A stretch of DNA of 64,000 bases. It comes from Cellulophaga omnivescoria. GTDB taxonomy: Bacteria; Bacteroidota; Bacteroidia; Flavobacteriales; Flavobacteriaceae. The stretch lies in the NCBI RefSeq assembly GCF_001999725.1, contig NZ_MDDP01000010.1, positions 310,001 through 374,000 of the forward strand. Direction: 5' to 3'. This document shows positions 1 through 64,000 of this stretch, piece by piece. Position numbers and translations under genes: made by a program. The notes beneath the pieces are model-generated. The model ran no database searches. It worked only from the letters and a program-made list of their open reading frames with translations, and was not told the DNA's origin. Each line of letters starts with the position of its first letter. The first letter of the stretch is position 1.

Positions 1-525
1 TTTGTGGTTGTCTACAGCAGATTTCCAAATTTTTTCTGCATTTACTAAATCTCCTTTTTTATAATAAGCCTCACCAAGTAAGTTTTTGGTAAAGACAGAA
101 GTAGAGTCTAGTTCTAGGTATTTTATAGCCTCATCATACCTTCTTAGTTTTAAATATGCATTACCAAGGTTGTAAATCACATCTAAATTACCTTTGTCTG
201 CTAATGTTTTTGCGTATTTAATTGTGCCTTCATAGTCTTCATTACTAGCACATAAAGAAGCTAATATTTGAGCGGCAGACTCATTGCCTTGCTCAAAACT
301 CATTTGATAGTATTTTTTTGCTTCACTAAGATTATGGTTGTTAACATACAGTAATGCTAACTTGTTCATAGATCTTGTGCTGCCATCCTCAATAGCCAAT
401 TTGTAGTGTTTTATGGCTTTTTCTGTGTCTCCGTTCTTTTTGTATTTGTCTGCTAAAGACTCGTTAGATGGCGAACAACTGTTTAGCAGAATCACAAATA
501 CAGAAATCTGTAGTAAGTTCTTCAT
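1..525 (-). CDS. TPR/Sel1-repeat lipoprotein (partial, 3' end outside window)
   Basis: Open frame running off the left edge, so only the N-terminal 175 residues are seen. It starts with a lipoprotein signal (hydrophobic stretch ending LLNSC, lipid Cys at residue 17) and continues as tandem helical repeats of about 35 residues with the A/G/Y/A spacing of TPR or Sel1 repeats (for example AIKHYKLAIEDG, EAKKYYQMSFEQG). It is probably anchored to a membrane and serves as a protein-interaction scaffold. An in-frame ATG two codons upstream (position 531) is an alternative start. Nothing ties it to the neighbouring PUL. The family call is sound; no specific role can be given. Confidence 0.75.
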   Translation of the reverse strand, partial: MKNLLQISVFVILLNSCSPSNESLADKYKKNGDTEKAIKHYKLAIEDGSTRSMNKLALLYVNNHNLSEAKKYYQMSFEQGNESAAQILASLCASNEDYEGTIKYAKTLADKGNLDVIYNLGNAYLKLRRYDEAIKYLELDSTSVFTKNLLGEAYYKKGDLVNAEKIWKSAVDNHK

Positions 526-918
526 TCTCATAGGTTAAAGTTCTTAGGTTTGTATATTTCTTATTTAATGCCCGTAATAGCGTTCAAAAATTACTTGCCA
601 AATCTGGGGAAGATATGGTGGCTTAAAAAAGATTTTTTAGTTTTATATCATTTGTAAATTTTTACTGGTTTTTAAAATTAATAATAGATTAAAGGTAAGT
701 TATTTAGGGTACAAAAATAAGGTTATTCTTGCAAATCGTGAAAAAAGTTGTAATTAATTAACATATAAGGTTTTAGTAGTTGTTGCTAATTTTTAGGTAC
801 GTTAGTTTTATAATTACATTTTGTAACTTAATATATGTATCTAAACTTTTAATTAGCACATAACTTTATGTATGTTTTTTTTTCTAAAAATGGATGGTTT
901 AAACGGTAGGGAAGAAGT
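526..918. other. Intergenic region, no gene seen
   Basis: About 390 bp of very AT-rich sequence between two minus-strand genes. I see no convincing coding frame, RNA gene or strong hairpin. A TATTTTTG sequence on the minus strand (719-712) resembles a Bacteroidota minus-7 box, but it lies about 180 nt from the TPR lipoprotein start and has no supporting minus-33 element. Confidence 0.5.
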
Positions 919-2034
919 TTATATTTTGTTCTTGTATAATTTTTTAAAATTAATAACTGCTTGCTTTTGTGTGTTGCTTAGCTTTTTGTTTGATAAAAAC
1001 CAGTATACACGCCTTGCAGTTAAAAAATCTCCATTGAGTAAAGGAGTTAGGTTGTTTGCTGTTTGGTTTGAGAAGTATTGCTTTTTTTCTAGCATATTTA
1101 TTAAAGCATCTACTTCTTGGTAAGTTTGTAACGTATTTGCATAACTGCTAATGCTTTCTAAATAAATGGGAGTTGCTTGTTTATTTGTTAATGTAATAGA
1201 TTTTAAAGCAGCTATTTTTTGCTCAGAGTTTCCTATAATAAATAACTTTTTTATGTTTTTAAAATAGCCATTTTTTGTAGAGCTTTCAAAATAAGTAATT
1301 GTTGGTTTTACAATTGCTGGTGAGTTATTAATATGTTTAAAAATAGCATCTAAATACGCTTTTTTATATAGTTTTCTGTGGGTTAGTTCTTTTAAGGCCA
1401 AGGCGTAATACGTAGGCTTTTTGGTTTTTATGTAAGCTACTAATTGTTTGGTAGATGCAGTTTTGGAGGTTAACTGTTGTATGGTGTTAACTACATCTCC
1501 GTTTGCCCAATGCCATAGGGTAAAACAGGTAAGAGCAGCTCCTGGCACTGTATCTTTGGTGTCTAGTTCTAAAGCTGTGGCGCCAGATATTACGTCTACA
1601 TTAGTATTAAGTTCATTTTTTACGGTTAATATATCGCCTATAAAAACTTCTTTAAATGGCGAGTTTTTATTTAAAAGAATACGGTGTAGTTTTTTGTAGT
1701 CGTTAGCAGTAAACACATCTGCTTCGTATTTTTCTAGGGTAGCTAATTCTTCAAGCTCGTAACGTTGGTAATTACCTATGTCATCCCAATGTAAACGTAC
1801 AGGAATTATTTTACACACATTTTCTAAACATATTACAGATTCTACATCCATAAAATACCCTGTAGTAAATCCGGCTTTATCTTTTACTTGGGTTAATACC
1901 GCTTTAATAGGCATTTTTTCTCCAGGATGATGAATAGTAACCTTATACTCTATGTTGTTAAGATTATTGTGATTCTCTTTTTGAAAAATAATTAAGAAGA
2001 AAATCACAATAAGTATATGTAGTTTATTTAGCAT
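919..2034 (-). CDS. Exported protein with FMN-bind-like flavinylation motif
   Basis: 371 residues beginning with a hydrophobic signal or anchor (residues 1-18), so probably exported. I do not recognise a named family with certainty. Residues about 55-180 look like a divergent FMN-binding domain. They contain D147-V-I-S-G-A-T153, matching the Dxx(S/T)GAT consensus in which the Thr is covalently flavinylated by ApbE. This is preceded by FTANDYKKLH and followed by PGAALTCFTLWHW. The C-terminal half (about 190-371) is helical and may be HEAT-like. It is the last gene of a minus-strand unit, directly after the FAD oxidoreductase (the start is 2 nt from that gene's stop codon), so an electron-transfer partnership is plausible. 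That function is inference; no ApbE gene lies in the window. Confidence 0.55.
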   Translation of the reverse strand: MLNKLHILIVIFFLIIFQKENHNNLNNIEYKVTIHHPGEKMPIKAVLTQVKDKAGFTTGYFMDVESVICLENVCKIIPVRLHWDDIGNYQRYELEELATLEKYEADVFTANDYKKLHRILLNKNSPFKEVFIGDILTVKNELNTNVDVISGATALELDTKDTVPGAALTCFTLWHWANGDVVNTIQQLTSKTASTKQLVAYIKTKKPTYYALALKELTHRKLYKKAYLDAIFKHINNSPAIVKPTITYFESSTKNGYFKNIKKLFIIGNSEQKIAALKSITLTNKQATPIYLESISSYANTLQTYQEVDALINMLEKKQYFSNQTANNLTPLLNGDFLTARRVYWFLSNKKLSNTQKQAVINFKKLYKNKI

Positions 2035-2036
2035 AA

Positions 2037-3962
2037 TTATTTATAACAACGAATCTCAAATAGTTTTACATCATTAGCTCCGTAGGTTTCTGTTACTATT
2101 ATTTTAATAGCTGTTACTTTGCTGCTGTTAAACTTAAATTTAATAAGCCTAGTTTGGTTATTGTCAATAGCTCCTAGGTCTTCCCATTTGCCATTTACCC
2201 TACCTTCTATTTTAATAGCTTTTACCATTTCTTTTGGTACACCATTAGTAAATAACTCATCATTTCTACTGTCTTTACGCATCATAATATTACGATTTAC
2301 ATTTGTGTCGCATTTTATCTCTACGGCAGATAATGCTGTAGGTGCATCCCACTCTAATTGTAATTCTGCAGGTAAGCCTTTGGACATCCAATGGTTAATT
2401 TTACCATTTATATCTCTAGAAATTCCGTTGGTAAGTAGTTTTGCATCGCCAGAAGAAGTTGTAGAAGCAAAAATTAAACTTGCTTTTTTAGCTAAGTCAT
2501 TTGGATCGTTTGCAGGTCTTTTAGGAATATAAACATCGTCTCTTAACAATTGCTCTTGCAACTCATTTATGTATTTTTTACCAACTTCTCTTGGTGTAGT
2601 GTTTTTTTGATTGCAAATAGCTGCTGCTGTACCCACTGCTTGCCCCATTAATGCACAAGTTGCCATAATACGGCTAGATGATAGTGCAATGTGAGTTTGA
2701 CTAACATTACGCCCAGCAAACATTAAGTTAGTGATGTTTTTAGAGTACAAGCTTCTAAACGGAAATTCATAAAGATTATGAAAATGATAATGAAAATGAG
2801 TTGGTGGCTCAGTAATATTGTCTATTCCTCCTGGAATATGCTCATCTATTGGCCAACCTCCAAAAGCAACAGCATCTGGGTAATGTTTGTACTCTGTTAA
2901 ATCCTTTTCAGACACAATGTAGTCTCCTATAAAACGACGAGATTCTCTACGGCATGGCAATGAGCCAACCCAATCTAAGGCAAAGTTTTCTGCTTCCGGA
3001 AATTCACCAGAGTTTTTTATGTAATCCCATACGCCATGTAAATACCCCATTAAACGGTGTCTGTTTTCTTCATAATCGGCAATAATATCATCATCACTAC
3101 CTAGTTCTATCCACCAAATTCCGTTTTGAAAACCAGCAATTTTACGTTTAGGATGTGCTATTTTATAATCGTATTTTATTGCGTAAAAAGGAGGAGTATA
3201 TTTCATAGGTCTTCCCATATCTTTAGAAGACATAAGTAAGGTAGCTCCCATTTGCCAACCATCTGCTTTTTCTGGAGCAAATGTTTCGTTAAATTCGGAT
3301 GCAGCTTCTCTACCTGTTCTGTATTCTGCTCCTGCCGTTGCAGCTAACAAACCATCTCCAGAACAGTCTATAAAAATAGGAGCGTTTAGTGTGTACAGCA
3401 TTTCTGTTGTAGATTGCCAACACAAGGCAGATTTAATTTTGGAGCCAGACATTACAGCTTCTATTGCTTGTGTGTTTAGCATTAGAGTTAGGTTTGGCTC
3501 ACGCATAACATACTCGTACAAAACATGGTCAAAAACAGTATAGGCTTCTTGTTCGTTGCAAAACCTATTTAAAAGTAGCATTTCTTCAATAATACCTGTT
3601 TCTCTTTCTGCTTTTCCGTTTTTTAATCTGTTTACGCCATTTAAATGCACACGCATTTCACTAGATGCATTGCCTCCTAAAACAGGTCTGTCTTGCACAA
3701 GTACAGTTTTAGAACCATTGCGTGCGGCAGCAACTGCGGCACTAATACCAGCTGCGCCTCCACCAATAACAACAACATCATAATCTGCTGTTTTTTTGCG
3801 GTTTGGTATACCTGTTTTGCCACTTCCTAAATGATACCACTTGTCAGTATCTCTATTGTAAACAACATCTTCTGGACCAGAGTGCGCCGTTGTAATCATA
3901 GGAATAACACTAGCTGCCACTGCGGCCTTGGTTCCTTTTTTAAAAAAATCTCTTCTTTCCAT
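2037..3962 (-). CDS. FAD-dependent oxidoreductase (FAD_oxidored family), exported
   Basis: 641 residues. The N-terminus ERRDFFKKGTKAAVAASVIP resembles a Tat signal, with an RR pair followed by a hydrophobic stretch. The Rossmann FAD motif VIGGGAAG (about residues 65-72) is followed by DRPVLGGNASSEMR. FIDCSGDG and LMFAGRNVSQTHIALSSSRIMA are typical of the PF12831 family of FAD oxidoreductases found in PULs. The last 130 residues form a beta-rich, discoidin-like tail (WDAPTALSAVEIKC to VKLFEIRCYK) that may bind sugar. It probably oxidises or reduces a carbohydrate-derived substrate in the periplasm, but the substrate is not known. It is the middle gene of a sulfatase, FAD oxidoreductase, FMN-motif protein unit. 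Confidence 0.8.
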   Translation of the reverse strand: MERRDFFKKGTKAAVAASVIPMITTAHSGPEDVVYNRDTDKWYHLGSGKTGIPNRKKTADYDVVVIGGGAAGISAAVAAARNGSKTVLVQDRPVLGGNASSEMRVHLNGVNRLKNGKAERETGIIEEMLLLNRFCNEQEAYTVFDHVLYEYVMREPNLTLMLNTQAIEAVMSGSKIKSALCWQSTTEMLYTLNAPIFIDCSGDGLLAATAGAEYRTGREAASEFNETFAPEKADGWQMGATLLMSSKDMGRPMKYTPPFYAIKYDYKIAHPKRKIAGFQNGIWWIELGSDDDIIADYEENRHRLMGYLHGVWDYIKNSGEFPEAENFALDWVGSLPCRRESRRFIGDYIVSEKDLTEYKHYPDAVAFGGWPIDEHIPGGIDNITEPPTHFHYHFHNLYEFPFRSLYSKNITNLMFAGRNVSQTHIALSSSRIMATCALMGQAVGTAAAICNQKNTTPREVGKKYINELQEQLLRDDVYIPKRPANDPNDLAKKASLIFASTTSSGDAKLLTNGISRDINGKINHWMSKGLPAELQLEWDAPTALSAVEIKCDTNVNRNIMMRKDSRNDELFTNGVPKEMVKAIKIEGRVNGKWEDLGAIDNNQTRLIKFKFNSSKVTAIKIIVTETYGANDVKLFEIRCYK

Positions 3963-3994
3963 AATTCAGTATTTTGTATAATAAGTAGCTTGGT

Positions 3995-5614
3995 TTATTT
4001 TTTTGGTCTGTTTCCGTGCCATCCTTTAGTAAACTGTAGCATTAGTTTTTTTACCAATTTTGGATTAACATTAGCAATATTTGTGGTTTCTAACGGATCA
4101 TTATCATGATCATATAATTCTATAAAAAGAGGTTTTTTTTGTGGATTGTCTCTATCTTTCCATACAATAAATCGATGCTTTTTTGTTCGCATAGCATATC
4201 CCATAAGTGTATTCTCAAATACATTTCTATTCCATTTGTCTTTTTGCTGATGAATTATTCTTGTTTCTACATTTTTAATAAGCAGGCCAAAAAAGGTTTC
4301 TTTCATTGCAGGCCTTAGTGGGTAAGCTCCCCATTCTCTTAGTGCAGGAGTGGGAAACTGGCTAAAAGCAGCAGATTTCCATTTTTGTCCAGGGTTATTT
4401 ATTAGTGGTTTAAAACTATACCCTTCTACATAAGTTGGCACTGGTATATTTGCGAAGTCGCATAGAGTAGGGTAAATATCTACAAGCTCTACCAATGCAT
4501 TTGTTTTTTTACCTCTGCTTTTTTTGGGCATATTTGGAGCCCAAAATAGCATTGGAACTCTTGTGGCTATTTCATAATTAGTAGCTTTGCCCCAAATTCC
4601 CATATCTCCCAAATGGTATCCGTGATCACTCCAAATAATAATAATTGTATTGTCTCTTAATCCTTCTTTTTCTAACTCAGTTATTATTTTACCTATTTGG
4701 GCGTCTACATAACTTACGCAAGCTAAATATGCGTGCTTTAATTTAATAGCTTGCTCGCTACTAATTTCTTCTTTTTTTGGTATGCCACTTCTAGTTCGTA
4801 ACTCAAAGGAAGCGTGCAAGCCCATTTCTGCACCTCCTTTTGGACCTTGTTTTTCTAATGCCAGTTTTATAGTATTAGGGTTGTATAGATCCCAATATTT
4901 TTTTGGAGATGTCCAGTTTAAATGTGGTTTGTTAAAGCCTAAACCAAGAAAAAATGGTTTGTTGTTGGTTGCCATTTCTTTAATTGTTGCAATGGCTAGT
5001 TCTGTGTTGTAACCATCTAAATATTCATTATCTGCTACATCTGCGTTTTCATAAGCCGTACCCATTGCCAAGCCGTATTTAGCTGCTTCACCATATTTGG
5101 CAATCATTTTAGCCCTTTGCTCTTTTCTATCTTTATTATTTTCTTCTAGTACAAAACCTCCAGGTCTTTTAATGTTTTTTACAAGCATACTATCTATTGC
5201 AGGTTTTCTGCTCCATGACAATTCATCATCTAAATCTCCATGATGAAAAATTTTACCACAATACACAGTTTCATAACCGTTATTTTTAAATTGCTGTGGT
5301 AGGGTTACTACATTTGGGTTTGCATCTCTAAACTTTATATAGTTGTGGTAAACACCACTAGTCTCTGGGCGTATGCCTGTAAGCACACTAGCTCTAGATG
5401 GTCCGCAAATTGCTTGTTGGCAATATGCATTATTAAATAACAGGCCTTCAGTTGCAAACTTGTCTAAATTTGGAGTAATAGCAATGTTAGATCCGTAACA
5501 ACCCAATTCTGGTCTTAGGTCGTCTATGGCAATAAAAAGGATATTAGGTTTTTTTTGAGAATAACAGCTAATTGTTATCAAAATAAAACAGATTATCTTA
5601 ATTAACTTTTTCAT
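3995..5614 (-). CDS. Sulfatase, iduronate-2-sulfatase-like (S1_7 type)
   Basis: 539 residues with a signal sequence ending near ISCYSQ; Cys17 may be a lipidation site. The sulfatase signature C70-G-P-S-R carries the cysteine that becomes formylglycine. IDDLRPELG near the N-terminus provides metal ligands, and WSDHGYHLGDMG is the second conserved block. The DDLRPELG start and the YCQQAICGPSR context resemble iduronate-2-sulfatase-like S1_7 enzymes, the subfamily that includes a kappa-carrageenan sulfatase of Zobellia. It would remove sulfate esters from carrageenan oligosaccharides in the periplasm. It is closely similar to the sulfatase at 14284-15936 and is the first gene of a three-gene minus-strand unit. 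Sulfatase identity is firm; subfamily and substrate are inferred. Confidence 0.9.
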   Translation of the reverse strand: MKKLIKIICFILITISCYSQKKPNILFIAIDDLRPELGCYGSNIAITPNLDKFATEGLLFNNAYCQQAICGPSRASVLTGIRPETSGVYHNYIKFRDANPNVVTLPQQFKNNGYETVYCGKIFHHGDLDDELSWSRKPAIDSMLVKNIKRPGGFVLEENNKDRKEQRAKMIAKYGEAAKYGLAMGTAYENADVADNEYLDGYNTELAIATIKEMATNNKPFFLGLGFNKPHLNWTSPKKYWDLYNPNTIKLALEKQGPKGGAEMGLHASFELRTRSGIPKKEEISSEQAIKLKHAYLACVSYVDAQIGKIITELEKEGLRDNTIIIIWSDHGYHLGDMGIWGKATNYEIATRVPMLFWAPNMPKKSRGKKTNALVELVDIYPTLCDFANIPVPTYVEGYSFKPLINNPGQKWKSAAFSQFPTPALREWGAYPLRPAMKETFFGLLIKNVETRIIHQQKDKWNRNVFENTLMGYAMRTKKHRFIVWKDRDNPQKKPLFIELYDHDNDPLETTNIANVNPKLVKKLMLQFTKGWHGNRPKK

Positions 5615-5639
5615 TCAAAATTGAGTTGGTGAGTCATCT

Positions 5640-5647
5640 CAAATCTA
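5640..5647 (-). promoter_or_regulatory. Putative minus-7 box for the sulfatase-FAD-oxidoreductase unit
   Basis: TAGATTTG on the minus strand fits the Bacteroidota minus-7 consensus TAnnTTTG exactly and lies 26 nt before the sulfatase ATG. A CTG sits where the minus-33 TTG would be. Unlike the other PUL promoters, no GGTAAAAT direct repeat is found at the fixed upstream distance, so this unit may be controlled differently. Confidence 0.4.
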
Positions 5648-5768
5648 GACTAAACTCTTATAAAAGCAGTAATATATCACCTTACAAAAACTTAACATTG
5701 CTATTTTTTCGTGTTTTTTTACTTAACTTTAAAGTAATTTAAATTTTAAATAAAATGATATTAAGTGT

Positions 5769-7364
5769 ATGATTTTCAATGTATTAAATCGTATAAAGTT
5801 ATTTGTTTTTCTTACGTATTTACTTAATGCTTTGTTCTTTAGCACCTTACAAGCCCAACAGTTTAAGGCCTTTAAAAATAGACCTGTTATTACAGAACAA
5901 TATTTAGTCACTAGTTTAAAAGAAGCTAAAAATGAATATGCTATTGCTTTAAAAAAGAACGACTCGTCTGCAGTAATTGAGAGTTTACTTAATTTGTGTT
6001 ATTTAGAGCGAATTAATTTGAATTATAGCGATGCTTTTATGCACGGAGGAGACGCTTTGTTTAGAGCAGAGGAATTAAAAGACACACTTTTAATGGCTAG
6101 AGCAAATGAAGAAATTGGGTATTTAAATTATTTGTTTAAGCAAGATGATTTGGCTGGTGTAAATTTTAAAAAGGCCTATACCTATTTTAAGATTTCTTTT
6201 GATGAAAAAAAAATACCTGCAAAGGATATGTATAGCGCAAATTACAATTTAGCCTTGTACTACCAACGGACATCTAATACTGTAATGCTAAAAAAATACA
6301 TTGCCAATTGTGCTGCTATTGCCAAAAGAGAAAAAATGGACCCCATTTACAAAGCTTATTTAGACGAAAAAAAAGCATCTATATTAGAAAAGAGTAGCAA
6401 TTTAAATGAAGCATCTAAACTATTAACTAGTTCTATTAAAGCTATTAACAAAAAGTCGTCACTAATACATAATAGTTTTTTAATTGTACTTTACTCAAGG
6501 TTAGGAGGAATATACATTAAGCAGAAAAAAACAGAACTTGCAAAGCATAATTATGAAAAAGCCTTGACTATAAGAGATGTTGAGGGCGAATTAACTTTTT
6601 ATAGAAGTTATGTGTACTCTAGGTATGCAGGTATTTTGTACAAACTAAAAGACTATAAAAGCTCTTACCAGAATTTGCGTATTGCTAATGAAATTAATGA
6701 CACATACCTTAACCCAAGAAATGATAGTAACCAAGGTTTTTTAACCATACATAGCCATTATAGTGAGCAACTAAATGCTAAAAATGAATTGTTAAACAAT
6801 CAGAAATTAGAGTTGGCTAGCCAAACACAAGAAATATTACGATTTAGAATACTATTTTTTGCAATAGTGTTTTTACTAATAATAGCAGCATTAGTAATTA
6901 GGTCTAGGTTACGCTTTTTAAAACACCAAAAAAAGCAGCAAGACTCTAATGAGCAGATTGCAATTAAAAATAGTGAGTTAATGATTAATACGTTACAATT
7001 AATAGAACGCGAAAAAGTAATAAAAGAACTAAGTGATTATATAGAAAAAGAAAATACATCTAACAAAACACCAGCAATTTTAAAGTTAATAAGAAAACGT
7101 TCTGTTACATTATGGGAAGCTTTTAATAATAGGTTTTTAGCTCTTAATGAAGGTTTTTATGAGCGTTTAAAACAAAAAGTTCCGGATTTAAGTTCTGCAG
7201 ATTTAAAAGTGTGTGCCTTAATTAAGTTAAATTTTAGCGGAAAAGAAATGGCTTATTTACTTGGTATTTCTTTAGGTAGTGTACACGTAGCAAGGCATAG
7301 GCTACGTAAAAAAATGAAGATAGACAGGGATGTAAATTTGGTTAATTATATAAACTCTATTTAA
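5769..7364 (+). CDS. Membrane-anchored TPR protein with C-terminal LuxR-like HTH
   Basis: 531 residues. It has an N-terminal hydrophobic signal (residues about 10-28), then a long TPR-type helical region (about 60-340), one membrane segment (ILFFAIVFLLIIAALVI, about 362-378), a charged coiled-coil linker, and a C-terminal HTH of the LuxR/GerE type (DLSSADLKVCALIKLNFSGK, MAYLLGISLGSVHVARHRLR). This layout, with periplasmic TPR sensor and cytoplasmic HTH, is common in Bacteroidota regulators. It is transcribed divergently from the sulfatase at 5614 and convergently with susD, inside the PUL, so a role as a second PUL regulator is plausible. No kinase or receiver domain is seen. Confidence 0.8.
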   Translation: MIFNVLNRIKLFVFLTYLLNALFFSTLQAQQFKAFKNRPVITEQYLVTSLKEAKNEYAIALKKNDSSAVIESLLNLCYLERINLNYSDAFMHGGDALFRAEELKDTLLMARANEEIGYLNYLFKQDDLAGVNFKKAYTYFKISFDEKKIPAKDMYSANYNLALYYQRTSNTVMLKKYIANCAAIAKREKMDPIYKAYLDEKKASILEKSSNLNEASKLLTSSIKAINKKSSLIHNSFLIVLYSRLGGIYIKQKKTELAKHNYEKALTIRDVEGELTFYRSYVYSRYAGILYKLKDYKSSYQNLRIANEINDTYLNPRNDSNQGFLTIHSHYSEQLNAKNELLNNQKLELASQTQEILRFRILFFAIVFLLIIAALVIRSRLRFLKHQKKQQDSNEQIAIKNSELMINTLQLIEREKVIKELSDYIEKENTSNKTPAILKLIRKRSVTLWEAFNNRFLALNEGFYERLKQKVPDLSSADLKVCALIKLNFSGKEMAYLLGISLGSVHVARHRLRKKMKIDRDVNLVNYINSI

Positions 7365-7379
7365 TGGAGTCATAAAATA

Positions 7380-7407
7380 AAAGAGCCTTACATAAGTAAG
7401 GCTCTTT
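7380..7407. terminator. Bidirectional hairpin terminator
   Basis: Perfect 12-bp stem (AAAGAGCCTTAC / GTAAGGCTCTTT) with a 4-nt loop, A-rich on one flank and T-rich on the other. It lies between the convergent TPR/HTH regulator and susD and can serve both. Confidence 0.85.
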
Positions 7408-7460
7408 AGTGTTTACAAATAAACTAACTCAAACAATTGAGAACTAAACTAATTTTATTG

Positions 7461-9197
7461 TTAATAACCAAAGTTTTGTACCATTGTTGGTGCTTTTTCT
7501 ACTTCGGATGCAGGTATAGGTAGGTAGTAGTGCTGTGCCATCCATGGTCTTTGTACTACAGTTACTTCTTCACTAGTTTCTGTACCATCTGCTGCCTTAG
7601 TCCATGAAAGTCCTTTAACATCAAAGCCTAAATGATCTTCATTCATCCATCTTCTTTCATCAAAAAAGTTGTGACCTTCAAAACAAAGTTCTATACGTCT
7701 TTCTCTTTTAATAGCTTCTAATAAATCTGTTCCAGATGCAGTAATATTTGGCTGTAATGCTCTACTAGACACTTTGTTTAAAAATGTAGTAGCCGTTGCT
7801 TCATCACCTAAATGGTATTGGGCTTCTGCATAGTTTAAGTAGATTTCTGCTAGCCTGTATAAAATATAAGGACGTTCTGGAGATATACCAGTTAAACCAT
7901 CTACCATACCTTCTTCATTTAATGAGCCAACTGTTTCATCTTGAAATTTTCTGATATTATACCCGGTTTTAGAAGAATGTTGTTGGTTTCCTAGTCCTTC
8001 AGGAGAATCTAAACCGTGTGGGTTTGCATTGGTGTCATCAGATAAAAAATACTGTACTTTACGACCTCTAAATTCTGCGCCATTAAAATTTAAATCTGCA
8101 TAATATCTCATTTCTCTACCATCATTAGGGTTTGCAGGATCAAAGCTAGCATCGCTGGTAGTTGTGCCATCTGCCATATTAAATTGTAAGGCAAAATTGT
8201 GTGTTGGTGCAGCTAATGCCCAACCGCTGTAACCACTAGGAGTCATTGCTTGGTCTGGTAAAGAGTTTGCGTCCGTACCAAAATCATAGTATAAAGCACT
8301 GTAAGGTCTTGCAAAGAGAATATCATTGTTAGGAGATAAAAATAAATTTTGATATTCTTCTGCGTCTGCAACTGCAATTAAATCTCTTGCACCAACTAAG
8401 TCTATTATTGCCTTAGCTGCATCTGCCGCATCTTGCCATTTATTAGGTTTAGTATAGGTATAAAGTGGATCATTGCTTGGAGCAAAGGCAGGATCATGTA
8501 ATTTACTTGCTGCATACAATAAGGTTCTAGATTTTACAGCTAAAGCAGCTAATTTAGTTGCTCTACCAAATTCGCTACCAGGTCTTGTTTCTGGTAAAAC
8601 AGCGGCAGCGGCATCTAACTCTTTAACAATAAAATCTACACACTCTTCATAGCTATTGCGTACCAATGCAAAATCGTCATCTATACCAAGAGCATTTTCT
8701 AAAATAGGAACACCGCCATAAAAACGAATTAATTTACTGTAGATATTAGCGCGTAAAAAACGCATTTCTGCTTTTAAAACAGCTACTTTTTCTGGGTTGG
8801 TTTTCATTGCGGGACTATCATCTACCTTGTCTAAAAACTCATTAGCTAAACGCACATAATCCCAGTAGTTGTCCCATTTTCCGTTTAACATACCAACAGT
8901 ACCTGGTGTCATACCTGCTCTAAGTCTAAATTGGTCTAATAATTTAAAGTTAAAAATAGCCTCGTAAGAACCTACTTCTAAATTAAACCTACGTCCCCAC
9001 CATTGTCTTTTGTTAACGCCCCAACTCTCTGTACTGTTGTACACTGTATACACAAGCCTCTCTAATTGTTCTGGGTCGTTATATATTAAGTCTTCTGCAA
9101 AGGCGTCTGTAGCCTCTACATCTAATACATCATTACAACTAGACAAACTAAACAAGCCAATTGCTATAAATGCATATATTAATTTTAAATTTTTCAT
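7461..9197 (-). CDS. susD: SusD-like surface glycan-binding lipoprotein
   Basis: 578 residues starting with a lipoprotein signal (FSLSSC, lipid Cys at residue 21). It has the RagB/SusD architecture: N-terminal TPR-like helices (AVLKAEMRFLRANIYSKLIR, FYGGVPIL), ERRIELCFEGHNFFDERRW near the C-terminus, and a terminal YYLPIPASEVEKAP block. It binds oligosaccharide at the cell surface and forms the lid of the SusC transporter. It lies 17 nt downstream of susC in the same unit and is followed by a strong terminator. Carrageenan as ligand is inferred from the locus. Family assignment is firm. Confidence 0.95.
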   Translation of the reverse strand: MKNLKLIYAFIAIGLFSLSSCNDVLDVEATDAFAEDLIYNDPEQLERLVYTVYNSTESWGVNKRQWWGRRFNLEVGSYEAIFNFKLLDQFRLRAGMTPGTVGMLNGKWDNYWDYVRLANEFLDKVDDSPAMKTNPEKVAVLKAEMRFLRANIYSKLIRFYGGVPILENALGIDDDFALVRNSYEECVDFIVKELDAAAAVLPETRPGSEFGRATKLAALAVKSRTLLYAASKLHDPAFAPSNDPLYTYTKPNKWQDAADAAKAIIDLVGARDLIAVADAEEYQNLFLSPNNDILFARPYSALYYDFGTDANSLPDQAMTPSGYSGWALAAPTHNFALQFNMADGTTTSDASFDPANPNDGREMRYYADLNFNGAEFRGRKVQYFLSDDTNANPHGLDSPEGLGNQQHSSKTGYNIRKFQDETVGSLNEEGMVDGLTGISPERPYILYRLAEIYLNYAEAQYHLGDEATATTFLNKVSSRALQPNITASGTDLLEAIKRERRIELCFEGHNFFDERRWMNEDHLGFDVKGLSWTKAADGTETSEEVTVVQRPWMAQHYYLPIPASEVEKAPTMVQNFGY

Positions 9198-9214
9198 ATC
9201 TGTATTTTTTTAAA

Positions 9215-12200
9215 TTAGAAACTAAAGTTTACACCTAGTGTATATGTTTTTAAAGATGGGTAAGTACTACCTCTAAAGTTGTTGTATCCTGCTGCTTCTG
9301 GATCTAGGCCTAGCTTGTATACATCAGAAAACATTGTAAATAAGTTAAGTCCTCTTGCAAATATTTTTATATCACAAAACTCAATTTTATCCTTTGGAAT
9401 AGTATAACCAACTTCTATTTCTTTTAGTCTTAAAAAGGATGCATCTCTAAGCCAAAAATCTGCTCCTTGAAAGTTTTCTGGATTACCACTTTGGTTTCCG
9501 CTAAATTTATCGTCTTGTCCAAAAGCTCTTGGGTATCTGGCATCTCTGTTTGTAGGTGTCCATCTTTGGTTAAACACATATTCTGGTTTTGCACCAGCCT
9601 GATCAAAAAACACTAACATTTTAGCCTCTGCTTGTCCTTGAAAAAGGAAACTCATATCTACATTTTTGTATTTAAACCCTCCGTAAACACCATATTGAAT
9701 TTGTGGTATGTTAGAGCTGTAATCTCTAACTCTGTCATTAGCATCTATTTTACCGTTACCATCTGTATCTAAATAAATTGGTTCTCCTTCTATAGTACCA
9801 TTAAGTTTAACATCTGTAGCATCTACTTGTGCTTGATCTCTAAAAATACCTGCAGTTGGGTAAGTTATGTAAGAGTCTATAGAGTATCCTTCTCTTTTGC
9901 GCCATTCTGGTACATCATTAGCTTCTGCCAAAAACACAACTTCATTTTTAGCTTTTGTAACGTTACCACCAATGTTATAGCTAAAATTATCGTTTACTTG
10001 CTGGTTCCAGCCTAATTCTAATTCCCATCCAAAGTTATCTACTTTACCAATGTTTTCTGCTGGTAATGTTAAACCAGCTGCATCTGGTATAGCAGCTGCT
10101 CTTGTAACCAATATGTCTTCTCTGTTTTGGTAGAAGTAGTTAAAGTCTCCTGTAAGTTTACTATCAAACATAGAGAAAGCAATACCTATGTTTTTCATAT
10201 AAGCAGTTTCCCATGTAATATTTGGGTTAGGCACATTATCTGGCGTATAACCGTTGTAACTAACACCTGGTGTGCCAAAAATATAGTAGTTAGGGTTTGC
10301 AACATTTGTTGCTCCGCCATAGTTAAAACGAGTTAGGTATTGAAAAGCTCCAATACGGTCGTTACCCATTTTAGCCCAAGAACCTCTTAGTCTTAAATCA
10401 GATAACCAGTCTGCATTGTCTAAAAAAGATTCTTTATTAATTGCCCATGATGCGGCAACACCTGGGAAGGTACCGTATCTTTTTCCAGGGCCAAAGTTAC
10501 TAGAGCCATCATGACGAATTGTAAAGTCTACAAAATATTTCTTTTTATAATCGTAAGAGAAAGATCCAAAGTAGTTAACTCTTCCCCATTCTTGAGATGT
10601 ACCAAAAGATTGCTGACCATCATCACTACCGGCAAATAACTCTGTGTGTTCTTTAGTTGGAAATCCTTGGCGCTGTGCCCAAAATTGCCTTTGCTCTGAC
10701 TGTGCTTGCTCATAACCAACAAATGTGTTAATTGAGTGATTTTCACCTATTTTTTTATTGTAGTATAAAGTTGCATTTGCTTGTACTTCATCAAACTTCC
10801 AGAAACTTTCTCTAAGTATTCTTTCACCACCTCTTTGAGATTTACCTGTGGTTGGTACATACTCTCCTGTAGATTCCTGAAAAGAATAAACCGTCCATGG
10901 TGTATACCATGATTTTTGATCGTTATTTTGTCTACGTACACCAACAAAAGTTTTAAACGTTAAACCAGGAGTAATAGATTTTAAATCCCAATCTAAAGAA
11001 AAACGTCCTCTTAATGTATTGTCTATTCTTTTAACAAAGCCAGATTCGTTGCTAGACATAACGTATGGGTTAGCACCATTTTCTCCTCCCCAGCCTGGTA
11101 ATCCGTTAGGGTAAATGCCAACTTCTGTAGGTTCATTAGTGTAAATGTGCTTATATATAAAATTATCATCTACACCTGGCTCTTGGGTGTTTCCAAATCT
11201 TCCAGAAAGGTCTACACCTAATTTTATATTGTTTGTTAATTTAATATCTAAGTTAGAACGAACTTGGTTTTGTCTAAATCTTAAGTCACCAGACTTAAAT
11301 AAACCAACTTGCTTTATAAAGTCTCCACTAACAAAATATTTGACATCTTCACTACCACCAGAAATAGAGATTGAGTTTCTAGATTCTGGAGATGTTTTAG
11401 CAAAAGTTAAATCGCTCCAATCTGTGCTAGGAAAATTTATAGGATCTGTACCAGATGCGTAATTATTTATTTGCTCTTGGGTAAAACGAGGAGCTTGCCC
11501 TAATCTATCATTAATTTCATTCTCGTAAATTGCATATTGCTCAGACGACATAAGGTCTGGTTGTACAGAAAAAGATGATAAGTTATAGGATGATGAAATA
11601 TTAATTTTTGGCTTGCCAGATTTACCTCTTTTTGTTGTAACTAAAATTACACCATTTGCCGCTCTGGCTCCATAAATTGCCGCAGCACCATCTTTTAGGA
11701 TAGTAATAGACGCTATATCTTGTGGAGATAATTGAGAAAAAGTTCCTGTTACAACACCATCTATTAATATTAAAGGCGAGTTGTTATTTAAAGTAGATTT
11801 ACCTCTTATTAATAAAGATACGTCTCCTGTAGAACCAGGATACCCACCTCTATCATTTACAATTAAACCAGAAACTTTACCAGCTAAAGACTTAGCCAAA
11901 TCTTTGTTTGAAGTTTTTTCTAGTTCCTCGCTTTTTATAGCACTCACAGAACCAGTAACTTCTCCTTTTTTACGAGTAGTATATCCTAAAACAACAACTT
12001 CTTCTAGATTTTCTGCATCTGTTGCCATTGTTACATTAATGGTAGTTTGGCTACCTACTGTTATTTCTTGTGCTTTGTAACCTATATAAGTAAATATTAA
12101 AACAGGATTATCTCCTTCTACAGTAATGCTATAATTACCATCAAAATCTGTAGTGGTACCATTTGTTGTTCCTTTAACAACAATACTAACACCTAGCATT

Positions 12201-12382
12201 GGGCCTAATTCATCTGTAACTGTACCTGTTATGGTTTTTTGTTGTTGTGGTATAGTTGTATTAGTTGCAGCAGTAGCATTTAAAGGTATAGTTAATAAAC
12301 TAAATAGTATTAGTTGCGTTAAAAGCAATTTGTTAGATAGGAGAAAATATTTTCCTATTTTTTTGATTTTTGGTTTTTTCAT
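9215..12382 (-). CDS. susC: SusC-like TonB-dependent outer-membrane transporter
   Basis: 1055 residues. It has a long signal sequence, a CarboxypepD_reg-like domain (ITGTVTDELGPMLGVSIVVK), a plug domain (EVVVLGYTTRKKGEVTGSVS, then LILIDGV and SITILKDGAAAIYGARAANG) and a long C-terminal beta-barrel ending with an aromatic residue (LGVNFSF). It imports oligosaccharides across the outer membrane with TonB energy, in complex with the SusD downstream. The promoter-like element is about 180 nt upstream, leaving a leader of roughly 170 nt. Family assignment is firm; the carrageenan substrate is inferred from the neighbouring enzymes. Confidence 0.97.
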   Translation of the reverse strand: MKKPKIKKIGKYFLLSNKLLLTQLILFSLLTIPLNATAATNTTIPQQQKTITGTVTDELGPMLGVSIVVKGTTNGTTTDFDGNYSITVEGDNPVLIFTYIGYKAQEITVGSQTTINVTMATDAENLEEVVVLGYTTRKKGEVTGSVSAIKSEELEKTSNKDLAKSLAGKVSGLIVNDRGGYPGSTGDVSLLIRGKSTLNNNSPLILIDGVVTGTFSQLSPQDIASITILKDGAAAIYGARAANGVILVTTKRGKSGKPKINISSSYNLSSFSVQPDLMSSEQYAIYENEINDRLGQAPRFTQEQINNYASGTDPINFPSTDWSDLTFAKTSPESRNSISISGGSEDVKYFVSGDFIKQVGLFKSGDLRFRQNQVRSNLDIKLTNNIKLGVDLSGRFGNTQEPGVDDNFIYKHIYTNEPTEVGIYPNGLPGWGGENGANPYVMSSNESGFVKRIDNTLRGRFSLDWDLKSITPGLTFKTFVGVRRQNNDQKSWYTPWTVYSFQESTGEYVPTTGKSQRGGERILRESFWKFDEVQANATLYYNKKIGENHSINTFVGYEQAQSEQRQFWAQRQGFPTKEHTELFAGSDDGQQSFGTSQEWGRVNYFGSFSYDYKKKYFVDFTIRHDGSSNFGPGKRYGTFPGVAASWAINKESFLDNADWLSDLRLRGSWAKMGNDRIGAFQYLTRFNYGGATNVANPNYYIFGTPGVSYNGYTPDNVPNPNITWETAYMKNIGIAFSMFDSKLTGDFNYFYQNREDILVTRAAAIPDAAGLTLPAENIGKVDNFGWELELGWNQQVNDNFSYNIGGNVTKAKNEVVFLAEANDVPEWRKREGYSIDSYITYPTAGIFRDQAQVDATDVKLNGTIEGEPIYLDTDGNGKIDANDRVRDYSSNIPQIQYGVYGGFKYKNVDMSFLFQGQAEAKMLVFFDQAGAKPEYVFNQRWTPTNRDARYPRAFGQDDKFSGNQSGNPENFQGADFWLRDASFLRLKEIEVGYTIPKDKIEFCDIKIFARGLNLFTMFSDVYKLGLDPEAAGYNNFRGSTYPSLKTYTLGVNFSF

Positions 12383-12557
12383 AATTCTGAGTTGTTACGT
12401 TAGGAGTTTTTTAGTTACATAGTGTTTTTGCTATTTGCTTATTTATATAAGTATAGCTTTAGTAGTTTTAGTTTTTTTAGATATGAAGCAGTACATTGTT
12501 TTTAACGTAATTTCAAACAATAATAATGAGCATATCATAAAAATTAGTTTCATAATT

Positions 12558-12622
12558 CAAAAGAAGTGTAAAAAACAGGGTGTCTATTTATCAATTTTAC
12601 CTTTCGATAACATTATTTTAAC
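12558..12622 (-). promoter_or_regulatory. PUL operator and promoter of susC-susD
   Basis: On the minus strand, half-site 1 GTTAAAATAATGTT starts at 12622 and half-site 2 GGTAAAATTGATAA starts at 12601, 21 bp apart in direct orientation. A minus-7-like TTCTTTTG starts at 12565, 57 bp after half-site 1. The same arrangement precedes four other PUL units. This is the pattern expected of an AraC-family activator; which protein binds is inferred. Confidence 0.65.
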
Positions 12623-12737
12623 CTTTTTAATTAAAAAGGGGCTATTTTAGGGTAAAGAGGAGTATTTTGGGGTAGGTAACCGCTATAATTAATTTTTAGA
12701 GCGTTAATTGTTTCGTTTACAGCACCTAACAGTAAGC

Positions 12738-12768
12738 ATAAAAAACTCCTTAGTTGTATAAGGAGTTG
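12738..12768 (-). terminator. Rho-independent terminator of the sulfatase pair
   Basis: A 9-bp stem (AACTCCTTA / TAAGGAGTT) with a 6-nt loop, followed on the minus strand by a run of T. It lies just after the sulfatase at 12791 and separates it from susC. Confidence 0.85.
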
Positions 12769-12790
12769 GTGTTAAAATATATGTTTGTAT

Positions 12791-14272
12791 TTATTTGGGT
12801 ACTGCAAAAGTATTATTAAAAGTTGCCATTGTACTGTCTTTCCACATTTCTTGCAAATAGGTGGGGTCAAACCACAGTGGTTTTGTGTGGCTTTTACTCC
12901 ATTGTTCAGCATCGTTTACAAGCTCTTTTATTATATCTGGATGTGTTGCGCTTAAATCGTTTTTTTCACCTATATCTTCCGTAATTTTAAAAAGTTTCCA
13001 AGGTTGTCTATTAACTTTTAGGGCTTTCCATTCGTCTCTTCTCGCAGATACATCTGTATAACCTTCTCTGTGGCGCATAGCAAATAAAGTTTCTTTATTG
13101 TGTGGGCCTTCATTAGCTAATATAGATTCCCAAGCATTTTTTCCGTCTAAAATTTTATCATTAGGAACCTTTGCTTTTCCTAAATGGGCTAACGTAGGGT
13201 AAAGGTCTAAGCTTGTAATAGGAAAACTGTATTTTTCTCCTTTTGCAATATTTTTTGGCCAATACATAAACATAGGAACGCGATAACCACCTTCCCAAGT
13301 ATCTCCTTTTCTTCCATGTAATGGAAAATTGGTTGCTCCGTGGTCTGTATTTCCGCCGTTATCACTTAAAAATATAATTAATGTATTCTCTAATTGATGC
13401 GTTTCTTTTAAGGTGTTTACAATAGTGCCAACTCCTCTATCTACAGCATAAACCATAGCGGCATAAGTTCTTCTATCTTTATCTTTAATTTTTGAAAATT
13501 TTGCGATGTCTTCTTCTTTAGCTTCAAGCGGTACGTGTGGTGCATTGTAAGCTAAATACAAAAAAAACGGTTTCTTTTTATTTGAAGCTTCTTTTACAAA
13601 CCTAGATGCTTCTCTAGAGAAAGCATCAGTTAAATATTCTGTTTCTTTAACTTCTTTACCATTATGTTCTAGCGGAAGTATGTAATCTCTAATTATTTTT
13701 TTCTTAGCTTTTTTTTGTTTTTGGTACTGTGCTTGGTATTGCTCAGGAAAATAATTGTGACCACCACCTAAAAAACCATAAAAGTCTGTAAAACCTCTTT
13801 GGTTGGGATGAAACTCTTCTGTGGCGCCTAAATGCCATTTTCCAATAGCTCCTGTGTAATAGCCAGACTCTTGTAATGTTTTAGCTATAAATTGCTCTTT
13901 GGTATCAATTCCTTTGCCTAAAGATTCTCCGTTAGCAGGTAAGTTAAACTGAGAGCCTATTGTATGTGGATACCTGCCCGTTAATAACGCTGCTCTACTT
14001 GGTCCGCAAAACGGATGTGCTACATAAGCCGATGTAAATATGGTTCCTGCACTTGCTAGTCTGTCTAATTCATGTGTTTTAATATCTGTGCTGCCATTAA
14101 AACCAACATCAGAATACCCTAAATCATCACAAAGAACCAATAAAATATTAGGTTGTTCTGTTTCAGTTTTAACGTCTGTTGTTTGTGCTATATTTTTTGG
14201 TTTGTTGGTGCAGCTTAATGCAGTTAGTAAAACTGCTAATACAAGTGTCTTTGAGTGTTTATTAAAAATCAT
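12791..14272 (-). CDS. Sulfatase lipoprotein, arylsulfatase A type
   Basis: 493 residues with a lipoprotein signal (LLTALSC, Cys21). N-terminal metal ligands lie in LVLCDDLGYSDVGFNG, the formylglycine signature is C89-G-P-S-R, GAIGKWHLG follows, and FLSDNGGNTDHG is the second metal-binding block. These are all arylsulfatase (S1) hallmarks. It differs clearly from the two S1_7-like enzymes here. S1_17 or S1_19, both known from carrageenan loci, are candidate subfamilies, but I cannot decide between them. It starts 12 nt after the stop of the upstream sulfatase (14284-15936), so the two are co-transcribed, and a terminator follows. Probable role: periplasmic or membrane-bound desulfation of carrageenan oligosaccharides. 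Confidence 0.9.
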   Translation of the reverse strand: MIFNKHSKTLVLAVLLTALSCTNKPKNIAQTTDVKTETEQPNILLVLCDDLGYSDVGFNGSTDIKTHELDRLASAGTIFTSAYVAHPFCGPSRAALLTGRYPHTIGSQFNLPANGESLGKGIDTKEQFIAKTLQESGYYTGAIGKWHLGATEEFHPNQRGFTDFYGFLGGGHNYFPEQYQAQYQKQKKAKKKIIRDYILPLEHNGKEVKETEYLTDAFSREASRFVKEASNKKKPFFLYLAYNAPHVPLEAKEEDIAKFSKIKDKDRRTYAAMVYAVDRGVGTIVNTLKETHQLENTLIIFLSDNGGNTDHGATNFPLHGRKGDTWEGGYRVPMFMYWPKNIAKGEKYSFPITSLDLYPTLAHLGKAKVPNDKILDGKNAWESILANEGPHNKETLFAMRHREGYTDVSARRDEWKALKVNRQPWKLFKITEDIGEKNDLSATHPDIIKELVNDAEQWSKSHTKPLWFDPTYLQEMWKDSTMATFNNTFAVPK

Positions 14273-14283
14273 ACTCTTAATAC

Positions 14284-15936
14284 TTAGTTAAGTTGTGCTA
14301 AATTGCCTTTCCAGCCTTTGTTAAATTGTACAAGTAGCTTTTCTACAATTTCAGGATTTTCTTTAGCTATATTAATTGTTTCGTTAGGGTCGTTTAAATG
14401 GTTGTATAGTTCTATAAAAATAGGTTTTGCGTTTTTGGCTTTATAATCTTTCCAAACAATAAATCTATATTCTTTTGTACGCATAGAGTAGCCCATTAAT
14501 TTATTTTCAAACAAATCTCTATTCCATTTATCTCCTTGTTGTTTTTTTATCTTTTCTTCAACTTCTTTAATTAAAGGGCCAAATGAAGTTTCTTTCATCC
14601 CTTTAGATAATGGGTTAGCTGCCCATTCTCTTAATGCAGGTGTGGGAAACTGACTAAAAACAGCTTTTTTCCAATCTAAATTTGGGTTACTTAATAGTGG
14701 TTTAAAACTTTGTCCTTCTACTGTTTTAGGAGTAGGTACATTAACCAAGTCACATAATGTTGGGTACATATCTACCAACTCTACTAGTGCATTTGTTTTT
14801 TTGCCTTTTATTTCTTTTGGCATATTTGGAGTGTTAATTAGTAAAGGCACTCTTGTAGCAATTTCATAGTTTGTTGCTTTGCCCCAAATGCCCATATCAC
14901 CAAGGTGCCAGCCGTGGTCACTCCATAATATAACTATGGTGTTGTCTCTTTGTCCAGATTCCTCTAGGGCTTTTAACATACGTCCTATTTGTGCATCTAT
15001 ATAACTTACACAGGCTAAATATGCGTGTTTTAATTTTATAGCTTGTTCATCTGTAATATCTCCTTTTTTAGGAATGTCTGCCCTAGCTCTTAACTCAAAA
15101 GAAGCGTGTAGCCCCATTGCAGCCCCGTCTTTTGGACCTTGCTTTTGTTGAGCCAATTTTATATCATCTTCGTTATACATATCCCAGTACTTTTTAGGAG
15201 CTAACCAGTCTAAGTGTGGTTTTTTCATTCCTAATCCTAAAAAAAATGGTTTGTTAGGGTTTTTGTTAAGCATATCTTTTAAAGTTGCTATAGCAAGATC
15301 TGTGTTATAACCATCTTCATATTCATTATCAGGATAATCTGCAAACTCATAAGCCGGACCTTTACCTAGTCCATTACGTAATGCATTTTCTCCGTACTTG
15401 GCTACCATAGCAGCGCTATTTTCTTTATGCAATTTTATGTTTTCTGGTAATTTAAAGCCAAATTTCGGCTTTTTACTAGCGCTCATTTGGCTATGTGTTA
15501 CTGGCTTTCTGCTCCATGATAACTTAGGGTCGTTATATTTGCCGTGGTAAATTTTGCCTGTGTGTACGGTTTCATATCCGTTTGCCCATAATTGCTGAGG
15601 TAGTGTTATAATATCTGGGTTAGCATCTCTAAAATAGGTAAAGTTTTCTACTACGCTTATGCTTTCTGGTCTGGCTCCTGTCATTAAACTAGCTCTAGAC
15701 GGACTGCATATAGCTTCTTGGCAGTATGCATTGTTAAACTGTAGACCATTTTTAGCCAATGCATCTATATTTGGTGTAATGGCAATGTCAGAACCATAGG
15801 TGCCAAGTTCTGGGCGTAAATCATCTACAGCAATAAATAAAATATTTGGCTTTTTTTTGATTTCTTTTTTTGTCTCTTTTTGTGATTGGCAACTACTTAT
15901 AAATAAAAGTAGTAGTAATAATTGCACGTATCTCAT
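14284..15936 (-). CDS. Sulfatase lipoprotein, iduronate-2-sulfatase-like (S1_7 type)
   Basis: 550 residues with a lipoprotein signal (LFISSC, Cys16). The signature is C77-S-P-S-R, a serine variant of the CGPSR in the other three sulfatases; CxPxR is intact. AVDDLRPELGTYG and WSDHGWHLGDMG match the sulfatase at 3995-5614 closely over the whole length, so the two are paralogues. It is the first gene of the pair with 12791-14272 and lies just downstream of a PUL operator. Likely action is removal of a galactose or anhydrogalactose sulfate; the exact position attacked cannot be read from sequence. Confidence 0.9.
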   Translation of the reverse strand: MRYVQLLLLLLFISSCQSQKETKKEIKKKPNILFIAVDDLRPELGTYGSDIAITPNIDALAKNGLQFNNAYCQEAICSPSRASLMTGARPESISVVENFTYFRDANPDIITLPQQLWANGYETVHTGKIYHGKYNDPKLSWSRKPVTHSQMSASKKPKFGFKLPENIKLHKENSAAMVAKYGENALRNGLGKGPAYEFADYPDNEYEDGYNTDLAIATLKDMLNKNPNKPFFLGLGMKKPHLDWLAPKKYWDMYNEDDIKLAQQKQGPKDGAAMGLHASFELRARADIPKKGDITDEQAIKLKHAYLACVSYIDAQIGRMLKALEESGQRDNTIVILWSDHGWHLGDMGIWGKATNYEIATRVPLLINTPNMPKEIKGKKTNALVELVDMYPTLCDLVNVPTPKTVEGQSFKPLLSNPNLDWKKAVFSQFPTPALREWAANPLSKGMKETSFGPLIKEVEEKIKKQQGDKWNRDLFENKLMGYSMRTKEYRFIVWKDYKAKNAKPIFIELYNHLNDPNETINIAKENPEIVEKLLVQFNKGWKGNLAQLN

Positions 15937-15971
15937 TTATGTATTTCAAAAAAGTTAATATTAAGAACTAT

Positions 15972-16036
15972 CAAAATAACCTAAAAGAAGCAATAAAATA
16001 TTGGTTTCGTTTATCCGTGCCTTGCACTATTTTACC
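15972..16036 (-). promoter_or_regulatory. PUL operator and promoter of the sulfatase pair
   Basis: On the minus strand, half-site 1 GGTAAAATAGTGCA starts at 16036 and a degenerate half-site 2 GGATAAACG starts at 16016. A minus-7-like TTATTTTG starts at 15979, 57 bp after half-site 1, the same distance as at susC. The sulfatase ATG is 36 nt further on. Confidence 0.6.
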
Positions 16037-16130
16037 TTATTTGTAATTAGTATTACTATTTTTACTCTAACTGTTGGCTTATTAATAACCTGATGGTTAA
16101 TTTAAACTTTATCTTAATTACTGCTTTATT

Positions 16131-16184
16131 GGTAAAATAAAGTGTTAATAGGTTAATTATAGCGGTTTGTTGTACTTATTTTTG
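16131..16184 (+). promoter_or_regulatory. PUL operator variant upstream of the molybdenum enzyme
   Basis: On the plus strand, GGTAAAATAAAGTG starts at 16131 and GGTTAATTA at 16151, 20 bp apart. A perfect minus-7 box TATTTTTG lies at 16177-16184, 46 bp after half-site 1. That is one helical turn closer than at the other PUL promoters. The first gene begins at 16233. Confidence 0.5.
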
Positions 16185-16232
16185 TGTAAATTTAAAACTT
16201 AGACATCTTTACAAAACTAAATATTAAGATTT

Positions 16233-16691
16233 ATGACCAAGCTAAAAATTAATGGAGAAACACATACGATAGATGTAGATCCGGATATGCCTTTGTTATG
16301 GGCAATAAGAGACATTATAGGTTTTACTGGAACTAAATTTGGTTGTGGCAAAGGTTTTTGTGGTGCTTGTATGGTTTTAATGAATGGTAATGCAGTAAAT
16401 TCTTGTCAGTTGCCTGTTTCTGCAGTAGGAGATAACGAGTTGATTACCGTTGAGGGACAGACAGAAAATCTTCAGTTGTTACAAAAATCTTGGGCAGAGC
16501 ATAATGTTCCGCAATGTGGTTTTTGTCAGTCTGGACAATTAATAACAGCAACTGCATTGCTAAACGGTAATAGCAACCCTTCTGATGAGGATATAAATAA
16601 TGCTATGGTGCGTAATATTTGCCGCTGTGGTACATATCCGCGTATAAAAAAGGCTATAAACCATTCTGTAGAATTAAAAAACAAAGGCTAG
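16233..16691 (+). CDS. [2Fe-2S] subunit of a molybdenum hydroxylase (IorA type)
   Basis: 152 residues, the usual size for the small iron-sulfur subunit of isoquinoline-1-oxidoreductase or aldehyde dehydrogenase type enzymes. A plant-type [2Fe-2S] cluster is formed by C38, C43, C46 and C58 (FGCGKGFCGACMV). The second cluster is formed by C95, C98, C130 and C132 (QCGFCQSGQ, ICRCGTYPR). It passes electrons from the molybdenum site of the large subunit encoded immediately downstream (1 nt between genes). It has no signal peptide of its own and would be exported together with the Tat-bearing partner. An operator-like element precedes it, placing it in the PUL regulon. Confidence 0.92.
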   Translation: MTKLKINGETHTIDVDPDMPLLWAIRDIIGFTGTKFGCGKGFCGACMVLMNGNAVNSCQLPVSAVGDNELITVEGQTENLQLLQKSWAEHNVPQCGFCQSGQLITATALLNGNSNPSDEDINNAMVRNICRCGTYPRIKKAINHSVELKNKG

Positions 16692-16692
16692 T

Positions 16693-18873
16693 ATGAAAAA
16701 TGTAAAAAATGTAAGTCGTAGAAGTTTTTTAAAAGGATTAGGTTTGGCTTCAGGCGGATTAATAATTGCTTCTGGAACAACGCTTTTTATTGGCTGTGAA
16801 CCTAAAGAAGTTGTAGAGTTTAATCCTAATTTATTTGTTCAGCTTAATTCTGATGGTAATCTTATTTTGGTTGCCTCTAGATCAGAAATGGGACAAGGTG
16901 TGCGTACGTCTTTAACGTCTGTTATTGCAGATGAAATGGAGGCAGATTGGGATAGAGTAAGTATTAAACAAGCTGTAGGAGATGTTAAGTACGGTGATCA
17001 AAATACAGATGGCTCTAAAAGTGTACGTCTTTTGTATGAAGAAATGCGAAAAATTGGAGCCGCTACAAAGGCAGTTTTAATTGCTGCAGCAGCTAAAAAA
17101 TGGGAGGTTCCTGCATCAGAATTAAAAGCAGAAAACCATTTTGTTATAAGTAATAGTGGTAAAAAAATAGGATTTGGAGAACTTGTAGAAATCGCTAAAA
17201 CTATAGAAGTTCCCAAAGATGTTGTTTTAAAAGATCCTAAAGATTTTAAATTTATTGGTAAATATTTACCAAGCAAAGATGTAGAAAACTTATCTAACGG
17301 AAGTGCTGTTTTTGGTTTAGATAAGCGTTTAGATAATATGAAATTTGCAGCAATAAAACGTTGCCCAGTTACTTTTGGTACAGTAAAATCTTTTGATAAA
17401 ACTGAAGCCTTAAAAATTGCAGGTGTTATAGATGTTGTAGAAATCCCTAGGGTAGAAAAACCTTTTGGACCATTAGGAGGTGTAGCTGTTGTTGCTACAA
17501 ATACTTGGGCTGCTTTTAAAGGTAAAGAGGCTTTAAAAGTAGAGTGGGATTTTGGTGCAAATGCTAATTATGATACTGAAGAGTATATGAAACAGATAAC
17601 AGCTAATGTACAGAAAAAGGGAAAGGTTGCTAAAACGGTAGGTAATGTAGATTCTGCATTTAAATCTGCAACAAAAACTATAGAAAGTACATACCAATTG
17701 CCACATTTAGTGCATACACCTATGGAGGTGCCTAATGCTGTTGTTTGGGTACAAGAGAATACGTGCGAAGTTTGGGCTCCAACACAAGAACCACAACGTA
17801 CAAGAACAGAAGTTAGTGCTTTTTTAGAAACAGATGAAAAAAATGTAACTGTTAATGTTACGTTTTTAGGAGGTGGTTTTGGTAGAAAATCCAAGCCAGA
17901 TTATGTGGTTGAAGCTGCTGCGGTATCTAAGGCAATTAATGCTCCTGTACAAGTTGTATGGTCACGTGAAGATGATATACAACATGGTTATTACCACACC
18001 ATTGCAGCACAATATATGAAAGGTAGTTTGGATAAAGACGGAAAAGTAACTGGTTGGTTGCATCGTTTTGCGTTGCCTTCTATAGCGTCTACTTTTGCTC
18101 CGGGAACTGTAGATCCTGCTCCTTTTGAAGCTGCTAGTGCTACAAACGTACCTTTTGAGATTCCTAATATGCAGGTAGAAACAGGAGAAGCACCAGCGCA
18201 TGTTAGAATTGGTTGGATGCGTTCTGTTATAAACATACCACACGGTTTTGCTATTAATGTTTTTGCTGATGAGTTAGCTAATGAAGCAGGAGTAGATCCG
18301 CTTGAGTTTAGATTAAATCTTATTGGTAGTGACCGCATTGAAGATACTAAAAATGAATATAAGTATGATACTGCTCGTTTAAAACACGTGCTAAAGCAGG
18401 CTGCTAAAAATGCAGATTGGGGTAAAAAATTACCCGAAGGACATGCAATGGGACTTGCAGTGCATTATAGCTTTTTATCTTATGTTGCGTCTGTGGTTGA
18501 GGTATCTGTTGTAAATAATAAAGTAAAAGTACACAACATACATTCTGTTATAGATTGTGGTTTGGCTGTAAATAAAAATACAATTACGGCACAAATGGAA
18601 GGTGCTGCTATTTTTGGTATGTCTTTAGCCTTTTACGGTAAAATTACAGCTAAAGATGGCGCTATAGAACAAACTAATTTTGGTGATTACCAAATGTTAC
18701 GTATGCCACAAGCACCAAACATACATATAGAAATTGTAGAAAATAACGAAAAACCAACAGGTGTTGGTGAGCCAGGGGTACCAGTTATTGCACCAGCTAT
18801 TGTAAATGCAATTTTTAAAGCAACTGGTAATAGATATAGAACATTACCGCTTAAAGATTATAAATTAGTTTAA
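16693..18873 (+). CDS. Molybdopterin-binding large subunit, aldehyde oxidase type (IorB-like)
   Basis: 726 residues. The N-terminus has a Tat motif (SRRSFLKGLG) and a possible lipobox (FIGC, Cys35), so it is likely periplasmic and perhaps membrane-attached. Molybdopterin-binding blocks include EMGQGVRTSL, FLGGGFGRKS and VGEPGVPV, the last carrying the catalytic Glu (E693) of the xanthine-oxidase family. There is no flavin domain, so electrons would leave through the small subunit to an acceptor not encoded nearby. Substrates of this family are aldehydes and N-heterocycles. In this locus an aldehyde sugar such as 3,6-anhydrogalactose is an attractive but unproven candidate. A terminator follows. 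Confidence 0.88.
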   Translation: MKNVKNVSRRSFLKGLGLASGGLIIASGTTLFIGCEPKEVVEFNPNLFVQLNSDGNLILVASRSEMGQGVRTSLTSVIADEMEADWDRVSIKQAVGDVKYGDQNTDGSKSVRLLYEEMRKIGAATKAVLIAAAAKKWEVPASELKAENHFVISNSGKKIGFGELVEIAKTIEVPKDVVLKDPKDFKFIGKYLPSKDVENLSNGSAVFGLDKRLDNMKFAAIKRCPVTFGTVKSFDKTEALKIAGVIDVVEIPRVEKPFGPLGGVAVVATNTWAAFKGKEALKVEWDFGANANYDTEEYMKQITANVQKKGKVAKTVGNVDSAFKSATKTIESTYQLPHLVHTPMEVPNAVVWVQENTCEVWAPTQEPQRTRTEVSAFLETDEKNVTVNVTFLGGGFGRKSKPDYVVEAAAVSKAINAPVQVVWSREDDIQHGYYHTIAAQYMKGSLDKDGKVTGWLHRFALPSIASTFAPGTVDPAPFEAASATNVPFEIPNMQVETGEAPAHVRIGWMRSVINIPHGFAINVFADELANEAGVDPLEFRLNLIGSDRIEDTKNEYKYDTARLKHVLKQAAKNADWGKKLPEGHAMGLAVHYSFLSYVASVVEVSVVNNKVKVHNIHSVIDCGLAVNKNTITAQMEGAAIFGMSLAFYGKITAKDGAIEQTNFGDYQMLRMPQAPNIHIEIVENNEKPTGVGEPGVPVIAPAIVNAIFKATGNRYRTLPLKDYKLV

Positions 18874-18895
18874 TACACTATAATTAACACAAATT

Positions 18896-18937
18896 AAAAA
18901 AGGGGATAAGTTGTAAAACTTATCTCCCTTTTTTTTA
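18896..18937. terminator. Bidirectional hairpin terminator
   Basis: Stem of about 10 bp (GGGGATAAGTT against AACTTAT and CCC with one bulge), A-rich before and T-rich after. It lies between the convergent molybdenum enzyme and GH127 genes. Confidence 0.8.
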
Positions 18938-18954
18938 CTAATAAAAACTAAATC

Positions 18955-21060
18955 TTATTCCCAAACAACTGGTAAAAACACCGTCATTTCGCTCTCTTTT
19001 TCATTATTTCTGTTAGACCATGCATAGTATGGTACAAATGTAGTGTTGTACTTTTTCCATTGTGGCTTGTTTACTTTGTGATACATTTTATCTGTTTTAG
19101 CAGCGTCTTTACGTAATAAAACATTACCTGTTATAGCAGATACACCACCTAAAAAGTCTGGTCTATATTCTGATTTTAATTGAGAAGCATCACCTTTAAT
19201 AAATACATCTAAAATACTAGTGTTTTTTGGTAAATCTGCAGATTCTACACAATATACAAGCGGACCTCTTTTTATAGCTACTTGATTACGTACTTCTTCA
19301 ATACGTTCGTGGCCTTCAACAAAATTTATATCTAATGGCATAGCAATGCGTATAACGTCACCTTTTTTCCATTCACGATTAATTATGGCAAATTCACCGG
19401 CTTTTACGGTAACACCAGCATCTTTATCATTTACAAAAACTTTTGTGCCTTCTGCCCAATCAGGAATTCTAACAAGCATATCAAAAGGAGTATTTTTACA
19501 TTCTTGCATTGTTATTTTAACATCTCCATTCCAAGGGTAAGCGGTCTCTTGCTTTAATTTTATTTTAGACCCATCTGTAAGTGTTGTATTTAAAGTGTTG
19601 CCTCCATAAAGGTTTACAGCAATACCATTTTTAGATTTACTATATGCCCAACCAGATACTTTTGCAATAGTACGTACCAGGTTTGGAGGACAACAAAAAC
19701 AGTCTAAATAAGCTTGTCTTGTTGGAAATTCTGTATTCATTTTACTGTAATCTCTAGAGCCGTGTATAACTCTAAGTGGGTTGGCATAGTAATACCTGTC
19801 TCCTTCTAAATTAATGCCAGATAAAGCACTGTTGTATAGTACGGTTTCCATAATATCTGCATATTTAGATTCGCCATGTACACCTAACATACGATAGCTA
19901 AACATAGAGTTACAAACATTAGCACATGTTTCATTATACGCGGTCATATTAGGCATCATATACTCGTCAATAAAGCCTTCTTCTATCTTATCTCTGTTGG
20001 TAGATGCTCCGTAGTGAGTTTGACCCACGGCACCAGTTACATACATTTTTTTTAGTGCAACATTCATCCATAATTTATCTAAAGCATCAATTAAAGCTTG
20101 TTCTCCTGTTTCTGCATATACATCTGCTGCGCCTGCATAGTAGTACAATGCTAAAACGGCGTGGCCAACTGCTTCATCAGACTTACGTAAAGGAGTGCGT
20201 TCTTGTACCATATCTCCAATAGGATATCCTTTAGTTTCTGGCGTTTCTGCAACTTTATAAGCACCTCTATTGTTTATAAATTTTTCAGCTAACTCTAAAT
20301 AGCGTTTGTCTTTTGTGGTTCTATACAATTCTACCAAGCCCATTATTTGGGTTTGATTAAAACCAAAACGGCCATAACGCTCATCATCTGTCATAAATAA
20401 CGAGTATAGTAAATCTGCGTGTTTAACGGCAATTTCTAAAAAATTGGTCTGTCCTGTAATTCTGTAGTGAATACAAGCGCTGGTTAATAAGTGACCAGAA
20501 TTGTACATTTCATGAAACTTTCTGTTTTCATACCTAGACCTATCTTTGTTTAGTTGTATTTGTGTTTGTAGGTAGCCATCTTTTTCTTGTGCTTTCCCTA
20601 TAATGTCTATATAGCTATCTATTTCTTTTAGTAAAGCTTCATCTTTGTTTTGTGCATAAACATACATTGTGGCTTCCATAAATTTATAAAAGTCGCCATC
20701 ATGCCAATGCATTCCTTTGTGCTCACCATCTTTTAAGCCAGCTGCAATTTTAAAGTTGTTAAGTGCGTGGCCTGTATCACCAGTTAATAAACTGCGCATG
20801 TACGGAACCATTTTTGTTTCGGCAATTTTAAACTTATCTGCCCAGAAGCCTTCTGTCCATTGGCAATCGCCCATATCTATACTTTTAAAAGCAACATGCG
20901 GACTATTAGCATTGTTAATAATACCTGCATTAGAATCTAGATTTAAAGCCAAATCTTTACTTTCTGTATTTGCAGTAACTACCGTGTCTTTTGTTTTTTC
21001 TTTTTGGCCGCAGGATGCTAGTACCAGTGCGCTAAACGCCAAAATTGTGATGTGTTTCAT
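18955..21060 (-). CDS. GH127-family glycoside hydrolase, lipoprotein (probable 3,6-anhydro-galactosidase)
   Basis: 701 residues with a lipoprotein signal (LVLASC, Cys17). It matches GH127 (former DUF1680). Y-N-E377-T-C379-A and C454-F-C456-C457-P-P-N correspond to the Glu and zinc-binding and nucleophilic Cys motifs known from bifidobacterial beta-L-arabinofuranosidase. GH127 also contains alpha-1,3-(3,6-anhydro)-D-galactosidases of carrageenan loci, and the four anhydrogalactose-catabolism genes nearby favour that activity. It would release 3,6-anhydro-D-galactose from the non-reducing end of desulfated oligosaccharides. It lies 19 nt downstream of the sulfatase gene at 21080 and ends the unit. 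The family is firm; the specificity is inferred from context. Confidence 0.9.
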   Translation of the reverse strand: MKHITILAFSALVLASCGQKEKTKDTVVTANTESKDLALNLDSNAGIINNANSPHVAFKSIDMGDCQWTEGFWADKFKIAETKMVPYMRSLLTGDTGHALNNFKIAAGLKDGEHKGMHWHDGDFYKFMEATMYVYAQNKDEALLKEIDSYIDIIGKAQEKDGYLQTQIQLNKDRSRYENRKFHEMYNSGHLLTSACIHYRITGQTNFLEIAVKHADLLYSLFMTDDERYGRFGFNQTQIMGLVELYRTTKDKRYLELAEKFINNRGAYKVAETPETKGYPIGDMVQERTPLRKSDEAVGHAVLALYYYAGAADVYAETGEQALIDALDKLWMNVALKKMYVTGAVGQTHYGASTNRDKIEEGFIDEYMMPNMTAYNETCANVCNSMFSYRMLGVHGESKYADIMETVLYNSALSGINLEGDRYYYANPLRVIHGSRDYSKMNTEFPTRQAYLDCFCCPPNLVRTIAKVSGWAYSKSKNGIAVNLYGGNTLNTTLTDGSKIKLKQETAYPWNGDVKITMQECKNTPFDMLVRIPDWAEGTKVFVNDKDAGVTVKAGEFAIINREWKKGDVIRIAMPLDINFVEGHERIEEVRNQVAIKRGPLVYCVESADLPKNTSILDVFIKGDASQLKSEYRPDFLGGVSAITGNVLLRKDAAKTDKMYHKVNKPQWKKYNTTFVPYYAWSNRNNEKESEMTVFLPVVWE

Positions 21061-21079
21061 ATATTAAGTTGAGTTATAG

Positions 21080-22534
21080 TTAGTTTTCTATTTTTTTATA
21101 TCCGTTACTTTCTTTTAAAGGGATAGTGTATTGTTCCATTTCTTTTTTAACCATTTCTGGAGTTCTGTAACGGTCCATACGGTCTATGTCATAATTTTCA
21201 AAAGACCTTTTAAGCATCCACAAAGGTCGCTGAAGGGTAGATTCCCATTCAAACATTTTTTTAAACATAGATGTTACCTTTTCAGGATGTTTAGATGCTA
21301 TATTATTTTGTTCTGCAGTGTCTGTAGATAAATCATATAACTCAGCCGGTCTGTCTGCAAATCTTATTAATTTATAGTCGCCTTCTCTATAAGCTAAGCG
21401 TACTTCTTTTTTCCAGAATAAAGTATTGTGTGGTCTGCTGTTGTTTTGTCCGTTAATGTATGGCAGTAAGTTAACACCATCTATATCCTTTAAATCTGTA
21501 ACATTGCCGCCACCTGCTGCGTAAAAAGTAGGAAGTAAGTCTAGTGTGCTTACTGGAAAGTTGTATACAGTTTTAGATTTTATTTGTTTTGGCCAACTTA
21601 TTAAAAAAGGAACTCTAATGCCGCCTTCTAAATGGTTAGATTTTGTACCGCTTAATGGTAAATTTAATGATGCGTTTTTGTCTGTTGGTCCTCCGTTATC
21701 GTTTGAAAAAACAACAATTGTATTTTTGTCTAAACCAAGTTGTTTTAACTTGTTTAAAACAGTGCCACAAGCTCTATCTAAAGCCAAAGTCATAGCGGCT
21801 AATTCCTTTCGTTTTCCTGTTAAATTAGGAAATTTATCTAGGTCTTCTTTAGTTGCTTGCATTGGCGTGTGTACCGCATTAAAGGCTAAATAAATAAAAA
21901 ACGGATTGTCTTTATTTTTTTCAATAAATGATACGGCTTCTTTAGCTAGGGCATCTGTAACATATTCTGTTGGTTCTTGAAAATTACCAAAACCTCTTTC
22001 CATTCTGGTATCTGGGTGAGCTTTAGTGACATCTTCATAACCAAAGTAATTACGAGCACCACCTCTAAAACCATAAAACTCATCAAAACCTCTCTTGGTT
22101 GGGTGGTAGCGGTCTGCATCACCTAAGTGCCATTTGCCGTACATAGCAGTTTTATAACCTAGTTTTTTTAAATAATCTGCTATGGTTAATTGGTCTAAAG
22201 GTAATCCCATATCATCTGCTAAAAATTTAGAGTTGGCGCTCATATAACCAGGAACGTTTATTTCTTCATATCCAAAGCGTTGTTGGTATTTACCCGTAAT
22301 TAACCCAGCTCTAGATGGTCCGCAAGTTGCATCTGTAACGTAACCTTGTGTAAATTTTGCTCCAGATTTTGCTAGTTTATCTAAGTTAGGAGTCTTCATT
22401 ACTTTACTGCCTTGAAAACCAAAATCTGCGTAACCAGCATCATCAGAAAATAAGAAAATAATATTAGGTTTCTCTTGGGCTTTTACTGTAATTGCTACTG
22501 TTAGTAGTAGAATATAAATTATATTTTTTTTCAT
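21080..22534 (-). CDS. Sulfatase, arylsulfatase A type
   Basis: 484 residues from the ATG at 22534. A GTG five codons upstream is possible but less likely, because the ATG gives a clean signal peptide ([11 protein letters not shown] to VKAQ). [14 protein letters not shown] carries metal ligands, C71-G-P-S-R is the formylglycine signature, [10 protein letters not shown] follows, and [12 protein letters not shown] is the second ligand block. It lies just after a PUL operator and before the GH127 gene, which suggests that it exposes the substrate of that enzyme. It is similar in layout to the sulfatase at 12791 but not a close copy. Membership of S1 is certain; the subfamily (S1_19 or S1_17 are candidates) is not. 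Confidence 0.9.
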
Positions 22535-22572
22535 TTTATTAAAAATCACTGTTAAAAATGAGTGAATTGGAA

Positions 22573-22637
22573 CAAATTAAATGAAAAATACGTTAATGAG
22601 ATTAATGCATATTACCTTAGTGTAGCATTATTTTAAC
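22573..22637 (-). promoter_or_regulatory. PUL operator and promoter of the sulfatase-GH127 unit
   Basis: On the minus strand, half-site 1 GTTAAAATAATGCT starts at 22637 and half-site 2 GGTAATATGCAT starts at 22616, 21 bp apart. A minus-7-like TTAATTTG starts at 22580, 57 bp after half-site 1. The sulfatase ATG follows 39 nt later. Confidence 0.65.
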
Positions 22638-22686
22638 TCTAAAATATAGTTTTATGTTTAAAATAGAGTTATTTAAACTAAGTGTG

Positions 22687-23007
22687 TTAGTTGTTAACTT
22701 CCATAAATTCTACAGGAGCACCGTTATGTTTTATAAAAGCTACCCGTACACCTTCTCCAGGAGAAAAAGTATCAACTAAAATATCTTTGCCTTGTAAAGC
22801 ATCTTCCATATTATCTACAAAATAAGCTACGTGTGGTACAGTGCGCATTAGTTCTGGCATTGGGCTATTAGCATCAAACTTTACCCATTCAATATTATAA
22901 GGATCCTTGTCAAATTCTGTATAATGAATTTTTCCAGGCTCGTAAAATCCATCCCAATTTTTTTCTTCTGTAGTAGGTATGCCTATGTGACTAAATTTGT
23001 AATCCAT
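22687..23007 (-). CDS. Small VOC/glyoxalase-like protein
   Basis: 106 residues, cytoplasmic. FSHIGIPT at the start, VPHVAYFVDNMEDAL in the middle and VAFIKHNGAPVEFMEV at the end resemble vicinal-oxygen-chelate (glyoxalase/bleomycin-resistance) folds, with His and Glu as possible metal ligands (H7, H79 and E102 approximately). It is shorter than a usual two-module VOC protein of about 130 residues, so it may dimerise or be divergent. It is the last gene of the rhaT-dau-GH129-GH2 operon, 17 nt after the GH2 gene, suggesting a role with anhydrogalactose or a derivative, for example as an isomerase or epimerase. The function is unknown. Confidence 0.6.
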   Translation of the reverse strand: MDYKFSHIGIPTTEEKNWDGFYEPGKIHYTEFDKDPYNIEWVKFDANSPMPELMRTVPHVAYFVDNMEDALQGKDILVDTFSPGEGVRVAFIKHNGAPVEFMEVNN

Positions 23008-23024
23008 AATTTTAAGTTTAACTA

Positions 23025-26258
<3,234 letters not shown>

Positions 26259-28316
26259 TTAATCTTGCACTAAGCTAACTTTAAAACTTCCTTTGCTAAT
26301 TTCTCCGTTTTCTCTTATTATGTAATATCCGTAACCAGGAATTATTTGTCCGTTTTCTATTTTTTGGTCTACATTACCCACATTAACAATTACACTGGTT
26401 CCATTAGAAAATTTAGTGCGTTGTACTTTAAAATCTGAACTTAAATATTCATGGCTTTTCAATTCTGCATAAAATGTTTCTTTATGTATTGGAGCTACTA
26501 ATTTATTAGCCATTTTAATCATATTAAACATACCTTCAAATTCATACGGAGCAAAGAAAATAGTTGTTCCTCTTCCAAAAAGTATGCTACGTAATGCTTT
26601 TATTCTAAAATCACCATTACTAGTAACTTCATTATCTGGATCTTGTATTTTGCCAAAAGTAGCTATTGCATCATGGTAAACTAGGCTAAATAATGGTGCT
26701 TTTTTAGATATGGTAGATAGTGGAGCACTTTCTAAATAGGTCATACCTTCAAACATATCAAAATAAGGAATCCAGGCTTCTTGACCGTGCTCTGTACCGT
26801 TTACAAGGTTTAGAGAGTCTATATATTTGGCTAGAGCAATACGGCCCTCTTTCCCTTTTTCTCTGTACGCAGCAAACGTAATATCAGTAATATCTGCTTT
26901 TAAGTTTAGTGTTTTTATTTCTTCAGTAATGTGTTTTTTAGCTAAACCTAACTGATATTTACTATCTACACGTGCCCATCTACTATTGGTTTCTTGTAAT
27001 TTACCATTTGCATCTTTCCACATTAATTCGGTTGAGAAATCTGGATCGTTCTCTAATAATGCAGAGTAGGAGTGGTATGAAGAGTATAAGTAACCATATT
27101 TGTTAGTTAAATCAACAGCTTCTCTAAGCTTTTTAACACCACCAAGCTCATCGCTAATTGGCCAATTATTAGGTACGTAGTTAGAGAACGTGCCCCAGGC
27201 ATGTATAAATGCATTGTCTACGTTTAAAGTGTCGTGTATTGTAGTAATCATATCTTTTAAATCATCAAAAGTAAAAGCCATACCGGGCATATTTACATAA
27301 TGAGGATAACCGCCATAAATACCAAAATAGATAGAACCTGGTAGCTTATCTACATCTGGGTTTCTGGCTAGTTTATCTTTTAAAGAAACAAAATGGCCAC
27401 GTTTTTTAGCTTCTTTTCTGTATTCTTTAGCCATATCTACATAATCTCCTTTAGGAATAAAAGAATACGTTATACCTCCAATTGTTTGGTCTGGCTTAGA
27501 TATGTCCCATACAGGATCTAAAAACTGTATTCTTTGGTAGGTAGACATTTCGCCTTTTGCATTAAATAAGTACTGACCGTTGTTATTTATATTAAAAAAT
27601 AGTTTTGGCCTTACGTCATTATCAATAATACCAACTACTGCAGATTTTTTATTGTAGGTTCCCCACCATGGCATAGATAATCCTGTGCCGTTATTAAAAA
27701 GCTCTAATGTGCCAATAGATTTATTGTTGTACGTAGTGTCATCCCATTTGCAAAAACGGCCACCATTCATAGGGAAAATATAAGACGGGCAAATAATACC
27801 TTGTTTTTGTGGTATTACCGCTGCGCCTATATCTTGGTCTGTTTTTAAACTAAAGTGCCGAGATGGGTACCTAAGATCTATTAACTTATGGTTGCTAGAT
27901 GTGTAACTTATAATTTCTGCTCTTAGCTTAGATGTTTTGGTGTTTAAGCTTAATTGAGTTTGTATAGTTACGCCTTTAGCTACAGAGCCGTCTTTAAAAG
28001 TGGGATTACTAAATGTTATTACAACCGTATTTTTATCTTTTTTGGTAAGTTCTATTTTTTTACTGTTAGATATGTTTACTGTTTGCTTAGCTTTTTTACT
28101 GTCTAAAAGTGTTAATAAACCAGCTGCATTTTCCCAGGGATCTGGATTCCATATTTGGCCAGAATTTTTCTCGACTACGGTAAAATTACCACTTTTGTTT
28201 TCTACAGTTACCTTTATGTTATTGTCCTCTAGAGTTACTGTTTTTTGTGCAAATGAAGCATTAAAAAACAATAAGGTTAATATGGAAAGTGCTGTAATTT
28301 TTATTCTTATTTTCAT
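26259..28316 (-). CDS. GH129-like glycoside hydrolase (probable 3,6-anhydro-galactosidase)
   Basis: 685 residues with a signal peptide (MKIRIKITALSILTLLFFNA, cleaved near SFAQ). An N-terminal beta-sandwich of about 300 residues is followed by a TIM barrel (IYFGIYGGYPHY, IHAWGTFSNYVPNNWP, ADITDITFAAYRE) and a C-terminal beta domain. The pattern resembles GH129 (relatives of GH101), with Asp475 or Asp478 as a candidate nucleophile. GH129 contains alpha-1,3-(3,6-anhydro)-D-galactosidases of carrageenan loci as well as alpha-N-acetylgalactosaminidase. Its place between GH2 and the anhydrogalactose-catabolism genes supports the former. The family call is fairly confident, the specificity inferred. 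Confidence 0.78.
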   Translation of the reverse strand: MKIRIKITALSILTLLFFNASFAQKTVTLEDNNIKVTVENKSGNFTVVEKNSGQIWNPDPWENAAGLLTLLDSKKAKQTVNISNSKKIELTKKDKNTVVITFSNPTFKDGSVAKGVTIQTQLSLNTKTSKLRAEIISYTSSNHKLIDLRYPSRHFSLKTDQDIGAAVIPQKQGIICPSYIFPMNGGRFCKWDDTTYNNKSIGTLELFNNGTGLSMPWWGTYNKKSAVVGIIDNDVRPKLFFNINNNGQYLFNAKGEMSTYQRIQFLDPVWDISKPDQTIGGITYSFIPKGDYVDMAKEYRKEAKKRGHFVSLKDKLARNPDVDKLPGSIYFGIYGGYPHYVNMPGMAFTFDDLKDMITTIHDTLNVDNAFIHAWGTFSNYVPNNWPISDELGGVKKLREAVDLTNKYGYLYSSYHSYSALLENDPDFSTELMWKDANGKLQETNSRWARVDSKYQLGLAKKHITEEIKTLNLKADITDITFAAYREKGKEGRIALAKYIDSLNLVNGTEHGQEAWIPYFDMFEGMTYLESAPLSTISKKAPLFSLVYHDAIATFGKIQDPDNEVTSNGDFRIKALRSILFGRGTTIFFAPYEFEGMFNMIKMANKLVAPIHKETFYAELKSHEYLSSDFKVQRTKFSNGTSVIVNVGNVDQKIENGQIIPGYGYYIIRENGEISKGSFKVSLVQD

Positions 28317-28335
28317 AGTTTAGTCTTGTTGTGGT

Positions 28336-28980
28336 TTATAAATATGCTTCAATTTCTTCTTTAATGCTTTTAAAATGATTTGCTAAACCGTTAAAATCTT
28401 TGTTATTAATAAGCTCTTTGTCTAGTAATGAGCTGCCCATGCCAACTCCTGTAGCGCCAGCAGCAAAAAAAGATTTTATATTTTCTTTTGTTACTCCGCC
28501 TGTTGGTAGCAGTTTTATTTTGTTTAGTGGAGCTAAAACATCTTTTATGTAAGTAGGGCCTAATTGCGTTGCAGGAAATATTTTAACGGCAGAAGCACCT
28601 AAAGACCAAGCTTTGTAAACTTCAGTTGGAGTAAAAGCACCAGGGAAAATAGGAATTTTGTCTGCTACGGCTTTTTTTATTACTTCTTCATTTATTATTG
28701 GTGTTACTATAAACTGAGAACCAGCTGTAACAGCCGTATTGTAATCTTCTATTGTGCAAACAGTACCAGCGCCAACATTTAAATTAGGAAAATTAGATTG
28801 CATTGTTGCTATAATTTCTGCTGCGCTAACAGTGTTCATTGTAATTTCTATAGTAGACAAACCAGCTGTAACATACGCTTTTGCGATACCTACAACTGTC
28901 TCTAAAGGTAAGCCTCTTACAATACCTACAATAGGAGCTTTATTATATAGTTTCCAATTAAAAGGTTTATTTGTTGTCAT
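28336..28980 (-). CDS. dauD: 2-keto-3-deoxy-6-phosphogalactonate aldolase
   Basis: 214 residues, the normal size for the KDPG/KDPGal aldolase (Eda) family. VGIVRG at the start, E45 in STIEITMNT, GAGTV, and the Schiff-base Lys133 in ASAVKIFPA are all present; LLPTGGV forms the phosphate loop. It splits KDPGal into pyruvate and glyceraldehyde-3-phosphate, the last step of anhydrogalactose breakdown. Its start overlaps the end of the kinase gene by 14 nt, indicating translational coupling. The name follows the Dau pathway described in Zobellia; a general KDPG aldolase is the alternative. Confidence 0.9.
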   Translation of the reverse strand: MTTNKPFNWKLYNKAPIVGIVRGLPLETVVGIAKAYVTAGLSTIEITMNTVSAAEIIATMQSNFPNLNVGAGTVCTIEDYNTAVTAGSQFIVTPIINEEVIKKAVADKIPIFPGAFTPTEVYKAWSLGASAVKIFPATQLGPTYIKDVLAPLNKIKLLPTGGVTKENIKSFFAAGATGVGMGSSLLDKELINNKDFNGLANHFKSIKEEIEAYL

Positions 28981-29917
28981 ACTGTAATAAAATTTTCTTT
29001 TGACCTAACAATAGAGCCTTCTCTAGAACTTTGTCATCTAAGAGAATTAATTGTTTTGGATTAATTATTTGTTTTAACGCTAACTTATATAGGCTAAAAA
29101 CTGGGTCTGGAGCCACTAAAAATATGTTTTCTGTAGTTTGCTGTAAGTAGCTAATTTCATCGCCAATTAAAAGTCCACTTAAAAAATAATAGTTTTCTTC
29201 TTTTGTTTTTGTTTGAAGTAAATCTTTAGCTCTAATTGAAAATAAACTAGCACTAAATTGCCCTTGCAGTCCAAGTGAAACGCCTTCTAAGAAAGGTTTC
29301 TCTAATACAGTTGACGAGGTAGTACTAACCGAATTAACTAAAATGCTTTTTTTAGAAAGCACCTCAAATAACTCACCAGTCATATAATTTTTTAGTTCTG
29401 TGTAAACTTCATTATTGTATGTAATGTGTTTGCTGTGTGTTCCGGGTAGTAAAAGAATCCCTTTTTTGTATTCTTTTAATTCTTGTTCTAATCCTATGGC
29501 TTGTATTTCTTCGCCACGCATCATTCCAGAACTAGTTTTTGCGCCAGAAATTAAAAGTATTTCTAAATTATTTTTTAAAACTAAATGCTTCCAAATTAAA
29601 TTATTTCCGCAAGCATTAAGAGGAAAATCTGCATAGTTAAGCTCAAATAAACCAATATTAGCAGATGCCATACCTGCAGCAACAATTATATGTTTTTGGT
29701 GTTCTTTAGGCAAATTAGATATCTGTTCTTTTAAGTAGTCTGCAAAAAATAGAGTTTGTTCCTTATCACTTTGCTTTAAAAATTTTTCATAAAGCAATTT
29801 TATACCACAATATGTTTTGTGTTCTGCTAAAATTGTTAATGTAGTTGTTTCTACAACTCGTAATCTAAAATTAGAAGTTCCCCAATCACAGCTAATAAAG
29901 TAGTTTGGTAATGCCAT
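28967..29917 (-). CDS. dauC: 2-keto-3-deoxy-D-galactonate kinase
   Basis: 316 residues of the DgoK family. The N-terminal ATPase motif CDWGTSNFRLR and LLPGTHSKHI (phosphate and sugar binding) are typical. It phosphorylates 2-keto-3-deoxygalactonate to feed the aldolase encoded next. It abuts the aldehyde dehydrogenase gene on one side (no spacer) and overlaps the aldolase gene on the other, so the catabolic genes form a tight operon. The assignment is good; naming as dauC rests on the pathway context. Confidence 0.9.
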   Translation of the reverse strand: MALPNYFISCDWGTSNFRLRVVETTTLTILAEHKTYCGIKLLYEKFLKQSDKEQTLFFADYLKEQISNLPKEHQKHIIVAAGMASANIGLFELNYADFPLNACGNNLIWKHLVLKNNLEILLISGAKTSSGMMRGEEIQAIGLEQELKEYKKGILLLPGTHSKHITYNNEVYTELKNYMTGELFEVLSKKSILVNSVSTTSSTVLEKPFLEGVSLGLQGQFSASLFSIRAKDLLQTKTKEENYYFLSGLLIGDEISYLQQTTENIFLVAPDPVFSLYKLALKQIINPKQLILLDDKVLEKALLLGQKKILLQYDNK

Positions 29918-31366
29918 TTAGTTTAGTGCTTTTGTGACTCTTTTTTTAATTAAGTAATCATCTAACGCATAGGTAGAACAGTCTACACCAATACCACTAT
30001 TTTTAACACCGCCATGTGGCAAGTAAATATCGTACTTTACTCCGTTTAATTGCACTTCTCCAAACTCTAACTTATCAGAAAAGTATTGAAGAGTTTCTTT
30101 GTTTTTAGAAAACACATAAGAGGCCAAACCTGCGTCTGTATTGTTTGCGTACTCTATAACTTCTTCTTTAGTAGAAAAAGGAACAATAGTAGCTACTGGC
30201 CCAAAAATTTCTTCTTGTAAAATTGGAGCTTCAGGGTTATTTAGACTTACTACAGTAGGTTCAAAATAATAACCAGGTTGCTCTAACGCTTTTCCTCCAC
30301 ATTCTATTTTGCCGCCTTCTGCTACTGCTTGTTTTAGTATGCGTTCTACTTTTGTTACAGATTGTTTGTTGGTTAATGGACCCATTTCTGGTTTGTTTTC
30401 TTTACCAAAACCAATGGTTGTGTTTTTAAATTTTTCAACCATACCTTCTGTAAACTCTTTAAGAACAGAAGTGTGTATGTAAAACCTGTTTGGAGCAACA
30501 CATATTTGCCCTGTGTTTCCAACCTTTAATGCAGCGCCTATATTTATGGCTAACTCTAAATCTGCATCGTCAAAAACAATAAAAGGAGCATTGCCGCCAC
30601 ACTCCATACTGTATCTTTTTATAGATGTTTTACTACTTTGTTCTATTAACTTTTGTGCTGTTTCTGTAGAGCCAATCATAGTAATTAGTCTCGGTATTTT
30701 ACTTTCGCATAAAGGTATGCCTACGTTAGAAACATCACCACAAATTACAGTAACTACACCTTTTGGAAAATTAATCTCGTGACAAATTTCTCCTATAATG
30801 TATGCGGATAAAGGTGAGAATTCTGATGGTTTTAGTATAATGCTGCAACCAGCTGCCAGTGCTGGACCAAGTTTAAAGCCTAGATTTAATAGTGGAAAAT
30901 TGTAAGCTAAAAAAGCAACAGCAACACCTAGTGGTTGTGAAACAATATGGTGTTCATGAGTACCATCTTTATCTTCTATTTCTATATTGGTACGTTTTAC
31001 AATTTCTTCTGAGTAATATTTTAGTGAATTTGTAATACTTGTAAGGTCTTCTTCGCTTCCTTCCCAAGTTTTTCCCATTTCATGCATAATACTACTGCGT
31101 AGTAAATCGCTATTTTCTATTATTTTAGTTCTTAATTTGTCTATCCAGTTTAAACGTTCGGTTATAGGTAGGTTAGACCAGTATTTAAAACCTTCCTCAG
31201 CGGTTTCTAATGCATACTCAGTATCTTCTTTGCTTGCCCAAGCAAGGTGAGCAACAGCTTTTTCATCAGCAGGGCATATTACATCAAAAGATGCTCCATT
31301 AGAAGCATCTCTTAACTCGCCATTTATGTACAGTTTTTTATTACCGAATTTCAAATCTTTTTTCAT
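29918..31366 (-). CDS. dauA: NAD(P)-dependent aldehyde dehydrogenase, probable 3,6-anhydro-D-galactose dehydrogenase
   Basis: 482 residues from the ATG at 31366; an upstream in-frame ATG at 31387 would lengthen it by 7 residues and deepen the overlap with the previous gene. It belongs to the ALDH superfamily: Glu255 in YSMECGGNAPF (general base) and Cys289 in NTGQICVAPNR (nucleophile), with LKPSEFSPL in the cofactor site. In this operon it would oxidise 3,6-anhydro-D-galactose to 3,6-anhydro-D-galactonate. It is cytoplasmic. The start overlaps the cycloisomerase gene by 26 nt. The family is certain; the substrate is inferred from the complete pathway around it. Confidence 0.88.
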   Translation of the reverse strand: MKKDLKFGNKKLYINGELRDASNGASFDVICPADEKAVAHLAWASKEDTEYALETAEEGFKYWSNLPITERLNWIDKLRTKIIENSDLLRSSIMHEMGKTWEGSEEDLTSITNSLKYYSEEIVKRTNIEIEDKDGTHEHHIVSQPLGVAVAFLAYNFPLLNLGFKLGPALAAGCSIILKPSEFSPLSAYIIGEICHEINFPKGVVTVICGDVSNVGIPLCESKIPRLITMIGSTETAQKLIEQSSKTSIKRYSMECGGNAPFIVFDDADLELAINIGAALKVGNTGQICVAPNRFYIHTSVLKEFTEGMVEKFKNTTIGFGKENKPEMGPLTNKQSVTKVERILKQAVAEGGKIECGGKALEQPGYYFEPTVVSLNNPEAPILQEEIFGPVATIVPFSTKEEVIEYANNTDAGLASYVFSKNKETLQYFSDKLEFGEVQLNGVKYDIYLPHGGVKNSGIGVDCSTYALDDYLIKKRVTKALN

Positions 31367-32507
31367 TGTAGTGTGTTTCTTTATCAAGGTATTTTTCTAA
31401 CTCATCCATATTTACATCTACACCTAAACCAGGAGTGTTAGGAACGCATAATAGTCCGTTATTAATGGTAAGGTCGCACTTTGTAACAATATCTCTTAGG
31501 GCATTTTCAGATCTGTCTAATTCCATAGTTGGCAGATCGTTATACATTCGGCCTGGGTTTTTGTCTAGGTTGCCAACAAAATGGGCGGCAGCACTAATTG
31601 CAATCCAAGTGCCCCAAGAATGTGGTACAATATCTTTATTAAATACTTGAGCTAAGGTTGCAATTCGTTTGGCTTCTGTTAAGCCCCCAGACGCACAAAT
31701 ATCTGGCTGAGCAATATCTACGCATTCGTTTTCTAAAAGTCGTTTAAAACCAAACTTTAGATACTCACATTCGCCACCGGCAATAGGAATAGACGTGCTT
31801 TTTCTTAGTTTTTTATAACCTTCATAATCTTCTGGAGAAACGGGCTCTTCAAACCAAGAAATATTATACTTCTCTACTTTTCGGCAAAGTTCTATTGCTT
31901 CTTGATAACTGTAAGCGTGGTTTGCATCAATCATCAATCTAATGTCATCTCCAATAGCTTTTCTAATTGCGGCTACATACTTTACATCTTCATTAATACT
32001 TAAGCCAACTTTCATTTTTATTGCTTTAAAACCTTGAGATTTATAGAGTTTGGCTTCGTTTATTAAAACTTTTTCTAGGTCATCTACTCGTGTAAAATAT
32101 AAGCCAGTAGCATATGGTTGTATGGTAGGGTTTTTTAAACCGCCTAAAAGCACTGCAACGGATTTATTTAGTAGTTTTCCCTTAATGTCCCACAAGGCAA
32201 CATCAATAGCGCTTAAAGCAGCTTGTAAACTTCCACTTCTGGCGTAATCCATAGATCTTCGGTACATTTCTTGCCATAATACCTCGTTTTCTATAGCCTT
32301 TTTGCCTACAATAAAAGGTTTAAAAAATTCTATACCGGCTTTAATTACACCCGCAGGGCCATAGCCTTCTCCCCAGCCATATGTTCCGTCTTCTAATGTA
32401 ATTTTAACTAGGCATATTTTTCTGGTGTTGTATTGCCATTGCGAAAAATAAAAGGGTGTATCCAACTCGTGGCTAATTACGTAAGGCTCTATGTTTTTTA
32501 TTTTCAT
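31341..32507 (-). CDS. dauB: Enolase-superfamily sugar-acid cycloisomerase, probable 3,6-anhydro-D-galactonate cycloisomerase
   Basis: 388 residues from the ATG at 32507 (MKIKNIEPYVIS, the usual family start); an upstream ATG at 32549 is less likely. The enolase-superfamily catalytic set is visible: KAIKMKVG (base Lys pair), MIDANHAYS (Asp), SWFEEPV (Glu), GGECEYLKFG (Glu) and PHSWGTW (His, general base). This fits the mandelate racemase/muconate lactonising group. It would open the 3,6-anhydro ring to give 2-keto-3-deoxygalactonate. It is the second gene of the operon after the RhaT-like permease. The substrate is inferred from neighbours. Confidence 0.87.
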   Translation of the reverse strand: MKIKNIEPYVISHELDTPFYFSQWQYNTRKICLVKITLEDGTYGWGEGYGPAGVIKAGIEFFKPFIVGKKAIENEVLWQEMYRRSMDYARSGSLQAALSAIDVALWDIKGKLLNKSVAVLLGGLKNPTIQPYATGLYFTRVDDLEKVLINEAKLYKSQGFKAIKMKVGLSINEDVKYVAAIRKAIGDDIRLMIDANHAYSYQEAIELCRKVEKYNISWFEEPVSPEDYEGYKKLRKSTSIPIAGGECEYLKFGFKRLLENECVDIAQPDICASGGLTEAKRIATLAQVFNKDIVPHSWGTWIAISAAAHFVGNLDKNPGRMYNDLPTMELDRSENALRDIVTKCDLTINNGLLCVPNTPGLGVDVNMDELEKYLDKETHYNEKRFEIR

Positions 32508-32592
32508 ACCAAAGTGGATTTTTAGACACCTAAGAGATTTGATAAACAATTAGGGGTGTATTTTTATAATTATGGTTAATGTGTGTTACAAT

Positions 32593-33606
32593 CTAATAAT
32601 TGGCATATCCTAAAATGCATATAGCAGTTATAAGTATTGCTAGGCCTCCCATTAATAGTTTAAAAGGACCATTAGCATTTTTCCATTCGCCTGCTCTATA
32701 TGCCCAAAAATTACTTATTATAAGAGCTAAACCTAGTAGAATTGGCCAGCCAATAACAGGACCTAAATCTCCCATTAAGGCTGCGCCTTGCCCGTATACA
32801 CCAAGAGCAGCAAACCAGAATATCCCAGTAGCAATTGCCCATATGTATGCTTTTTTGCTGTTTTTTACTTTAAAAGAGCTCCAAGTGTTATTTTTAACTA
32901 ATCTAAAAATTGCATAGCCACCATTCATTGCAAAAGCGCCAATTAAAACAACAACCCATGAAGCTAAACTTGCATTTTGTGTGCTAACATCATAATTATC
33001 TACGGCTATTTTTGCTACAGGAGCTGCATTAGAAAAACCTACATTTAAAAATGCAGATAAAACACCAGATGCAACTGCAATTAAGACACCCAGTTTTATA
33101 GATTTGTTAGTTGTGTTAGAATCGTTACTGCTTTTAAGTTTATCTCTTTTAACACCAGCAACAGCTGTAACGGCCACACCAATTAAAAGTAAAAGTACGC
33201 CTGTTAAAATAATAGGAAAAGAAGGTTCCGAAAATGCACCTTCAATTTGAAATAGCGGAATAATGCACCCCATAGAAGCAGCTAGTCCCATAACTATACC
33301 GTATGTAATAGATATTCCTGTTTTTTCTACACTAACACCAAAAAGAATACCTCCAATTCCCCATAAAAAGCCGTATAATGCAGCGGTCCAGAACGTGCTA
33401 GAATCTGTAGCTGTAATAACGCTATACAAATCTGGAATTACAATAAATGCCCAGATTACAGGAACTGCAATCATAGCAACAAAAGATTGTATTAGCCACC
33501 AAGCTTCCCATTTTAATGGTGCTATGTATTTCATTCCTAGTCCAAAAGTTCCTTGAAAAAAGCTCGCAAATATGACTAAGATAATTGCTAATGAATAAGT
33601 GTTCAT
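32593..33606 (-). CDS. RhaT-family sugar:proton symporter
   Basis: 337 residues with about ten hydrophobic membrane segments and the L-rhamnose/H+ symporter (RhaT) layout (FFQGTFGLGMKYIAPLKWEAWW at the start; GPVIGWPILLG near the end). It would carry a monosaccharide across the inner membrane. As the first gene of the dau operon and directly behind a PUL operator, the likely cargo is 3,6-anhydro-D-galactose or galactose rather than rhamnose; that is inference. No rhamnose-catabolism genes are present in the window. Confidence 0.85.
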   Translation of the reverse strand: MNTYSLAIILVIFASFFQGTFGLGMKYIAPLKWEAWWLIQSFVAMIAVPVIWAFIVIPDLYSVITATDSSTFWTAALYGFLWGIGGILFGVSVEKTGISITYGIVMGLAASMGCIIPLFQIEGAFSEPSFPIILTGVLLLLIGVAVTAVAGVKRDKLKSSNDSNTTNKSIKLGVLIAVASGVLSAFLNVGFSNAAPVAKIAVDNYDVSTQNASLASWVVVLIGAFAMNGGYAIFRLVKNNTWSSFKVKNSKKAYIWAIATGIFWFAALGVYGQGAALMGDLGPVIGWPILLGLALIISNFWAYRAGEWKNANGPFKLLMGGLAILITAICILGYANY

Positions 33607-33678
33607 TTAATGAGTGGTTTTTGTGATAGTTGATTTGAATAATGAAGCGCAAATAATTTACTTTTCATTTGTATATCA

Positions 33679-33743
33679 CAAAGAAACCTTAATATAGAAT
33701 GTGATTATTGAAGAATTTTACCTTACAGCAGCACTATTTTACC
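33679..33743 (-). promoter_or_regulatory. PUL operator and promoter of the rhaT-dau-GH129-GH2 operon
   Basis: The clearest copy. On the minus strand GGTAAAATAGTGCT starts at 33743 and GGTAAAATTCTT at 33722, exactly 21 bp apart with eight identical leading bases. A minus-7-like TTTCTTTG starts at 33686, 57 bp after the first half-site. The RhaT-like gene begins 73 nt downstream. Confidence 0.7.
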
Positions 33744-33769
33744 CTTTAAGCACAAAATTGACAATTGAG

Positions 33770-35074
33770 TTAGTTGTTAAAAAATGTATATGCTATAAAA
33801 ACCATTAATCCGCCAGATAAAGAAACAATTGCGGTTAACAGGCTAAAGGATTTTAGCAGTTTTGGGACTGTTATATGATGTATTTCTTTAAATAGCCAAA
33901 AGAAACTGCTATTTACGTGTATAACTCCTAATGAACCTGTACAAATTGCAGCAGTTGTAAAGGTAGGATCCAGTGTGCCATTACTAATTAGTGGTGCAAC
34001 TATAGATGCAGTAGTTATTAGTGAAACGGTAATGGAGCCAGTTACAGTTGTAAAAAGCATGCTAAGTAAAAATGGCACAATTATACCCATTGAAGAGATA
34101 GAGTCTGTGTTTGAGAAAAGGGAGCTAACAATACCAGTATCTTTTATAACCTGACCAAAAGCGCCGCCTGTGCCTGTAATTAAAATAACTATAGCGGTTT
34201 TAGCGCCAGCTGTATTTAAGTATGAATTTAACTTAGTAGAAAATGATTTTTTTTCTAGTAGCGGTAATGCAAAAATAATCCCTATTAACAGTGCCCAAAT
34301 GGGGTTTTTAATGAACGCGACAAAGGCGTTTTCTTGTTTTATTATTGTACCAACAGACATTAATACAAGAGGTATAAGTAGGGCTGCAAAAGGTAGAATT
34401 TTTTTGTATCCTGTTAGTTTCTTTTTTGTAGTGCTCTGCAGCTTATTGGTATCTATATTATTGCTAGTTTGTAAATTTTTTTTATTGATTTTTAGCCACA
34501 TTAAACACCCAGCTATAGCGGCAATAGCTACAATAACGTTTAAGGGTATAATTTTACCTACACTTATATTAAATGCGGATGCCACTGCTAATGGCCCTGG
34601 TGTTGGTGGTATTAGAGCGTGCGCCACAGTTAAGCTAATTGCTAAGGAGAGGCCTAGTACTAATATGGAGTGTCCTGACTTTTTTGACAATACGTGCAAT
34701 GTGGGTAGTAGTGTTAAGTAAGCAACATCCATAAAAACTGGTATTCCTATTAAAAAGCCTATTATGGCCATACTTAGGGGTAAATACTTTGTGCCAAAGA
34801 GGGCTATAATACTATCGGCTATTAAGTCAGATCCTCCGGTGTTAGACAAAATCTCTCCAAGTAAGGCTCCAAATAAAATTATTAGACCAATCCATTTTAA
34901 GGTGTTTCCAAAACCATTTAAAAGGCTTTCTGTTACGCTTGTTACGTTACCGCCTGTTGCTAAGCCAAGTAATAGTCCAAAAACAAGTAAAGCGGGTATG
35001 GGATGAACCTTAAATACAGTAACGGCTATAATTAATAAAGCAATACAAACAGTTAGCGTAATTAAAGCGAGCAT
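33770..35074 (-). CDS. GntP-family sugar-acid:proton symporter
   Basis: 434 residues, very hydrophobic, with 12 or more membrane segments. Typical GntP features include PALLVFGLLLGL near the start, HALIPPTPGPLAVA, and the C-terminal GVIHVNSSFFWLF. The family imports gluconate and related aldonic acids. Within this locus an anhydrogalactonate or galactonate import role fits, which would complement periplasmic oxidation of anhydrogalactose by the molybdenum enzyme. That link is inference. It has its own operator and promoter-like element just upstream and appears monocistronic. Confidence 0.87.
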   Translation of the reverse strand: MLALITLTVCIALLIIAVTVFKVHPIPALLVFGLLLGLATGGNVTSVTESLLNGFGNTLKWIGLIILFGALLGEILSNTGGSDLIADSIIALFGTKYLPLSMAIIGFLIGIPVFMDVAYLTLLPTLHVLSKKSGHSILVLGLSLAISLTVAHALIPPTPGPLAVASAFNISVGKIIPLNVIVAIAAIAGCLMWLKINKKNLQTSNNIDTNKLQSTTKKKLTGYKKILPFAALLIPLVLMSVGTIIKQENAFVAFIKNPIWALLIGIIFALPLLEKKSFSTKLNSYLNTAGAKTAIVILITGTGGAFGQVIKDTGIVSSLFSNTDSISSMGIIVPFLLSMLFTTVTGSITVSLITTASIVAPLISNGTLDPTFTTAAICTGSLGVIHVNSSFFWLFKEIHHITVPKLLKSFSLLTAIVSLSGGLMVFIAYTFFNN

Positions 35075-35101
35075 AGTGAGGTGTGGTTATAAATAATAAA
35101 A

Positions 35102-35166
35102 CAAAAATAGGCGTAATATTTCTTTAATTGTGCAACGTATTTACCTGTTAGTAGCATTATACTACC
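35102..35166 (-). promoter_or_regulatory. PUL operator and promoter of the GntP-like permease
   Basis: On the minus strand GGTAGTATAATGCT starts at 35166 and GGTAAATACG at 35145, 21 bp apart. A perfect minus-7 box TATTTTTG starts at 35109, 57 bp after half-site 1 and 28 nt before the ATG. Confidence 0.65.
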
Positions 35167-35169
35167 ATT

Positions 35170-36057
35170 TTAAATTAGAGTGGTTATTTTTTTGTTATAC
35201 TTTTCCATATACTCAGATGGTGTAACTTTCATTAATGCTTTAAATTGCCTGTTAAAGTTAGTGAGTGTATTAAACCCAGATTGGTAGCAGACTGTAGAAA
35301 TTTGCATTTCCCCCTCTATTAAAAGTTTGCAAGCGTGCCTTAATCTAATTTCATTAAGGTATTGCGTAAAAGATTTATGGGTTCTTTTTTTAAAGTATCT
35401 GCAAAAGGCATTTGGAGTCATAAAAGCAATAGAGGCAACTTCTTCTAGCTCTATTTTTTTGTCAAAATTTTCAGTTAAAAATAAAATTACTCTTGCCATA
35501 CGGTCTTTTTCGTTTTTGTTGTATGTGTTTGTTATAACCTCTGAGCATAAAGGTTTATAGTTTTCACTTACAGATAAAATATCTAAAATTTTTAACAAGC
35601 CAATTATTCTAGATAAGCCTTTGTTCCCCACTAAACCTAGTATGTGGTTATGAGCTAAGTATGTTGCAGCCTTAGAAAATTGAAGCCCCATATTGGCCTT
35701 TTTAAAAAGAACTTGTAATTTTTTTGCTTCTGCCAAATCTAAAAAATCAGATCCTAAAAAATCATTTTCAAATTTAATAACTATAAGGTTTACGGCTTCG
35801 TCTTCTAGCTTGTCTGCATAATATTCTTTATGGTTTTTAAATAAGTGTGGTACGTTGCTTCCTATTAAATACAATTCCCCTGGCGCAAAATTTCCTATAG
35901 AGTTGCCAACATAACGAGTGCCTGTGCTTTTTATAAAATAGATAAGTTCTAGCTCTTTATGAAAATGCCAATTTTGCTCAATGCAAGGCATTCTATCTTG
36001 GCGAGCTAGGAAAGAGTTTTCAGGCCTTTTCTCTGTTTGTTTGTATGTTAACTTCAT
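35170..36057 (-). CDS. AraC-family transcriptional regulator with cupin sensor
   Basis: 295 residues. The N-terminal half is a cupin-like ligand-binding domain (WHFHKELELIYFIKSTGTRYVG, NFAPGELYLIGSNVPH). The C-terminal 100 residues are the double helix-turn-helix of AraC/XylS proteins (ELEEVASIAFMTPNAFCRYF, then ISTVCYQSGFNTLTNFNRQF and VTPSEYMEKY). It marks the end of the PUL. The direct-repeat operators in front of the PUL units have the 21-bp spacing typical of AraC-family sites, so this is the prime candidate for the activator that reads them. The inducer may be a carrageenan-derived sugar. Confidence 0.92.
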   Translation of the reverse strand: MKLTYKQTEKRPENSFLARQDRMPCIEQNWHFHKELELIYFIKSTGTRYVGNSIGNFAPGELYLIGSNVPHLFKNHKEYYADKLEDEAVNLIVIKFENDFLGSDFLDLAEAKKLQVLFKKANMGLQFSKAATYLAHNHILGLVGNKGLSRIIGLLKILDILSVSENYKPLCSEVITNTYNKNEKDRMARVILFLTENFDKKIELEEVASIAFMTPNAFCRYFKKRTHKSFTQYLNEIRLRHACKLLIEGEMQISTVCYQSGFNTLTNFNRQFKALMKVTPSEYMEKYNKKITTLI

Positions 36058-36159
36058 AGCAGTTTAATTTAATTTCGTAATAAAAAAATAAGTTTTTATT
36101 TCTGAAGTGGTTATAAATATAAAAAATTAACCTGATATATGTTAATTATTATTTTTTTA

Positions 36160-36190
36160 GGTAAAATAGTGCTAATAGGTGTGTTTTTGT
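36160..36190 (+). promoter_or_regulatory. Lone PUL operator half-site near araC
   Basis: GGTAAAATAGTGCT at 36160-36173 on the plus strand is identical to half-site 1 of the rhaT operon. The following GGTGTG lies only 18 bp away, and no minus-7 box sits at the standard distance. It points away from the araC-type gene, about 100 nt upstream of it, so autoregulation is possible but unproven. Confidence 0.45.
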
Positions 36191-36326
36191 TAGTTATATG
36201 TAATTTATATCTTTTGTAATGCCTACTTTTTAAAGTTAACTTATAGCTTAGTTTGTGTTGCTAATTTTGGTGCTATGCTGTTCACTTGATTAAAAAATTG
36301 TAAATTTCGCCTAGAATTTAGTTTTT

Positions 36327-36803
36327 ATGCAAAGAGCAGCTTTATTTCTTATGATATTTCTTTGCGTTTCTTGCGATTTTTTTGATTCTAGAGCAGAAAA
36401 AACTCAGAAGATTATTAAGCAAGAAATGGAGGGTATTAATTGGAATGCTATAGATCAATTTCCGTTGTTTGAAGGGTGCGATGAACTTGCTTCGAAAGAA
36501 GTACAGAAAAAATGTTTTGAAGAAATGTTATTGTTGCATTACTCAGAAATACTAGGAGATTTTGAGTTTGTTTTAGATAGAACCATTAAAGATACCATAC
36601 GTATTGATGTGTTAATAGATAGTAAGGGAGAAATTTCTGTTTTAGATATAGAGCAAGATTCAATTATTACTAGTCAAATACCAGGTTTTAATGGTATAAT
36701 TTCTCGTGGTATTAAAAGCCTACCAAAATTAAAGCCCGCTTTAAAAAGAGGAATACCGGTAAGGGCCAAATTTAGAATTCCTTTAGTAATAAATACCAAA
36801 TAA
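36327..36803 (+). CDS. TonB-like C-terminal domain lipoprotein
   Basis: 158 residues with a lipoprotein signal (FLCVSC, Cys16). The middle carries the FPLFEGCDEL motif and Cys pair often found just before TonB C-terminal domains in flavobacteria. The end (IDVLIDSKGEISVLDIEQDS to VRAKFRIPLVI) fits the beta-alpha-beta TonB fold. It lacks the proline-rich span and the transmembrane anchor of a true TonB, so it may be an accessory protein. It begins a plus-strand run, 5 nt before ruvC. Confidence 0.6.
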   Translation: MQRAALFLMIFLCVSCDFFDSRAEKTQKIIKQEMEGINWNAIDQFPLFEGCDELASKEVQKKCFEEMLLLHYSEILGDFEFVLDRTIKDTIRIDVLIDSKGEISVLDIEQDSIITSQIPGFNGIISRGIKSLPKLKPALKRGIPVRAKFRIPLVINTK

Positions 36804-36808
36804 AAATA

Positions 36809-37363
36809 GTGGCTAAAGAAAGAATTATATTAGGTGTAGATCCTGGTACAACTATTATGGGGTTTGGCCTTATAAAAGTGGTGGGTAAAAAAATGGAGTT
36901 TTTGCAAATGAATGAACTTTTATTACAGAAGTATAAAGACCCTTACACCAAACTTAAACTTATTTTTGAGCGCACTATAGAGCTTATAGATACGTATCAC
37001 CCAGATGAAATGGCATTAGAGGCTCCTTTTTATGGCAAAAATGTACAGTCTATGTTAAAATTAGGCCGTGCACAAGGCGTGGCAATGGCAGCAGGTTTGT
37101 CTAGACAACTAGTAATAACGGAGTATATGCCTAAAAAAATTAAAATGGCAATTACGGGTAATGGTAATGCAAGTAAAGAACAGGTGGCTGGTATGTTAAA
37201 AAGTACTCTAGGGTTAAAAGAATTACCAAAAAACTTAGATGCCACAGATGGTTTGGCAGCAGCGGTTTGCCATTTTTACAATAGCGGAAAAATAGAAACA
37301 GGTAAAAGTTACTCTGGTTGGGATTCTTTTGTAAAGCAAAACCAAAATAGGGTAAAAAAATAA
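36809..37363 (+). CDS. ruvC: Crossover junction endodeoxyribonuclease RuvC
   Basis: 184 residues, the normal RuvC length, starting at GTG (VAKERIILGVDPGT). Acidic catalytic residues are visible in LGVDPGTTIMGFG (Asp), MALEAPFYGKN (Glu) and the C-terminal DATDGLAAAVCH (Asp pair). It cuts Holliday junctions together with RuvAB, which are not in the window. It lies 4 nt before hemW. Confidence 0.96.
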   Translation: MAKERIILGVDPGTTIMGFGLIKVVGKKMEFLQMNELLLQKYKDPYTKLKLIFERTIELIDTYHPDEMALEAPFYGKNVQSMLKLGRAQGVAMAAGLSRQLVITEYMPKKIKMAITGNGNASKEQVAGMLKSTLGLKELPKNLDATDGLAAAVCHFYNSGKIETGKSYSGWDSFVKQNQNRVKK

Positions 37364-37367
37364 AAAA

Positions 37368-38498
37368 ATGGCAGGCATTTATATACACATTCCCTTTTGT
37401 AAACAGGCTTGTCATTATTGCGATTTTCATTTTTCTACCACTATGGGGAAAAAAGATGAGATGCTAGAGGCAATTGCAAGAGAGCTTGTTTTGCGTAAAA
37501 ACGAGTTTTTGCTAACCAGTGTAGAAACTATTTATTTTGGTGGTGGTACGCCTTCTGTTTTAAATGCGAATGAAATAAATAGGCTTATCAAAACAGTTTA
37601 CGAAAATTACAATGTTGTTAAAAATCCAGAGATAACTTTGGAGGCTAATCCGGATGATTTATCTACTTTAAAAATAGAACAACTTGCGGCATCAAAGGTA
37701 AACAGGCTTAGTATTGGAGTGCAGTCTTTTTTTGAAGATGATTTACGACTGATGAATAGGGCGCATAATGCTTATGAAGCAGAGAGTTGTATAATTGAAG
37801 CGACAAAGTATTTTTCTAATATTTCTATAGATTTAATTTACGGTATTCCAGGAATGAGCAATGATAAATGGATGCAAAACATACACAAAGCGTTATCTTT
37901 TGGTTTGCCACATATTTCTAGTTATGCACTTACAGTAGAGCCAAAAACTGCTTTAGAAAAATTTATTAAAAAAGGAGAAATAGCTCCTGTAAAAGATAGT
38001 GTTGCTCAAGAACATCATAAAATTTTGGTAAAAGAATTGGCTAAAGAGGGTTTTGTAAATTATGAGTTTTCTAACTTTGGAAAACCAGATTTTTTTTCTA
38101 AAAATAATACTGCATATTGGTTGGGTAAAAAATATATTGGTGTTGGGCCTTCTGCACATTCTTTTAACGGGGAAAGTAGGAGTTGGAATGTGAATAATAA
38201 CCCCAAATACATAAAAGCATTAGTGCAAAATAAGCTGCCACAAGAGATAGAAAAATTGTCTGTAGTGGATAGGTATAATGAGTATGTTATGACTGGTTTA
38301 AGAACTATTTGGGGTGTTTCACTACAAAAGGTACAGGAAGATTTTGGATTAAAATATGTGAGTTATTTAGAAAAAGAGGCAAATAAAAAAATTGAAAAAG
38401 GTTTGTTGCAACTTAAAAATAATACACTTTTAGTAACAGCAAAAGGTAAATTTTTAAGTGATGGTATAGCAGCAGATTTGTTTATTATTAACTTATAA
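37368..38498 (+). CDS. hemW: Radical SAM haem chaperone HemW
   Basis: 376 residues. The radical-SAM cluster motif is C11-x3-C15-x2-C18 (PFCKQACHYCDFHF) without the fourth Cys found in true HemN, which points to HemW rather than coproporphyrinogen oxidase. YFGGGTPSVL, SIGVQSF and DLIYGIPG are the expected conserved blocks, and the HemN C-terminal domain follows. Often annotated as oxygen-independent coproporphyrinogen III oxidase-like. It is part of the run with ruvC. Confidence 0.93.
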   Translation: MAGIYIHIPFCKQACHYCDFHFSTTMGKKDEMLEAIARELVLRKNEFLLTSVETIYFGGGTPSVLNANEINRLIKTVYENYNVVKNPEITLEANPDDLSTLKIEQLAASKVNRLSIGVQSFFEDDLRLMNRAHNAYEAESCIIEATKYFSNISIDLIYGIPGMSNDKWMQNIHKALSFGLPHISSYALTVEPKTALEKFIKKGEIAPVKDSVAQEHHKILVKELAKEGFVNYEFSNFGKPDFFSKNNTAYWLGKKYIGVGPSAHSFNGESRSWNVNNNPKYIKALVQNKLPQEIEKLSVVDRYNEYVMTGLRTIWGVSLQKVQEDFGLKYVSYLEKEANKKIEKGLLQLKNNTLLVTAKGKFLSDGIAADLFIINL

Positions 38499-38518
38499 AT
38501 TAATATAGAAAGAGATTC

Positions 38519-39268
38519 ATGAAGGCAGTTATTACAGTAAGAACAAAAAAATATTCAATTAATTTAAATGATGCATTAGATATTAGTATGCCTTTAAAAG
38601 GGGATAAGTCTAATGTAAATGCTTGGTATGTTGGTGCGCCAGTTATAGAGCCACATACAGATGGTGATTTTGTTGGTTTGGTAAGTGAGGGTTCATCTGT
38701 AAACTTTAAAAACATAACGTTTAATCCGCATGCACACGGTACGCATACAGAGTGTGTGGGGCATATTACAGAGGAATTTGTGTCTGTAAATCAAAAATTA
38801 AAACAATTTTTCTTTTTGGCAGAAGTAATTACTATTGCACCAGAAAAAATAGGAGACGATTTTGTTATTTCTAAAAAGCAATTGCAATATGCTTTAGGTA
38901 AAAAAAAGAGAGAGGCTGTTGTTATTCGTACAATTCCTAATTTAGAAGATAAAATAGGAGCGCAATATTCTAATACCAATCCACCTTACTTGTTAGAGGA
39001 AGGAGCTGTTTTTTTAAGAGAAAAAGGAGTAGAGCACTTGCTAATAGATTTGCCATCTGTTGATAAGGAAAAAGATGATGGTAAGTTAGTTTCTCATAAG
39101 GCATTTTGGAATTTTGAAGGTAAAATTAGAGAAAATGCCACTATAACAGAATTTATATATGTTGCTAATACTATTGAAGATGGTACATATTTTTTAAATT
39201 TGCAAGTAGCTCCTTTTGAGAATGATGCAAGTCCTAGTAGGCCTGTTTTGTATAAAATTGAAGAGTAA
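38519..39268 (+). CDS. Cyclase-family (kynurenine formamidase-like) hydrolase
   Basis: 249 residues of the PF04199 cyclase family. The metal-binding motif HAHGTHTECVGH (HxGTHxE type, residues about 74-85) and a later HLLIDLPSVD are visible. Members are metal-dependent amidases, such as kynurenine formamidase, or enzymes of unknown role. It sits 20 nt after hemW and is probably co-transcribed. The exact substrate cannot be told. Confidence 0.85.
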   Translation: MKAVITVRTKKYSINLNDALDISMPLKGDKSNVNAWYVGAPVIEPHTDGDFVGLVSEGSSVNFKNITFNPHAHGTHTECVGHITEEFVSVNQKLKQFFFLAEVITIAPEKIGDDFVISKKQLQYALGKKKREAVVIRTIPNLEDKIGAQYSNTNPPYLLEEGAVFLREKGVEHLLIDLPSVDKEKDDGKLVSHKAFWNFEGKIRENATITEFIYVANTIEDGTYFLNLQVAPFENDASPSRPVLYKIEE

Positions 39269-39311
39269 AACAGTATTAAATAGTGCTGTTTTGTAACGTA
39301 TAAAATAAATA

Positions 39312-39950
39312 ATGGATAGTTTAATAGAGGTTTTTTTAGGGTTAATTTTAGGGGCTATACTTATGTATTGGGTGTATTCCTTTTTTAGAACTAAAAAGAC
39401 CAAAGAAGTTACACATACACAGTCTACTGTTTTATTAGAAAAAATAAAAAGGGTTTGTAAATTAATATCTGTAGAAGGAGATTTTGCAGAAGTATACCAA
39501 TACCACAATACCAAAGAGCATTTTATGAGTTTGGTAAGTAGTAAAAAAAAGGCATTAGTAATTATAAATGCTAAAGTGCAAATTGGGTACGATCTAAAAA
39601 AAATTCTTTTAAATGCAGATGATAGTAAAAAGAGAATTATACTCAAGAATTTTCCAGAGCCAGAGGTGTTGTCAGTTTCTCCTGAGCTTCAGTTTTATGA
39701 TATTAAAAACGGATTATTTAACTCGTTTTCTCCAGAGGATTTAACTAATGTGAATAAAGAAGCAAAGGAGCATATTTTAGAGAAAATACCAGTAAGTGGT
39801 TTAATGGATACGGCCCGTAAAGAAGCGTTAGAGGCAATACTTTTAATAGAGTCTATTGTAGAAACTATTGGGTGGACGTTAGATTATTCTGCGTTAAAAA
39901 TTGAAAATAAACAAGAGGTAAAGCAAATAGAAAAGGAAATAAATAAATAG
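39312..39950 (+). CDS. DUF4230 domain protein with N-terminal anchor
   Basis: 212 residues with an N-terminal membrane segment (LIEVFLGLILGAILMYWVYSFF). The rest resembles DUF4230 proteins (GDFAEVYQY, SSKKALVIINAKVQIGYDLKK, ISVSPELQFYDIKNGLFN). The function is unknown. It is single-pass, probably with the bulk on the outside of the inner membrane. It lies 6 nt before the Dabb gene. Confidence 0.78.
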   Translation: MDSLIEVFLGLILGAILMYWVYSFFRTKKTKEVTHTQSTVLLEKIKRVCKLISVEGDFAEVYQYHNTKEHFMSLVSSKKKALVIINAKVQIGYDLKKILLNADDSKKRIILKNFPEPEVLSVSPELQFYDIKNGLFNSFSPEDLTNVNKEAKEHILEKIPVSGLMDTARKEALEAILLIESIVETIGWTLDYSALKIENKQEVKQIEKEINK

Positions 39951-39956
39951 TGTTTT

Positions 39957-40286
39957 ATGAGCGTAAATAATTTTGAATCAGCATTTGTGCATAACGTATA
40001 TTTTTGGTTAAAAAATCCGGATAGCGAAGATGATAAAAAAGCTTTTGTAGCATCATTACGCAAGTTTTTAAATGCTTCTAAATATGCAAATACTAATTTT
40101 ATAGGTGTACCGCCAGCAGCTACTAGAGATGTGGTAGATGGTAGCTTTACGTTTAGTTTGTTGGTGTCCTTTACATCAGCGGAAAACCAGCAGAAATACC
40201 AGGATGAAGAGGCACACTTAACTTTTATAGAAGAATCTGCTCATTTATGGAGTAAGGTTGTGGTATATGATTCTACAACAGTTTAA
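39957..40286 (+). CDS. Dabb (stress-responsive A/B barrel) protein
   Basis: 109 residues, a small alpha-beta barrel. FVHNVYFWLKNPDSEDDKKAF at the start and TFSLLVSFTSAENQQKYQDE further on fit the Dabb family, whose members usually dimerise. No specific function can be assigned. Confidence 0.82.
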   Translation: MSVNNFESAFVHNVYFWLKNPDSEDDKKAFVASLRKFLNASKYANTNFIGVPPAATRDVVDGSFTFSLLVSFTSAENQQKYQDEEAHLTFIEESAHLWSKVVVYDSTTV

Positions 40287-40297
40287 ACTTGCTGTGT

Positions 40298-40660
40298 ATG
40301 AATGTAGAAGAGGTTAGGGCATATTGCATTTTAAAAAAAGGAATTACAGAAGAGTTTCCTTTTGATGAGCATACTTTGGTATTTAAAGTTGTGGGTAAAA
40401 TGTTTGCCTTGTTACCGTTAGAGCGCTTGCCACCTCAAATTAATTTAAAGTGTAATCCTGAACTTGCATTGGAGTTAAGAGAAAAATATGATGGTGCAAT
40501 TACTCCCGGTTTTCATATGAATAAAAAACACTGGAATACAATACTAATAGAACGTATTTCTCCTAGTTTACTAAAAGAACTAATAGATCATTCATACAAT
40601 TTAGTAGTATCTAAACTTACCAAAAAACAACAAACAGAGTTAGCTAAGCTAAAGGAATAA
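40298..40660 (+). CDS. MmcQ/YjbR family protein
   Basis: 120 residues from the ATG at 40298; a TTG three codons upstream is unlikely. MNVEEVRAYCILKKGITEEFPFD at the start, KMFALLPLE in the middle and PGFHMNKKHWNTI near the end are the standard YjbR (CyaY-like fold) features. Thought to bind DNA, but the role is not established. Co-directional with the genes on both sides. Confidence 0.9.
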   Translation: MNVEEVRAYCILKKGITEEFPFDEHTLVFKVVGKMFALLPLERLPPQINLKCNPELALELREKYDGAITPGFHMNKKHWNTILIERISPSLLKELIDHSYNLVVSKLTKKQQTELAKLKE

Positions 40661-40706
40661 TATTTTTTTAGTTACATAATACATTACGCACCACTACATT
40701 ATTTTT

Positions 40707-42479
40707 ATGAAAGAACTTATTGAATTTTACAAACAAAATATTACTAACTACAAAGAAGAATCTGCAAAGGTTAAATCTAAATTATTACTGTCTAGTTTGT
40801 TAAGGTTGGCGGTATTTTTATTAGCTGGTTTTGGTATTTATTTTTTTATAGGAAACACCAAAGCAGTAATGGCGGTTATTTTATTGGCTATAGTGTTGTT
40901 TGTGTTTTTGGTGTCTAGACATTCAGATTTGCAATATGTGTATCATAAATTTATGGCACTTATAAAAATTAATGAAATTGAGATTGATGTTTTGCATCGT
41001 AAATTTCATAACCTTCCAGATGGAGAGGAATTTGCAGATCCGCTTCATTTTTATAGTCAAGATATAGATTTGTTTGGTAAAGGTTCTTTTTACCAATACA
41101 GTAATAGAACTGCTTTGGAGCAAGGTAGTGAGGAGCTGGCTAATCAATTTACGGCAAATGATATAGATAATATAGCGCAAAAACAAGAAGCGGTAAAGGA
41201 GTTGGCTTCTAAGCCAAAATGGAGGCAGGAGTTTGCTGCAATAGCTACGCTTGTAAAAGCAGAGGTGTCCTATAAAACAATTGTTTCTTGGATGCAGAAA
41301 CATACAGCTTTTATCCCTGGGTTTATGAAGTATATACCAACAATTTTTACGGTAGTTTCTGTACTGTTTTTTGTGTTGTATTTTATGGGGTTTATTTCGG
41401 GCTTTTTAGTTGCTGGTTGGTTTTTTCTTGGACTATTTATTACAGGGTTTTACTTTAAAAAAGTGAGTAGCTTAGCTGCGGATATGGGTAAAATACAGAG
41501 TACTTTTCAGCAGTATCAAAAATTAATTGTAGAAATAGAAAATGTAGAGTTTGTCTCTGGTTTACTTAACGAAAAAAGAGCGGTTGTTGTTGCTAATGGT
41601 AAAAAAACGTCTGCAGTGCTGCACGAGTTTTCTAGAATTTTAGGAGCTTTAGAGCAGCGTAATAATATGATTTTTGGTTTTCTTGGAAACGGATTTTTAT
41701 TGTGGGATATTCATCAATCTTATAAAATTGAACAATGGATAAAGTTGCACGGAGGTTTAGTGCAAGATTGGTTTAGTGTTATAGCTTTTTTTGATGCATA
41801 TAACAGTTTAGGTAATTTTGCGTTTAATAATCCAAGTTATGTGTATCCTACAATTGCTGATAAAGGTAAAGTGCTACAGGTTAAAAATGCGGCACATCCA
41901 TTATTAGATCCTGCAAAAAGTATAAAAAATGATATCACTATTAATAATGCGGAGTTTTTTATAGTAACAGGAGCAAATATGGCAGGTAAGAGTACTTTTT
42001 TGCGTACCGTTTCATTACAAATTGTTATGGCAAATATGGGGTTGCCAGTTTGTGGTACTGCAGCGGAATATTCGCCTATTAAATTAATTACAAGTATGCG
42101 TACAACAGACTCACTTACAGATGATGAGTCGTACTTTTTTTCTGAGTTAAAACGATTAAAGTTTATTGTTGATGAAATACAAAACGATCGTTATTTTATA
42201 GTTTTAGATGAAATTTTAAAAGGAACAAATAGTACAGATAAAGCTATTGGTTCTCGTAAATTTGTAGAGAAGTTGGTGGGGTCACAATCTACCGGAATTA
42301 TAGCTACTCACGATCTTAGTTTGTGTAAGGCTGCAGATGAGTTGCCAGGTGTTAAAAACCACTACTTTGATGCAGAAATTATTAATAATGAATTGCATTT
42401 TGATTACAAATTTAAAAATGGTATTTGCAAAAATATGAATGCCTCATTCCTGCTTAAAAAAATGCAAATAGTAGATTAA
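40707..42479 (+). CDS. Membrane-associated MutS-family ATPase
   Basis: 590 residues. It has two hydrophobic regions (about 25-70 and 205-255), then a core domain and a MutS-type ATPase: Walker A TGANMAGKSTF, TDSLTDDESYFFSEL, Walker B YFIVLDEILKGTNSTDKAIG, and IATHDLSL. It lacks the mismatch-recognition domain of MutS1 and the Smr domain of MutS2. The paired membrane segments are unusual for a DNA repair protein. Its stop codon overlaps that of the convergent outer-membrane gene. Not the main mismatch repair protein. Confidence 0.87.
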   Translation: MKELIEFYKQNITNYKEESAKVKSKLLLSSLLRLAVFLLAGFGIYFFIGNTKAVMAVILLAIVLFVFLVSRHSDLQYVYHKFMALIKINEIEIDVLHRKFHNLPDGEEFADPLHFYSQDIDLFGKGSFYQYSNRTALEQGSEELANQFTANDIDNIAQKQEAVKELASKPKWRQEFAAIATLVKAEVSYKTIVSWMQKHTAFIPGFMKYIPTIFTVVSVLFFVLYFMGFISGFLVAGWFFLGLFITGFYFKKVSSLAADMGKIQSTFQQYQKLIVEIENVEFVSGLLNEKRAVVVANGKKTSAVLHEFSRILGALEQRNNMIFGFLGNGFLLWDIHQSYKIEQWIKLHGGLVQDWFSVIAFFDAYNSLGNFAFNNPSYVYPTIADKGKVLQVKNAAHPLLDPAKSIKNDITINNAEFFIVTGANMAGKSTFLRTVSLQIVMANMGLPVCGTAAEYSPIKLITSMRTTDSLTDDESYFFSELKRLKFIVDEIQNDRYFIVLDEILKGTNSTDKAIGSRKFVEKLVGSQSTGIIATHDLSLCKAADELPGVKNHYFDAEIINNELHFDYKFKNGICKNMNASFLLKKMQIVD

Positions 42480-43012
42480 AAGTAAACCCTAACAAAAGGC
42501 ATTAATGCATCTGCATAAATGCTTTTTTCTTCATCATACAAAACATCATAACGAACACCAAAAGTTACATTTTGGTTACTGTATCCTACGCCTAAAAATA
42601 AGGCGGAATTCCAGTAATTATCTTCTGTAATGCTGCCATTTACGCCAAAATCACGGTTTATTCGCATTTGTTCAAACTCTGCAGATAGCTGTACGGCTGG
42701 TACAATATTAAATAACGTTAATGCGCTAGCGCCGTAAGCGGTAAGTTTGTGATCTCCAAATTTAGAGTAGTTAAAATTTAAGCTTGTACCAACAGCAAAC
42801 ATTGGATTAACCTGGTAAATAGCACTTGGAGATACGCTAGCGTTAAAGCTGTCGTTTCCAAATCCAATGCCTAAACCACCTCCAAAACGCACGTTTTCCC
42901 AAAAGTTAGCTTTGCTTGTACTAACCTGTGCAGTTGTAGTATTGCTTGTAAAAGCTGTTATCAAGACACTTAAAATCAATAATTTTGAAAGGAAATGCTT
43001 CTTTTTTCTCAT
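42476..43012 (-). CDS. Small outer-membrane beta-barrel protein
   Basis: 178 residues with a signal peptide (to about residue 29, TTTAQ). Then come alternating beta strands with glycine-rich and aromatic pattern (FGGGLGIGFGN, ALFLGVGYSNQNVTFGVRYDVLYD) ending in a terminal aromatic residue (PFVRVYF), as in small outer-membrane barrels. Proteins at this place next to sucA are sometimes misnamed alpha-ketoglutarate decarboxylase; nothing here supports that. The function is unknown. It is divergent from sucA. Confidence 0.75.
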   Translation of the reverse strand: MRKKKHFLSKLLILSVLITAFTSNTTTAQVSTSKANFWENVRFGGGLGIGFGNDSFNASVSPSAIYQVNPMFAVGTSLNFNYSKFGDHKLTAYGASALTLFNIVPAVQLSAEFEQMRINRDFGVNGSITEDNYWNSALFLGVGYSNQNVTFGVRYDVLYDEEKSIYADALMPFVRVYF

Positions 43013-43070
43013 TCTTGTTATTTTTTTACATTATTACGCACTAAGATATGCTTATAAAAGCTAAAAGTTG

Positions 43071-43078
43071 TATTTTTG
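43071..43078 (+). promoter_or_regulatory. Putative minus-7 box of sucA
   Basis: TATTTTTG matches the Bacteroidota minus-7 consensus TAnnTTTG and lies 36 nt before the sucA start. No clear minus-33 TTG is seen at 19 bp. Confidence 0.35.
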
Positions 43079-43113
43079 AATAAATTTTGTTCACAAGACA
43101 GAGAATAATTTCA

Positions 43114-45882
43114 ATGGATAAATATTCGTTTTTAAACGCAGCGCATACATCATTTTTTGCGACTTTATATGATAAATACTTAATTAGCCCTGATAGTGTA
43201 GAGCCTAGTTGGCGTGCTTTTTTTCAAGGTTTTGACTTTGGTCAAGAGACAGCACTAGAAGAGTTTTCTGAAAATGGACCGGCAATAGAAGCTGCAATGC
43301 CGCAGTCTTTACAGAAAGAATTTAAAGTAATTAAGTTAATAGATGGGTATAGAAGTAGAGGGCACTTGTTCACTAAAACAAACCCAGTTCGTGAAAGAAG
43401 AAAATATACACCAACATTAGAGTTAGATAATTTTGGATTGTCTAACGAAGATTTAAGCACTGTTTTTACAGCAGGAGAAATTCTGGGTATTGGAGCTGTT
43501 TCTTTAGAGGAAATTATAAAACACTTAAAAAGCATTTATTGTGATGCTATTGGTGTGGAGTATATGTACATACGTAAACCAGAAAGAGTAGAGTGGATAC
43601 AAAACTGGTTAAACGTTAATGATAATCACCCAAAATTTAATGCTGACAGAAAAAAACATATCCTTAAAAAGTTAAATCAAGCTGTTTCTTTTGAGAGCTT
43701 TTTGCATACAAAATATGTTGGGCAAAAGCGTTTTTCTATTGAAGGTAACGAGTCTTTAATTCCTGCTTTGGATGCCGTTGTAGAACGTGCAGCAGAAATG
43801 GGAGTAGAGCAGTTTGTTATGGGTATGGCTCACCGTGGAAGGTTAAACGTACTTACCAATATTTTTGGTAAAGCTGCTAAAGATATATTTAGCGAGTTTG
43901 ATGGTAAAGATTACGAGCAAGAGATTTTTGATGGTGATGTAAAGTATCACTTAGGGTGGACATCTGAGCGTAAAGCTAGTAATGGCAATAGAATAAAAAT
44001 GAATATTGCGCCAAACCCATCTCACTTAGAGACTGTTGGTGCGGTTGTAGAAGGTATTGCTAGAGCTAAACAAGATGCTCATTTTCCTGAAGATTTTTCA
44101 AAAGTATTGCCAATTGTTGTGCACGGAGATGCTGCCATCGCAGGTCAGGGCTTGGTGTATGAGGTAGTTCAAATGGCTAATTTAGATGGTTACAAAACTA
44201 ACGGTACAATACACATTGTAGTAAATAACCAAATAGGCTTTACAACTAATTATTTAGACGCAAGGTCATCTACTTATTGTACAGATGTTGCTAAGGTGAC
44301 TTTAAGTCCTGTATTGCACGTAAATGCAGACGATGCAGAGGCTGTTGTACACGCCTCGTTATTTGCGTTGGAATATAGAATGCGTTTTAATAGAGATGTA
44401 TTTATAGATTTATTAGGTTATAGAAAGTATGGGCATAATGAAGGTGATGAACCTCGTTTTACTCAGCCTAAGCTGTATAAAGCTATATCTAAACATAGTA
44501 ATTCTAGAGATATTTATGCAGAGCGTTTGCTTGCAGAAGGTGTTATTGAGAAAGGATTTGTAAAAGAATTAGAAGATGAGTATAAGGCTTCTTTAGAAGA
44601 AGAATTAGAAGACTCTAGAAAAGAGGATAAAACAGTTATTACGCCTTTTATGGCAGACGAGTGGAGTGGCTTTGACTCTGTTAGGGAGTGGGAGATGATG
44701 GAGGCTGTAGATACCACTTATGATAAAGACAAATTAACAGAAATTGCTAAGGTGATAACAGAATTACCTGGTGATAAAAAGTTTTTGCGTAAGGTTGAAA
44801 AGTTGGTGAAAGATCGTAAAAAAATGTTCTTTGAAACTGACAAGTTAGACTGGGCAATGGGTGAGCTTTTAGCTTACGGTACATTGTTGCAAGAAGGCTT
44901 TGGTGTTCGTATGTCTGGGCAAGATGTAGAAAGAGGTACTTTCTCTCACCGTCATGCGGTTATGAAAGTTGAAGAAAGTGAAGAAGAAATTATATTGTTA
45001 AACCACTTGTCAGAGGAACAAGCCAGATTTCAAATTTACAATTCGTTGTTGTCTGAATATGGTGTTGTTGGTTTTGATTATGGTTACGCTATGGCTAGTC
45101 CAAAAACACTTACTATTTGGGAGGCGCAATTTGGTGACTTCAGTAATGGTGCTCAAATTATGTTAGATCAGTACATTTCTGCTGCCGAAGATAAATGGAA
45201 ACTTCAGAACGGATTAGTAATGTTGTTGCCACACGGTTATGAGGGGCAGGGTGCAGAGCATTCTTCTGCACGTATGGAAAGATATTTGCAATTGTGTGCT
45301 AGAGATAATATGTACATTGCAGATGTGTCTACGCCAGCACAAATGTTCCATATTTTACGTAGGCAAATGAAGGTTAATTTTAGAAAGCCTTTAATAATAT
45401 TTACACCAAAAAGTTTATTAAGACATCCAAAAGCTGTTTCTACAATTGATGAGCTTGCTAACGGAACTTTTCAGGAGGTTTTAGATGATACTACAGCAGA
45501 TGTAAGTAAAATTAAATCGTTAGTTTTCTGTACGGGTAAATTTTACTATGATTTGCTAGCAGAAAAAGAGGAGCAAAACAGAGAAGATGTTGCTTTGGTA
45601 AGAGTAGAACAATTGTTTCCGTTACCAACAGAAAAAATAACAGAAATTATTAGCAAGTATACTAATGCAGATGATATTGTGTGGGCACAAGAAGAACCAA
45701 GAAATATGGGAGCTTGGAGTCATATAATGATGCATTTTGCAGATGCTAATAAATTAAGAGTAGCGTCTAGACGTTTTTATGCTTCGCCAGCAGCTGGTAG
45801 TGCAGTACGTTCTAAACGTAGACACCAACAAGTAATAGATTATGTCTTTGATAAAACCAAAGACAATATGACAAAAAGATAA
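43114..45882 (+). CDS. sucA: 2-oxoglutarate dehydrogenase E1 component
   Basis: 922 residues from ATG 43114 (MDKYSFLNAAHTSFFATLYDKYL); an upstream start at 43087 has no family support. The N-terminal lipoyl-partner-binding helix, the GMAHRGRLNVLTN block, the thiamine diphosphate motif (GDAAIAGQG to VVNNQIGFTTN), RKYGHNEGDEP and the C-terminal LLPHGYEGQGAEHSSAR are all those of OdhA/SucA. It decarboxylates 2-oxoglutarate in the TCA cycle, with sucB directly downstream. The E3 gene is not in the window. Confidence 0.97.
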   Translation: MDKYSFLNAAHTSFFATLYDKYLISPDSVEPSWRAFFQGFDFGQETALEEFSENGPAIEAAMPQSLQKEFKVIKLIDGYRSRGHLFTKTNPVRERRKYTPTLELDNFGLSNEDLSTVFTAGEILGIGAVSLEEIIKHLKSIYCDAIGVEYMYIRKPERVEWIQNWLNVNDNHPKFNADRKKHILKKLNQAVSFESFLHTKYVGQKRFSIEGNESLIPALDAVVERAAEMGVEQFVMGMAHRGRLNVLTNIFGKAAKDIFSEFDGKDYEQEIFDGDVKYHLGWTSERKASNGNRIKMNIAPNPSHLETVGAVVEGIARAKQDAHFPEDFSKVLPIVVHGDAAIAGQGLVYEVVQMANLDGYKTNGTIHIVVNNQIGFTTNYLDARSSTYCTDVAKVTLSPVLHVNADDAEAVVHASLFALEYRMRFNRDVFIDLLGYRKYGHNEGDEPRFTQPKLYKAISKHSNSRDIYAERLLAEGVIEKGFVKELEDEYKASLEEELEDSRKEDKTVITPFMADEWSGFDSVREWEMMEAVDTTYDKDKLTEIAKVITELPGDKKFLRKVEKLVKDRKKMFFETDKLDWAMGELLAYGTLLQEGFGVRMSGQDVERGTFSHRHAVMKVEESEEEIILLNHLSEEQARFQIYNSLLSEYGVVGFDYGYAMASPKTLTIWEAQFGDFSNGAQIMLDQYISAAEDKWKLQNGLVMLLPHGYEGQGAEHSSARMERYLQLCARDNMYIADVSTPAQMFHILRRQMKVNFRKPLIIFTPKSLLRHPKAVSTIDELANGTFQEVLDDTTADVSKIKSLVFCTGKFYYDLLAEKEEQNREDVALVRVEQLFPLPTEKITEIISKYTNADDIVWAQEEPRNMGAWSHIMMHFADANKLRVASRRFYASPAAGSAVRSKRRHQQVIDYVFDKTKDNMTKR

Positions 45883-45909
45883 ATACAATAACACATCAAA
45901 TAAAGTAGG

Positions 45910-47130
45910 ATGATTTTAGAAATGAAAGTCCCTTCACCGGGAGAATCGATAACCGAAGTGGAAATAGCTGAGTGGCTAGTGCAAGACGGAGATTATGTAG
46001 AGAAAGATCAAGCTATTGCAGAGGTAGATTCAGATAAAGCTACCTTAGAACTTCCAGCAGAAGTAAGCGGAGTAATTACATTAAAAGCAGAAGAAGGTGA
46101 TGCTGTTGCAGTAGGTGCCGTTGTTTGTTTAATAGATACATCTGCTGCAAAACCAGAAGGTGCAGATGATGCTCCTGCTAAAGAAGAGAAAAAAGAAGAA
46201 GCAGCACCAAAAGCAGAAGCTCCTAAGGCTGCTGAAACAACTAAGACATACGCAACAGGAACAGCGTCTCCTGCAGCTAAAAAAATATTAAGTGAAAAAG
46301 GAATTGAGGCTTCTGCCGTTAAAGGTACTGGTAAAGATGGTAGAGTAACTAAAGATGATGCTGTAAAAGCAGTGCCATCTATGGGAACGCCAACTACAGG
46401 AGGTAACCGAGGAGAAACTCGTTCTAAATTATCAATGTTACGTCGTAAGGTGGCAGAGCGTTTGGTTTCAGCTAAAAATGAAACAGCTATGCTTACTACT
46501 TTTAACGAGGTAGATATGTCTCCTATTTTTGCATTGCGTAGCCAGTATAAAGATGACTTTAGAGCTAAACACGGTGTTGGTTTAGGTTTTATGTCTTTCT
46601 TTACTAAGGCGGTTGTACGTGCATTAGAGATGTACCCATCTGTAAATGCAATGATAGATGGTAAGGAAATGATTTCTTATGATTTTGCAGATATTAGTAT
46701 TGCAGTATCTGGACCAAAAGGTTTAATGGTTCCTGTAATTAGAAATGCAGAAAACTTAACTTTTAGAGGTGTAGAAGCAGAGGTAAAGCGTTTGGCTATT
46801 AGAGCTCGTGAAGGTGAAATTACTGTAGATGAAATGACAGGTGGAACATTTACAATTACCAATGGTGGTGTTTTTGGTTCTATGTTGTCTACACCAATTA
46901 TTAACCCGCCACAAAGTGCTATTTTAGGTATGCATAATATTGTAGAGCGTCCAATTGCTAAAAATGGTGAGGTTGTAATTGCTCCAATTATGTATGTTGC
47001 TTTGTCTTATGATCACAGAATTATAGATGGTAAAGAATCTGTTGGTTTCTTAGTTGCTGTTAAAGAAGCATTAGAGAATCCAGAGGAATTATTAATGAAT
47101 AATGATGTTAAGAAGGCGTTAGAAATGTAG
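45910..47130 (+). CDS. sucB: Dihydrolipoyllysine succinyltransferase (E2 of 2-oxoglutarate dehydrogenase)
   Basis: 406 residues. One N-terminal lipoyl domain carries Lys in [13 protein letters not shown], a long Ala/Glu/Lys/Pro linker follows, then a peripheral subunit-binding domain ([13 protein letters not shown] to GRVTKDD) and the catalytic domain with the active-site [12 protein letters not shown]. It lies 27 nt after sucA as part of the same operon, and a strong terminator follows. Confidence 0.97.
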
Positions 47131-47145
47131 TCTTAAATCTAGAGA

Positions 47146-47183
47146 TAAAAAAAAGGGCTGAAGTTAAACTTCAGCCCTTTTTT
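47146..47183. terminator. Bidirectional hairpin terminator after sucB
   Basis: Stem GGGCTGAAG / CTTCAGCCC with a short loop, flanked by A-run and T-run. It lies between convergent sucB and the dihaem peroxidase gene. Confidence 0.87.
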
Positions 47184-47195
47184 AATGCTTTTTTT

Positions 47196-48539
47196 TTAAT
47201 TACATCCCATGTCAGATTTGGATTCGCTATCTGCATTTGGGAAACAATTTCCAGAAGGCAGATTTTCTGGAGTGTATCTTTTAAGATTGTTGTCGTAAAG
47301 TCCGTTTTCTATAAAGGCAGTTAAATCATCAACTTCTTCTGTTGTTAAATTAAGAGGTGCAAATTCTGATGCTAATTGACTTTTAGGAACATTACTGTTT
47401 TCTGGTATAGCTTTGTTTTTGTATTCTATAACTTCTTTTATAGACGTAAAGTTTCCTCCATGACCAAAATGAGATACATCTTTTAAGTTGTATAAAGATG
47501 GTATTTTAAACTTGTAATTATCTTCTTCTTTTCCTGTAAAACCACCTCTGCCTTTTTTTGTAGCTTCATCAATACTAATGTGTGAGCTGTTTGGATCCAA
47601 GTCGTTCATTCCTAAAGCATAAAACCCTGTTTTGTTTAAGCCTGGTCCGTTGTGGCATTTATAGCATTCTGCTTTGCCAAAAAATAAGTTAGCGCCACTT
47701 ATTTCTTTAGGGGATAATGCAGCTTCATTTCCTTTTAAAAACTCTTGAAAAGGAGCTTGGTTTGCAAGCACTGTACGCTCATAGGTAGCAATGGCTAAGC
47801 CGGCAGTTATGGTTGTGTATCTATTTTCTTCTGGGGTGTTAGGAAAAGCAGCGTCAAACATACTTTTGTATCCGTTGTTGTTTAGGAAGTTGGTGTCTAT
47901 TAAAAGCCTGTGAACACCCAGGCCAGCAATAGCTTGTATCTCTACGCCTTCAAAACCTAAATTATTGCGTTCTTTGGGAGTGCCAGCTGTCCAGCTACTT
48001 TCGGTACCTGTATTTTCTGAGGTTCCTCCAAACTGTCCGTTCCATAACATTACTTTTTGGTATGCAGTGTTTAGTATGCTTGGAGATTTTATGGGTTGTA
48101 CATCTAAATCTTCTTCTAAATAATCTACAGACATATGTCTAGATTCTCCTTTTGCTCCATAGCCAAAACCACCTTCACCAATACCTTGTATGTTGCCGCT
48201 TTGGAAACCTGCCGCTGCGTGGTGGCAACTAGCACATGAGTAAGTGTTGGTGCCAATTTCTTTTATTGGGTTTAAGGCTAAGCCTGTTTCGTGAAAAAGT
48301 AATTTTCCTAAGGCAACTTTTTCTGGAGTAAGCGGGTTTTTAGGATCACTAGGAATATTGCTTAAATTTGTTTCTTCTGGTAATTGTAGTGTTTCTAGTG
48401 AGCCATAAAGAGTTGTAATTTTCTCTTTTAAAATACTTGTTTCTGCTTTTTGGTAGTTGTTGTCGTCATTAGAACAACTGGTTGTAAATAAAATGCCAAT
48501 TGCTAGTATGCAATATAGATTTATTTTAGATGTAGACAT
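47196..48539 (-). CDS. Di-haem cytochrome c peroxidase/MauG-type lipoprotein
   Basis: 447 residues from the ATG at 48539, which gives a lipoprotein signal (LFTTSC, Cys22). There are two c-type haem motifs, CASCHHAAAG (N-terminal) and CYKCHNGPG (C-terminal), plus LGKLLFHETGLALNP and GMNDLDPN. This is the layout of bacterial cytochrome c peroxidase and MauG proteins. It would reduce peroxide or act as an oxidase of unknown partner in the periplasm. It has about 100 residues more than a standard peroxidase, mainly in the middle. It is monocistronic. Confidence 0.88.
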   Translation of the reverse strand: MSTSKINLYCILAIGILFTTSCSNDDNNYQKAETSILKEKITTLYGSLETLQLPEETNLSNIPSDPKNPLTPEKVALGKLLFHETGLALNPIKEIGTNTYSCASCHHAAAGFQSGNIQGIGEGGFGYGAKGESRHMSVDYLEEDLDVQPIKSPSILNTAYQKVMLWNGQFGGTSENTGTESSWTAGTPKERNNLGFEGVEIQAIAGLGVHRLLIDTNFLNNNGYKSMFDAAFPNTPEENRYTTITAGLAIATYERTVLANQAPFQEFLKGNEAALSPKEISGANLFFGKAECYKCHNGPGLNKTGFYALGMNDLDPNSSHISIDEATKKGRGGFTGKEEDNYKFKIPSLYNLKDVSHFGHGGNFTSIKEVIEYKNKAIPENSNVPKSQLASEFAPLNLTTEEVDDLTAFIENGLYDNNLKRYTPENLPSGNCFPNADSESKSDMGCN

Positions 48540-48629
48540 GGTTAGAATGTTTTGCAAACAAAAGTGTGTTTTTGCTAAAACATAACATTAAAAAATCGGT
48601 ACAATACTAATAAATAAGATATTTGTTAT

Positions 48630-49070
48630 TTACAGCTTAAGATAAACACATTTTTTGTTGTAGTCTATAATAGCTTTTGTCTTTTTTAATATGTCTGCTC
48701 CAATAATACCATCTACTGGTAATGCATTATGGTTAATAAGAGCCTGGTTAACGTGTACCAAATCAAACAAAACAATTTTTAATTTTTTGTATTTCCAATC
48801 TCCAATTTTTATGGTGTTGTTAGAAGAGATTAATGTTTCCATTTCTGTAGCACCAGCACCAGCAGCTTTTATTTCTGAATCTTCAGAGGTAAGCTTAAAG
48901 TTTTCAATTTTATCTATACCTATGCAGGTGTTGGAGGCTCCTGTGTCTAAAATAAATTTCCCGGCTACATTGTTAATCTTAGCTTTAATTTCAAAATGAT
49001 TAGTAGGAGTTAATGTAAGTTTAATTTTGGTGTAATCTTTTTGAAGCAAGAATTTTTTTAAGCTAGACAT
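48630..49070 (-). CDS. Retropepsin-like aspartyl protease
   Basis: 146 residues from ATG 49070 (MSSLKKFLL); the ATG at 49100 would add 10 residues without signal character. The active-site motif KFILDTGASNTCIG and a later GIIGADILKKTKAIIDY are the hallmark of single-domain retropepsin-like proteases (clan AA), which work as dimers. No signal peptide is seen, so it is probably cytoplasmic. The target is unknown. Confidence 0.85.
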   Translation of the reverse strand: MSSLKKFLLQKDYTKIKLTLTPTNHFEIKAKINNVAGKFILDTGASNTCIGIDKIENFKLTSEDSEIKAAGAGATEMETLISSNNTIKIGDWKYKKLKIVLFDLVHVNQALINHNALPVDGIIGADILKKTKAIIDYNKKCVYLKL

Positions 49071-49178
49071 ATATTCAATTTTAGTGCAAATATATATCAA
49101 TCTTTATCAGAAAAGATAAAATCAAACTATATCAATTTAAAAACAATAAAATATATAAGATAATTCTATTTTTGCGGT

Positions 49179-49946
49179 ATGATATTTACAGATACACATA
49201 CACATTTATATAGTGAGGCTTTTGATGAAGACAGGGCTGTTGCAATACAAAATGCAATTGATAAAGGAGTGCAACGATTTTTTATTCCTGCTATAGACTC
49301 AACTTACACAAGTTCTATGTTGAGTTTAGAGGAGGCTTACCCAGATAATGTTTTTTTGATGATGGGTTTGCATCCAACACATGTAAAAGACAATTATCAT
49401 GTAGAGTTGGTACATATTGAAGAAATGCTAGAGCAGCGTAAATTTTATGCTGTTGGAGAGATAGGAATAGATTTATTTTGGGATAAAACCTTTTTAAAAG
49501 AACAACAGCAAGCTTTTAAGCATCAAATACAACTAGCAAAAAAATACAAATTGCCAATAGTTATACATTGTAGAGATGCTTTTGATGAGGTTTTTGAAAT
49601 TTTAGAAGAAGAAAAAGGTAATGATTTAAGAGGGATTTTTCATTGCTTTACGGGTACTTTGGAGCAGGCAAAATTAGCTATATCTTATAATATGAAATTA
49701 GGTATTGGAGGAGTAGTTACTTTTAAGAATGGAAAAATAGATAAGTTTTTAAATGAAATTGATCTTAAACATATTGTTTTAGAAACAGATGCTCCTTATT
49801 TGGCGCCAACACCTTTTAGAGGTAAAAGAAATGAAAGTGCATACCTTATAAATGTAGCTGAAAAATTAGCAGATATATATAATAAGGACATAGAAGAAAT
49901 AGCAGAAATAACAACAAAAAATTCTGTAGACGTTTTTGGTGTATAA
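49179..49946 (+). CDS. tatD: TatD-family metal-dependent hydrolase
   Basis: 255 residues of the TatD family: TDTHTHLYS at the start, GLHPTHVK, AVGEIGIDLFWD, VIHCRDAFDE, GIFHCFTG and LETDAPYLAP are the metal-ligand blocks in order. A 3'-5' DNase/quality-control nuclease in other bacteria. A TATTTTTG sequence only 4 nt before the start may be a promoter giving an almost leaderless message. It lies 14 nt before the asparaginase gene. Confidence 0.95.
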   Translation: MIFTDTHTHLYSEAFDEDRAVAIQNAIDKGVQRFFIPAIDSTYTSSMLSLEEAYPDNVFLMMGLHPTHVKDNYHVELVHIEEMLEQRKFYAVGEIGIDLFWDKTFLKEQQQAFKHQIQLAKKYKLPIVIHCRDAFDEVFEILEEEKGNDLRGIFHCFTGTLEQAKLAISYNMKLGIGGVVTFKNGKIDKFLNEIDLKHIVLETDAPYLAPTPFRGKRNESAYLINVAEKLADIYNKDIEEIAEITTKNSVDVFGV

Positions 49947-49960
49947 AATAACTTATTAAA

Positions 49961-50989
49961 ATGGCAAATACTACAAAAATATTATTGGTATATACTGGCG
50001 GTACCATTGGTATGGTTAAAGATTATAAAACAGGAGCTTTAAAGGCTTTTAATTTTAATAATTTAATGAAGAGTATACCAGAGTTAAAGCAGTTAGATTG
50101 TTCTGTGGATAGCGTTTCTTTTGAAGAACCAATAGATTCATCTAATATGAACCCTACACATTGGGTAAAAATTGCAAGTATTATAGAACAAAACTATAAT
50201 GCTTTTGATGGTTTTGTAGTGTTACATGGTAGTGATACTATGAGTTATACTGCTTCGGCATTAAGCTATATGTTAGAGCATTTAAGTAAGCCGGTAATAT
50301 TAACAGGGTCTCAATTGCCAATAGGCGATTTAAGAACCGATGCAAAAGAAAATCTAATAACCTCAATACAGATTGCTGCTTTAACAGAAAATAGTAAAGC
50401 AACTATACAGGAAGTATGTTTGTATTTTGAATACAAATTGTATAGAGGGAATAGAACTACAAAAATTAATGCAGAACATTTTGAAGCTTTTGCGTCATTA
50501 AATTATCCAGAGTTAGCGGAATCTGGAGTGCATTTAAAAGTAAATAAGGAGTATTTAAGAAAAAAGAAACATAACAAAGCTTTAAAGGTGCATAAAAACT
50601 TAGATGATAATGTTGCTGTATTAAAGTTATTCCCTGGTTTAAACAAAAATGTACTAAAAAGTGTGTTAAATATTCCTAACTTAAAAGGACTTGTTTTGGA
50701 GACTTATGGTGCTGGTAATGCTCCAACAGACAAATGGTTGCTAAATGAAATAAAAAAAGCAATAAAAAACGGATTGTACATTATTAACGTTACCCAGTGC
50801 TCTGGAGGTAGTGTTTTACTAGGGCAATATGAAACTAGTGAGGAATTACAAAGCTTGCAAATAATTAATGGTAAGGATATTACAACAGAGGCAGCTGTTA
50901 CTAAGCTAATGTATTTGTTAGGAACAGGAGTCTCTCCAAAGCTATTTAAAACACTTTTTGAAACTCCTTTGCGAGGAGAATTGCAATAA
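49961..50989 (+). CDS. ansA: Type I L-asparaginase
   Basis: 342 residues with no signal peptide, so cytoplasmic. VYTGGTIGM carries the first catalytic Thr, HGSDTMSYTASALSYM the second Thr-Asp pair, and LTGSQLPIGDLRTDAKENL and QCSGGSV are further family blocks. It hydrolyses asparagine to aspartate and ammonia. Co-directional with tatD and probably co-transcribed. Confidence 0.93.
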   Translation: MANTTKILLVYTGGTIGMVKDYKTGALKAFNFNNLMKSIPELKQLDCSVDSVSFEEPIDSSNMNPTHWVKIASIIEQNYNAFDGFVVLHGSDTMSYTASALSYMLEHLSKPVILTGSQLPIGDLRTDAKENLITSIQIAALTENSKATIQEVCLYFEYKLYRGNRTTKINAEHFEAFASLNYPELAESGVHLKVNKEYLRKKKHNKALKVHKNLDDNVAVLKLFPGLNKNVLKSVLNIPNLKGLVLETYGAGNAPTDKWLLNEIKKAIKNGLYIINVTQCSGGSVLLGQYETSEELQSLQIINGKDITTEAAVTKLMYLLGTGVSPKLFKTLFETPLRGELQ

Positions 50990-51056
50990 AAATAACATAT
51001 TATATTTCTTTAACTAATATTTTTTTTGTTATTTGGACGCCGTTAAACTTATTAAG

Positions 51057-51144
51057 AGAGAGGTGGCCGAGTGGTCGAAGGCGCACGCCTGGAAAGTGTG
51101 TATACATCACAAGTGTATCGAGGGTTCGAATCCCTTCCTCTCTG
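51057..51144 (+). tRNA. tRNA-Ser (anticodon GGA)
   Basis: 88 nt. A 7-bp acceptor stem (AGAGAGG / CCTCTCT), a D arm GCCGAG, the anticodon loop CTGGAAA with GGA, a long variable arm typical of serine tRNA, and a T arm with TTCGAAT. CCA is not encoded (G, then CAG). Confidence 0.95.
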
Positions 51145-51225
51145 CAGATAAGTTTGCGTTTAATTTTATTATAACATTTTTTTTTTATCTTTAACCCTAT
51201 TAACTAACTAAATTAAGTTTCGAAA

Positions 51226-51963
51226 ATGAAAAGATTATCATCTATCCTAGCTGTAGCTGGGTTGTTTGTTTTTAGTACAAATACAGTAAATGCAGCTACA
51301 TTATTACAAGATGCAGCGGAGAAAGAGGCGCCAAAAGGTTTTGTTCAAGTATTAAAAGAACAATTTATTACTGGTGGACCTGCTTTTATGGGTATTGTAC
51401 TTTTATGTTTAATTCTTGGTCTTGCAGTGGCAATTGAAAGAATAATTTACTTAAACATGGCAAGCACAAACACTACTAAATTAAAACAAAGAGTAGAGGA
51501 TGCATTAGCATCTGGTGGTGTAGAAGCAGCTAAAGAAGTATGTAGAAACACAAAAGGACCTGTTGCGTCTATTTTCTACCAAGGATTAGATAGAGCTGGT
51601 GAGAGTATTGAATCTGCTGAAAAAGCTGTTGTTGCCTATGGTGGTGTACAAATGGGTCAGTTAGAGAAAAACGTATCTTGGTTGTCTTTATTTATTGCAA
51701 TTGCGCCAATGCTTGGTTTCATGGGTACGGTAATTGGTATGATTCAGGCCTTCCAAAAGATTGCAGCAGTTGGTAACTTAAGTGCATCTTTAATTGCAGG
51801 TGATATTCAGGTTGCATTATTAACAACTGTATTTGGTCTTGTTACTGCCATTATTCTTCAGATTTTTTACAACTACATCATTGCTAAAATTGATAGTATT
51901 GTAAATGATATGGAAGATTCATCAATCTCATTGATTGATATGTTGGTAGATCACAAAAAATAA
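51226..51963 (+). CDS. exbB: ExbB/TolQ-type proton channel protein
   Basis: 245 residues with an N-terminal signal-like segment (to about residue 24), a membrane segment near residues 45-70, and the conserved MotA/TolQ block (LSLFIAIAPMLGFMGTVIGMIQAFQ) with a second pair of membrane helices. With ExbD it forms the inner-membrane motor that energises TonB. It starts the exbB, small membrane protein, exbD, exbD operon. Confidence 0.93.
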   Translation: MKRLSSILAVAGLFVFSTNTVNAATLLQDAAEKEAPKGFVQVLKEQFITGGPAFMGIVLLCLILGLAVAIERIIYLNMASTNTTKLKQRVEDALASGGVEAAKEVCRNTKGPVASIFYQGLDRAGESIESAEKAVVAYGGVQMGQLEKNVSWLSLFIAIAPMLGFMGTVIGMIQAFQKIAAVGNLSASLIAGDIQVALLTTVFGLVTAIILQIFYNYIIAKIDSIVNDMEDSSISLIDMLVDHKK

Positions 51964-51987
51964 GTCGGACCTTAATACAAAAGCATT

Positions 51988-52437
51988 ATGCAAAAAATAA
52001 TTAAAATAGCCTTAATAGTAATAGGCATTCTATCGGCTGTGCTATGGTATTTTTTACCATCAGGGGATTTTACTATTCCTGAGGTAGCAGCTGAGGCAGC
52101 AAATAGTAGTGCAATGAATTTTATGTTTATTATAACTTACCTTTTATTAGGGGTTGCAGTTGTAGTAGCATTGGTTTATACACTAAAGAACTTGTTTTCT
52201 ACACCAGAAAACCTTAAAAAAGCTTTATTTGCTTTAGGTGGATTTGCACTTGTAGTAATTGTTTCTTATTTTATCTCAAACGGAGAGGATTTAGACCCTC
52301 AGTTTTTAGCAGATAATAATACTACAACTAGTACAGTAAAAAACATTGGAACAGGTATTTATACTTTCTTAATTTTAGTAGCAGTAGCTGTTGTTCTTAT
52401 GGTTGTACCAAGTGTAAAAAAACTAATTGGTAAATAA
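51988..52437 (+). CDS. Small four-helix membrane protein of the ExbBD operon
   Basis: 149 residues with about four hydrophobic segments (near residues 5-22, 46-66, 80-100 and 122-142). I recognise no named domain. It lies between exbB and exbD (24 and 12 nt spacing), so it is probably an accessory of the TonB energising complex. The function is not established. Confidence 0.7.
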   Translation: MQKIIKIALIVIGILSAVLWYFLPSGDFTIPEVAAEAANSSAMNFMFIITYLLLGVAVVVALVYTLKNLFSTPENLKKALFALGGFALVVIVSYFISNGEDLDPQFLADNNTTTSTVKNIGTGIYTFLILVAVAVVLMVVPSVKKLIGK

Positions 52438-52449
52438 AAAAGAATAATT

Positions 52450-53076
52450 ATGGCAAGAAGAGGTGGAGCACCAGAAGTAAATGCCGGTTCTATGGCAGAC
52501 ATTGCTTTCTTACTCCTTATCTTTTTCTTAGTAACTACTACTATAGAAACAGATGCAGGTTTAGATCGTATGTTGCCTCCTAAAGAGCCGCCTACTGATG
52601 AGCAAGTAATACTTAAGCAAAAAAATATTTTTACTGTACAAATAGGTAAAGATGGTCAGTTGCTTGTAGAAGAAGACCTTTTAGATTTAAAAGATTTAAG
52701 AGAAAAAGCTATTGCATTTTTAGATAATGGTGGAGCAGTAAAAGGAGATCCTGACTACTGTAGCTATTGTGAAGGTGCAAGAAGTCCAGAGTCTTCAGAT
52801 AACCCTATAAAAGCGGTTATATCATTAAAAAATGATCGTGAAACTAAGTACTCTGTTTATATAACTGTACAGAATGAGTTAGTTGCAGCGTACAATTTTT
52901 TACGTAATAGAGCAGCTAAAAAGTTAGGTTATAATATGTCTTTTACAGAAATGGAAGAAGCATATTCTAATCAAGAAACTCCAGATGATGTTAAGGAGAA
53001 ATTAAAGGTAAAGATTAAGAAAATTCAAGATCTTTATCCTCAAAAATTATCTGAAGCTGAAACTACAACAAACTAA
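52450..53076 (+). CDS. exbD: ExbD-type biopolymer transport protein (CxxC loop)
   Basis: 208 residues, one N-terminal membrane segment (MADIAFLLLIFFLVTTTIE) with the conserved Asp, and a periplasmic domain. Longer than standard ExbD (about 140) because of an insertion containing a C-x2-C pair (YCSYCEG, residues about 99-105). It partners with ExbB upstream and the second ExbD downstream. Confidence 0.92.
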   Translation: MARRGGAPEVNAGSMADIAFLLLIFFLVTTTIETDAGLDRMLPPKEPPTDEQVILKQKNIFTVQIGKDGQLLVEEDLLDLKDLREKAIAFLDNGGAVKGDPDYCSYCEGARSPESSDNPIKAVISLKNDRETKYSVYITVQNELVAAYNFLRNRAAKKLGYNMSFTEMEEAYSNQETPDDVKEKLKVKIKKIQDLYPQKLSEAETTTN

Positions 53077-53097
53077 TAACATTTAATACAAAGGAAT

Positions 53098-53580
53098 ATG
53101 TCAAAATTTAAAAAGAAAAAAGACGGAGAATTACCTCCAGTTTCTACGGCTTCTCTTCCGGATATTGTATTTATGCTTTTGTTTTTCTTTATGACGGTTA
53201 CAGTAATGAAAGATAGCGAGCCATTGGTAGCAAATGAGTTGCCAAACGCATCTGAAATTAAGAAACTAGAAAAGAAAGATAGAGTAGTTTATATTTTTGT
53301 TGGTCAACCTACAGAAAAATATCAGAGCGCTTTTGGTAAAGAGCCAAAAATACAGTTAAACGATAAGTTTGCTAATGTTTCTGAAGTAGGAGATTACGTT
53401 TTAGAAGAAATAGCTAAGAAACCTCAAGAGGTTCAAAGTTCTATTACAACTGCTTTAAAAATTGATAAAAATGCCAATATGGGTATTGTTATGGATATTA
53501 AAGAAGAGTTGAGAAAAGTAAATGCTTTAAAAGTGAACTACACTACGTATGAAGGTGATGCTTTTAAAAATTTACAATAA
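53098..53580 (+). CDS. exbD: Second ExbD-type biopolymer transport protein
   Basis: 160 residues with the N-terminal membrane anchor (LPDIVFMLLFFFMTVTVMK) carrying the conserved Asp and a periplasmic C-terminal domain (LKIDKNANMGIVMDIKEELR). It has no CxxC insertion. It lies 21 nt after the first exbD. Two different ExbD subunits beside one ExbB are common in flavobacteria. A terminator follows. Confidence 0.92.
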   Translation: MSKFKKKKDGELPPVSTASLPDIVFMLLFFFMTVTVMKDSEPLVANELPNASEIKKLEKKDRVVYIFVGQPTEKYQSAFGKEPKIQLNDKFANVSEVGDYVLEEIAKKPQEVQSSITTALKIDKNANMGIVMDIKEELRKVNALKVNYTTYEGDAFKNLQ

Positions 53581-53604
53581 TTTAGATAGTTAAACTATTA
53601 TATG

Positions 53605-53642
53605 CGCTTCAAATAGGTAAAACTATTTGAAGCGTTTTTTTA
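53605..53642 (+). terminator. Rho-independent terminator of the exbB operon
   Basis: A 12-bp perfect stem (CGCTTCAAATAG / CTATTTGAAGCG) with a 6-nt loop followed by a run of seven T. Confidence 0.92.
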
Positions 53643-53666
53643 TACAGTAACTTTTATGCGTACTAT

Positions 53667-54335
53667 ATGATTCGTTTATGTATTTTATTTGGACTTATAT
53701 GTTTTTCTCTTTCGGCTCAAAACACTGCCGTAGATAGTCTTTATTTAGAGGATCAGTTTTATGTAGGTTTAACATATAATACCTTTGGTAGTAAACCAGC
53801 TAGTTTAGAGCAGCGTAATTTACCTTATGGATTGCAATTGGGTTTTATAAAAGATTTGCCAATTAATAAAAATAGAAATGTTGGTTTTGGTATTGGTTTA
53901 GGCTATGCGGTTAATAATTACTATTCTAACCTAATTGCTACAAAAGTAGACGGCAAAATTAGTTACTCTTTTGCAGATGAGGATACAGACTATCAAAGAA
54001 GTAAAATTGTAACGCATTTACTTGAGATGCCTATAGAATTTAGATGGAGAAAGTCTACACCTACTAAGTATAAATTTCTTAGAATATATGGCGGCGCTAA
54101 ACTTGGTTATGTTTTTTCTTCTAGGTCTAAGTTTGTGTCTGATGACTATAAGGAAGTTTTTAATAACAATGATGTTATTAATTTTAGATATGGCTTACAA
54201 TTTAATATAGGTTATAATACCTGGAACATTCATGTGTATTATGGCTTAAATAGTTTGCTAGATGATGCTTTTGTAGACGATGATCAACTACTTATGAGGC
54301 CAATACGAGTAGGATTTAATTTCTATATTTTATAG
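53667..54335 (+). CDS. Outer-membrane beta-barrel protein (PorT-like fold)
   Basis: 222 residues with a signal peptide (FGLICFSLSAQ, cleaved near residue 18) and beta strands with the glycine/aromatic pattern of outer-membrane barrels (QFYVGLTYNTFGSK, NVGFGIGLGYAVNNYY, LRIYGGAKLGYVF), ending in VGFNFYIL. It resembles flavobacterial PorT-family barrels in size and layout. Whether it is the type IX secretion PorT/SprT cannot be decided. It is separated from exbD by a terminator, and its stop overlaps the convergent membrane gene. Confidence 0.72.
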   Translation: MIRLCILFGLICFSLSAQNTAVDSLYLEDQFYVGLTYNTFGSKPASLEQRNLPYGLQLGFIKDLPINKNRNVGFGIGLGYAVNNYYSNLIATKVDGKISYSFADEDTDYQRSKIVTHLLEMPIEFRWRKSTPTKYKFLRIYGGAKLGYVFSSRSKFVSDDYKEVFNNNDVINFRYGLQFNIGYNTWNIHVYYGLNSLLDDAFVDDDQLLMRPIRVGFNFYIL

Positions 54336-54935
54336 CCAATATTTTATTGTTATTAGTTGTGATACTAAGCCAATTATAAATCCAACTATTATTTCTAACG
54401 AGCTGTTTGTTTTTAAATATAATTTAGAGGTAGAAACTAGTCCTGTGAAAAATATAGTAATTGCAATGGCGTAAATAATATTAATCTCAAAATGTACGCT
54501 TAGACTAATTAAGAACATAAGTAGACTTCCCATACCTGTGGCGTGCAAACTGCTTTTAAAATGAATAAAAAGAAGTATTAGGGAGCAAAATACAGCAGTA
54601 ATTAATCCTATAAAATAAAAATAGAGTTCTGAGCTGTAGTTATTTGGTATAACTTTATATATAACCAAAAGTAATAGTGATAGGCTTATATACAAAGGGT
54701 ATTTTCTTTCTTTTATTGTTGGTAGCGTGTATGATGTTATATATCCTGTACTTCTAAGTATAATGTAGCACACAATTGGGACAATAACTGTAAGTATTAA
54801 AATTGGCAATGTATTTCCTAAAAAGTAGTTTTGTGTATAATATTGCGGTGTAATTTTAAAATAGCAAATACAGCCAATAACAGGGATAAGTAAAGGGTGA
54901 AATATGGTAGATATAATTTTGTAAAACCCTTTCAT
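54330..54935 (-). CDS. Multi-pass membrane protein with degenerate PAP2-like region
   Basis: 201 residues with about six membrane segments. LHATGMGSLLMFL and TSKLYLKTNSSLEIIVGFII echo the last two motifs of PAP2 phosphatases (GHA and SRxxLxxH), but the catalytic His is replaced by Asn, so phosphatase activity is doubtful. The function is unknown. It starts 2 nt after the stop of rpoN and is co-transcribed with it. Confidence 0.62.
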   Translation of the reverse strand: MKGFYKIISTIFHPLLIPVIGCICYFKITPQYYTQNYFLGNTLPILILTVIVPIVCYIILRSTGYITSYTLPTIKERKYPLYISLSLLLLVIYKVIPNNYSSELYFYFIGLITAVFCSLILLFIHFKSSLHATGMGSLLMFLISLSVHFEINIIYAIAITIFFTGLVSTSKLYLKTNSSLEIIVGFIIGLVSQLITIKYWL

Positions 54936-54937
54936 TT

Positions 54938-56389
54938 TTATATTTGCTTTCTTAACCTAGCAACAGGTATATTTAGTTGTTCTCTGTATTTAGCAACGGT
55001 ACGTCTCGCAATTGGATATCCTTTTTCTTTTAATATTGCAGCTAATTTATCATCAGTTAAAGGTTTTCTTTTTTCTTCCTCACTAATAACATTTTCTAAA
55101 ATCTTTTTGATTTCTTTTGTGGACACATCTTCTCCTTGTTCATTTTTCATAGACTCAGAAAAGTATTCTTTTACTAATTTTGTTCCGTAAGGGGTGTCTA
55201 CATACTTGCTGTTGGCTACTCTAGAAACAGTGGATACATCCATGCCAATGGTATCTGCAATATCTTTTAAAATCATTGGTCTAAGCTTCCGCTCATCTCC
55301 GGTTAAAAAATATTCTTTTTGGTAGTTCATAATAGCGCTCATTGTTACATAAAGCGTTTGTTGCCTTTGTTTAATAGCGTCTATAAACCACTTGGCAGCA
55401 TCTAGTTTTTGTTTTATAAAAAAAACGGTGTCTTTCTGTGATTTAGATTTTGTTTTAGAATTTTTGTAGCCTTCTAGCATATTATTATACTGTCTAGATA
55501 CGTGTAATTCAGGAGCATTTCTTCCGTTTAGAGTAAGTTCTAGCTCTCCGTCTGTAATTTTAATTGAAAAATCTGGTACAATATGTTCTATTATTCTAGT
55601 ATTACCAGCATATGAGCCTCCTGGCTTTGGATTTAATTTTTCAATTTCAGAAATAGCTTCTTTTAGTTCATTTTCTGTAATGTTGTGTTTTTGCAGAAGC
55701 TTTTTGTAGTGCTTTTTAGTAAACTGATCAAAAGACTTTTCTAGTATTTGAATTGCTAATTCAATAGCAGGCGTCTGTTCTTTTCTAGAAAGCTGTATAA
55801 TTAAGCATTCTTCTAAAGATCTTGCGGCCACACCAGGCGGATCTAATTCTTGTACTAAATTTAGTACTTTAATTATGTCTGCTTCTTCTGCAAATACATT
55901 TTGTGTAAATGCCAGATCGTCCATAATATCTGTAATTGGTCTGCGTATATAACCGCTTTCATCAACACTACCAATTAAAAACTCGGCAATTGCCCAGTCT
56001 TTATCATCTAAATAAACGGTATTTAATTGTGTCATTAAATGTTGATGAAAAGAGGTTCCTGCTGCATAAGGAATACTCTTTTCATCATCATCTGCACTGT
56101 AATTATTTGCCTGTGTACGGTAGTCAGGTACTTCGTCATCAGAAAGATATTCGTCTATATTAATATCTTCTGCTTCAATTTTTTCGGTATCATTGTCGTA
56201 CAAATCGTCATATTCATCCTCAATAGTTTCGGTTTCTTCTTTGCCGCTCTCTAATGCTGGATTTTCTTCTAACTCTTGTTTTAATCGTTGTTCAAAAGCT
56301 TGAGTGGGAAGTTGAATTAACTTCATAAGCTGTATCTGCTGTGGAGACAACTTTTGTGATAACTTAAATTGTAGGTGTTGTTTAAGCAT
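54938..56389 (-). CDS. rpoN: RNA polymerase sigma-54 factor
   Basis: 483 residues. Region I is Gln- and Leu-rich (LSPQQIQLMKLIQLPTQAFEQRL), an acidic stretch follows (ETETIEDEYDDLYDNDTEK), then the core-binding region, the HTH (DIADTIGMDVSTVSRVANSKYV) and the C-terminal RpoN box (ARRTVAKYREQLNIP). It requires an activator ATPase, none of which lies in the window. It is downstream of asnS with 38 nt between. Confidence 0.97.
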   Translation of the reverse strand: MLKQHLQFKLSQKLSPQQIQLMKLIQLPTQAFEQRLKQELEENPALESGKEETETIEDEYDDLYDNDTEKIEAEDINIDEYLSDDEVPDYRTQANNYSADDDEKSIPYAAGTSFHQHLMTQLNTVYLDDKDWAIAEFLIGSVDESGYIRRPITDIMDDLAFTQNVFAEEADIIKVLNLVQELDPPGVAARSLEECLIIQLSRKEQTPAIELAIQILEKSFDQFTKKHYKKLLQKHNITENELKEAISEIEKLNPKPGGSYAGNTRIIEHIVPDFSIKITDGELELTLNGRNAPELHVSRQYNNMLEGYKNSKTKSKSQKDTVFFIKQKLDAAKWFIDAIKQRQQTLYVTMSAIMNYQKEYFLTGDERKLRPMILKDIADTIGMDVSTVSRVANSKYVDTPYGTKLVKEYFSESMKNEQGEDVSTKEIKKILENVISEEEKRKPLTDDKLAAILKEKGYPIARRTVAKYREQLNIPVARLRKQI

Positions 56390-56427
56390 TAATGTTAATT
56401 CTTTTTATGACTTTTATATTTTACTTA

Positions 56428-57861
56428 TTAAAATTCTGCATTTTGTGGTGTTCTAGGAAAAGGAATAACATCTCTAATGTTCCCCATTCCTGTAGCAAAA
56501 AGTACTAAACGTTCAAAGCCAAGACCAAAACCACTGTGTACGGCGCTTCCGTATTTACGTAAGTCTGTATACCACCAAAGTTCCTTTTCATCTATATCCA
56601 ATGCTTTCATTTTTTCTAAAAGCACATCTAACCTCTCTTCTCTTTGTGAGCCGCCAACTATTTCTCCAATACCTGGGAAAAGGATATCCATAGCTCTCAC
56701 CGTTTTTCCATCTTCATTTAAACGCATATAAAATGCTTTTATTTTTGCTGGATAATCAAACAATATAACTGGACATTTAAAATGTTTTTCTACAAGATAA
56801 CGTTCATGTTCACTTTGTAAATCTGCTCCCCATTCATCAATAATATACTTAAATTTTTTCTTTTTGTTTGGCTTGCAGTTTCTTAATATTTCTATAGCTT
56901 CGGTATAGCTAACTCTTTTAAAATTGTTGTCTGTTATAAACTTTAATTTTTCTATTAAAGGCATTTCACTACGTTCTGCTGCGGGCTTAGTTTTTTCTTC
57001 GTCTAACAAACGTTTTTCTAAAAACTCTAAGTCGGCTTTACAGTTTTCTAGCACATAAGATATTACACTTTTTATAAAATCTTCAGCTAAGTCCATATTA
57101 GCATCTAAATCGTAAAAAGCCATTTCTGGTTCTATCATCCAGAACTCTGCTAAGTGTCTAGATGTGTTAGAGTTTTCTGCTCTAAACGTTGGCCCAAATG
57201 TATATACTTTACCAAGACCCATTGCGTAGGTTTCTGCTTCTAATTGACCAGAAACGGTAAGGTTTGTTTCTTTTCCAAAAAAGTCTTCGCTATAGTCTAC
57301 AGCTCCATCTTCCTTTAAAGGTGGATTTTTGCTATCTAAGGTAGATACTTTAAAAATTTCACCAGCACCTTCTGCATCAGAGCCAGTAATTATTGGTGTA
57401 TGTACGTGGTAAAATCCGTTTTGTTGAAAATATTGGTGTACTGCAAACGATAATGCAGAACGCATACGCATTACAGCAGAAAAAGTGTTGGTTCTAACAC
57501 GTAAGTGTGCTTTTTCTCTTAAAAACTCTAAGGTGTGTTTTTTAGGTTGTATAGGGTATGTTTCTGGGTCTGCGCCTCCATGTATTTCTAAAGAAGCTAC
57601 TTGTATTTCTACAGATTGTCCTTTTCCTTGGCTTTCTACAAGGGTTCCCTTTACCTTTATTGCAGCGCCTGTAGATACTTGTTTTAATAGGCTTTCGTCC
57701 AATTTTTCAAAATCTACAACACATTGAATGTTTTGTATAGTAGAACCATCATTTAAAGCAATAAATCTGTTGCTTCTAAATGTTTTTACCCAACCACTAA
57801 CGGTTACTTCTTGTAAAAGATGTTTTCCGGACAATAAATCCTTAATGCTGTTTGTGTTCAT
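56428..57861 (-). CDS. asnS: Asparaginyl-tRNA synthetase
   Basis: 477 residues. An N-terminal OB-fold anticodon-binding domain (VSGWVKTFRSNRFIALNDGS) is followed by the class II core: FGPTFRAENSNTSRHLAEFWMIEPE and the final GFGLGFERLVLFATGMGNIRDVIPFPR. The start MNTNSIKDLL is well placed. It charges tRNA-Asn. Confidence 0.97.
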   Translation of the reverse strand: MNTNSIKDLLSGKHLLQEVTVSGWVKTFRSNRFIALNDGSTIQNIQCVVDFEKLDESLLKQVSTGAAIKVKGTLVESQGKGQSVEIQVASLEIHGGADPETYPIQPKKHTLEFLREKAHLRVRTNTFSAVMRMRSALSFAVHQYFQQNGFYHVHTPIITGSDAEGAGEIFKVSTLDSKNPPLKEDGAVDYSEDFFGKETNLTVSGQLEAETYAMGLGKVYTFGPTFRAENSNTSRHLAEFWMIEPEMAFYDLDANMDLAEDFIKSVISYVLENCKADLEFLEKRLLDEEKTKPAAERSEMPLIEKLKFITDNNFKRVSYTEAIEILRNCKPNKKKKFKYIIDEWGADLQSEHERYLVEKHFKCPVILFDYPAKIKAFYMRLNEDGKTVRAMDILFPGIGEIVGGSQREERLDVLLEKMKALDIDEKELWWYTDLRKYGSAVHSGFGLGFERLVLFATGMGNIRDVIPFPRTPQNAEF

Positions 57862-57929
57862 TATAAAATATGCTTCTTATTTTAAGTGATAAAGATAACT
57901 TTTTTTAAATCGTCATTAAAGCACTTAAA

Positions 57930-60347
57930 TTAGTTTTGATTTTTGATTTGATTTTTTTTCTTAATTTTTACCTCTTCTTTTGGTAAAATATCTATTTGCG
58001 GTTTTTTAAGTACTTCTTTATTTGCTATACTGCGCTCTAATGAAAGTAAAAGCGATGGTAATAAAATTAAATTGGCTAACATAGCAAATAATAATGTTGC
58101 AGAGACTAATGCACCTAATGCAACTGTGCCGCCAAAATTAGATATGATGAATACAGAAAAACCAAAGAATAATACTATTGAGGTATAAAACATACTAACT
58201 CCAGTTTCTCTTAATGCGGCGTATACAGATTTTTTAATTGCCCATTTATTCACTACAAGTTCCTGTCTGTATTTTGCTAAAAAGTGAATGGTGTCATCTA
58301 CCGATATACCAAAAGCAATACTAAAAACTAATATAGTAGAGGGTTTTATAGGTACGCCAACAAAGCCCATAACGCCCGCTGTAATAATTAGTGGCAAAAG
58401 GTTTGGTATTAGTGATATAATAATCATTCTAAAAGACCTAAATAAATAGGCCATAAATAGTGCTATAAGTCCTATTGCTAGTGCTAATGATAAAACTAAA
58501 TTGTTTACTAGGTATTTTGTGCCTTTTAAAAATAACAAAGCTTTCCCTGTTAAAAATGTGTTGTACCTCTCCTTAGGAAATATTTTATCTAAATTTTCTT
58601 GCAAACGACTTTCAATATCTTGCATACGCTCAGTATCTACATCTCTCATAAATGTTGTTATGCGCGCTGTTTGTCCTGTGGAGTCTACAAAGCTTTCTAG
58701 TAAATTACCATTACTGCTGGAGTTACGGGCCACATCCATAATAAAATTATTTTCCTGTGTTGTAGGTAATTGATAGTATTTAGGTATGCCGTTGTAAAAG
58801 GCCTGTTTAGAATATTTTACTAGATTAACAACAGATATTGGATGAGATAGTTCTGGGATTTCTTCAATAACTTCTCCAAACCTATCCATTCTTTTTAAGG
58901 TGGCTGGCTTTAAAACGCCATTTTTTCTTTTGGTATCTATTACAACTTCAACTGGCATAATGCCTTTAAATTCTTTTTCAAAAAAACGTATATCTTTAAA
59001 GAATTCTGCTTTTTTGGGCATATCTTCTATTGGGCTACCAGAAATATTTATCTGATAAATGCCAATAATACTTACTGTTAATAATAAAACAGATACAATG
59101 TAAACGCTAATTCTTTTATTTCTTACAATGTTTTCCATCCAGCTTACAAAAGTATCAATCCACTTAGTGTTTAGGTGCTTTAAGTGTTTGTCTTTAGGCA
59201 TTGGTAAAAAGCTGTAAATAATAGGTATTATTAGTAGTGATAAAATAAAAATTCCAATAATATTTATTGATGCTACTATACCAAATTCTTTAAGCAACTG
59301 ACTGTCTGTAATTATAAAAGTGGCAAAGCCAGATGCTGTGGTAATATTTGTCATTAAGGTTGCGTTACCAATTTTAGATATTACACGTTGTAGAGAAAGT
59401 GCTTTGTTGCCGTGTTTTTTAACTTCTTGCTGGTATTTGTTTATTAAAAAAATACAGTTTGGAATACCTATTACAATAATAAGTGGTGGTATTAAGGCGG
59501 TTAGTACGGTAATTTCGTACTGTAGTAAGCCTAGTATTCCAAAAGCCCACATTACTCCTATAATAACAACACACATAGATATAAATGTGGCTCTAAAACT
59601 TCTAAAAAAGAAAAAGAAAATTAAAGATGTAACTCCTAAGGCTGCAAGTATAAATTTATTTATTTCATCTATAATATTTTTAGAATTCATTGTACGTATA
59701 TATGGCATGCCAGATATATGTAAATTCATTTCTGTTTCGTTTTCAAATCTTTCTGTAAGGTTTTTAAAATCTTTTAAAATAAAATCTTTACGTACGGATG
59801 TATTTACGATGTCCTTGTCTAGATATACTAAGGTTCTAATGGTACCAGTTTCTTTATTGTACAATAGGTTTTCATAAAACGGCATGTTTTTAAATAAATG
59901 CTGTTTTAAACTGTCTATTTCTTTAGTTGTTCTAGGCTTAGATTTTATAAAGTTTTGAAGTAAAAACTTTTGGCCGTCTTCAGTTTTAACAAGTTCTTTT
60001 AAATTGTCTGTAGATAAAACAAAATCTACCTCTGGAAATGCGTCTAGTTGTTTGCTTAGTTTGTTCCAGCGGTTAAACTTTTCTGGGGTATACAGAGTGC
60101 TGTCTTTTGCTGCAATAGCTATAACGTTGCCTTCTTCACCAAACAATTTTAAAAAAGATTGGTATTTAATGTTTACCGGATGATGATCGGGTAATAGGTT
60201 AGCTTCTGAGTTAGAGAACTTCATGTTTTTCCATTGAAAGCCCAGAAAAACCGTAAAAGCTATAATAAGAAGTATAATAAGAATTCTATTTCTTAGAATT
60301 ATCCTAGCAGTTTTTGCCCAAAAACCTTGCGTAATCTTTGCAACCAT
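57930..60347 (-). CDS. RND-superfamily (MMPL-type) transporter
   Basis: 805 residues. The first membrane segment is at about 16-35, a large periplasmic loop follows, then a bundle of about five membrane helices, a second loop and second helix bundle: a 12-helix tandem RND architecture. FSIAFGISVDDTIHFLAKY in the second half (with Asp residues) and LIPPLIIVIGIPNCIFLI in the first are the motifs of the MMPL/hydrophobe exporter group. It probably exports a lipid or hydrophobic compound using the proton gradient. The C-terminal tail is short and Lys-rich. No outer-membrane or membrane-fusion partner lies nearby. Confidence 0.88.
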   Translation of the reverse strand: MVAKITQGFWAKTARIILRNRILIILLIIAFTVFLGFQWKNMKFSNSEANLLPDHHPVNIKYQSFLKLFGEEGNVIAIAAKDSTLYTPEKFNRWNKLSKQLDAFPEVDFVLSTDNLKELVKTEDGQKFLLQNFIKSKPRTTKEIDSLKQHLFKNMPFYENLLYNKETGTIRTLVYLDKDIVNTSVRKDFILKDFKNLTERFENETEMNLHISGMPYIRTMNSKNIIDEINKFILAALGVTSLIFFFFFRSFRATFISMCVVIIGVMWAFGILGLLQYEITVLTALIPPLIIVIGIPNCIFLINKYQQEVKKHGNKALSLQRVISKIGNATLMTNITTASGFATFIITDSQLLKEFGIVASINIIGIFILSLLIIPIIYSFLPMPKDKHLKHLNTKWIDTFVSWMENIVRNKRISVYIVSVLLLTVSIIGIYQINISGSPIEDMPKKAEFFKDIRFFEKEFKGIMPVEVVIDTKRKNGVLKPATLKRMDRFGEVIEEIPELSHPISVVNLVKYSKQAFYNGIPKYYQLPTTQENNFIMDVARNSSSNGNLLESFVDSTGQTARITTFMRDVDTERMQDIESRLQENLDKIFPKERYNTFLTGKALLFLKGTKYLVNNLVLSLALAIGLIALFMAYLFRSFRMIIISLIPNLLPLIITAGVMGFVGVPIKPSTILVFSIAFGISVDDTIHFLAKYRQELVVNKWAIKKSVYAALRETGVSMFYTSIVLFFGFSVFIISNFGGTVALGALVSATLLFAMLANLILLPSLLLSLERSIANKEVLKKPQIDILPKEEVKIKKKNQIKNQN

Positions 60348-60436
60348 TATATGTATTTAAGGTGCGCAAAGGTAAAGAATGATTGTTAGTGTTCCCAAAA
60401 AATGCGGTTTAAATACGTGCTAAACCTAAATAAAAC

Positions 60437-60835
60437 TTAATCTTTTATTGGTATTTTATATTGTTTGCAAAATTCTATGAGATCTGCTAGTGATGTGCCT
60501 TGCTTAGAAACTTCTAAGTCTCTATGTTTTTTAGTGATTAGTTGAAACCTATAATATTGTTGGCCTAGTATTGTAATAGTTTTAAGTTGAGTGATATGAG
60601 CTAGTTTGTAACTTTTTTTATATGATTTTTTGCTAATTAAATATATAGCGTAGCCGATGGAAGCAATAGCTAAAATGACAGATGCGTAAAAAAGGAGGTT
60701 GCTTCTGTTGTTTATGATGTTTAGGGTGGAGCTTGTAATAGTAAGTACAGAGAAGATTATTGCGTTTGTTTTTTGTGTGCTAATACTATCTGTAATAGTC
60801 ACTTCGTTTAAATCTTCTCTGTAATTTAATGTCAT
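60437..60835 (-). CDS. Small membrane protein downstream of frr
   Basis: 132 residues with two hydrophobic segments (about 25-42 and 48-68) and soluble ends. No family recognised. It begins 16 nt after the frr stop and is probably in the same transcript (pyrH, frr, this gene). Confidence 0.65.
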   Translation of the reverse strand: MTLNYREDLNEVTITDSISTQKTNAIIFSVLTITSSTLNIINNRSNLLFYASVILAIASIGYAIYLISKKSYKKSYKLAHITQLKTITILGQQYYRFQLITKKHRDLEVSKQGTSLADLIEFCKQYKIPIKD

Positions 60836-60851
60836 ATCAATTTTAGTAGAG

Positions 60852-61409
60852 TTATACTTTCATAATTTCTGCCTCTTTTGTAACGAGTAGTGCGTCAATT
60901 TTTTTTGTGTATAAATTGGTTAGGTCTTGTACGTCTGCTTCTGCATTCTTTTTTAAATCTTCAGACGCATCATCTAAAGCTCTAATTTCTTTGTTTGCTT
61001 CTTGTCTGGCGTTTCTAATTCCAATTTTGGCATCGTCAGCCTCACCTTTAGCTTGCTTTGCTAAATCCTTTCTTCTTTCTTCTGTTAATGGCGGAACGTT
61101 TATGATAACAAAATCACCATTGTTCATTGGGTTAAAGCCAAGGTTAGAATTCATTATGGCTTTTTCTATTTCTTGAAGCATATTTTTTTCCCAAGGCTGT
61201 ACAGAAATAGTTCTGGCGTCAGGAGTGTTTACATTAGCTACTTGAGAAAGCGGTGTCGCAGATCCGTAGTAGTCTACCATAACGCTAGATAGCATAACTG
61301 GGCTTGCTTTACCTGCTCTAATTTTAATAAATGCTTTTTCTAAATGGTCTATTGTGCCATTCATACTCTCTTTAGTGCTGTCTAATATAAAATTAATTTC
61401 TTCGTTCAT
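60852..61409 (-). CDS. frr: Ribosome recycling factor
   Basis: 185 residues, the normal RRF length. The N-terminal helix (TKESMNGTIDHLEKAFIKIRAGKASP), the central PLSQVANVNTPDARTISVQPW block and the C-terminal three-helix bundle (PPLTEERRKDLAKQAKGEAD, IRNARQEANKEIR) match RRF. It splits post-termination ribosomes with EF-G. It lies downstream of pyrH with 41 nt between. Confidence 0.97.
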   Translation of the reverse strand: MNEEINFILDSTKESMNGTIDHLEKAFIKIRAGKASPVMLSSVMVDYYGSATPLSQVANVNTPDARTISVQPWEKNMLQEIEKAIMNSNLGFNPMNNGDFVIINVPPLTEERRKDLAKQAKGEADDAKIGIRNARQEANKEIRALDDASEDLKKNAEADVQDLTNLYTKKIDALLVTKEAEIMKV

Positions 61410-61450
61410 TGTTTTACTATTTAATCTTGGCTCAACATATACTGTGCCAC

Positions 61451-62158
61451 TTATAAATTTACTTCTGTTCCTATATTTTCTCCTGATAGTAATTTTAATA
61501 AATTTCCTTTAGTATTCATATCAAATACAACAATAGGTAATTCATTTTCTTGACTTAAAGTAAAAGCGGTAGTGTCCATTACTTTTAGTCCTTTATTTAG
61601 TACATCCTGAAAAGATATTTTATCAAATTTAGTTGCGTTGGCATCCTTTTCTGGGTCAGATGTGTAAATACCGTCAACTCTTGTTCCTTTTAAGATTACA
61701 TCAGCTTCTATTTCTATAGCGCGCAATACCGCTGCAGAATCTGTGGTAAAATACGGGTTTCCAGTACCACCTCCAAAAATTACAACACGCCCTTTTTCAA
61801 GGTGTCTCATAGCTTTTCTTCTAATAAAAGGTTCTGCTACTTCGTTAATTTTTATGGCTGTTTGTAATCTTGTTTGTACTCCTGCATCCTCTAATGCGCT
61901 TTGCAATGCTAAGCCGTTTATTACGGTAGCTAGCATTCCCATATGGTCTCCTTGTACGCGGTCCATACCATTGCTTGCACCGGCAACACCTCTAAAGATA
62001 TTACCTCCACCAATTACTATTGCTACTTGAATACCTTTGTCTGTTACTTGTTTTATTTCTGTTGCATATTCTGCAAGTCTTACAGGGTCTATGCCGTATT
62101 GTCTAGAGCCCATTAAGGCTTCTCCGCTTAATTTTAAAAGTATTCTTTTGTATTGCAT
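61451..62158 (-). CDS. pyrH: Uridylate kinase
   Basis: 235 residues from the ATG about 62158 ([15 protein letters not shown]); a TTG start eight codons upstream is unlikely. [28 protein letters not shown] and [12 protein letters not shown] are PyrH motifs. It makes UDP from UMP. The tsf-pyrH-frr gene order is common, but here a terminator separates pyrH from tsf. Confidence 0.97.
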
Positions 62159-62262
62159 TTTGGTGTTGTTTATGGTTAGCAAAAATAATGAAAAAAACGA
62201 ACGGTTAAGAATGTGTTATATTTAATTCTATTATTTTGTTTTGAATTTGTTATTGATTAATG

Positions 62263-62300
62263 ATAAAAAAAAGCCGTTTTCTAAAAATAGAAAACGGCTT
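62263..62300 (-). terminator. Rho-independent terminator after tsf
   Basis: A 13-bp perfect stem (AAGCCGTTTTCTA / TAGAAAACGGCTT), 4-nt loop, followed on the minus strand by a run of eight T. Confidence 0.92.
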
Positions 62301-62330
62301 AAATTATGACTTTAAAAGTTTTGTGTCTTA

Positions 62331-63296
62331 TTATCCAAGAGCAACTCTTTTAAAAGATGATACAGCAACATCGCCATAAGAAGAAACGTAAGATGCTACG
62401 TTTATTTTTTCATCTTTAATAAAGTTTTGGTCTAATAAACATTGCTCTTGGTCTAGAGTAGTGTTATCAGATACAAATCTTTCCATTTTACCTGGTAAAA
62501 TTTTATCCCAAATTTGCTCTGGTTTACCTTCTGCTTTTAATTGTTCTTTTGCACTTTCTTCAGCAGCGGCCATAACTTCTGGAGTTAATTGAGCCATAGA
62601 AATGTATTGAGGTACGTTTTTAAGAGTTTTTCCTAAACGCTCTAACTCAATATTATCTTTTTCTATAACAGCAATTCTAGCTTCAGTTTCAGAGGCTATG
62701 TAAGCTGGGTCAAAATCTTTGTAAGATAATGTAGTAGCTCCCATAGATGCAATTTGCATTGCAACGTCTTTAGCTAAAGTTTCTACATTGTCTACTTTGG
62801 CAGTAAAACCAACAACAGCAGCAATTTTATTAATGTGAACGTAAGATCCAACGTAAGGAGCCTCTACGGTCTCAAAAGCGTTTATTTCTAATTTCTCTCC
62901 AATTACACCAGTTTGCTCAACTAATTTCTCTGCAACTGTCATTCCGCCAAAATCAGCTGCTAAAAACTCATCTTTAGAGTTGTAGTTAAGTGCTAATTCT
63001 CCTAATTGGTTAGCAAGTGCTAAAAAGTTTTCGTTTTTACCAACAAAATCAGTTTCACAACCTAATACAATTGCAACACCTTTGTTAGCATCTGCGTTTA
63101 CTTTAGCAACAGCAGCACCTTCGCTAGAGTCACGATCAGCTCTTTTTTCTGCTACTTTCTGACCTTTTTTACGTAATACGTCAATTGCTTTGTCAAAATC
63201 ACCTTCAGCTTCAACTAGAGCTTTTTTGCAGTCCATCATTCCTGCGCCAGTAGCTTTTCTTAGTTTATTTACTTCTGCAGCTGTAATTTTTGCCAT
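62331..63296 (-). CDS. tsf: Translation elongation factor Ts
   Basis: 321 residues. The N-terminal UBA-like domain (AAEVNKLRKATGAGMMDCKKAL), the conserved GVAIVLGCETDFVGKN block and the dimerisation and C-terminal domain (QCLLDQNFIKDEKINV) match EF-Ts. It regenerates EF-Tu-GTP. It lies 99 nt after rpsB. Confidence 0.98.
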   Translation of the reverse strand: MAKITAAEVNKLRKATGAGMMDCKKALVEAEGDFDKAIDVLRKKGQKVAEKRADRDSSEGAAVAKVNADANKGVAIVLGCETDFVGKNENFLALANQLGELALNYNSKDEFLAADFGGMTVAEKLVEQTGVIGEKLEINAFETVEAPYVGSYVHINKIAAVVGFTAKVDNVETLAKDVAMQIASMGATTLSYKDFDPAYIASETEARIAVIEKDNIELERLGKTLKNVPQYISMAQLTPEVMAAAEESAKEQLKAEGKPEQIWDKILPGKMERFVSDNTTLDQEQCLLDQNFIKDEKINVASYVSSYGDVAVSSFKRVALG

Positions 63297-63395
63297 CTTA
63301 TTTTAAGTTTTAATATTGCTCTAAATAAATATTATTTTTTTAGAACGATGTTAAATTAATATTTTGTTTTATTTATATAAAAGGTTGTGTTTAGA

Positions 63396-64000
63396 TTATT
63401 CTATACCACCTTTAGTGTTGTCTTGCCAAACTTTTAACTCATCCCATTTGCCATCAGCAGCCATTTTAGCTTGTTTTGGCCAAGAACCAGGGTTTTTAGA
63501 TGCAAAACTAGAACCAGCAGCAGTTAATATAGCGCTTAAATCTTCAACAGATTTAGCAGCTAAGTCTGCGTAAGTTTTAATGCCTTCGTTTTGGAAAATC
63601 TCAGCAATTTTAGGTCCAATTCCTTCAACTTTTGTTAAATCATCAGCAGCAGTTTTAGCTTCTGCTTTAGGAGCTGCTTTTGCTTTAGGAGTAGAATCTT
63701 TTCCTTCTTTTTCTGCTTGTTTATCAGACTTACGGTCTGCTAAACCTTCAATAATAGCCTCAGAAACGTGAGATAGTACGGCTTCAATAGATTTAGAAGC
63801 ATCATCGTTAGATGGTATAATGTAGTCTATTGGTCTAGGATCAGAGTTTGTATCTACCATTGCAAAGATTGGAATATTTAATTTTAAAGCTTCCTTAACT
63901 GCAATGTGCTCTCTCATTGTATCTACAATAAACAAAGCTCCTGGTAAACGAGTCATATCAGAGATAGAACCTAAGTTTTTCTCTAATTTAGCTCTTAAAC
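63396..64000 (-). CDS. rpsB: Ribosomal protein S2 (partial, with C-terminal extension)
   Basis: The 5' part lies beyond the window; 201 codons are seen. KLEKNLGSISDMTRLPGALF, VDTMREHIAVKEALKLNIP and DPRPIDYIIPSNDDASKS are unmistakable S2 blocks. After the normal end comes an Ala/Lys-rich linker and then a helix-hairpin-helix-like segment (VEGIGPKIAEIFQNEGIKTY, then a tail to GGIE) of about 75 residues, which classical S2 lacks. Confidence 0.97.
   Translation of the reverse strand, partial: LRAKLEKNLGSISDMTRLPGALFIVDTMREHIAVKEALKLNIPIFAMVDTNSDPRPIDYIIPSNDDASKSIEAVLSHVSEAIIEGLADRKSDKQAEKEGKDSTPKAKAAPKAEAKTAADDLTKVEGIGPKIAEIFQNEGIKTYADLAAKSVEDLSAILTAAGSSFASKNPGSWPKQAKMAADGKWDELKVWQDNTKGGIE

Follow-up and report, generated by a model that had tools for sequence, protein, structure and literature searches.

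The window analysed here, a 64,000-nt stretch of DNA from Cellulophaga omnivescoria, contains a carrageenan PUL, and the question it raises is which regulator and which DNA signal control its genes together. On the minus strand, the locus comprises susC and susD (7461–12382), a sulfatase pair (12791–15936), a sulfatase gene with a GH127 gene (18955–22549), a single presumed operon of a rhaT-like symporter gene, dauB, dauA, dauC, dauD, dagB (GH129-like), a GH2 gene and a 106-aa ORF (22687–33606), a GntP-family permease gene that is by its place the counterpart of ZGAL_3158 (33770–35074) and, at 35170–36057, a gene for an AraC-family regulator with a cupin-like N-terminus and a double helix-turn-helix, the presumed binder of the operator. 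Resting on sites, spacing, conservation and genomic targets that are directly observed, we propose, with a probability of about 0.86, that CgrA, acting as an AraC-family activator, uses five sites of this PUL as its operator.

Five promoter sites with a fixed spacing

An earlier note had described a direct repeat in front of five PUL promoters, beginning on the minus strand at 12622, 16036, 22637, 33743 and 35166, and all five copies are there. They precede susC-susD (12558–12622, with half-site 1 at 12609–12622, half-site 2 at 12594–12601 and the −7 box at 12558–12565), the sulfatase pair (15972–16036), sulfatase-GH127 (22573–22637), the rhaT-dau operon (33679–33743) and the GntP-family permease gene (35102–35166, directly beyond the end of cgrA). 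Each has a TnnnTTTG box at +57 from half-site 1 (TTCTTTTG, TTATTTTG, TTAATTTG, TTTCTTTG and TATTTTTG), as had been claimed. The general spacing of 21 bp between half-sites also stood, and the single exception of 20 bp, at 16036, disappears if GATAAA, which differs from GGTAAA by a single base, is taken as half-site 2 there (GATAAACG at +21); the same-orientation half-sites characteristic of AraC-type operators (about 21 bp apart) are then separated by 21 bp in 5/5 window sites.

Parts of the site proved too unspecific as search patterns in the 3.8-Mb genome, where the half-site alone (up to 2 mismatches) gave 296 matches vs 194 in the reversed control, and the 27-bp double site (up to 3 mismatches) 96 vs 72. 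Unlike these, the two half-sites combined with TTTG are a specific pattern: with up to 2 mismatches there were six matches in the genome, namely the five sites (0, 0, 0, 0 and 1 mismatches) and one with 2, and five in the reversed control, a total given without mismatch numbers. A held-out matrix, built from 37 sites of relatives only, ranked the five sites highest on both strands of the window, with scores of 38.4, 37.2, 39.4, 42.4 and 29.7 in the order given above (range 29.7–42.4), the next best position scoring 10.1. The window's other 16 scored gene starts (21 in all) reached 5.8 at most; gene starts inside presumed operons had no full-score site either in genome G399 (six starts, at most −4.1) or in the rest of the window PUL (at most 5.8).

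For ten relatives, scoring with the five window sites excluding the −7 box, at a threshold of 18, yielded 26 matches vs none in two rounds of Markov-1 shuffles. The unscored TTTG lay at +61 in 24 of these 26 strong matches, against a mean of 0.13 per other offset, and GnTAA followed at +21 after 25 of 50 half-site-1 matches, with three or fewer at any other offset from 14 to 39. These scans, together with that of the window by the relatives-only matrix, supply the unbiased counts; the rows of a 43-site alignment were chosen from scan matches by score and position, some low-scoring ones with the −7 box in view. TTTG occupies positions 61–64 in 37/43 aligned sites, and at positions 57–58 there is TA in 13 sites and TT in 27, so that the presumed Bacteroidetes-type −7 box has the form TnnnTTTG rather than the strict TAnnTTTG. 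There was no fixed −33 TTG element at offsets 26–49 (at most 4/43 at any offset), which would fit dependence on an activator.

Two further matches in the window, both on the plus strand, were absent from the text of the earlier note. A single inverted half-site, GGTAAAATAGTGCT (36160–36173), is located 102 bp upstream of the start of cgrA and faces away from it, with a half-site score of 21.6 (the 99 % level of the background is 19.4), and a counterpart upstream of cgrA occurs in 12/12 CgrA genomes examined. We read it as a cgrA-side site and rejected it as an activator site for the plus-strand genes downstream, because the second and third of these encode RuvC and HemW, GnTAA at +21 and TTTG at +61 are missing, and in other genomes it is cgrA that its counterparts accompany. 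The other match, a weak and tentative site before divergent molybdo-enzyme genes (16131–16195, score 5.8), has half-site 2 at +20 and lacks a −7 box at +57; genome G370 has a site at the corresponding place.

The AraC-type regulator CgrA

The product of the gene at 35170–36057, taken for an AraC-type protein from its sequence, indeed matches HTH_18 (78.5 bits) and HTH_AraC (37.5 bits), both above the cut-offs. Its C-terminal part, with helices at 180–292 in the structure model, resembles AraC-type domains of known structure in both profile and fold comparisons and contains the double helix-turn-helix DNA-binding domain of the AraC/XylS family. The N-terminus is predicted to form a cupin-like ligand/dimer domain: the model (mean pLDDT 79.1, pTM 0.63) has beta-strands at 15–95 and Foldseek matches it to the regulatory domain of RhaR (TM 0.66 by target), with a Cupin_2 score of 19.9 bits, below the cut-off of 27.2.

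This gene is the ortholog of cgrA (ZGAL_3159) of Zobellia galactanivorans. Orthologs with at least 73% identity were found in 11/397 genomes of the family, the ten others being at 73–88% and the protein of G399 scoring 540.9 bits, while the best-scoring non-ortholog reached 42% and the maximum among the matches listed was 44%. In 9/10 relatives gntP, rhaT or dau genes lie near cgrA. According to the excerpted text of PMC5698469, deletion of cgrA in Z. galactanivorans slows growth on carrageenans, which is delayed and reduced only.

Conservation of the proposed operator and the carrageenan regulon

The 11 genomes with a CgrA ortholog contain 76 matches to the full pattern vs 16 in the reversed control. 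The expected concentration in front of PUL genes was borne out, since 49 of 51 matches with 0–1 mismatch occur in PUL blocks beside cgrA or elsewhere before SusC-type, sulfatase, GH127, permease or dauB genes (for L137, L139 and L140 the gene was named by N-terminus similarity only); the matches are thus not spread over unrelated DNA, the outcome that the earlier note had held to refute it. Operators stand beside cgrA in 10/11 of these genomes. Among the places listed, related sites are also present in genomes that lack a CgrA ortholog. A dauB homolog without a CgrA ortholog marks 22 loci, of which 19 were compared (G002, G004 and G067 were left out). In these PULs, where the CgrA-like regulators are more distant, 13 of the 19 loci have the same spacing and six lack the full site. 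The operator was found in 12/13 loci with a 'type 2' CgrA-like AraC regulator vs 1/6 with other types, the types having been assigned by eye after the site scan and the loci being of unequal length (11–45 kb).

The genome treated here as that of Z. galactanivorans has nine matches with no more than 2 mismatches, seven of them in front of carrageenan-stimulon genes as given in the excerpts of PMC5698469, and six presumed transcription units that respond to 3,6-anhydro-D-galactose (D-AnG) by induction are preceded by strong sites. Published expression supports an association of strong sites with induction by D-AnG, with one exception: cgiA3 has a strong site (34.2), yet its D-AnG induction is 0.1, ruling out that only D-AnG-induced genes have a strong operator. 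Using a matrix without Zobellia sites, site score correlated across 11 units with D-AnG induction (Spearman 0.78, p 0.004) but not with kappa-carrageenan induction (0.13). The units leave out cgiA2 (not in Table 1) and genes inside presumed operons, and the cluster 3629–3638 counts as one unit, with its stretch-best score of 9.6 and the values of 3637. Genes 3151–3154, in the presumed operon of 3157, are not D-AnG-induced. No site was found in the second carrageenan-induced PUL, ZGAL_3629–3638, where the best score anywhere in the stretch was that 9.6; therefore, another regulator must exist.

The expectation that the motif would also precede endo-carrageenase genes elsewhere was right in part. 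It applies to cgiA3 and, in weaker site forms, to cgkA and cgiA1, and fails for cgiA2, with no site upstream; in the genome of the window, clear sites are lacking. Here, three endo-carrageenase genes were found (two GH82 and one kappa-type GH16), only one of which, the GH82 gene at C34, has even a weak, correctly oriented site (13.9); for the kappa-type gene the top-scoring match nearby (13.0) lies on the opposite strand, and the GH82 gene at C6 has no site. These values do not support counting them as clear members of the regulon.

Predicted mode of action and alternatives

Two CgrA DNA-binding domains would occupy one face of the DNA, one at the half-site GnTAAAATARTGY and the other at GnTAA; the two half-sites start 21 bp, or two helix turns, apart. 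The promoter-proximal half-site begins 36 bp before the TnnnTTTG box, at about the position of the −33 element, and CgrA probably stands in for this element by touching RNA polymerase, because no TTG recurs at a fixed position there in these promoters. Such activation would be class II-like. D-AnG, or a product of it, may be the effector, and the inverted half-site before cgrA may serve the control of cgrA itself. A broader reading, which we regard as tentative and rather doubtful as a whole, is that a flavobacterial clade of CgrA-like AraC proteins shares one phase-locked promoter grammar (half-site, half-site at +21, −7 box at +57), that half-site quality in the carrageenan regulon sets two tiers, full sites giving D-AnG induction of uptake and intracellular steps and degraded sites (cgkA, cgiA1) needing polymer-derived signals, and that the single inverted half-site modulates cgrA.

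Control by this AraC-type protein is supported in silico by CgrA orthology, co-location and geometry. It is unlikely that the operator is real but bound by another AraC-type protein or a hybrid two-component system, CgrA acting indirectly. Four proteins of the genome, CgrA included, match CgrA at E 1e-30, the cgrA deletion is leaky in the excerpts of PMC5698469, and those of PMC3878776 describe AraC-type hybrid two-component systems of Bacteroides with direct repeats of likewise about 21 bp; against this, operators accompany cgrA in nearly all of its genomes, site presence in more distant PULs tracks regulator type, and the 27 of 64 window ORFs scanned include no hybrid two-component gene. Far less probable is that the block is merely an AT-rich core promoter with an upstream element: the window is AT-rich, with 33.6 % G+C, and A/T makes up half of the block, but positions 0 and 21 are G in all 43 aligned sites and position 11 is G in 39/43, the other window gene starts score low and shuffles fail to give the block. 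Independent chance likeness of five AT-rich promoters draws on how common the half-site alone is, and is refuted, with hardly any probability left to it, by the held-out ranking, the fixed +57 phase and conservation in relatives.

With CgrA as the predicted binder, a comparable geometry is that of araI1-I2, bound by AraC of Escherichia coli, a 21 bp direct repeat with the promoter-proximal half-site adjoining the core promoter and a further site near the regulator gene, in a system that also involves looping and repression. The direct-repeat geometry is shared, and the half-site sequence and sigma factor differ. An AraC-type direct repeat of 21 bp is already known in Bacteroides: motifs predicted for AraC-type hybrid two-component systems and RhaR (PMC3878776, PMC3870299, in excerpt) are likewise tandem sites with a periodicity of about 21 bp, for another regulator class or another sugar, and the excerpts state no fixed distance to a −7 box. 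As excerpted in PMC12125979, XylRA of a marine Vibrio xylan locus is alike in its AraC-type DNA-binding domain and in AT-rich direct repeats before several operons, with a monosaccharide effector and sites tested by EMSA, and differs in its LacI-type sensor domain, its sugar and its place in the Gammaproteobacteria. The Z. galactanivorans regulon (PMC5698469, in excerpt) has orthologous PUL genes and regulator, and the operator precedes most units of its Table 1; the terms 'operator', 'direct repeat', 'consensus' and 'upstream region' do not occur in the main text of that paper, and in the literature searched we found no report of where CgrA acts and no CgrA binding, footprint or transcript-start data.

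With the operator, membership of the regulon can be tested by sequence in any genome that has CgrA. It connects the PUL with scattered genes for endo-carrageenases, sulfatases and SusCD, and its absence points to genes that should be under another regulator, such as ZGAL_3629–3638 and cgiA2. The 65-bp sites are also candidate inducible promoters for marine Flavobacteriia.

Sites, phase and conservation of the operator

All five minus-strand sites proposed in the earlier note were found in the window, with the first base of half-site 1 at 12622, 16036, 22637, 33743 and 35166. They share a G at 0 (offsets count from this base), TA at 2-3, ATA at 6-8 and TG at 10-11, and each has a GnTAA half-site at +21. 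This includes site 16036, to which a 20-bp spacing had been assigned: GATAAAC begins there at +21, and spacing is thus uniform. The TnnnTTTG box lies at +57 in 5/5 sites, as described. Half-sites alone are frequent by chance in the window's genome (296 matches vs 194 in the control). Both half-sites plus TTTG are not: with up to two mismatches they gave six matches in this 3.8-Mb genome and five in the reversed control; five of the six are the window sites, with 0, 0, 0, 0 and 1 mismatches.

Pfam identified among the window's PUL proteins SusC, SusD, four sulfatases, GH127, GH2, a DUF5696/GH129-like protein, a KDPG-type aldolase, a DGOK kinase, an aldehyde dehydrogenase, an enolase-superfamily protein, RhaT, GntP and the AraC-family regulator CgrA. 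The set matches the carrageenan PUL of Zobellia galactanivorans (ZGAL_3145-3159) together with the susCD pair of that species, as given in the main text of PMC5698469. Divergent molybdo-enzyme genes inside the PUL (16233-18873, + strand) have homologs in the cgrA blocks of G370 (taken as Cellulophaga baltica) and G334. A weak operator-like site with a 20-bp or unclear spacing precedes them (16131-16195, + strand), and G370 has one, of equally 20-bp or unclear spacing, at the matching place. Next to the PUL (2037-5614, - strand) lie another sulfatase gene and one for an FAD-dependent oxidoreductase, with no operator upstream of either (best matrix scores -7.9 and -17.6).

CgrA orthologs (at least 73 % identity) occur in 11 of the 397 family genomes, counting the window's own; the protein ranked next by score has 42 %. 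From each of the 10 other genomes a 50-60-kb block surrounding cgrA was taken, and PUL genes lie close to cgrA in nine of these. A matrix of the five window sites, with the -7 box left out, gave 26 matches in the 10 blocks at threshold 18, vs none in two rounds of Markov-1 shuffles, and TTTG stood at +61 after 24 of them, as opposed to a mean of 0.13 at any other offset. Lowering the threshold to 12 gave 43 matches (shuffles 11), 32 with TTTG at +61. Conversely, a matrix of 37 sites, all of them from the relatives, ranked exactly the five window sites first (29.7-42.4; next 10.1). When 43 sites, some picked by eye, were aligned, every row had G at 0 and 21 and TA at 2-3, and 37 rows had TTTG at 61-64.

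Over the 11 whole genomes, the full pattern with up to two mismatches gave 76 matches vs 16 in the reversed control. The even spread over unrelated intergenic DNA named in the earlier note as the contrary outcome was not seen, since 49 of the 51 matches with 0-1 mismatch fall in PUL blocks or PUL-type promoters. Outside the blocks, the latter precede SusC-type, sulfatase, GH127, permease or dauB genes; three genes among the 49 were named from N-terminal similarity only.

Operator strength and induction in Z. galactanivorans

Genome G399 (one contig, 5,521,712 bases) was taken as Z. galactanivorans DsijT from its kappa-carrageenase (660.6 bits against 5ocr_A, residues 29-307) and a gene order agreeing with Table 1 of PMC5698469. 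Locus tags were set by place and family, and sulfatase and SusC-type genes were confirmed by domain check. The full pattern with up to two mismatches gave nine matches, and the seven at 0-1 mismatch precede ZGAL_181 (cgsB2), the GH82 gene at the place of cgiA3 (ZGAL_1973), ZGAL_3147, 3150, 3157, 3158 and 3581. With a matrix of 31 non-Zobellia sites these scored 33.5, 34.2, 25.6, 39.7, 38.9, 27.1 and 40.5, respectively. The earlier note had expected the operator at endo-carrageenase genes elsewhere, which held strongly for cgiA3 and more weakly for cgkA (24.6, half-site 1 weak) and the cgiA1-place GH82 (19.0, half-site 2 lacking G21), but failed for the cgiA2-place GH82, which has no site (-2.3). 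In 2,354 background windows of G399 stretches the 99th percentile was 9.6, every higher value being a listed site, and no score above 9.6 occurred in a 60-kb stretch taken as ZGAL_3629-3638 (two sulfatases, GH28 and a SusCD pair).

With the values in the main text of PMC5698469, 3,6-anhydro-D-galactose (D-AnG) induced six of the seven strong-site units (log2 3.3-7.1 for the first gene) and 0/4 of those without a strong site (Fisher 0.015, 11 units). The exception is cgiA3, with a strong site yet an induction of 0.1. The frame of the GH82 gene taken as cgiA3 (G399 C1:2297522-2299541, - strand) lacks an ATG near its start and has one in-frame stop in the assembly, in contrast to the listing of ZGAL_1973 as induced in Table 1 of PMC5698469. 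Across the 11 units, operator score correlated with D-AnG induction (Spearman 0.78, p 0.004) and hardly with kappa-carrageenan induction (0.13). That D-AnG induction tracks the operator is an addition of this analysis, resting on few units; the authors of PMC5698469 suggested in its main text that D-AnG is the effector, and it may act on CgrA.

Related operators beyond CgrA

Among the 397 genomes, 22 more carry a dauB homolog with 52-61 % identity, and one of these (G334) has CgrA; G180 has a homolog at 73 % without a CgrA ortholog. The comparison covered 19 of 22 dauB loci without a CgrA ortholog, whose AraC proteins are 35-41 % identical to CgrA; the two loci domain-scanned (SusC/SusD-sized ORFs left out) both have GH127 and GH16, and one has sulfatases. 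Scanned at threshold 12 with the CgrA operator matrix, its -7 box omitted, the 19 loci gave 54 matches (shuffles 6.3), 28 with TTTG at +61 (shuffles 0; next offset 3), and 13/19 loci have at least one match with TTTG so placed. These sites are present in 12 of 13 loci with a "type 2" regulator (NSFCRFFKK ... NFNKQFK) vs one of six others (Fisher 0.003). The types were assigned by eye from the recognition helices once the scan had been made, and the loci compared differ in length. This co-variation is the best hint from sequence that the AraC protein may be the binder. In the G145, G072, G213, G323 and G036 loci there is a variant, GGTAAwATwGrTTA-N7-GGTAA, with TTTAG replacing TTTG; in G072 a copy of this type lies ca. 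150 bp upstream of the dauB homolog.

Some full-pattern match occurs in 249/397 genomes, most resembling the control by eye; a clear excess without a CgrA ortholog was found in G237 (8 vs 3), G213 (8 vs 2) and G184 (9 vs 2). The two remaining 0-1-mismatch matches of the CgrA genomes, in G289 C44 and G286 C1, precede a DHDPS-type gene (family by Pfam for the G289 gene only). With these two, three genomes have a related site before a gene of 304-313 aa followed by one of 525-527 aa (G289:C44:110559, G286:C1:609615 and G203:C24:7886), and these probably belong to another AraC-type regulon. Among the matches listed, another variant recurs in genomes that lack a CgrA ortholog (e.g., G130:C1:1109172, G319:C12:65539 and G328:C1:652986); it has GATAATATAGTA, RGATAA at an unchanged distance, and TTTTA where the -7 box would be.

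CgrA as the candidate activator

Literature searches, and searches within the main texts of PMC5698469, PMC5613140, PMC6262041 and PMC9296495, turned up no CgrA operator. As in the CgrA-type operator (21 bp), direct repeats of ca. 21 bp are published for Bacteroides AraC-type domains (PMC3878776 and PMC3870299), and TAnnTTTG is cited as the Bacteroidetes promoter box in PMC10309648.

The best half-site match upstream of cgrA points away from this gene in 12/12 CgrA genomes, 72-140 bp before the start (36160-36173 in the window). The search covered 400 bp before the start corresponding to that of the window's CgrA, and the G289 and G334 ORFs could begin further upstream. Scores were 6.6-21.6; seven of 12 exceed the background 95 % (12.0), with G011 on the line, and three exceed the 99 % (19.4), a background that includes true sites. 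No second half-site was visible by eye near it in the 12 genomes, and the region scored -13.0 with the full-site matrix in G399. araO sites control the regulator's own gene and are the model here; by analogy, our guess is that this half-site may control cgrA. Induction of cgrA is modest (2.3 on kappa-carrageenan, main text of PMC5698469).

In G129 (taken as Kriegella aquimaris), cgrA (G129:C19:114753) is on a separate contig from the gntP, dauB and GH127 genes that keep operators (G129:C3:64277-73403), so CgrA likely acts in trans. The protein has a double HTH and a cupin-like N-terminus. Since the repeat spans two helix turns, a bound pair of CgrA monomers would share one face of the DNA. Half-site 2 begins 36 bp upstream of the -7 box and a fixed-place TTG is absent (at most 4/43 aligned sites at any offset), for which the simplest reading would be that CgrA activates through contact with polymerase, standing in for the -33 element.
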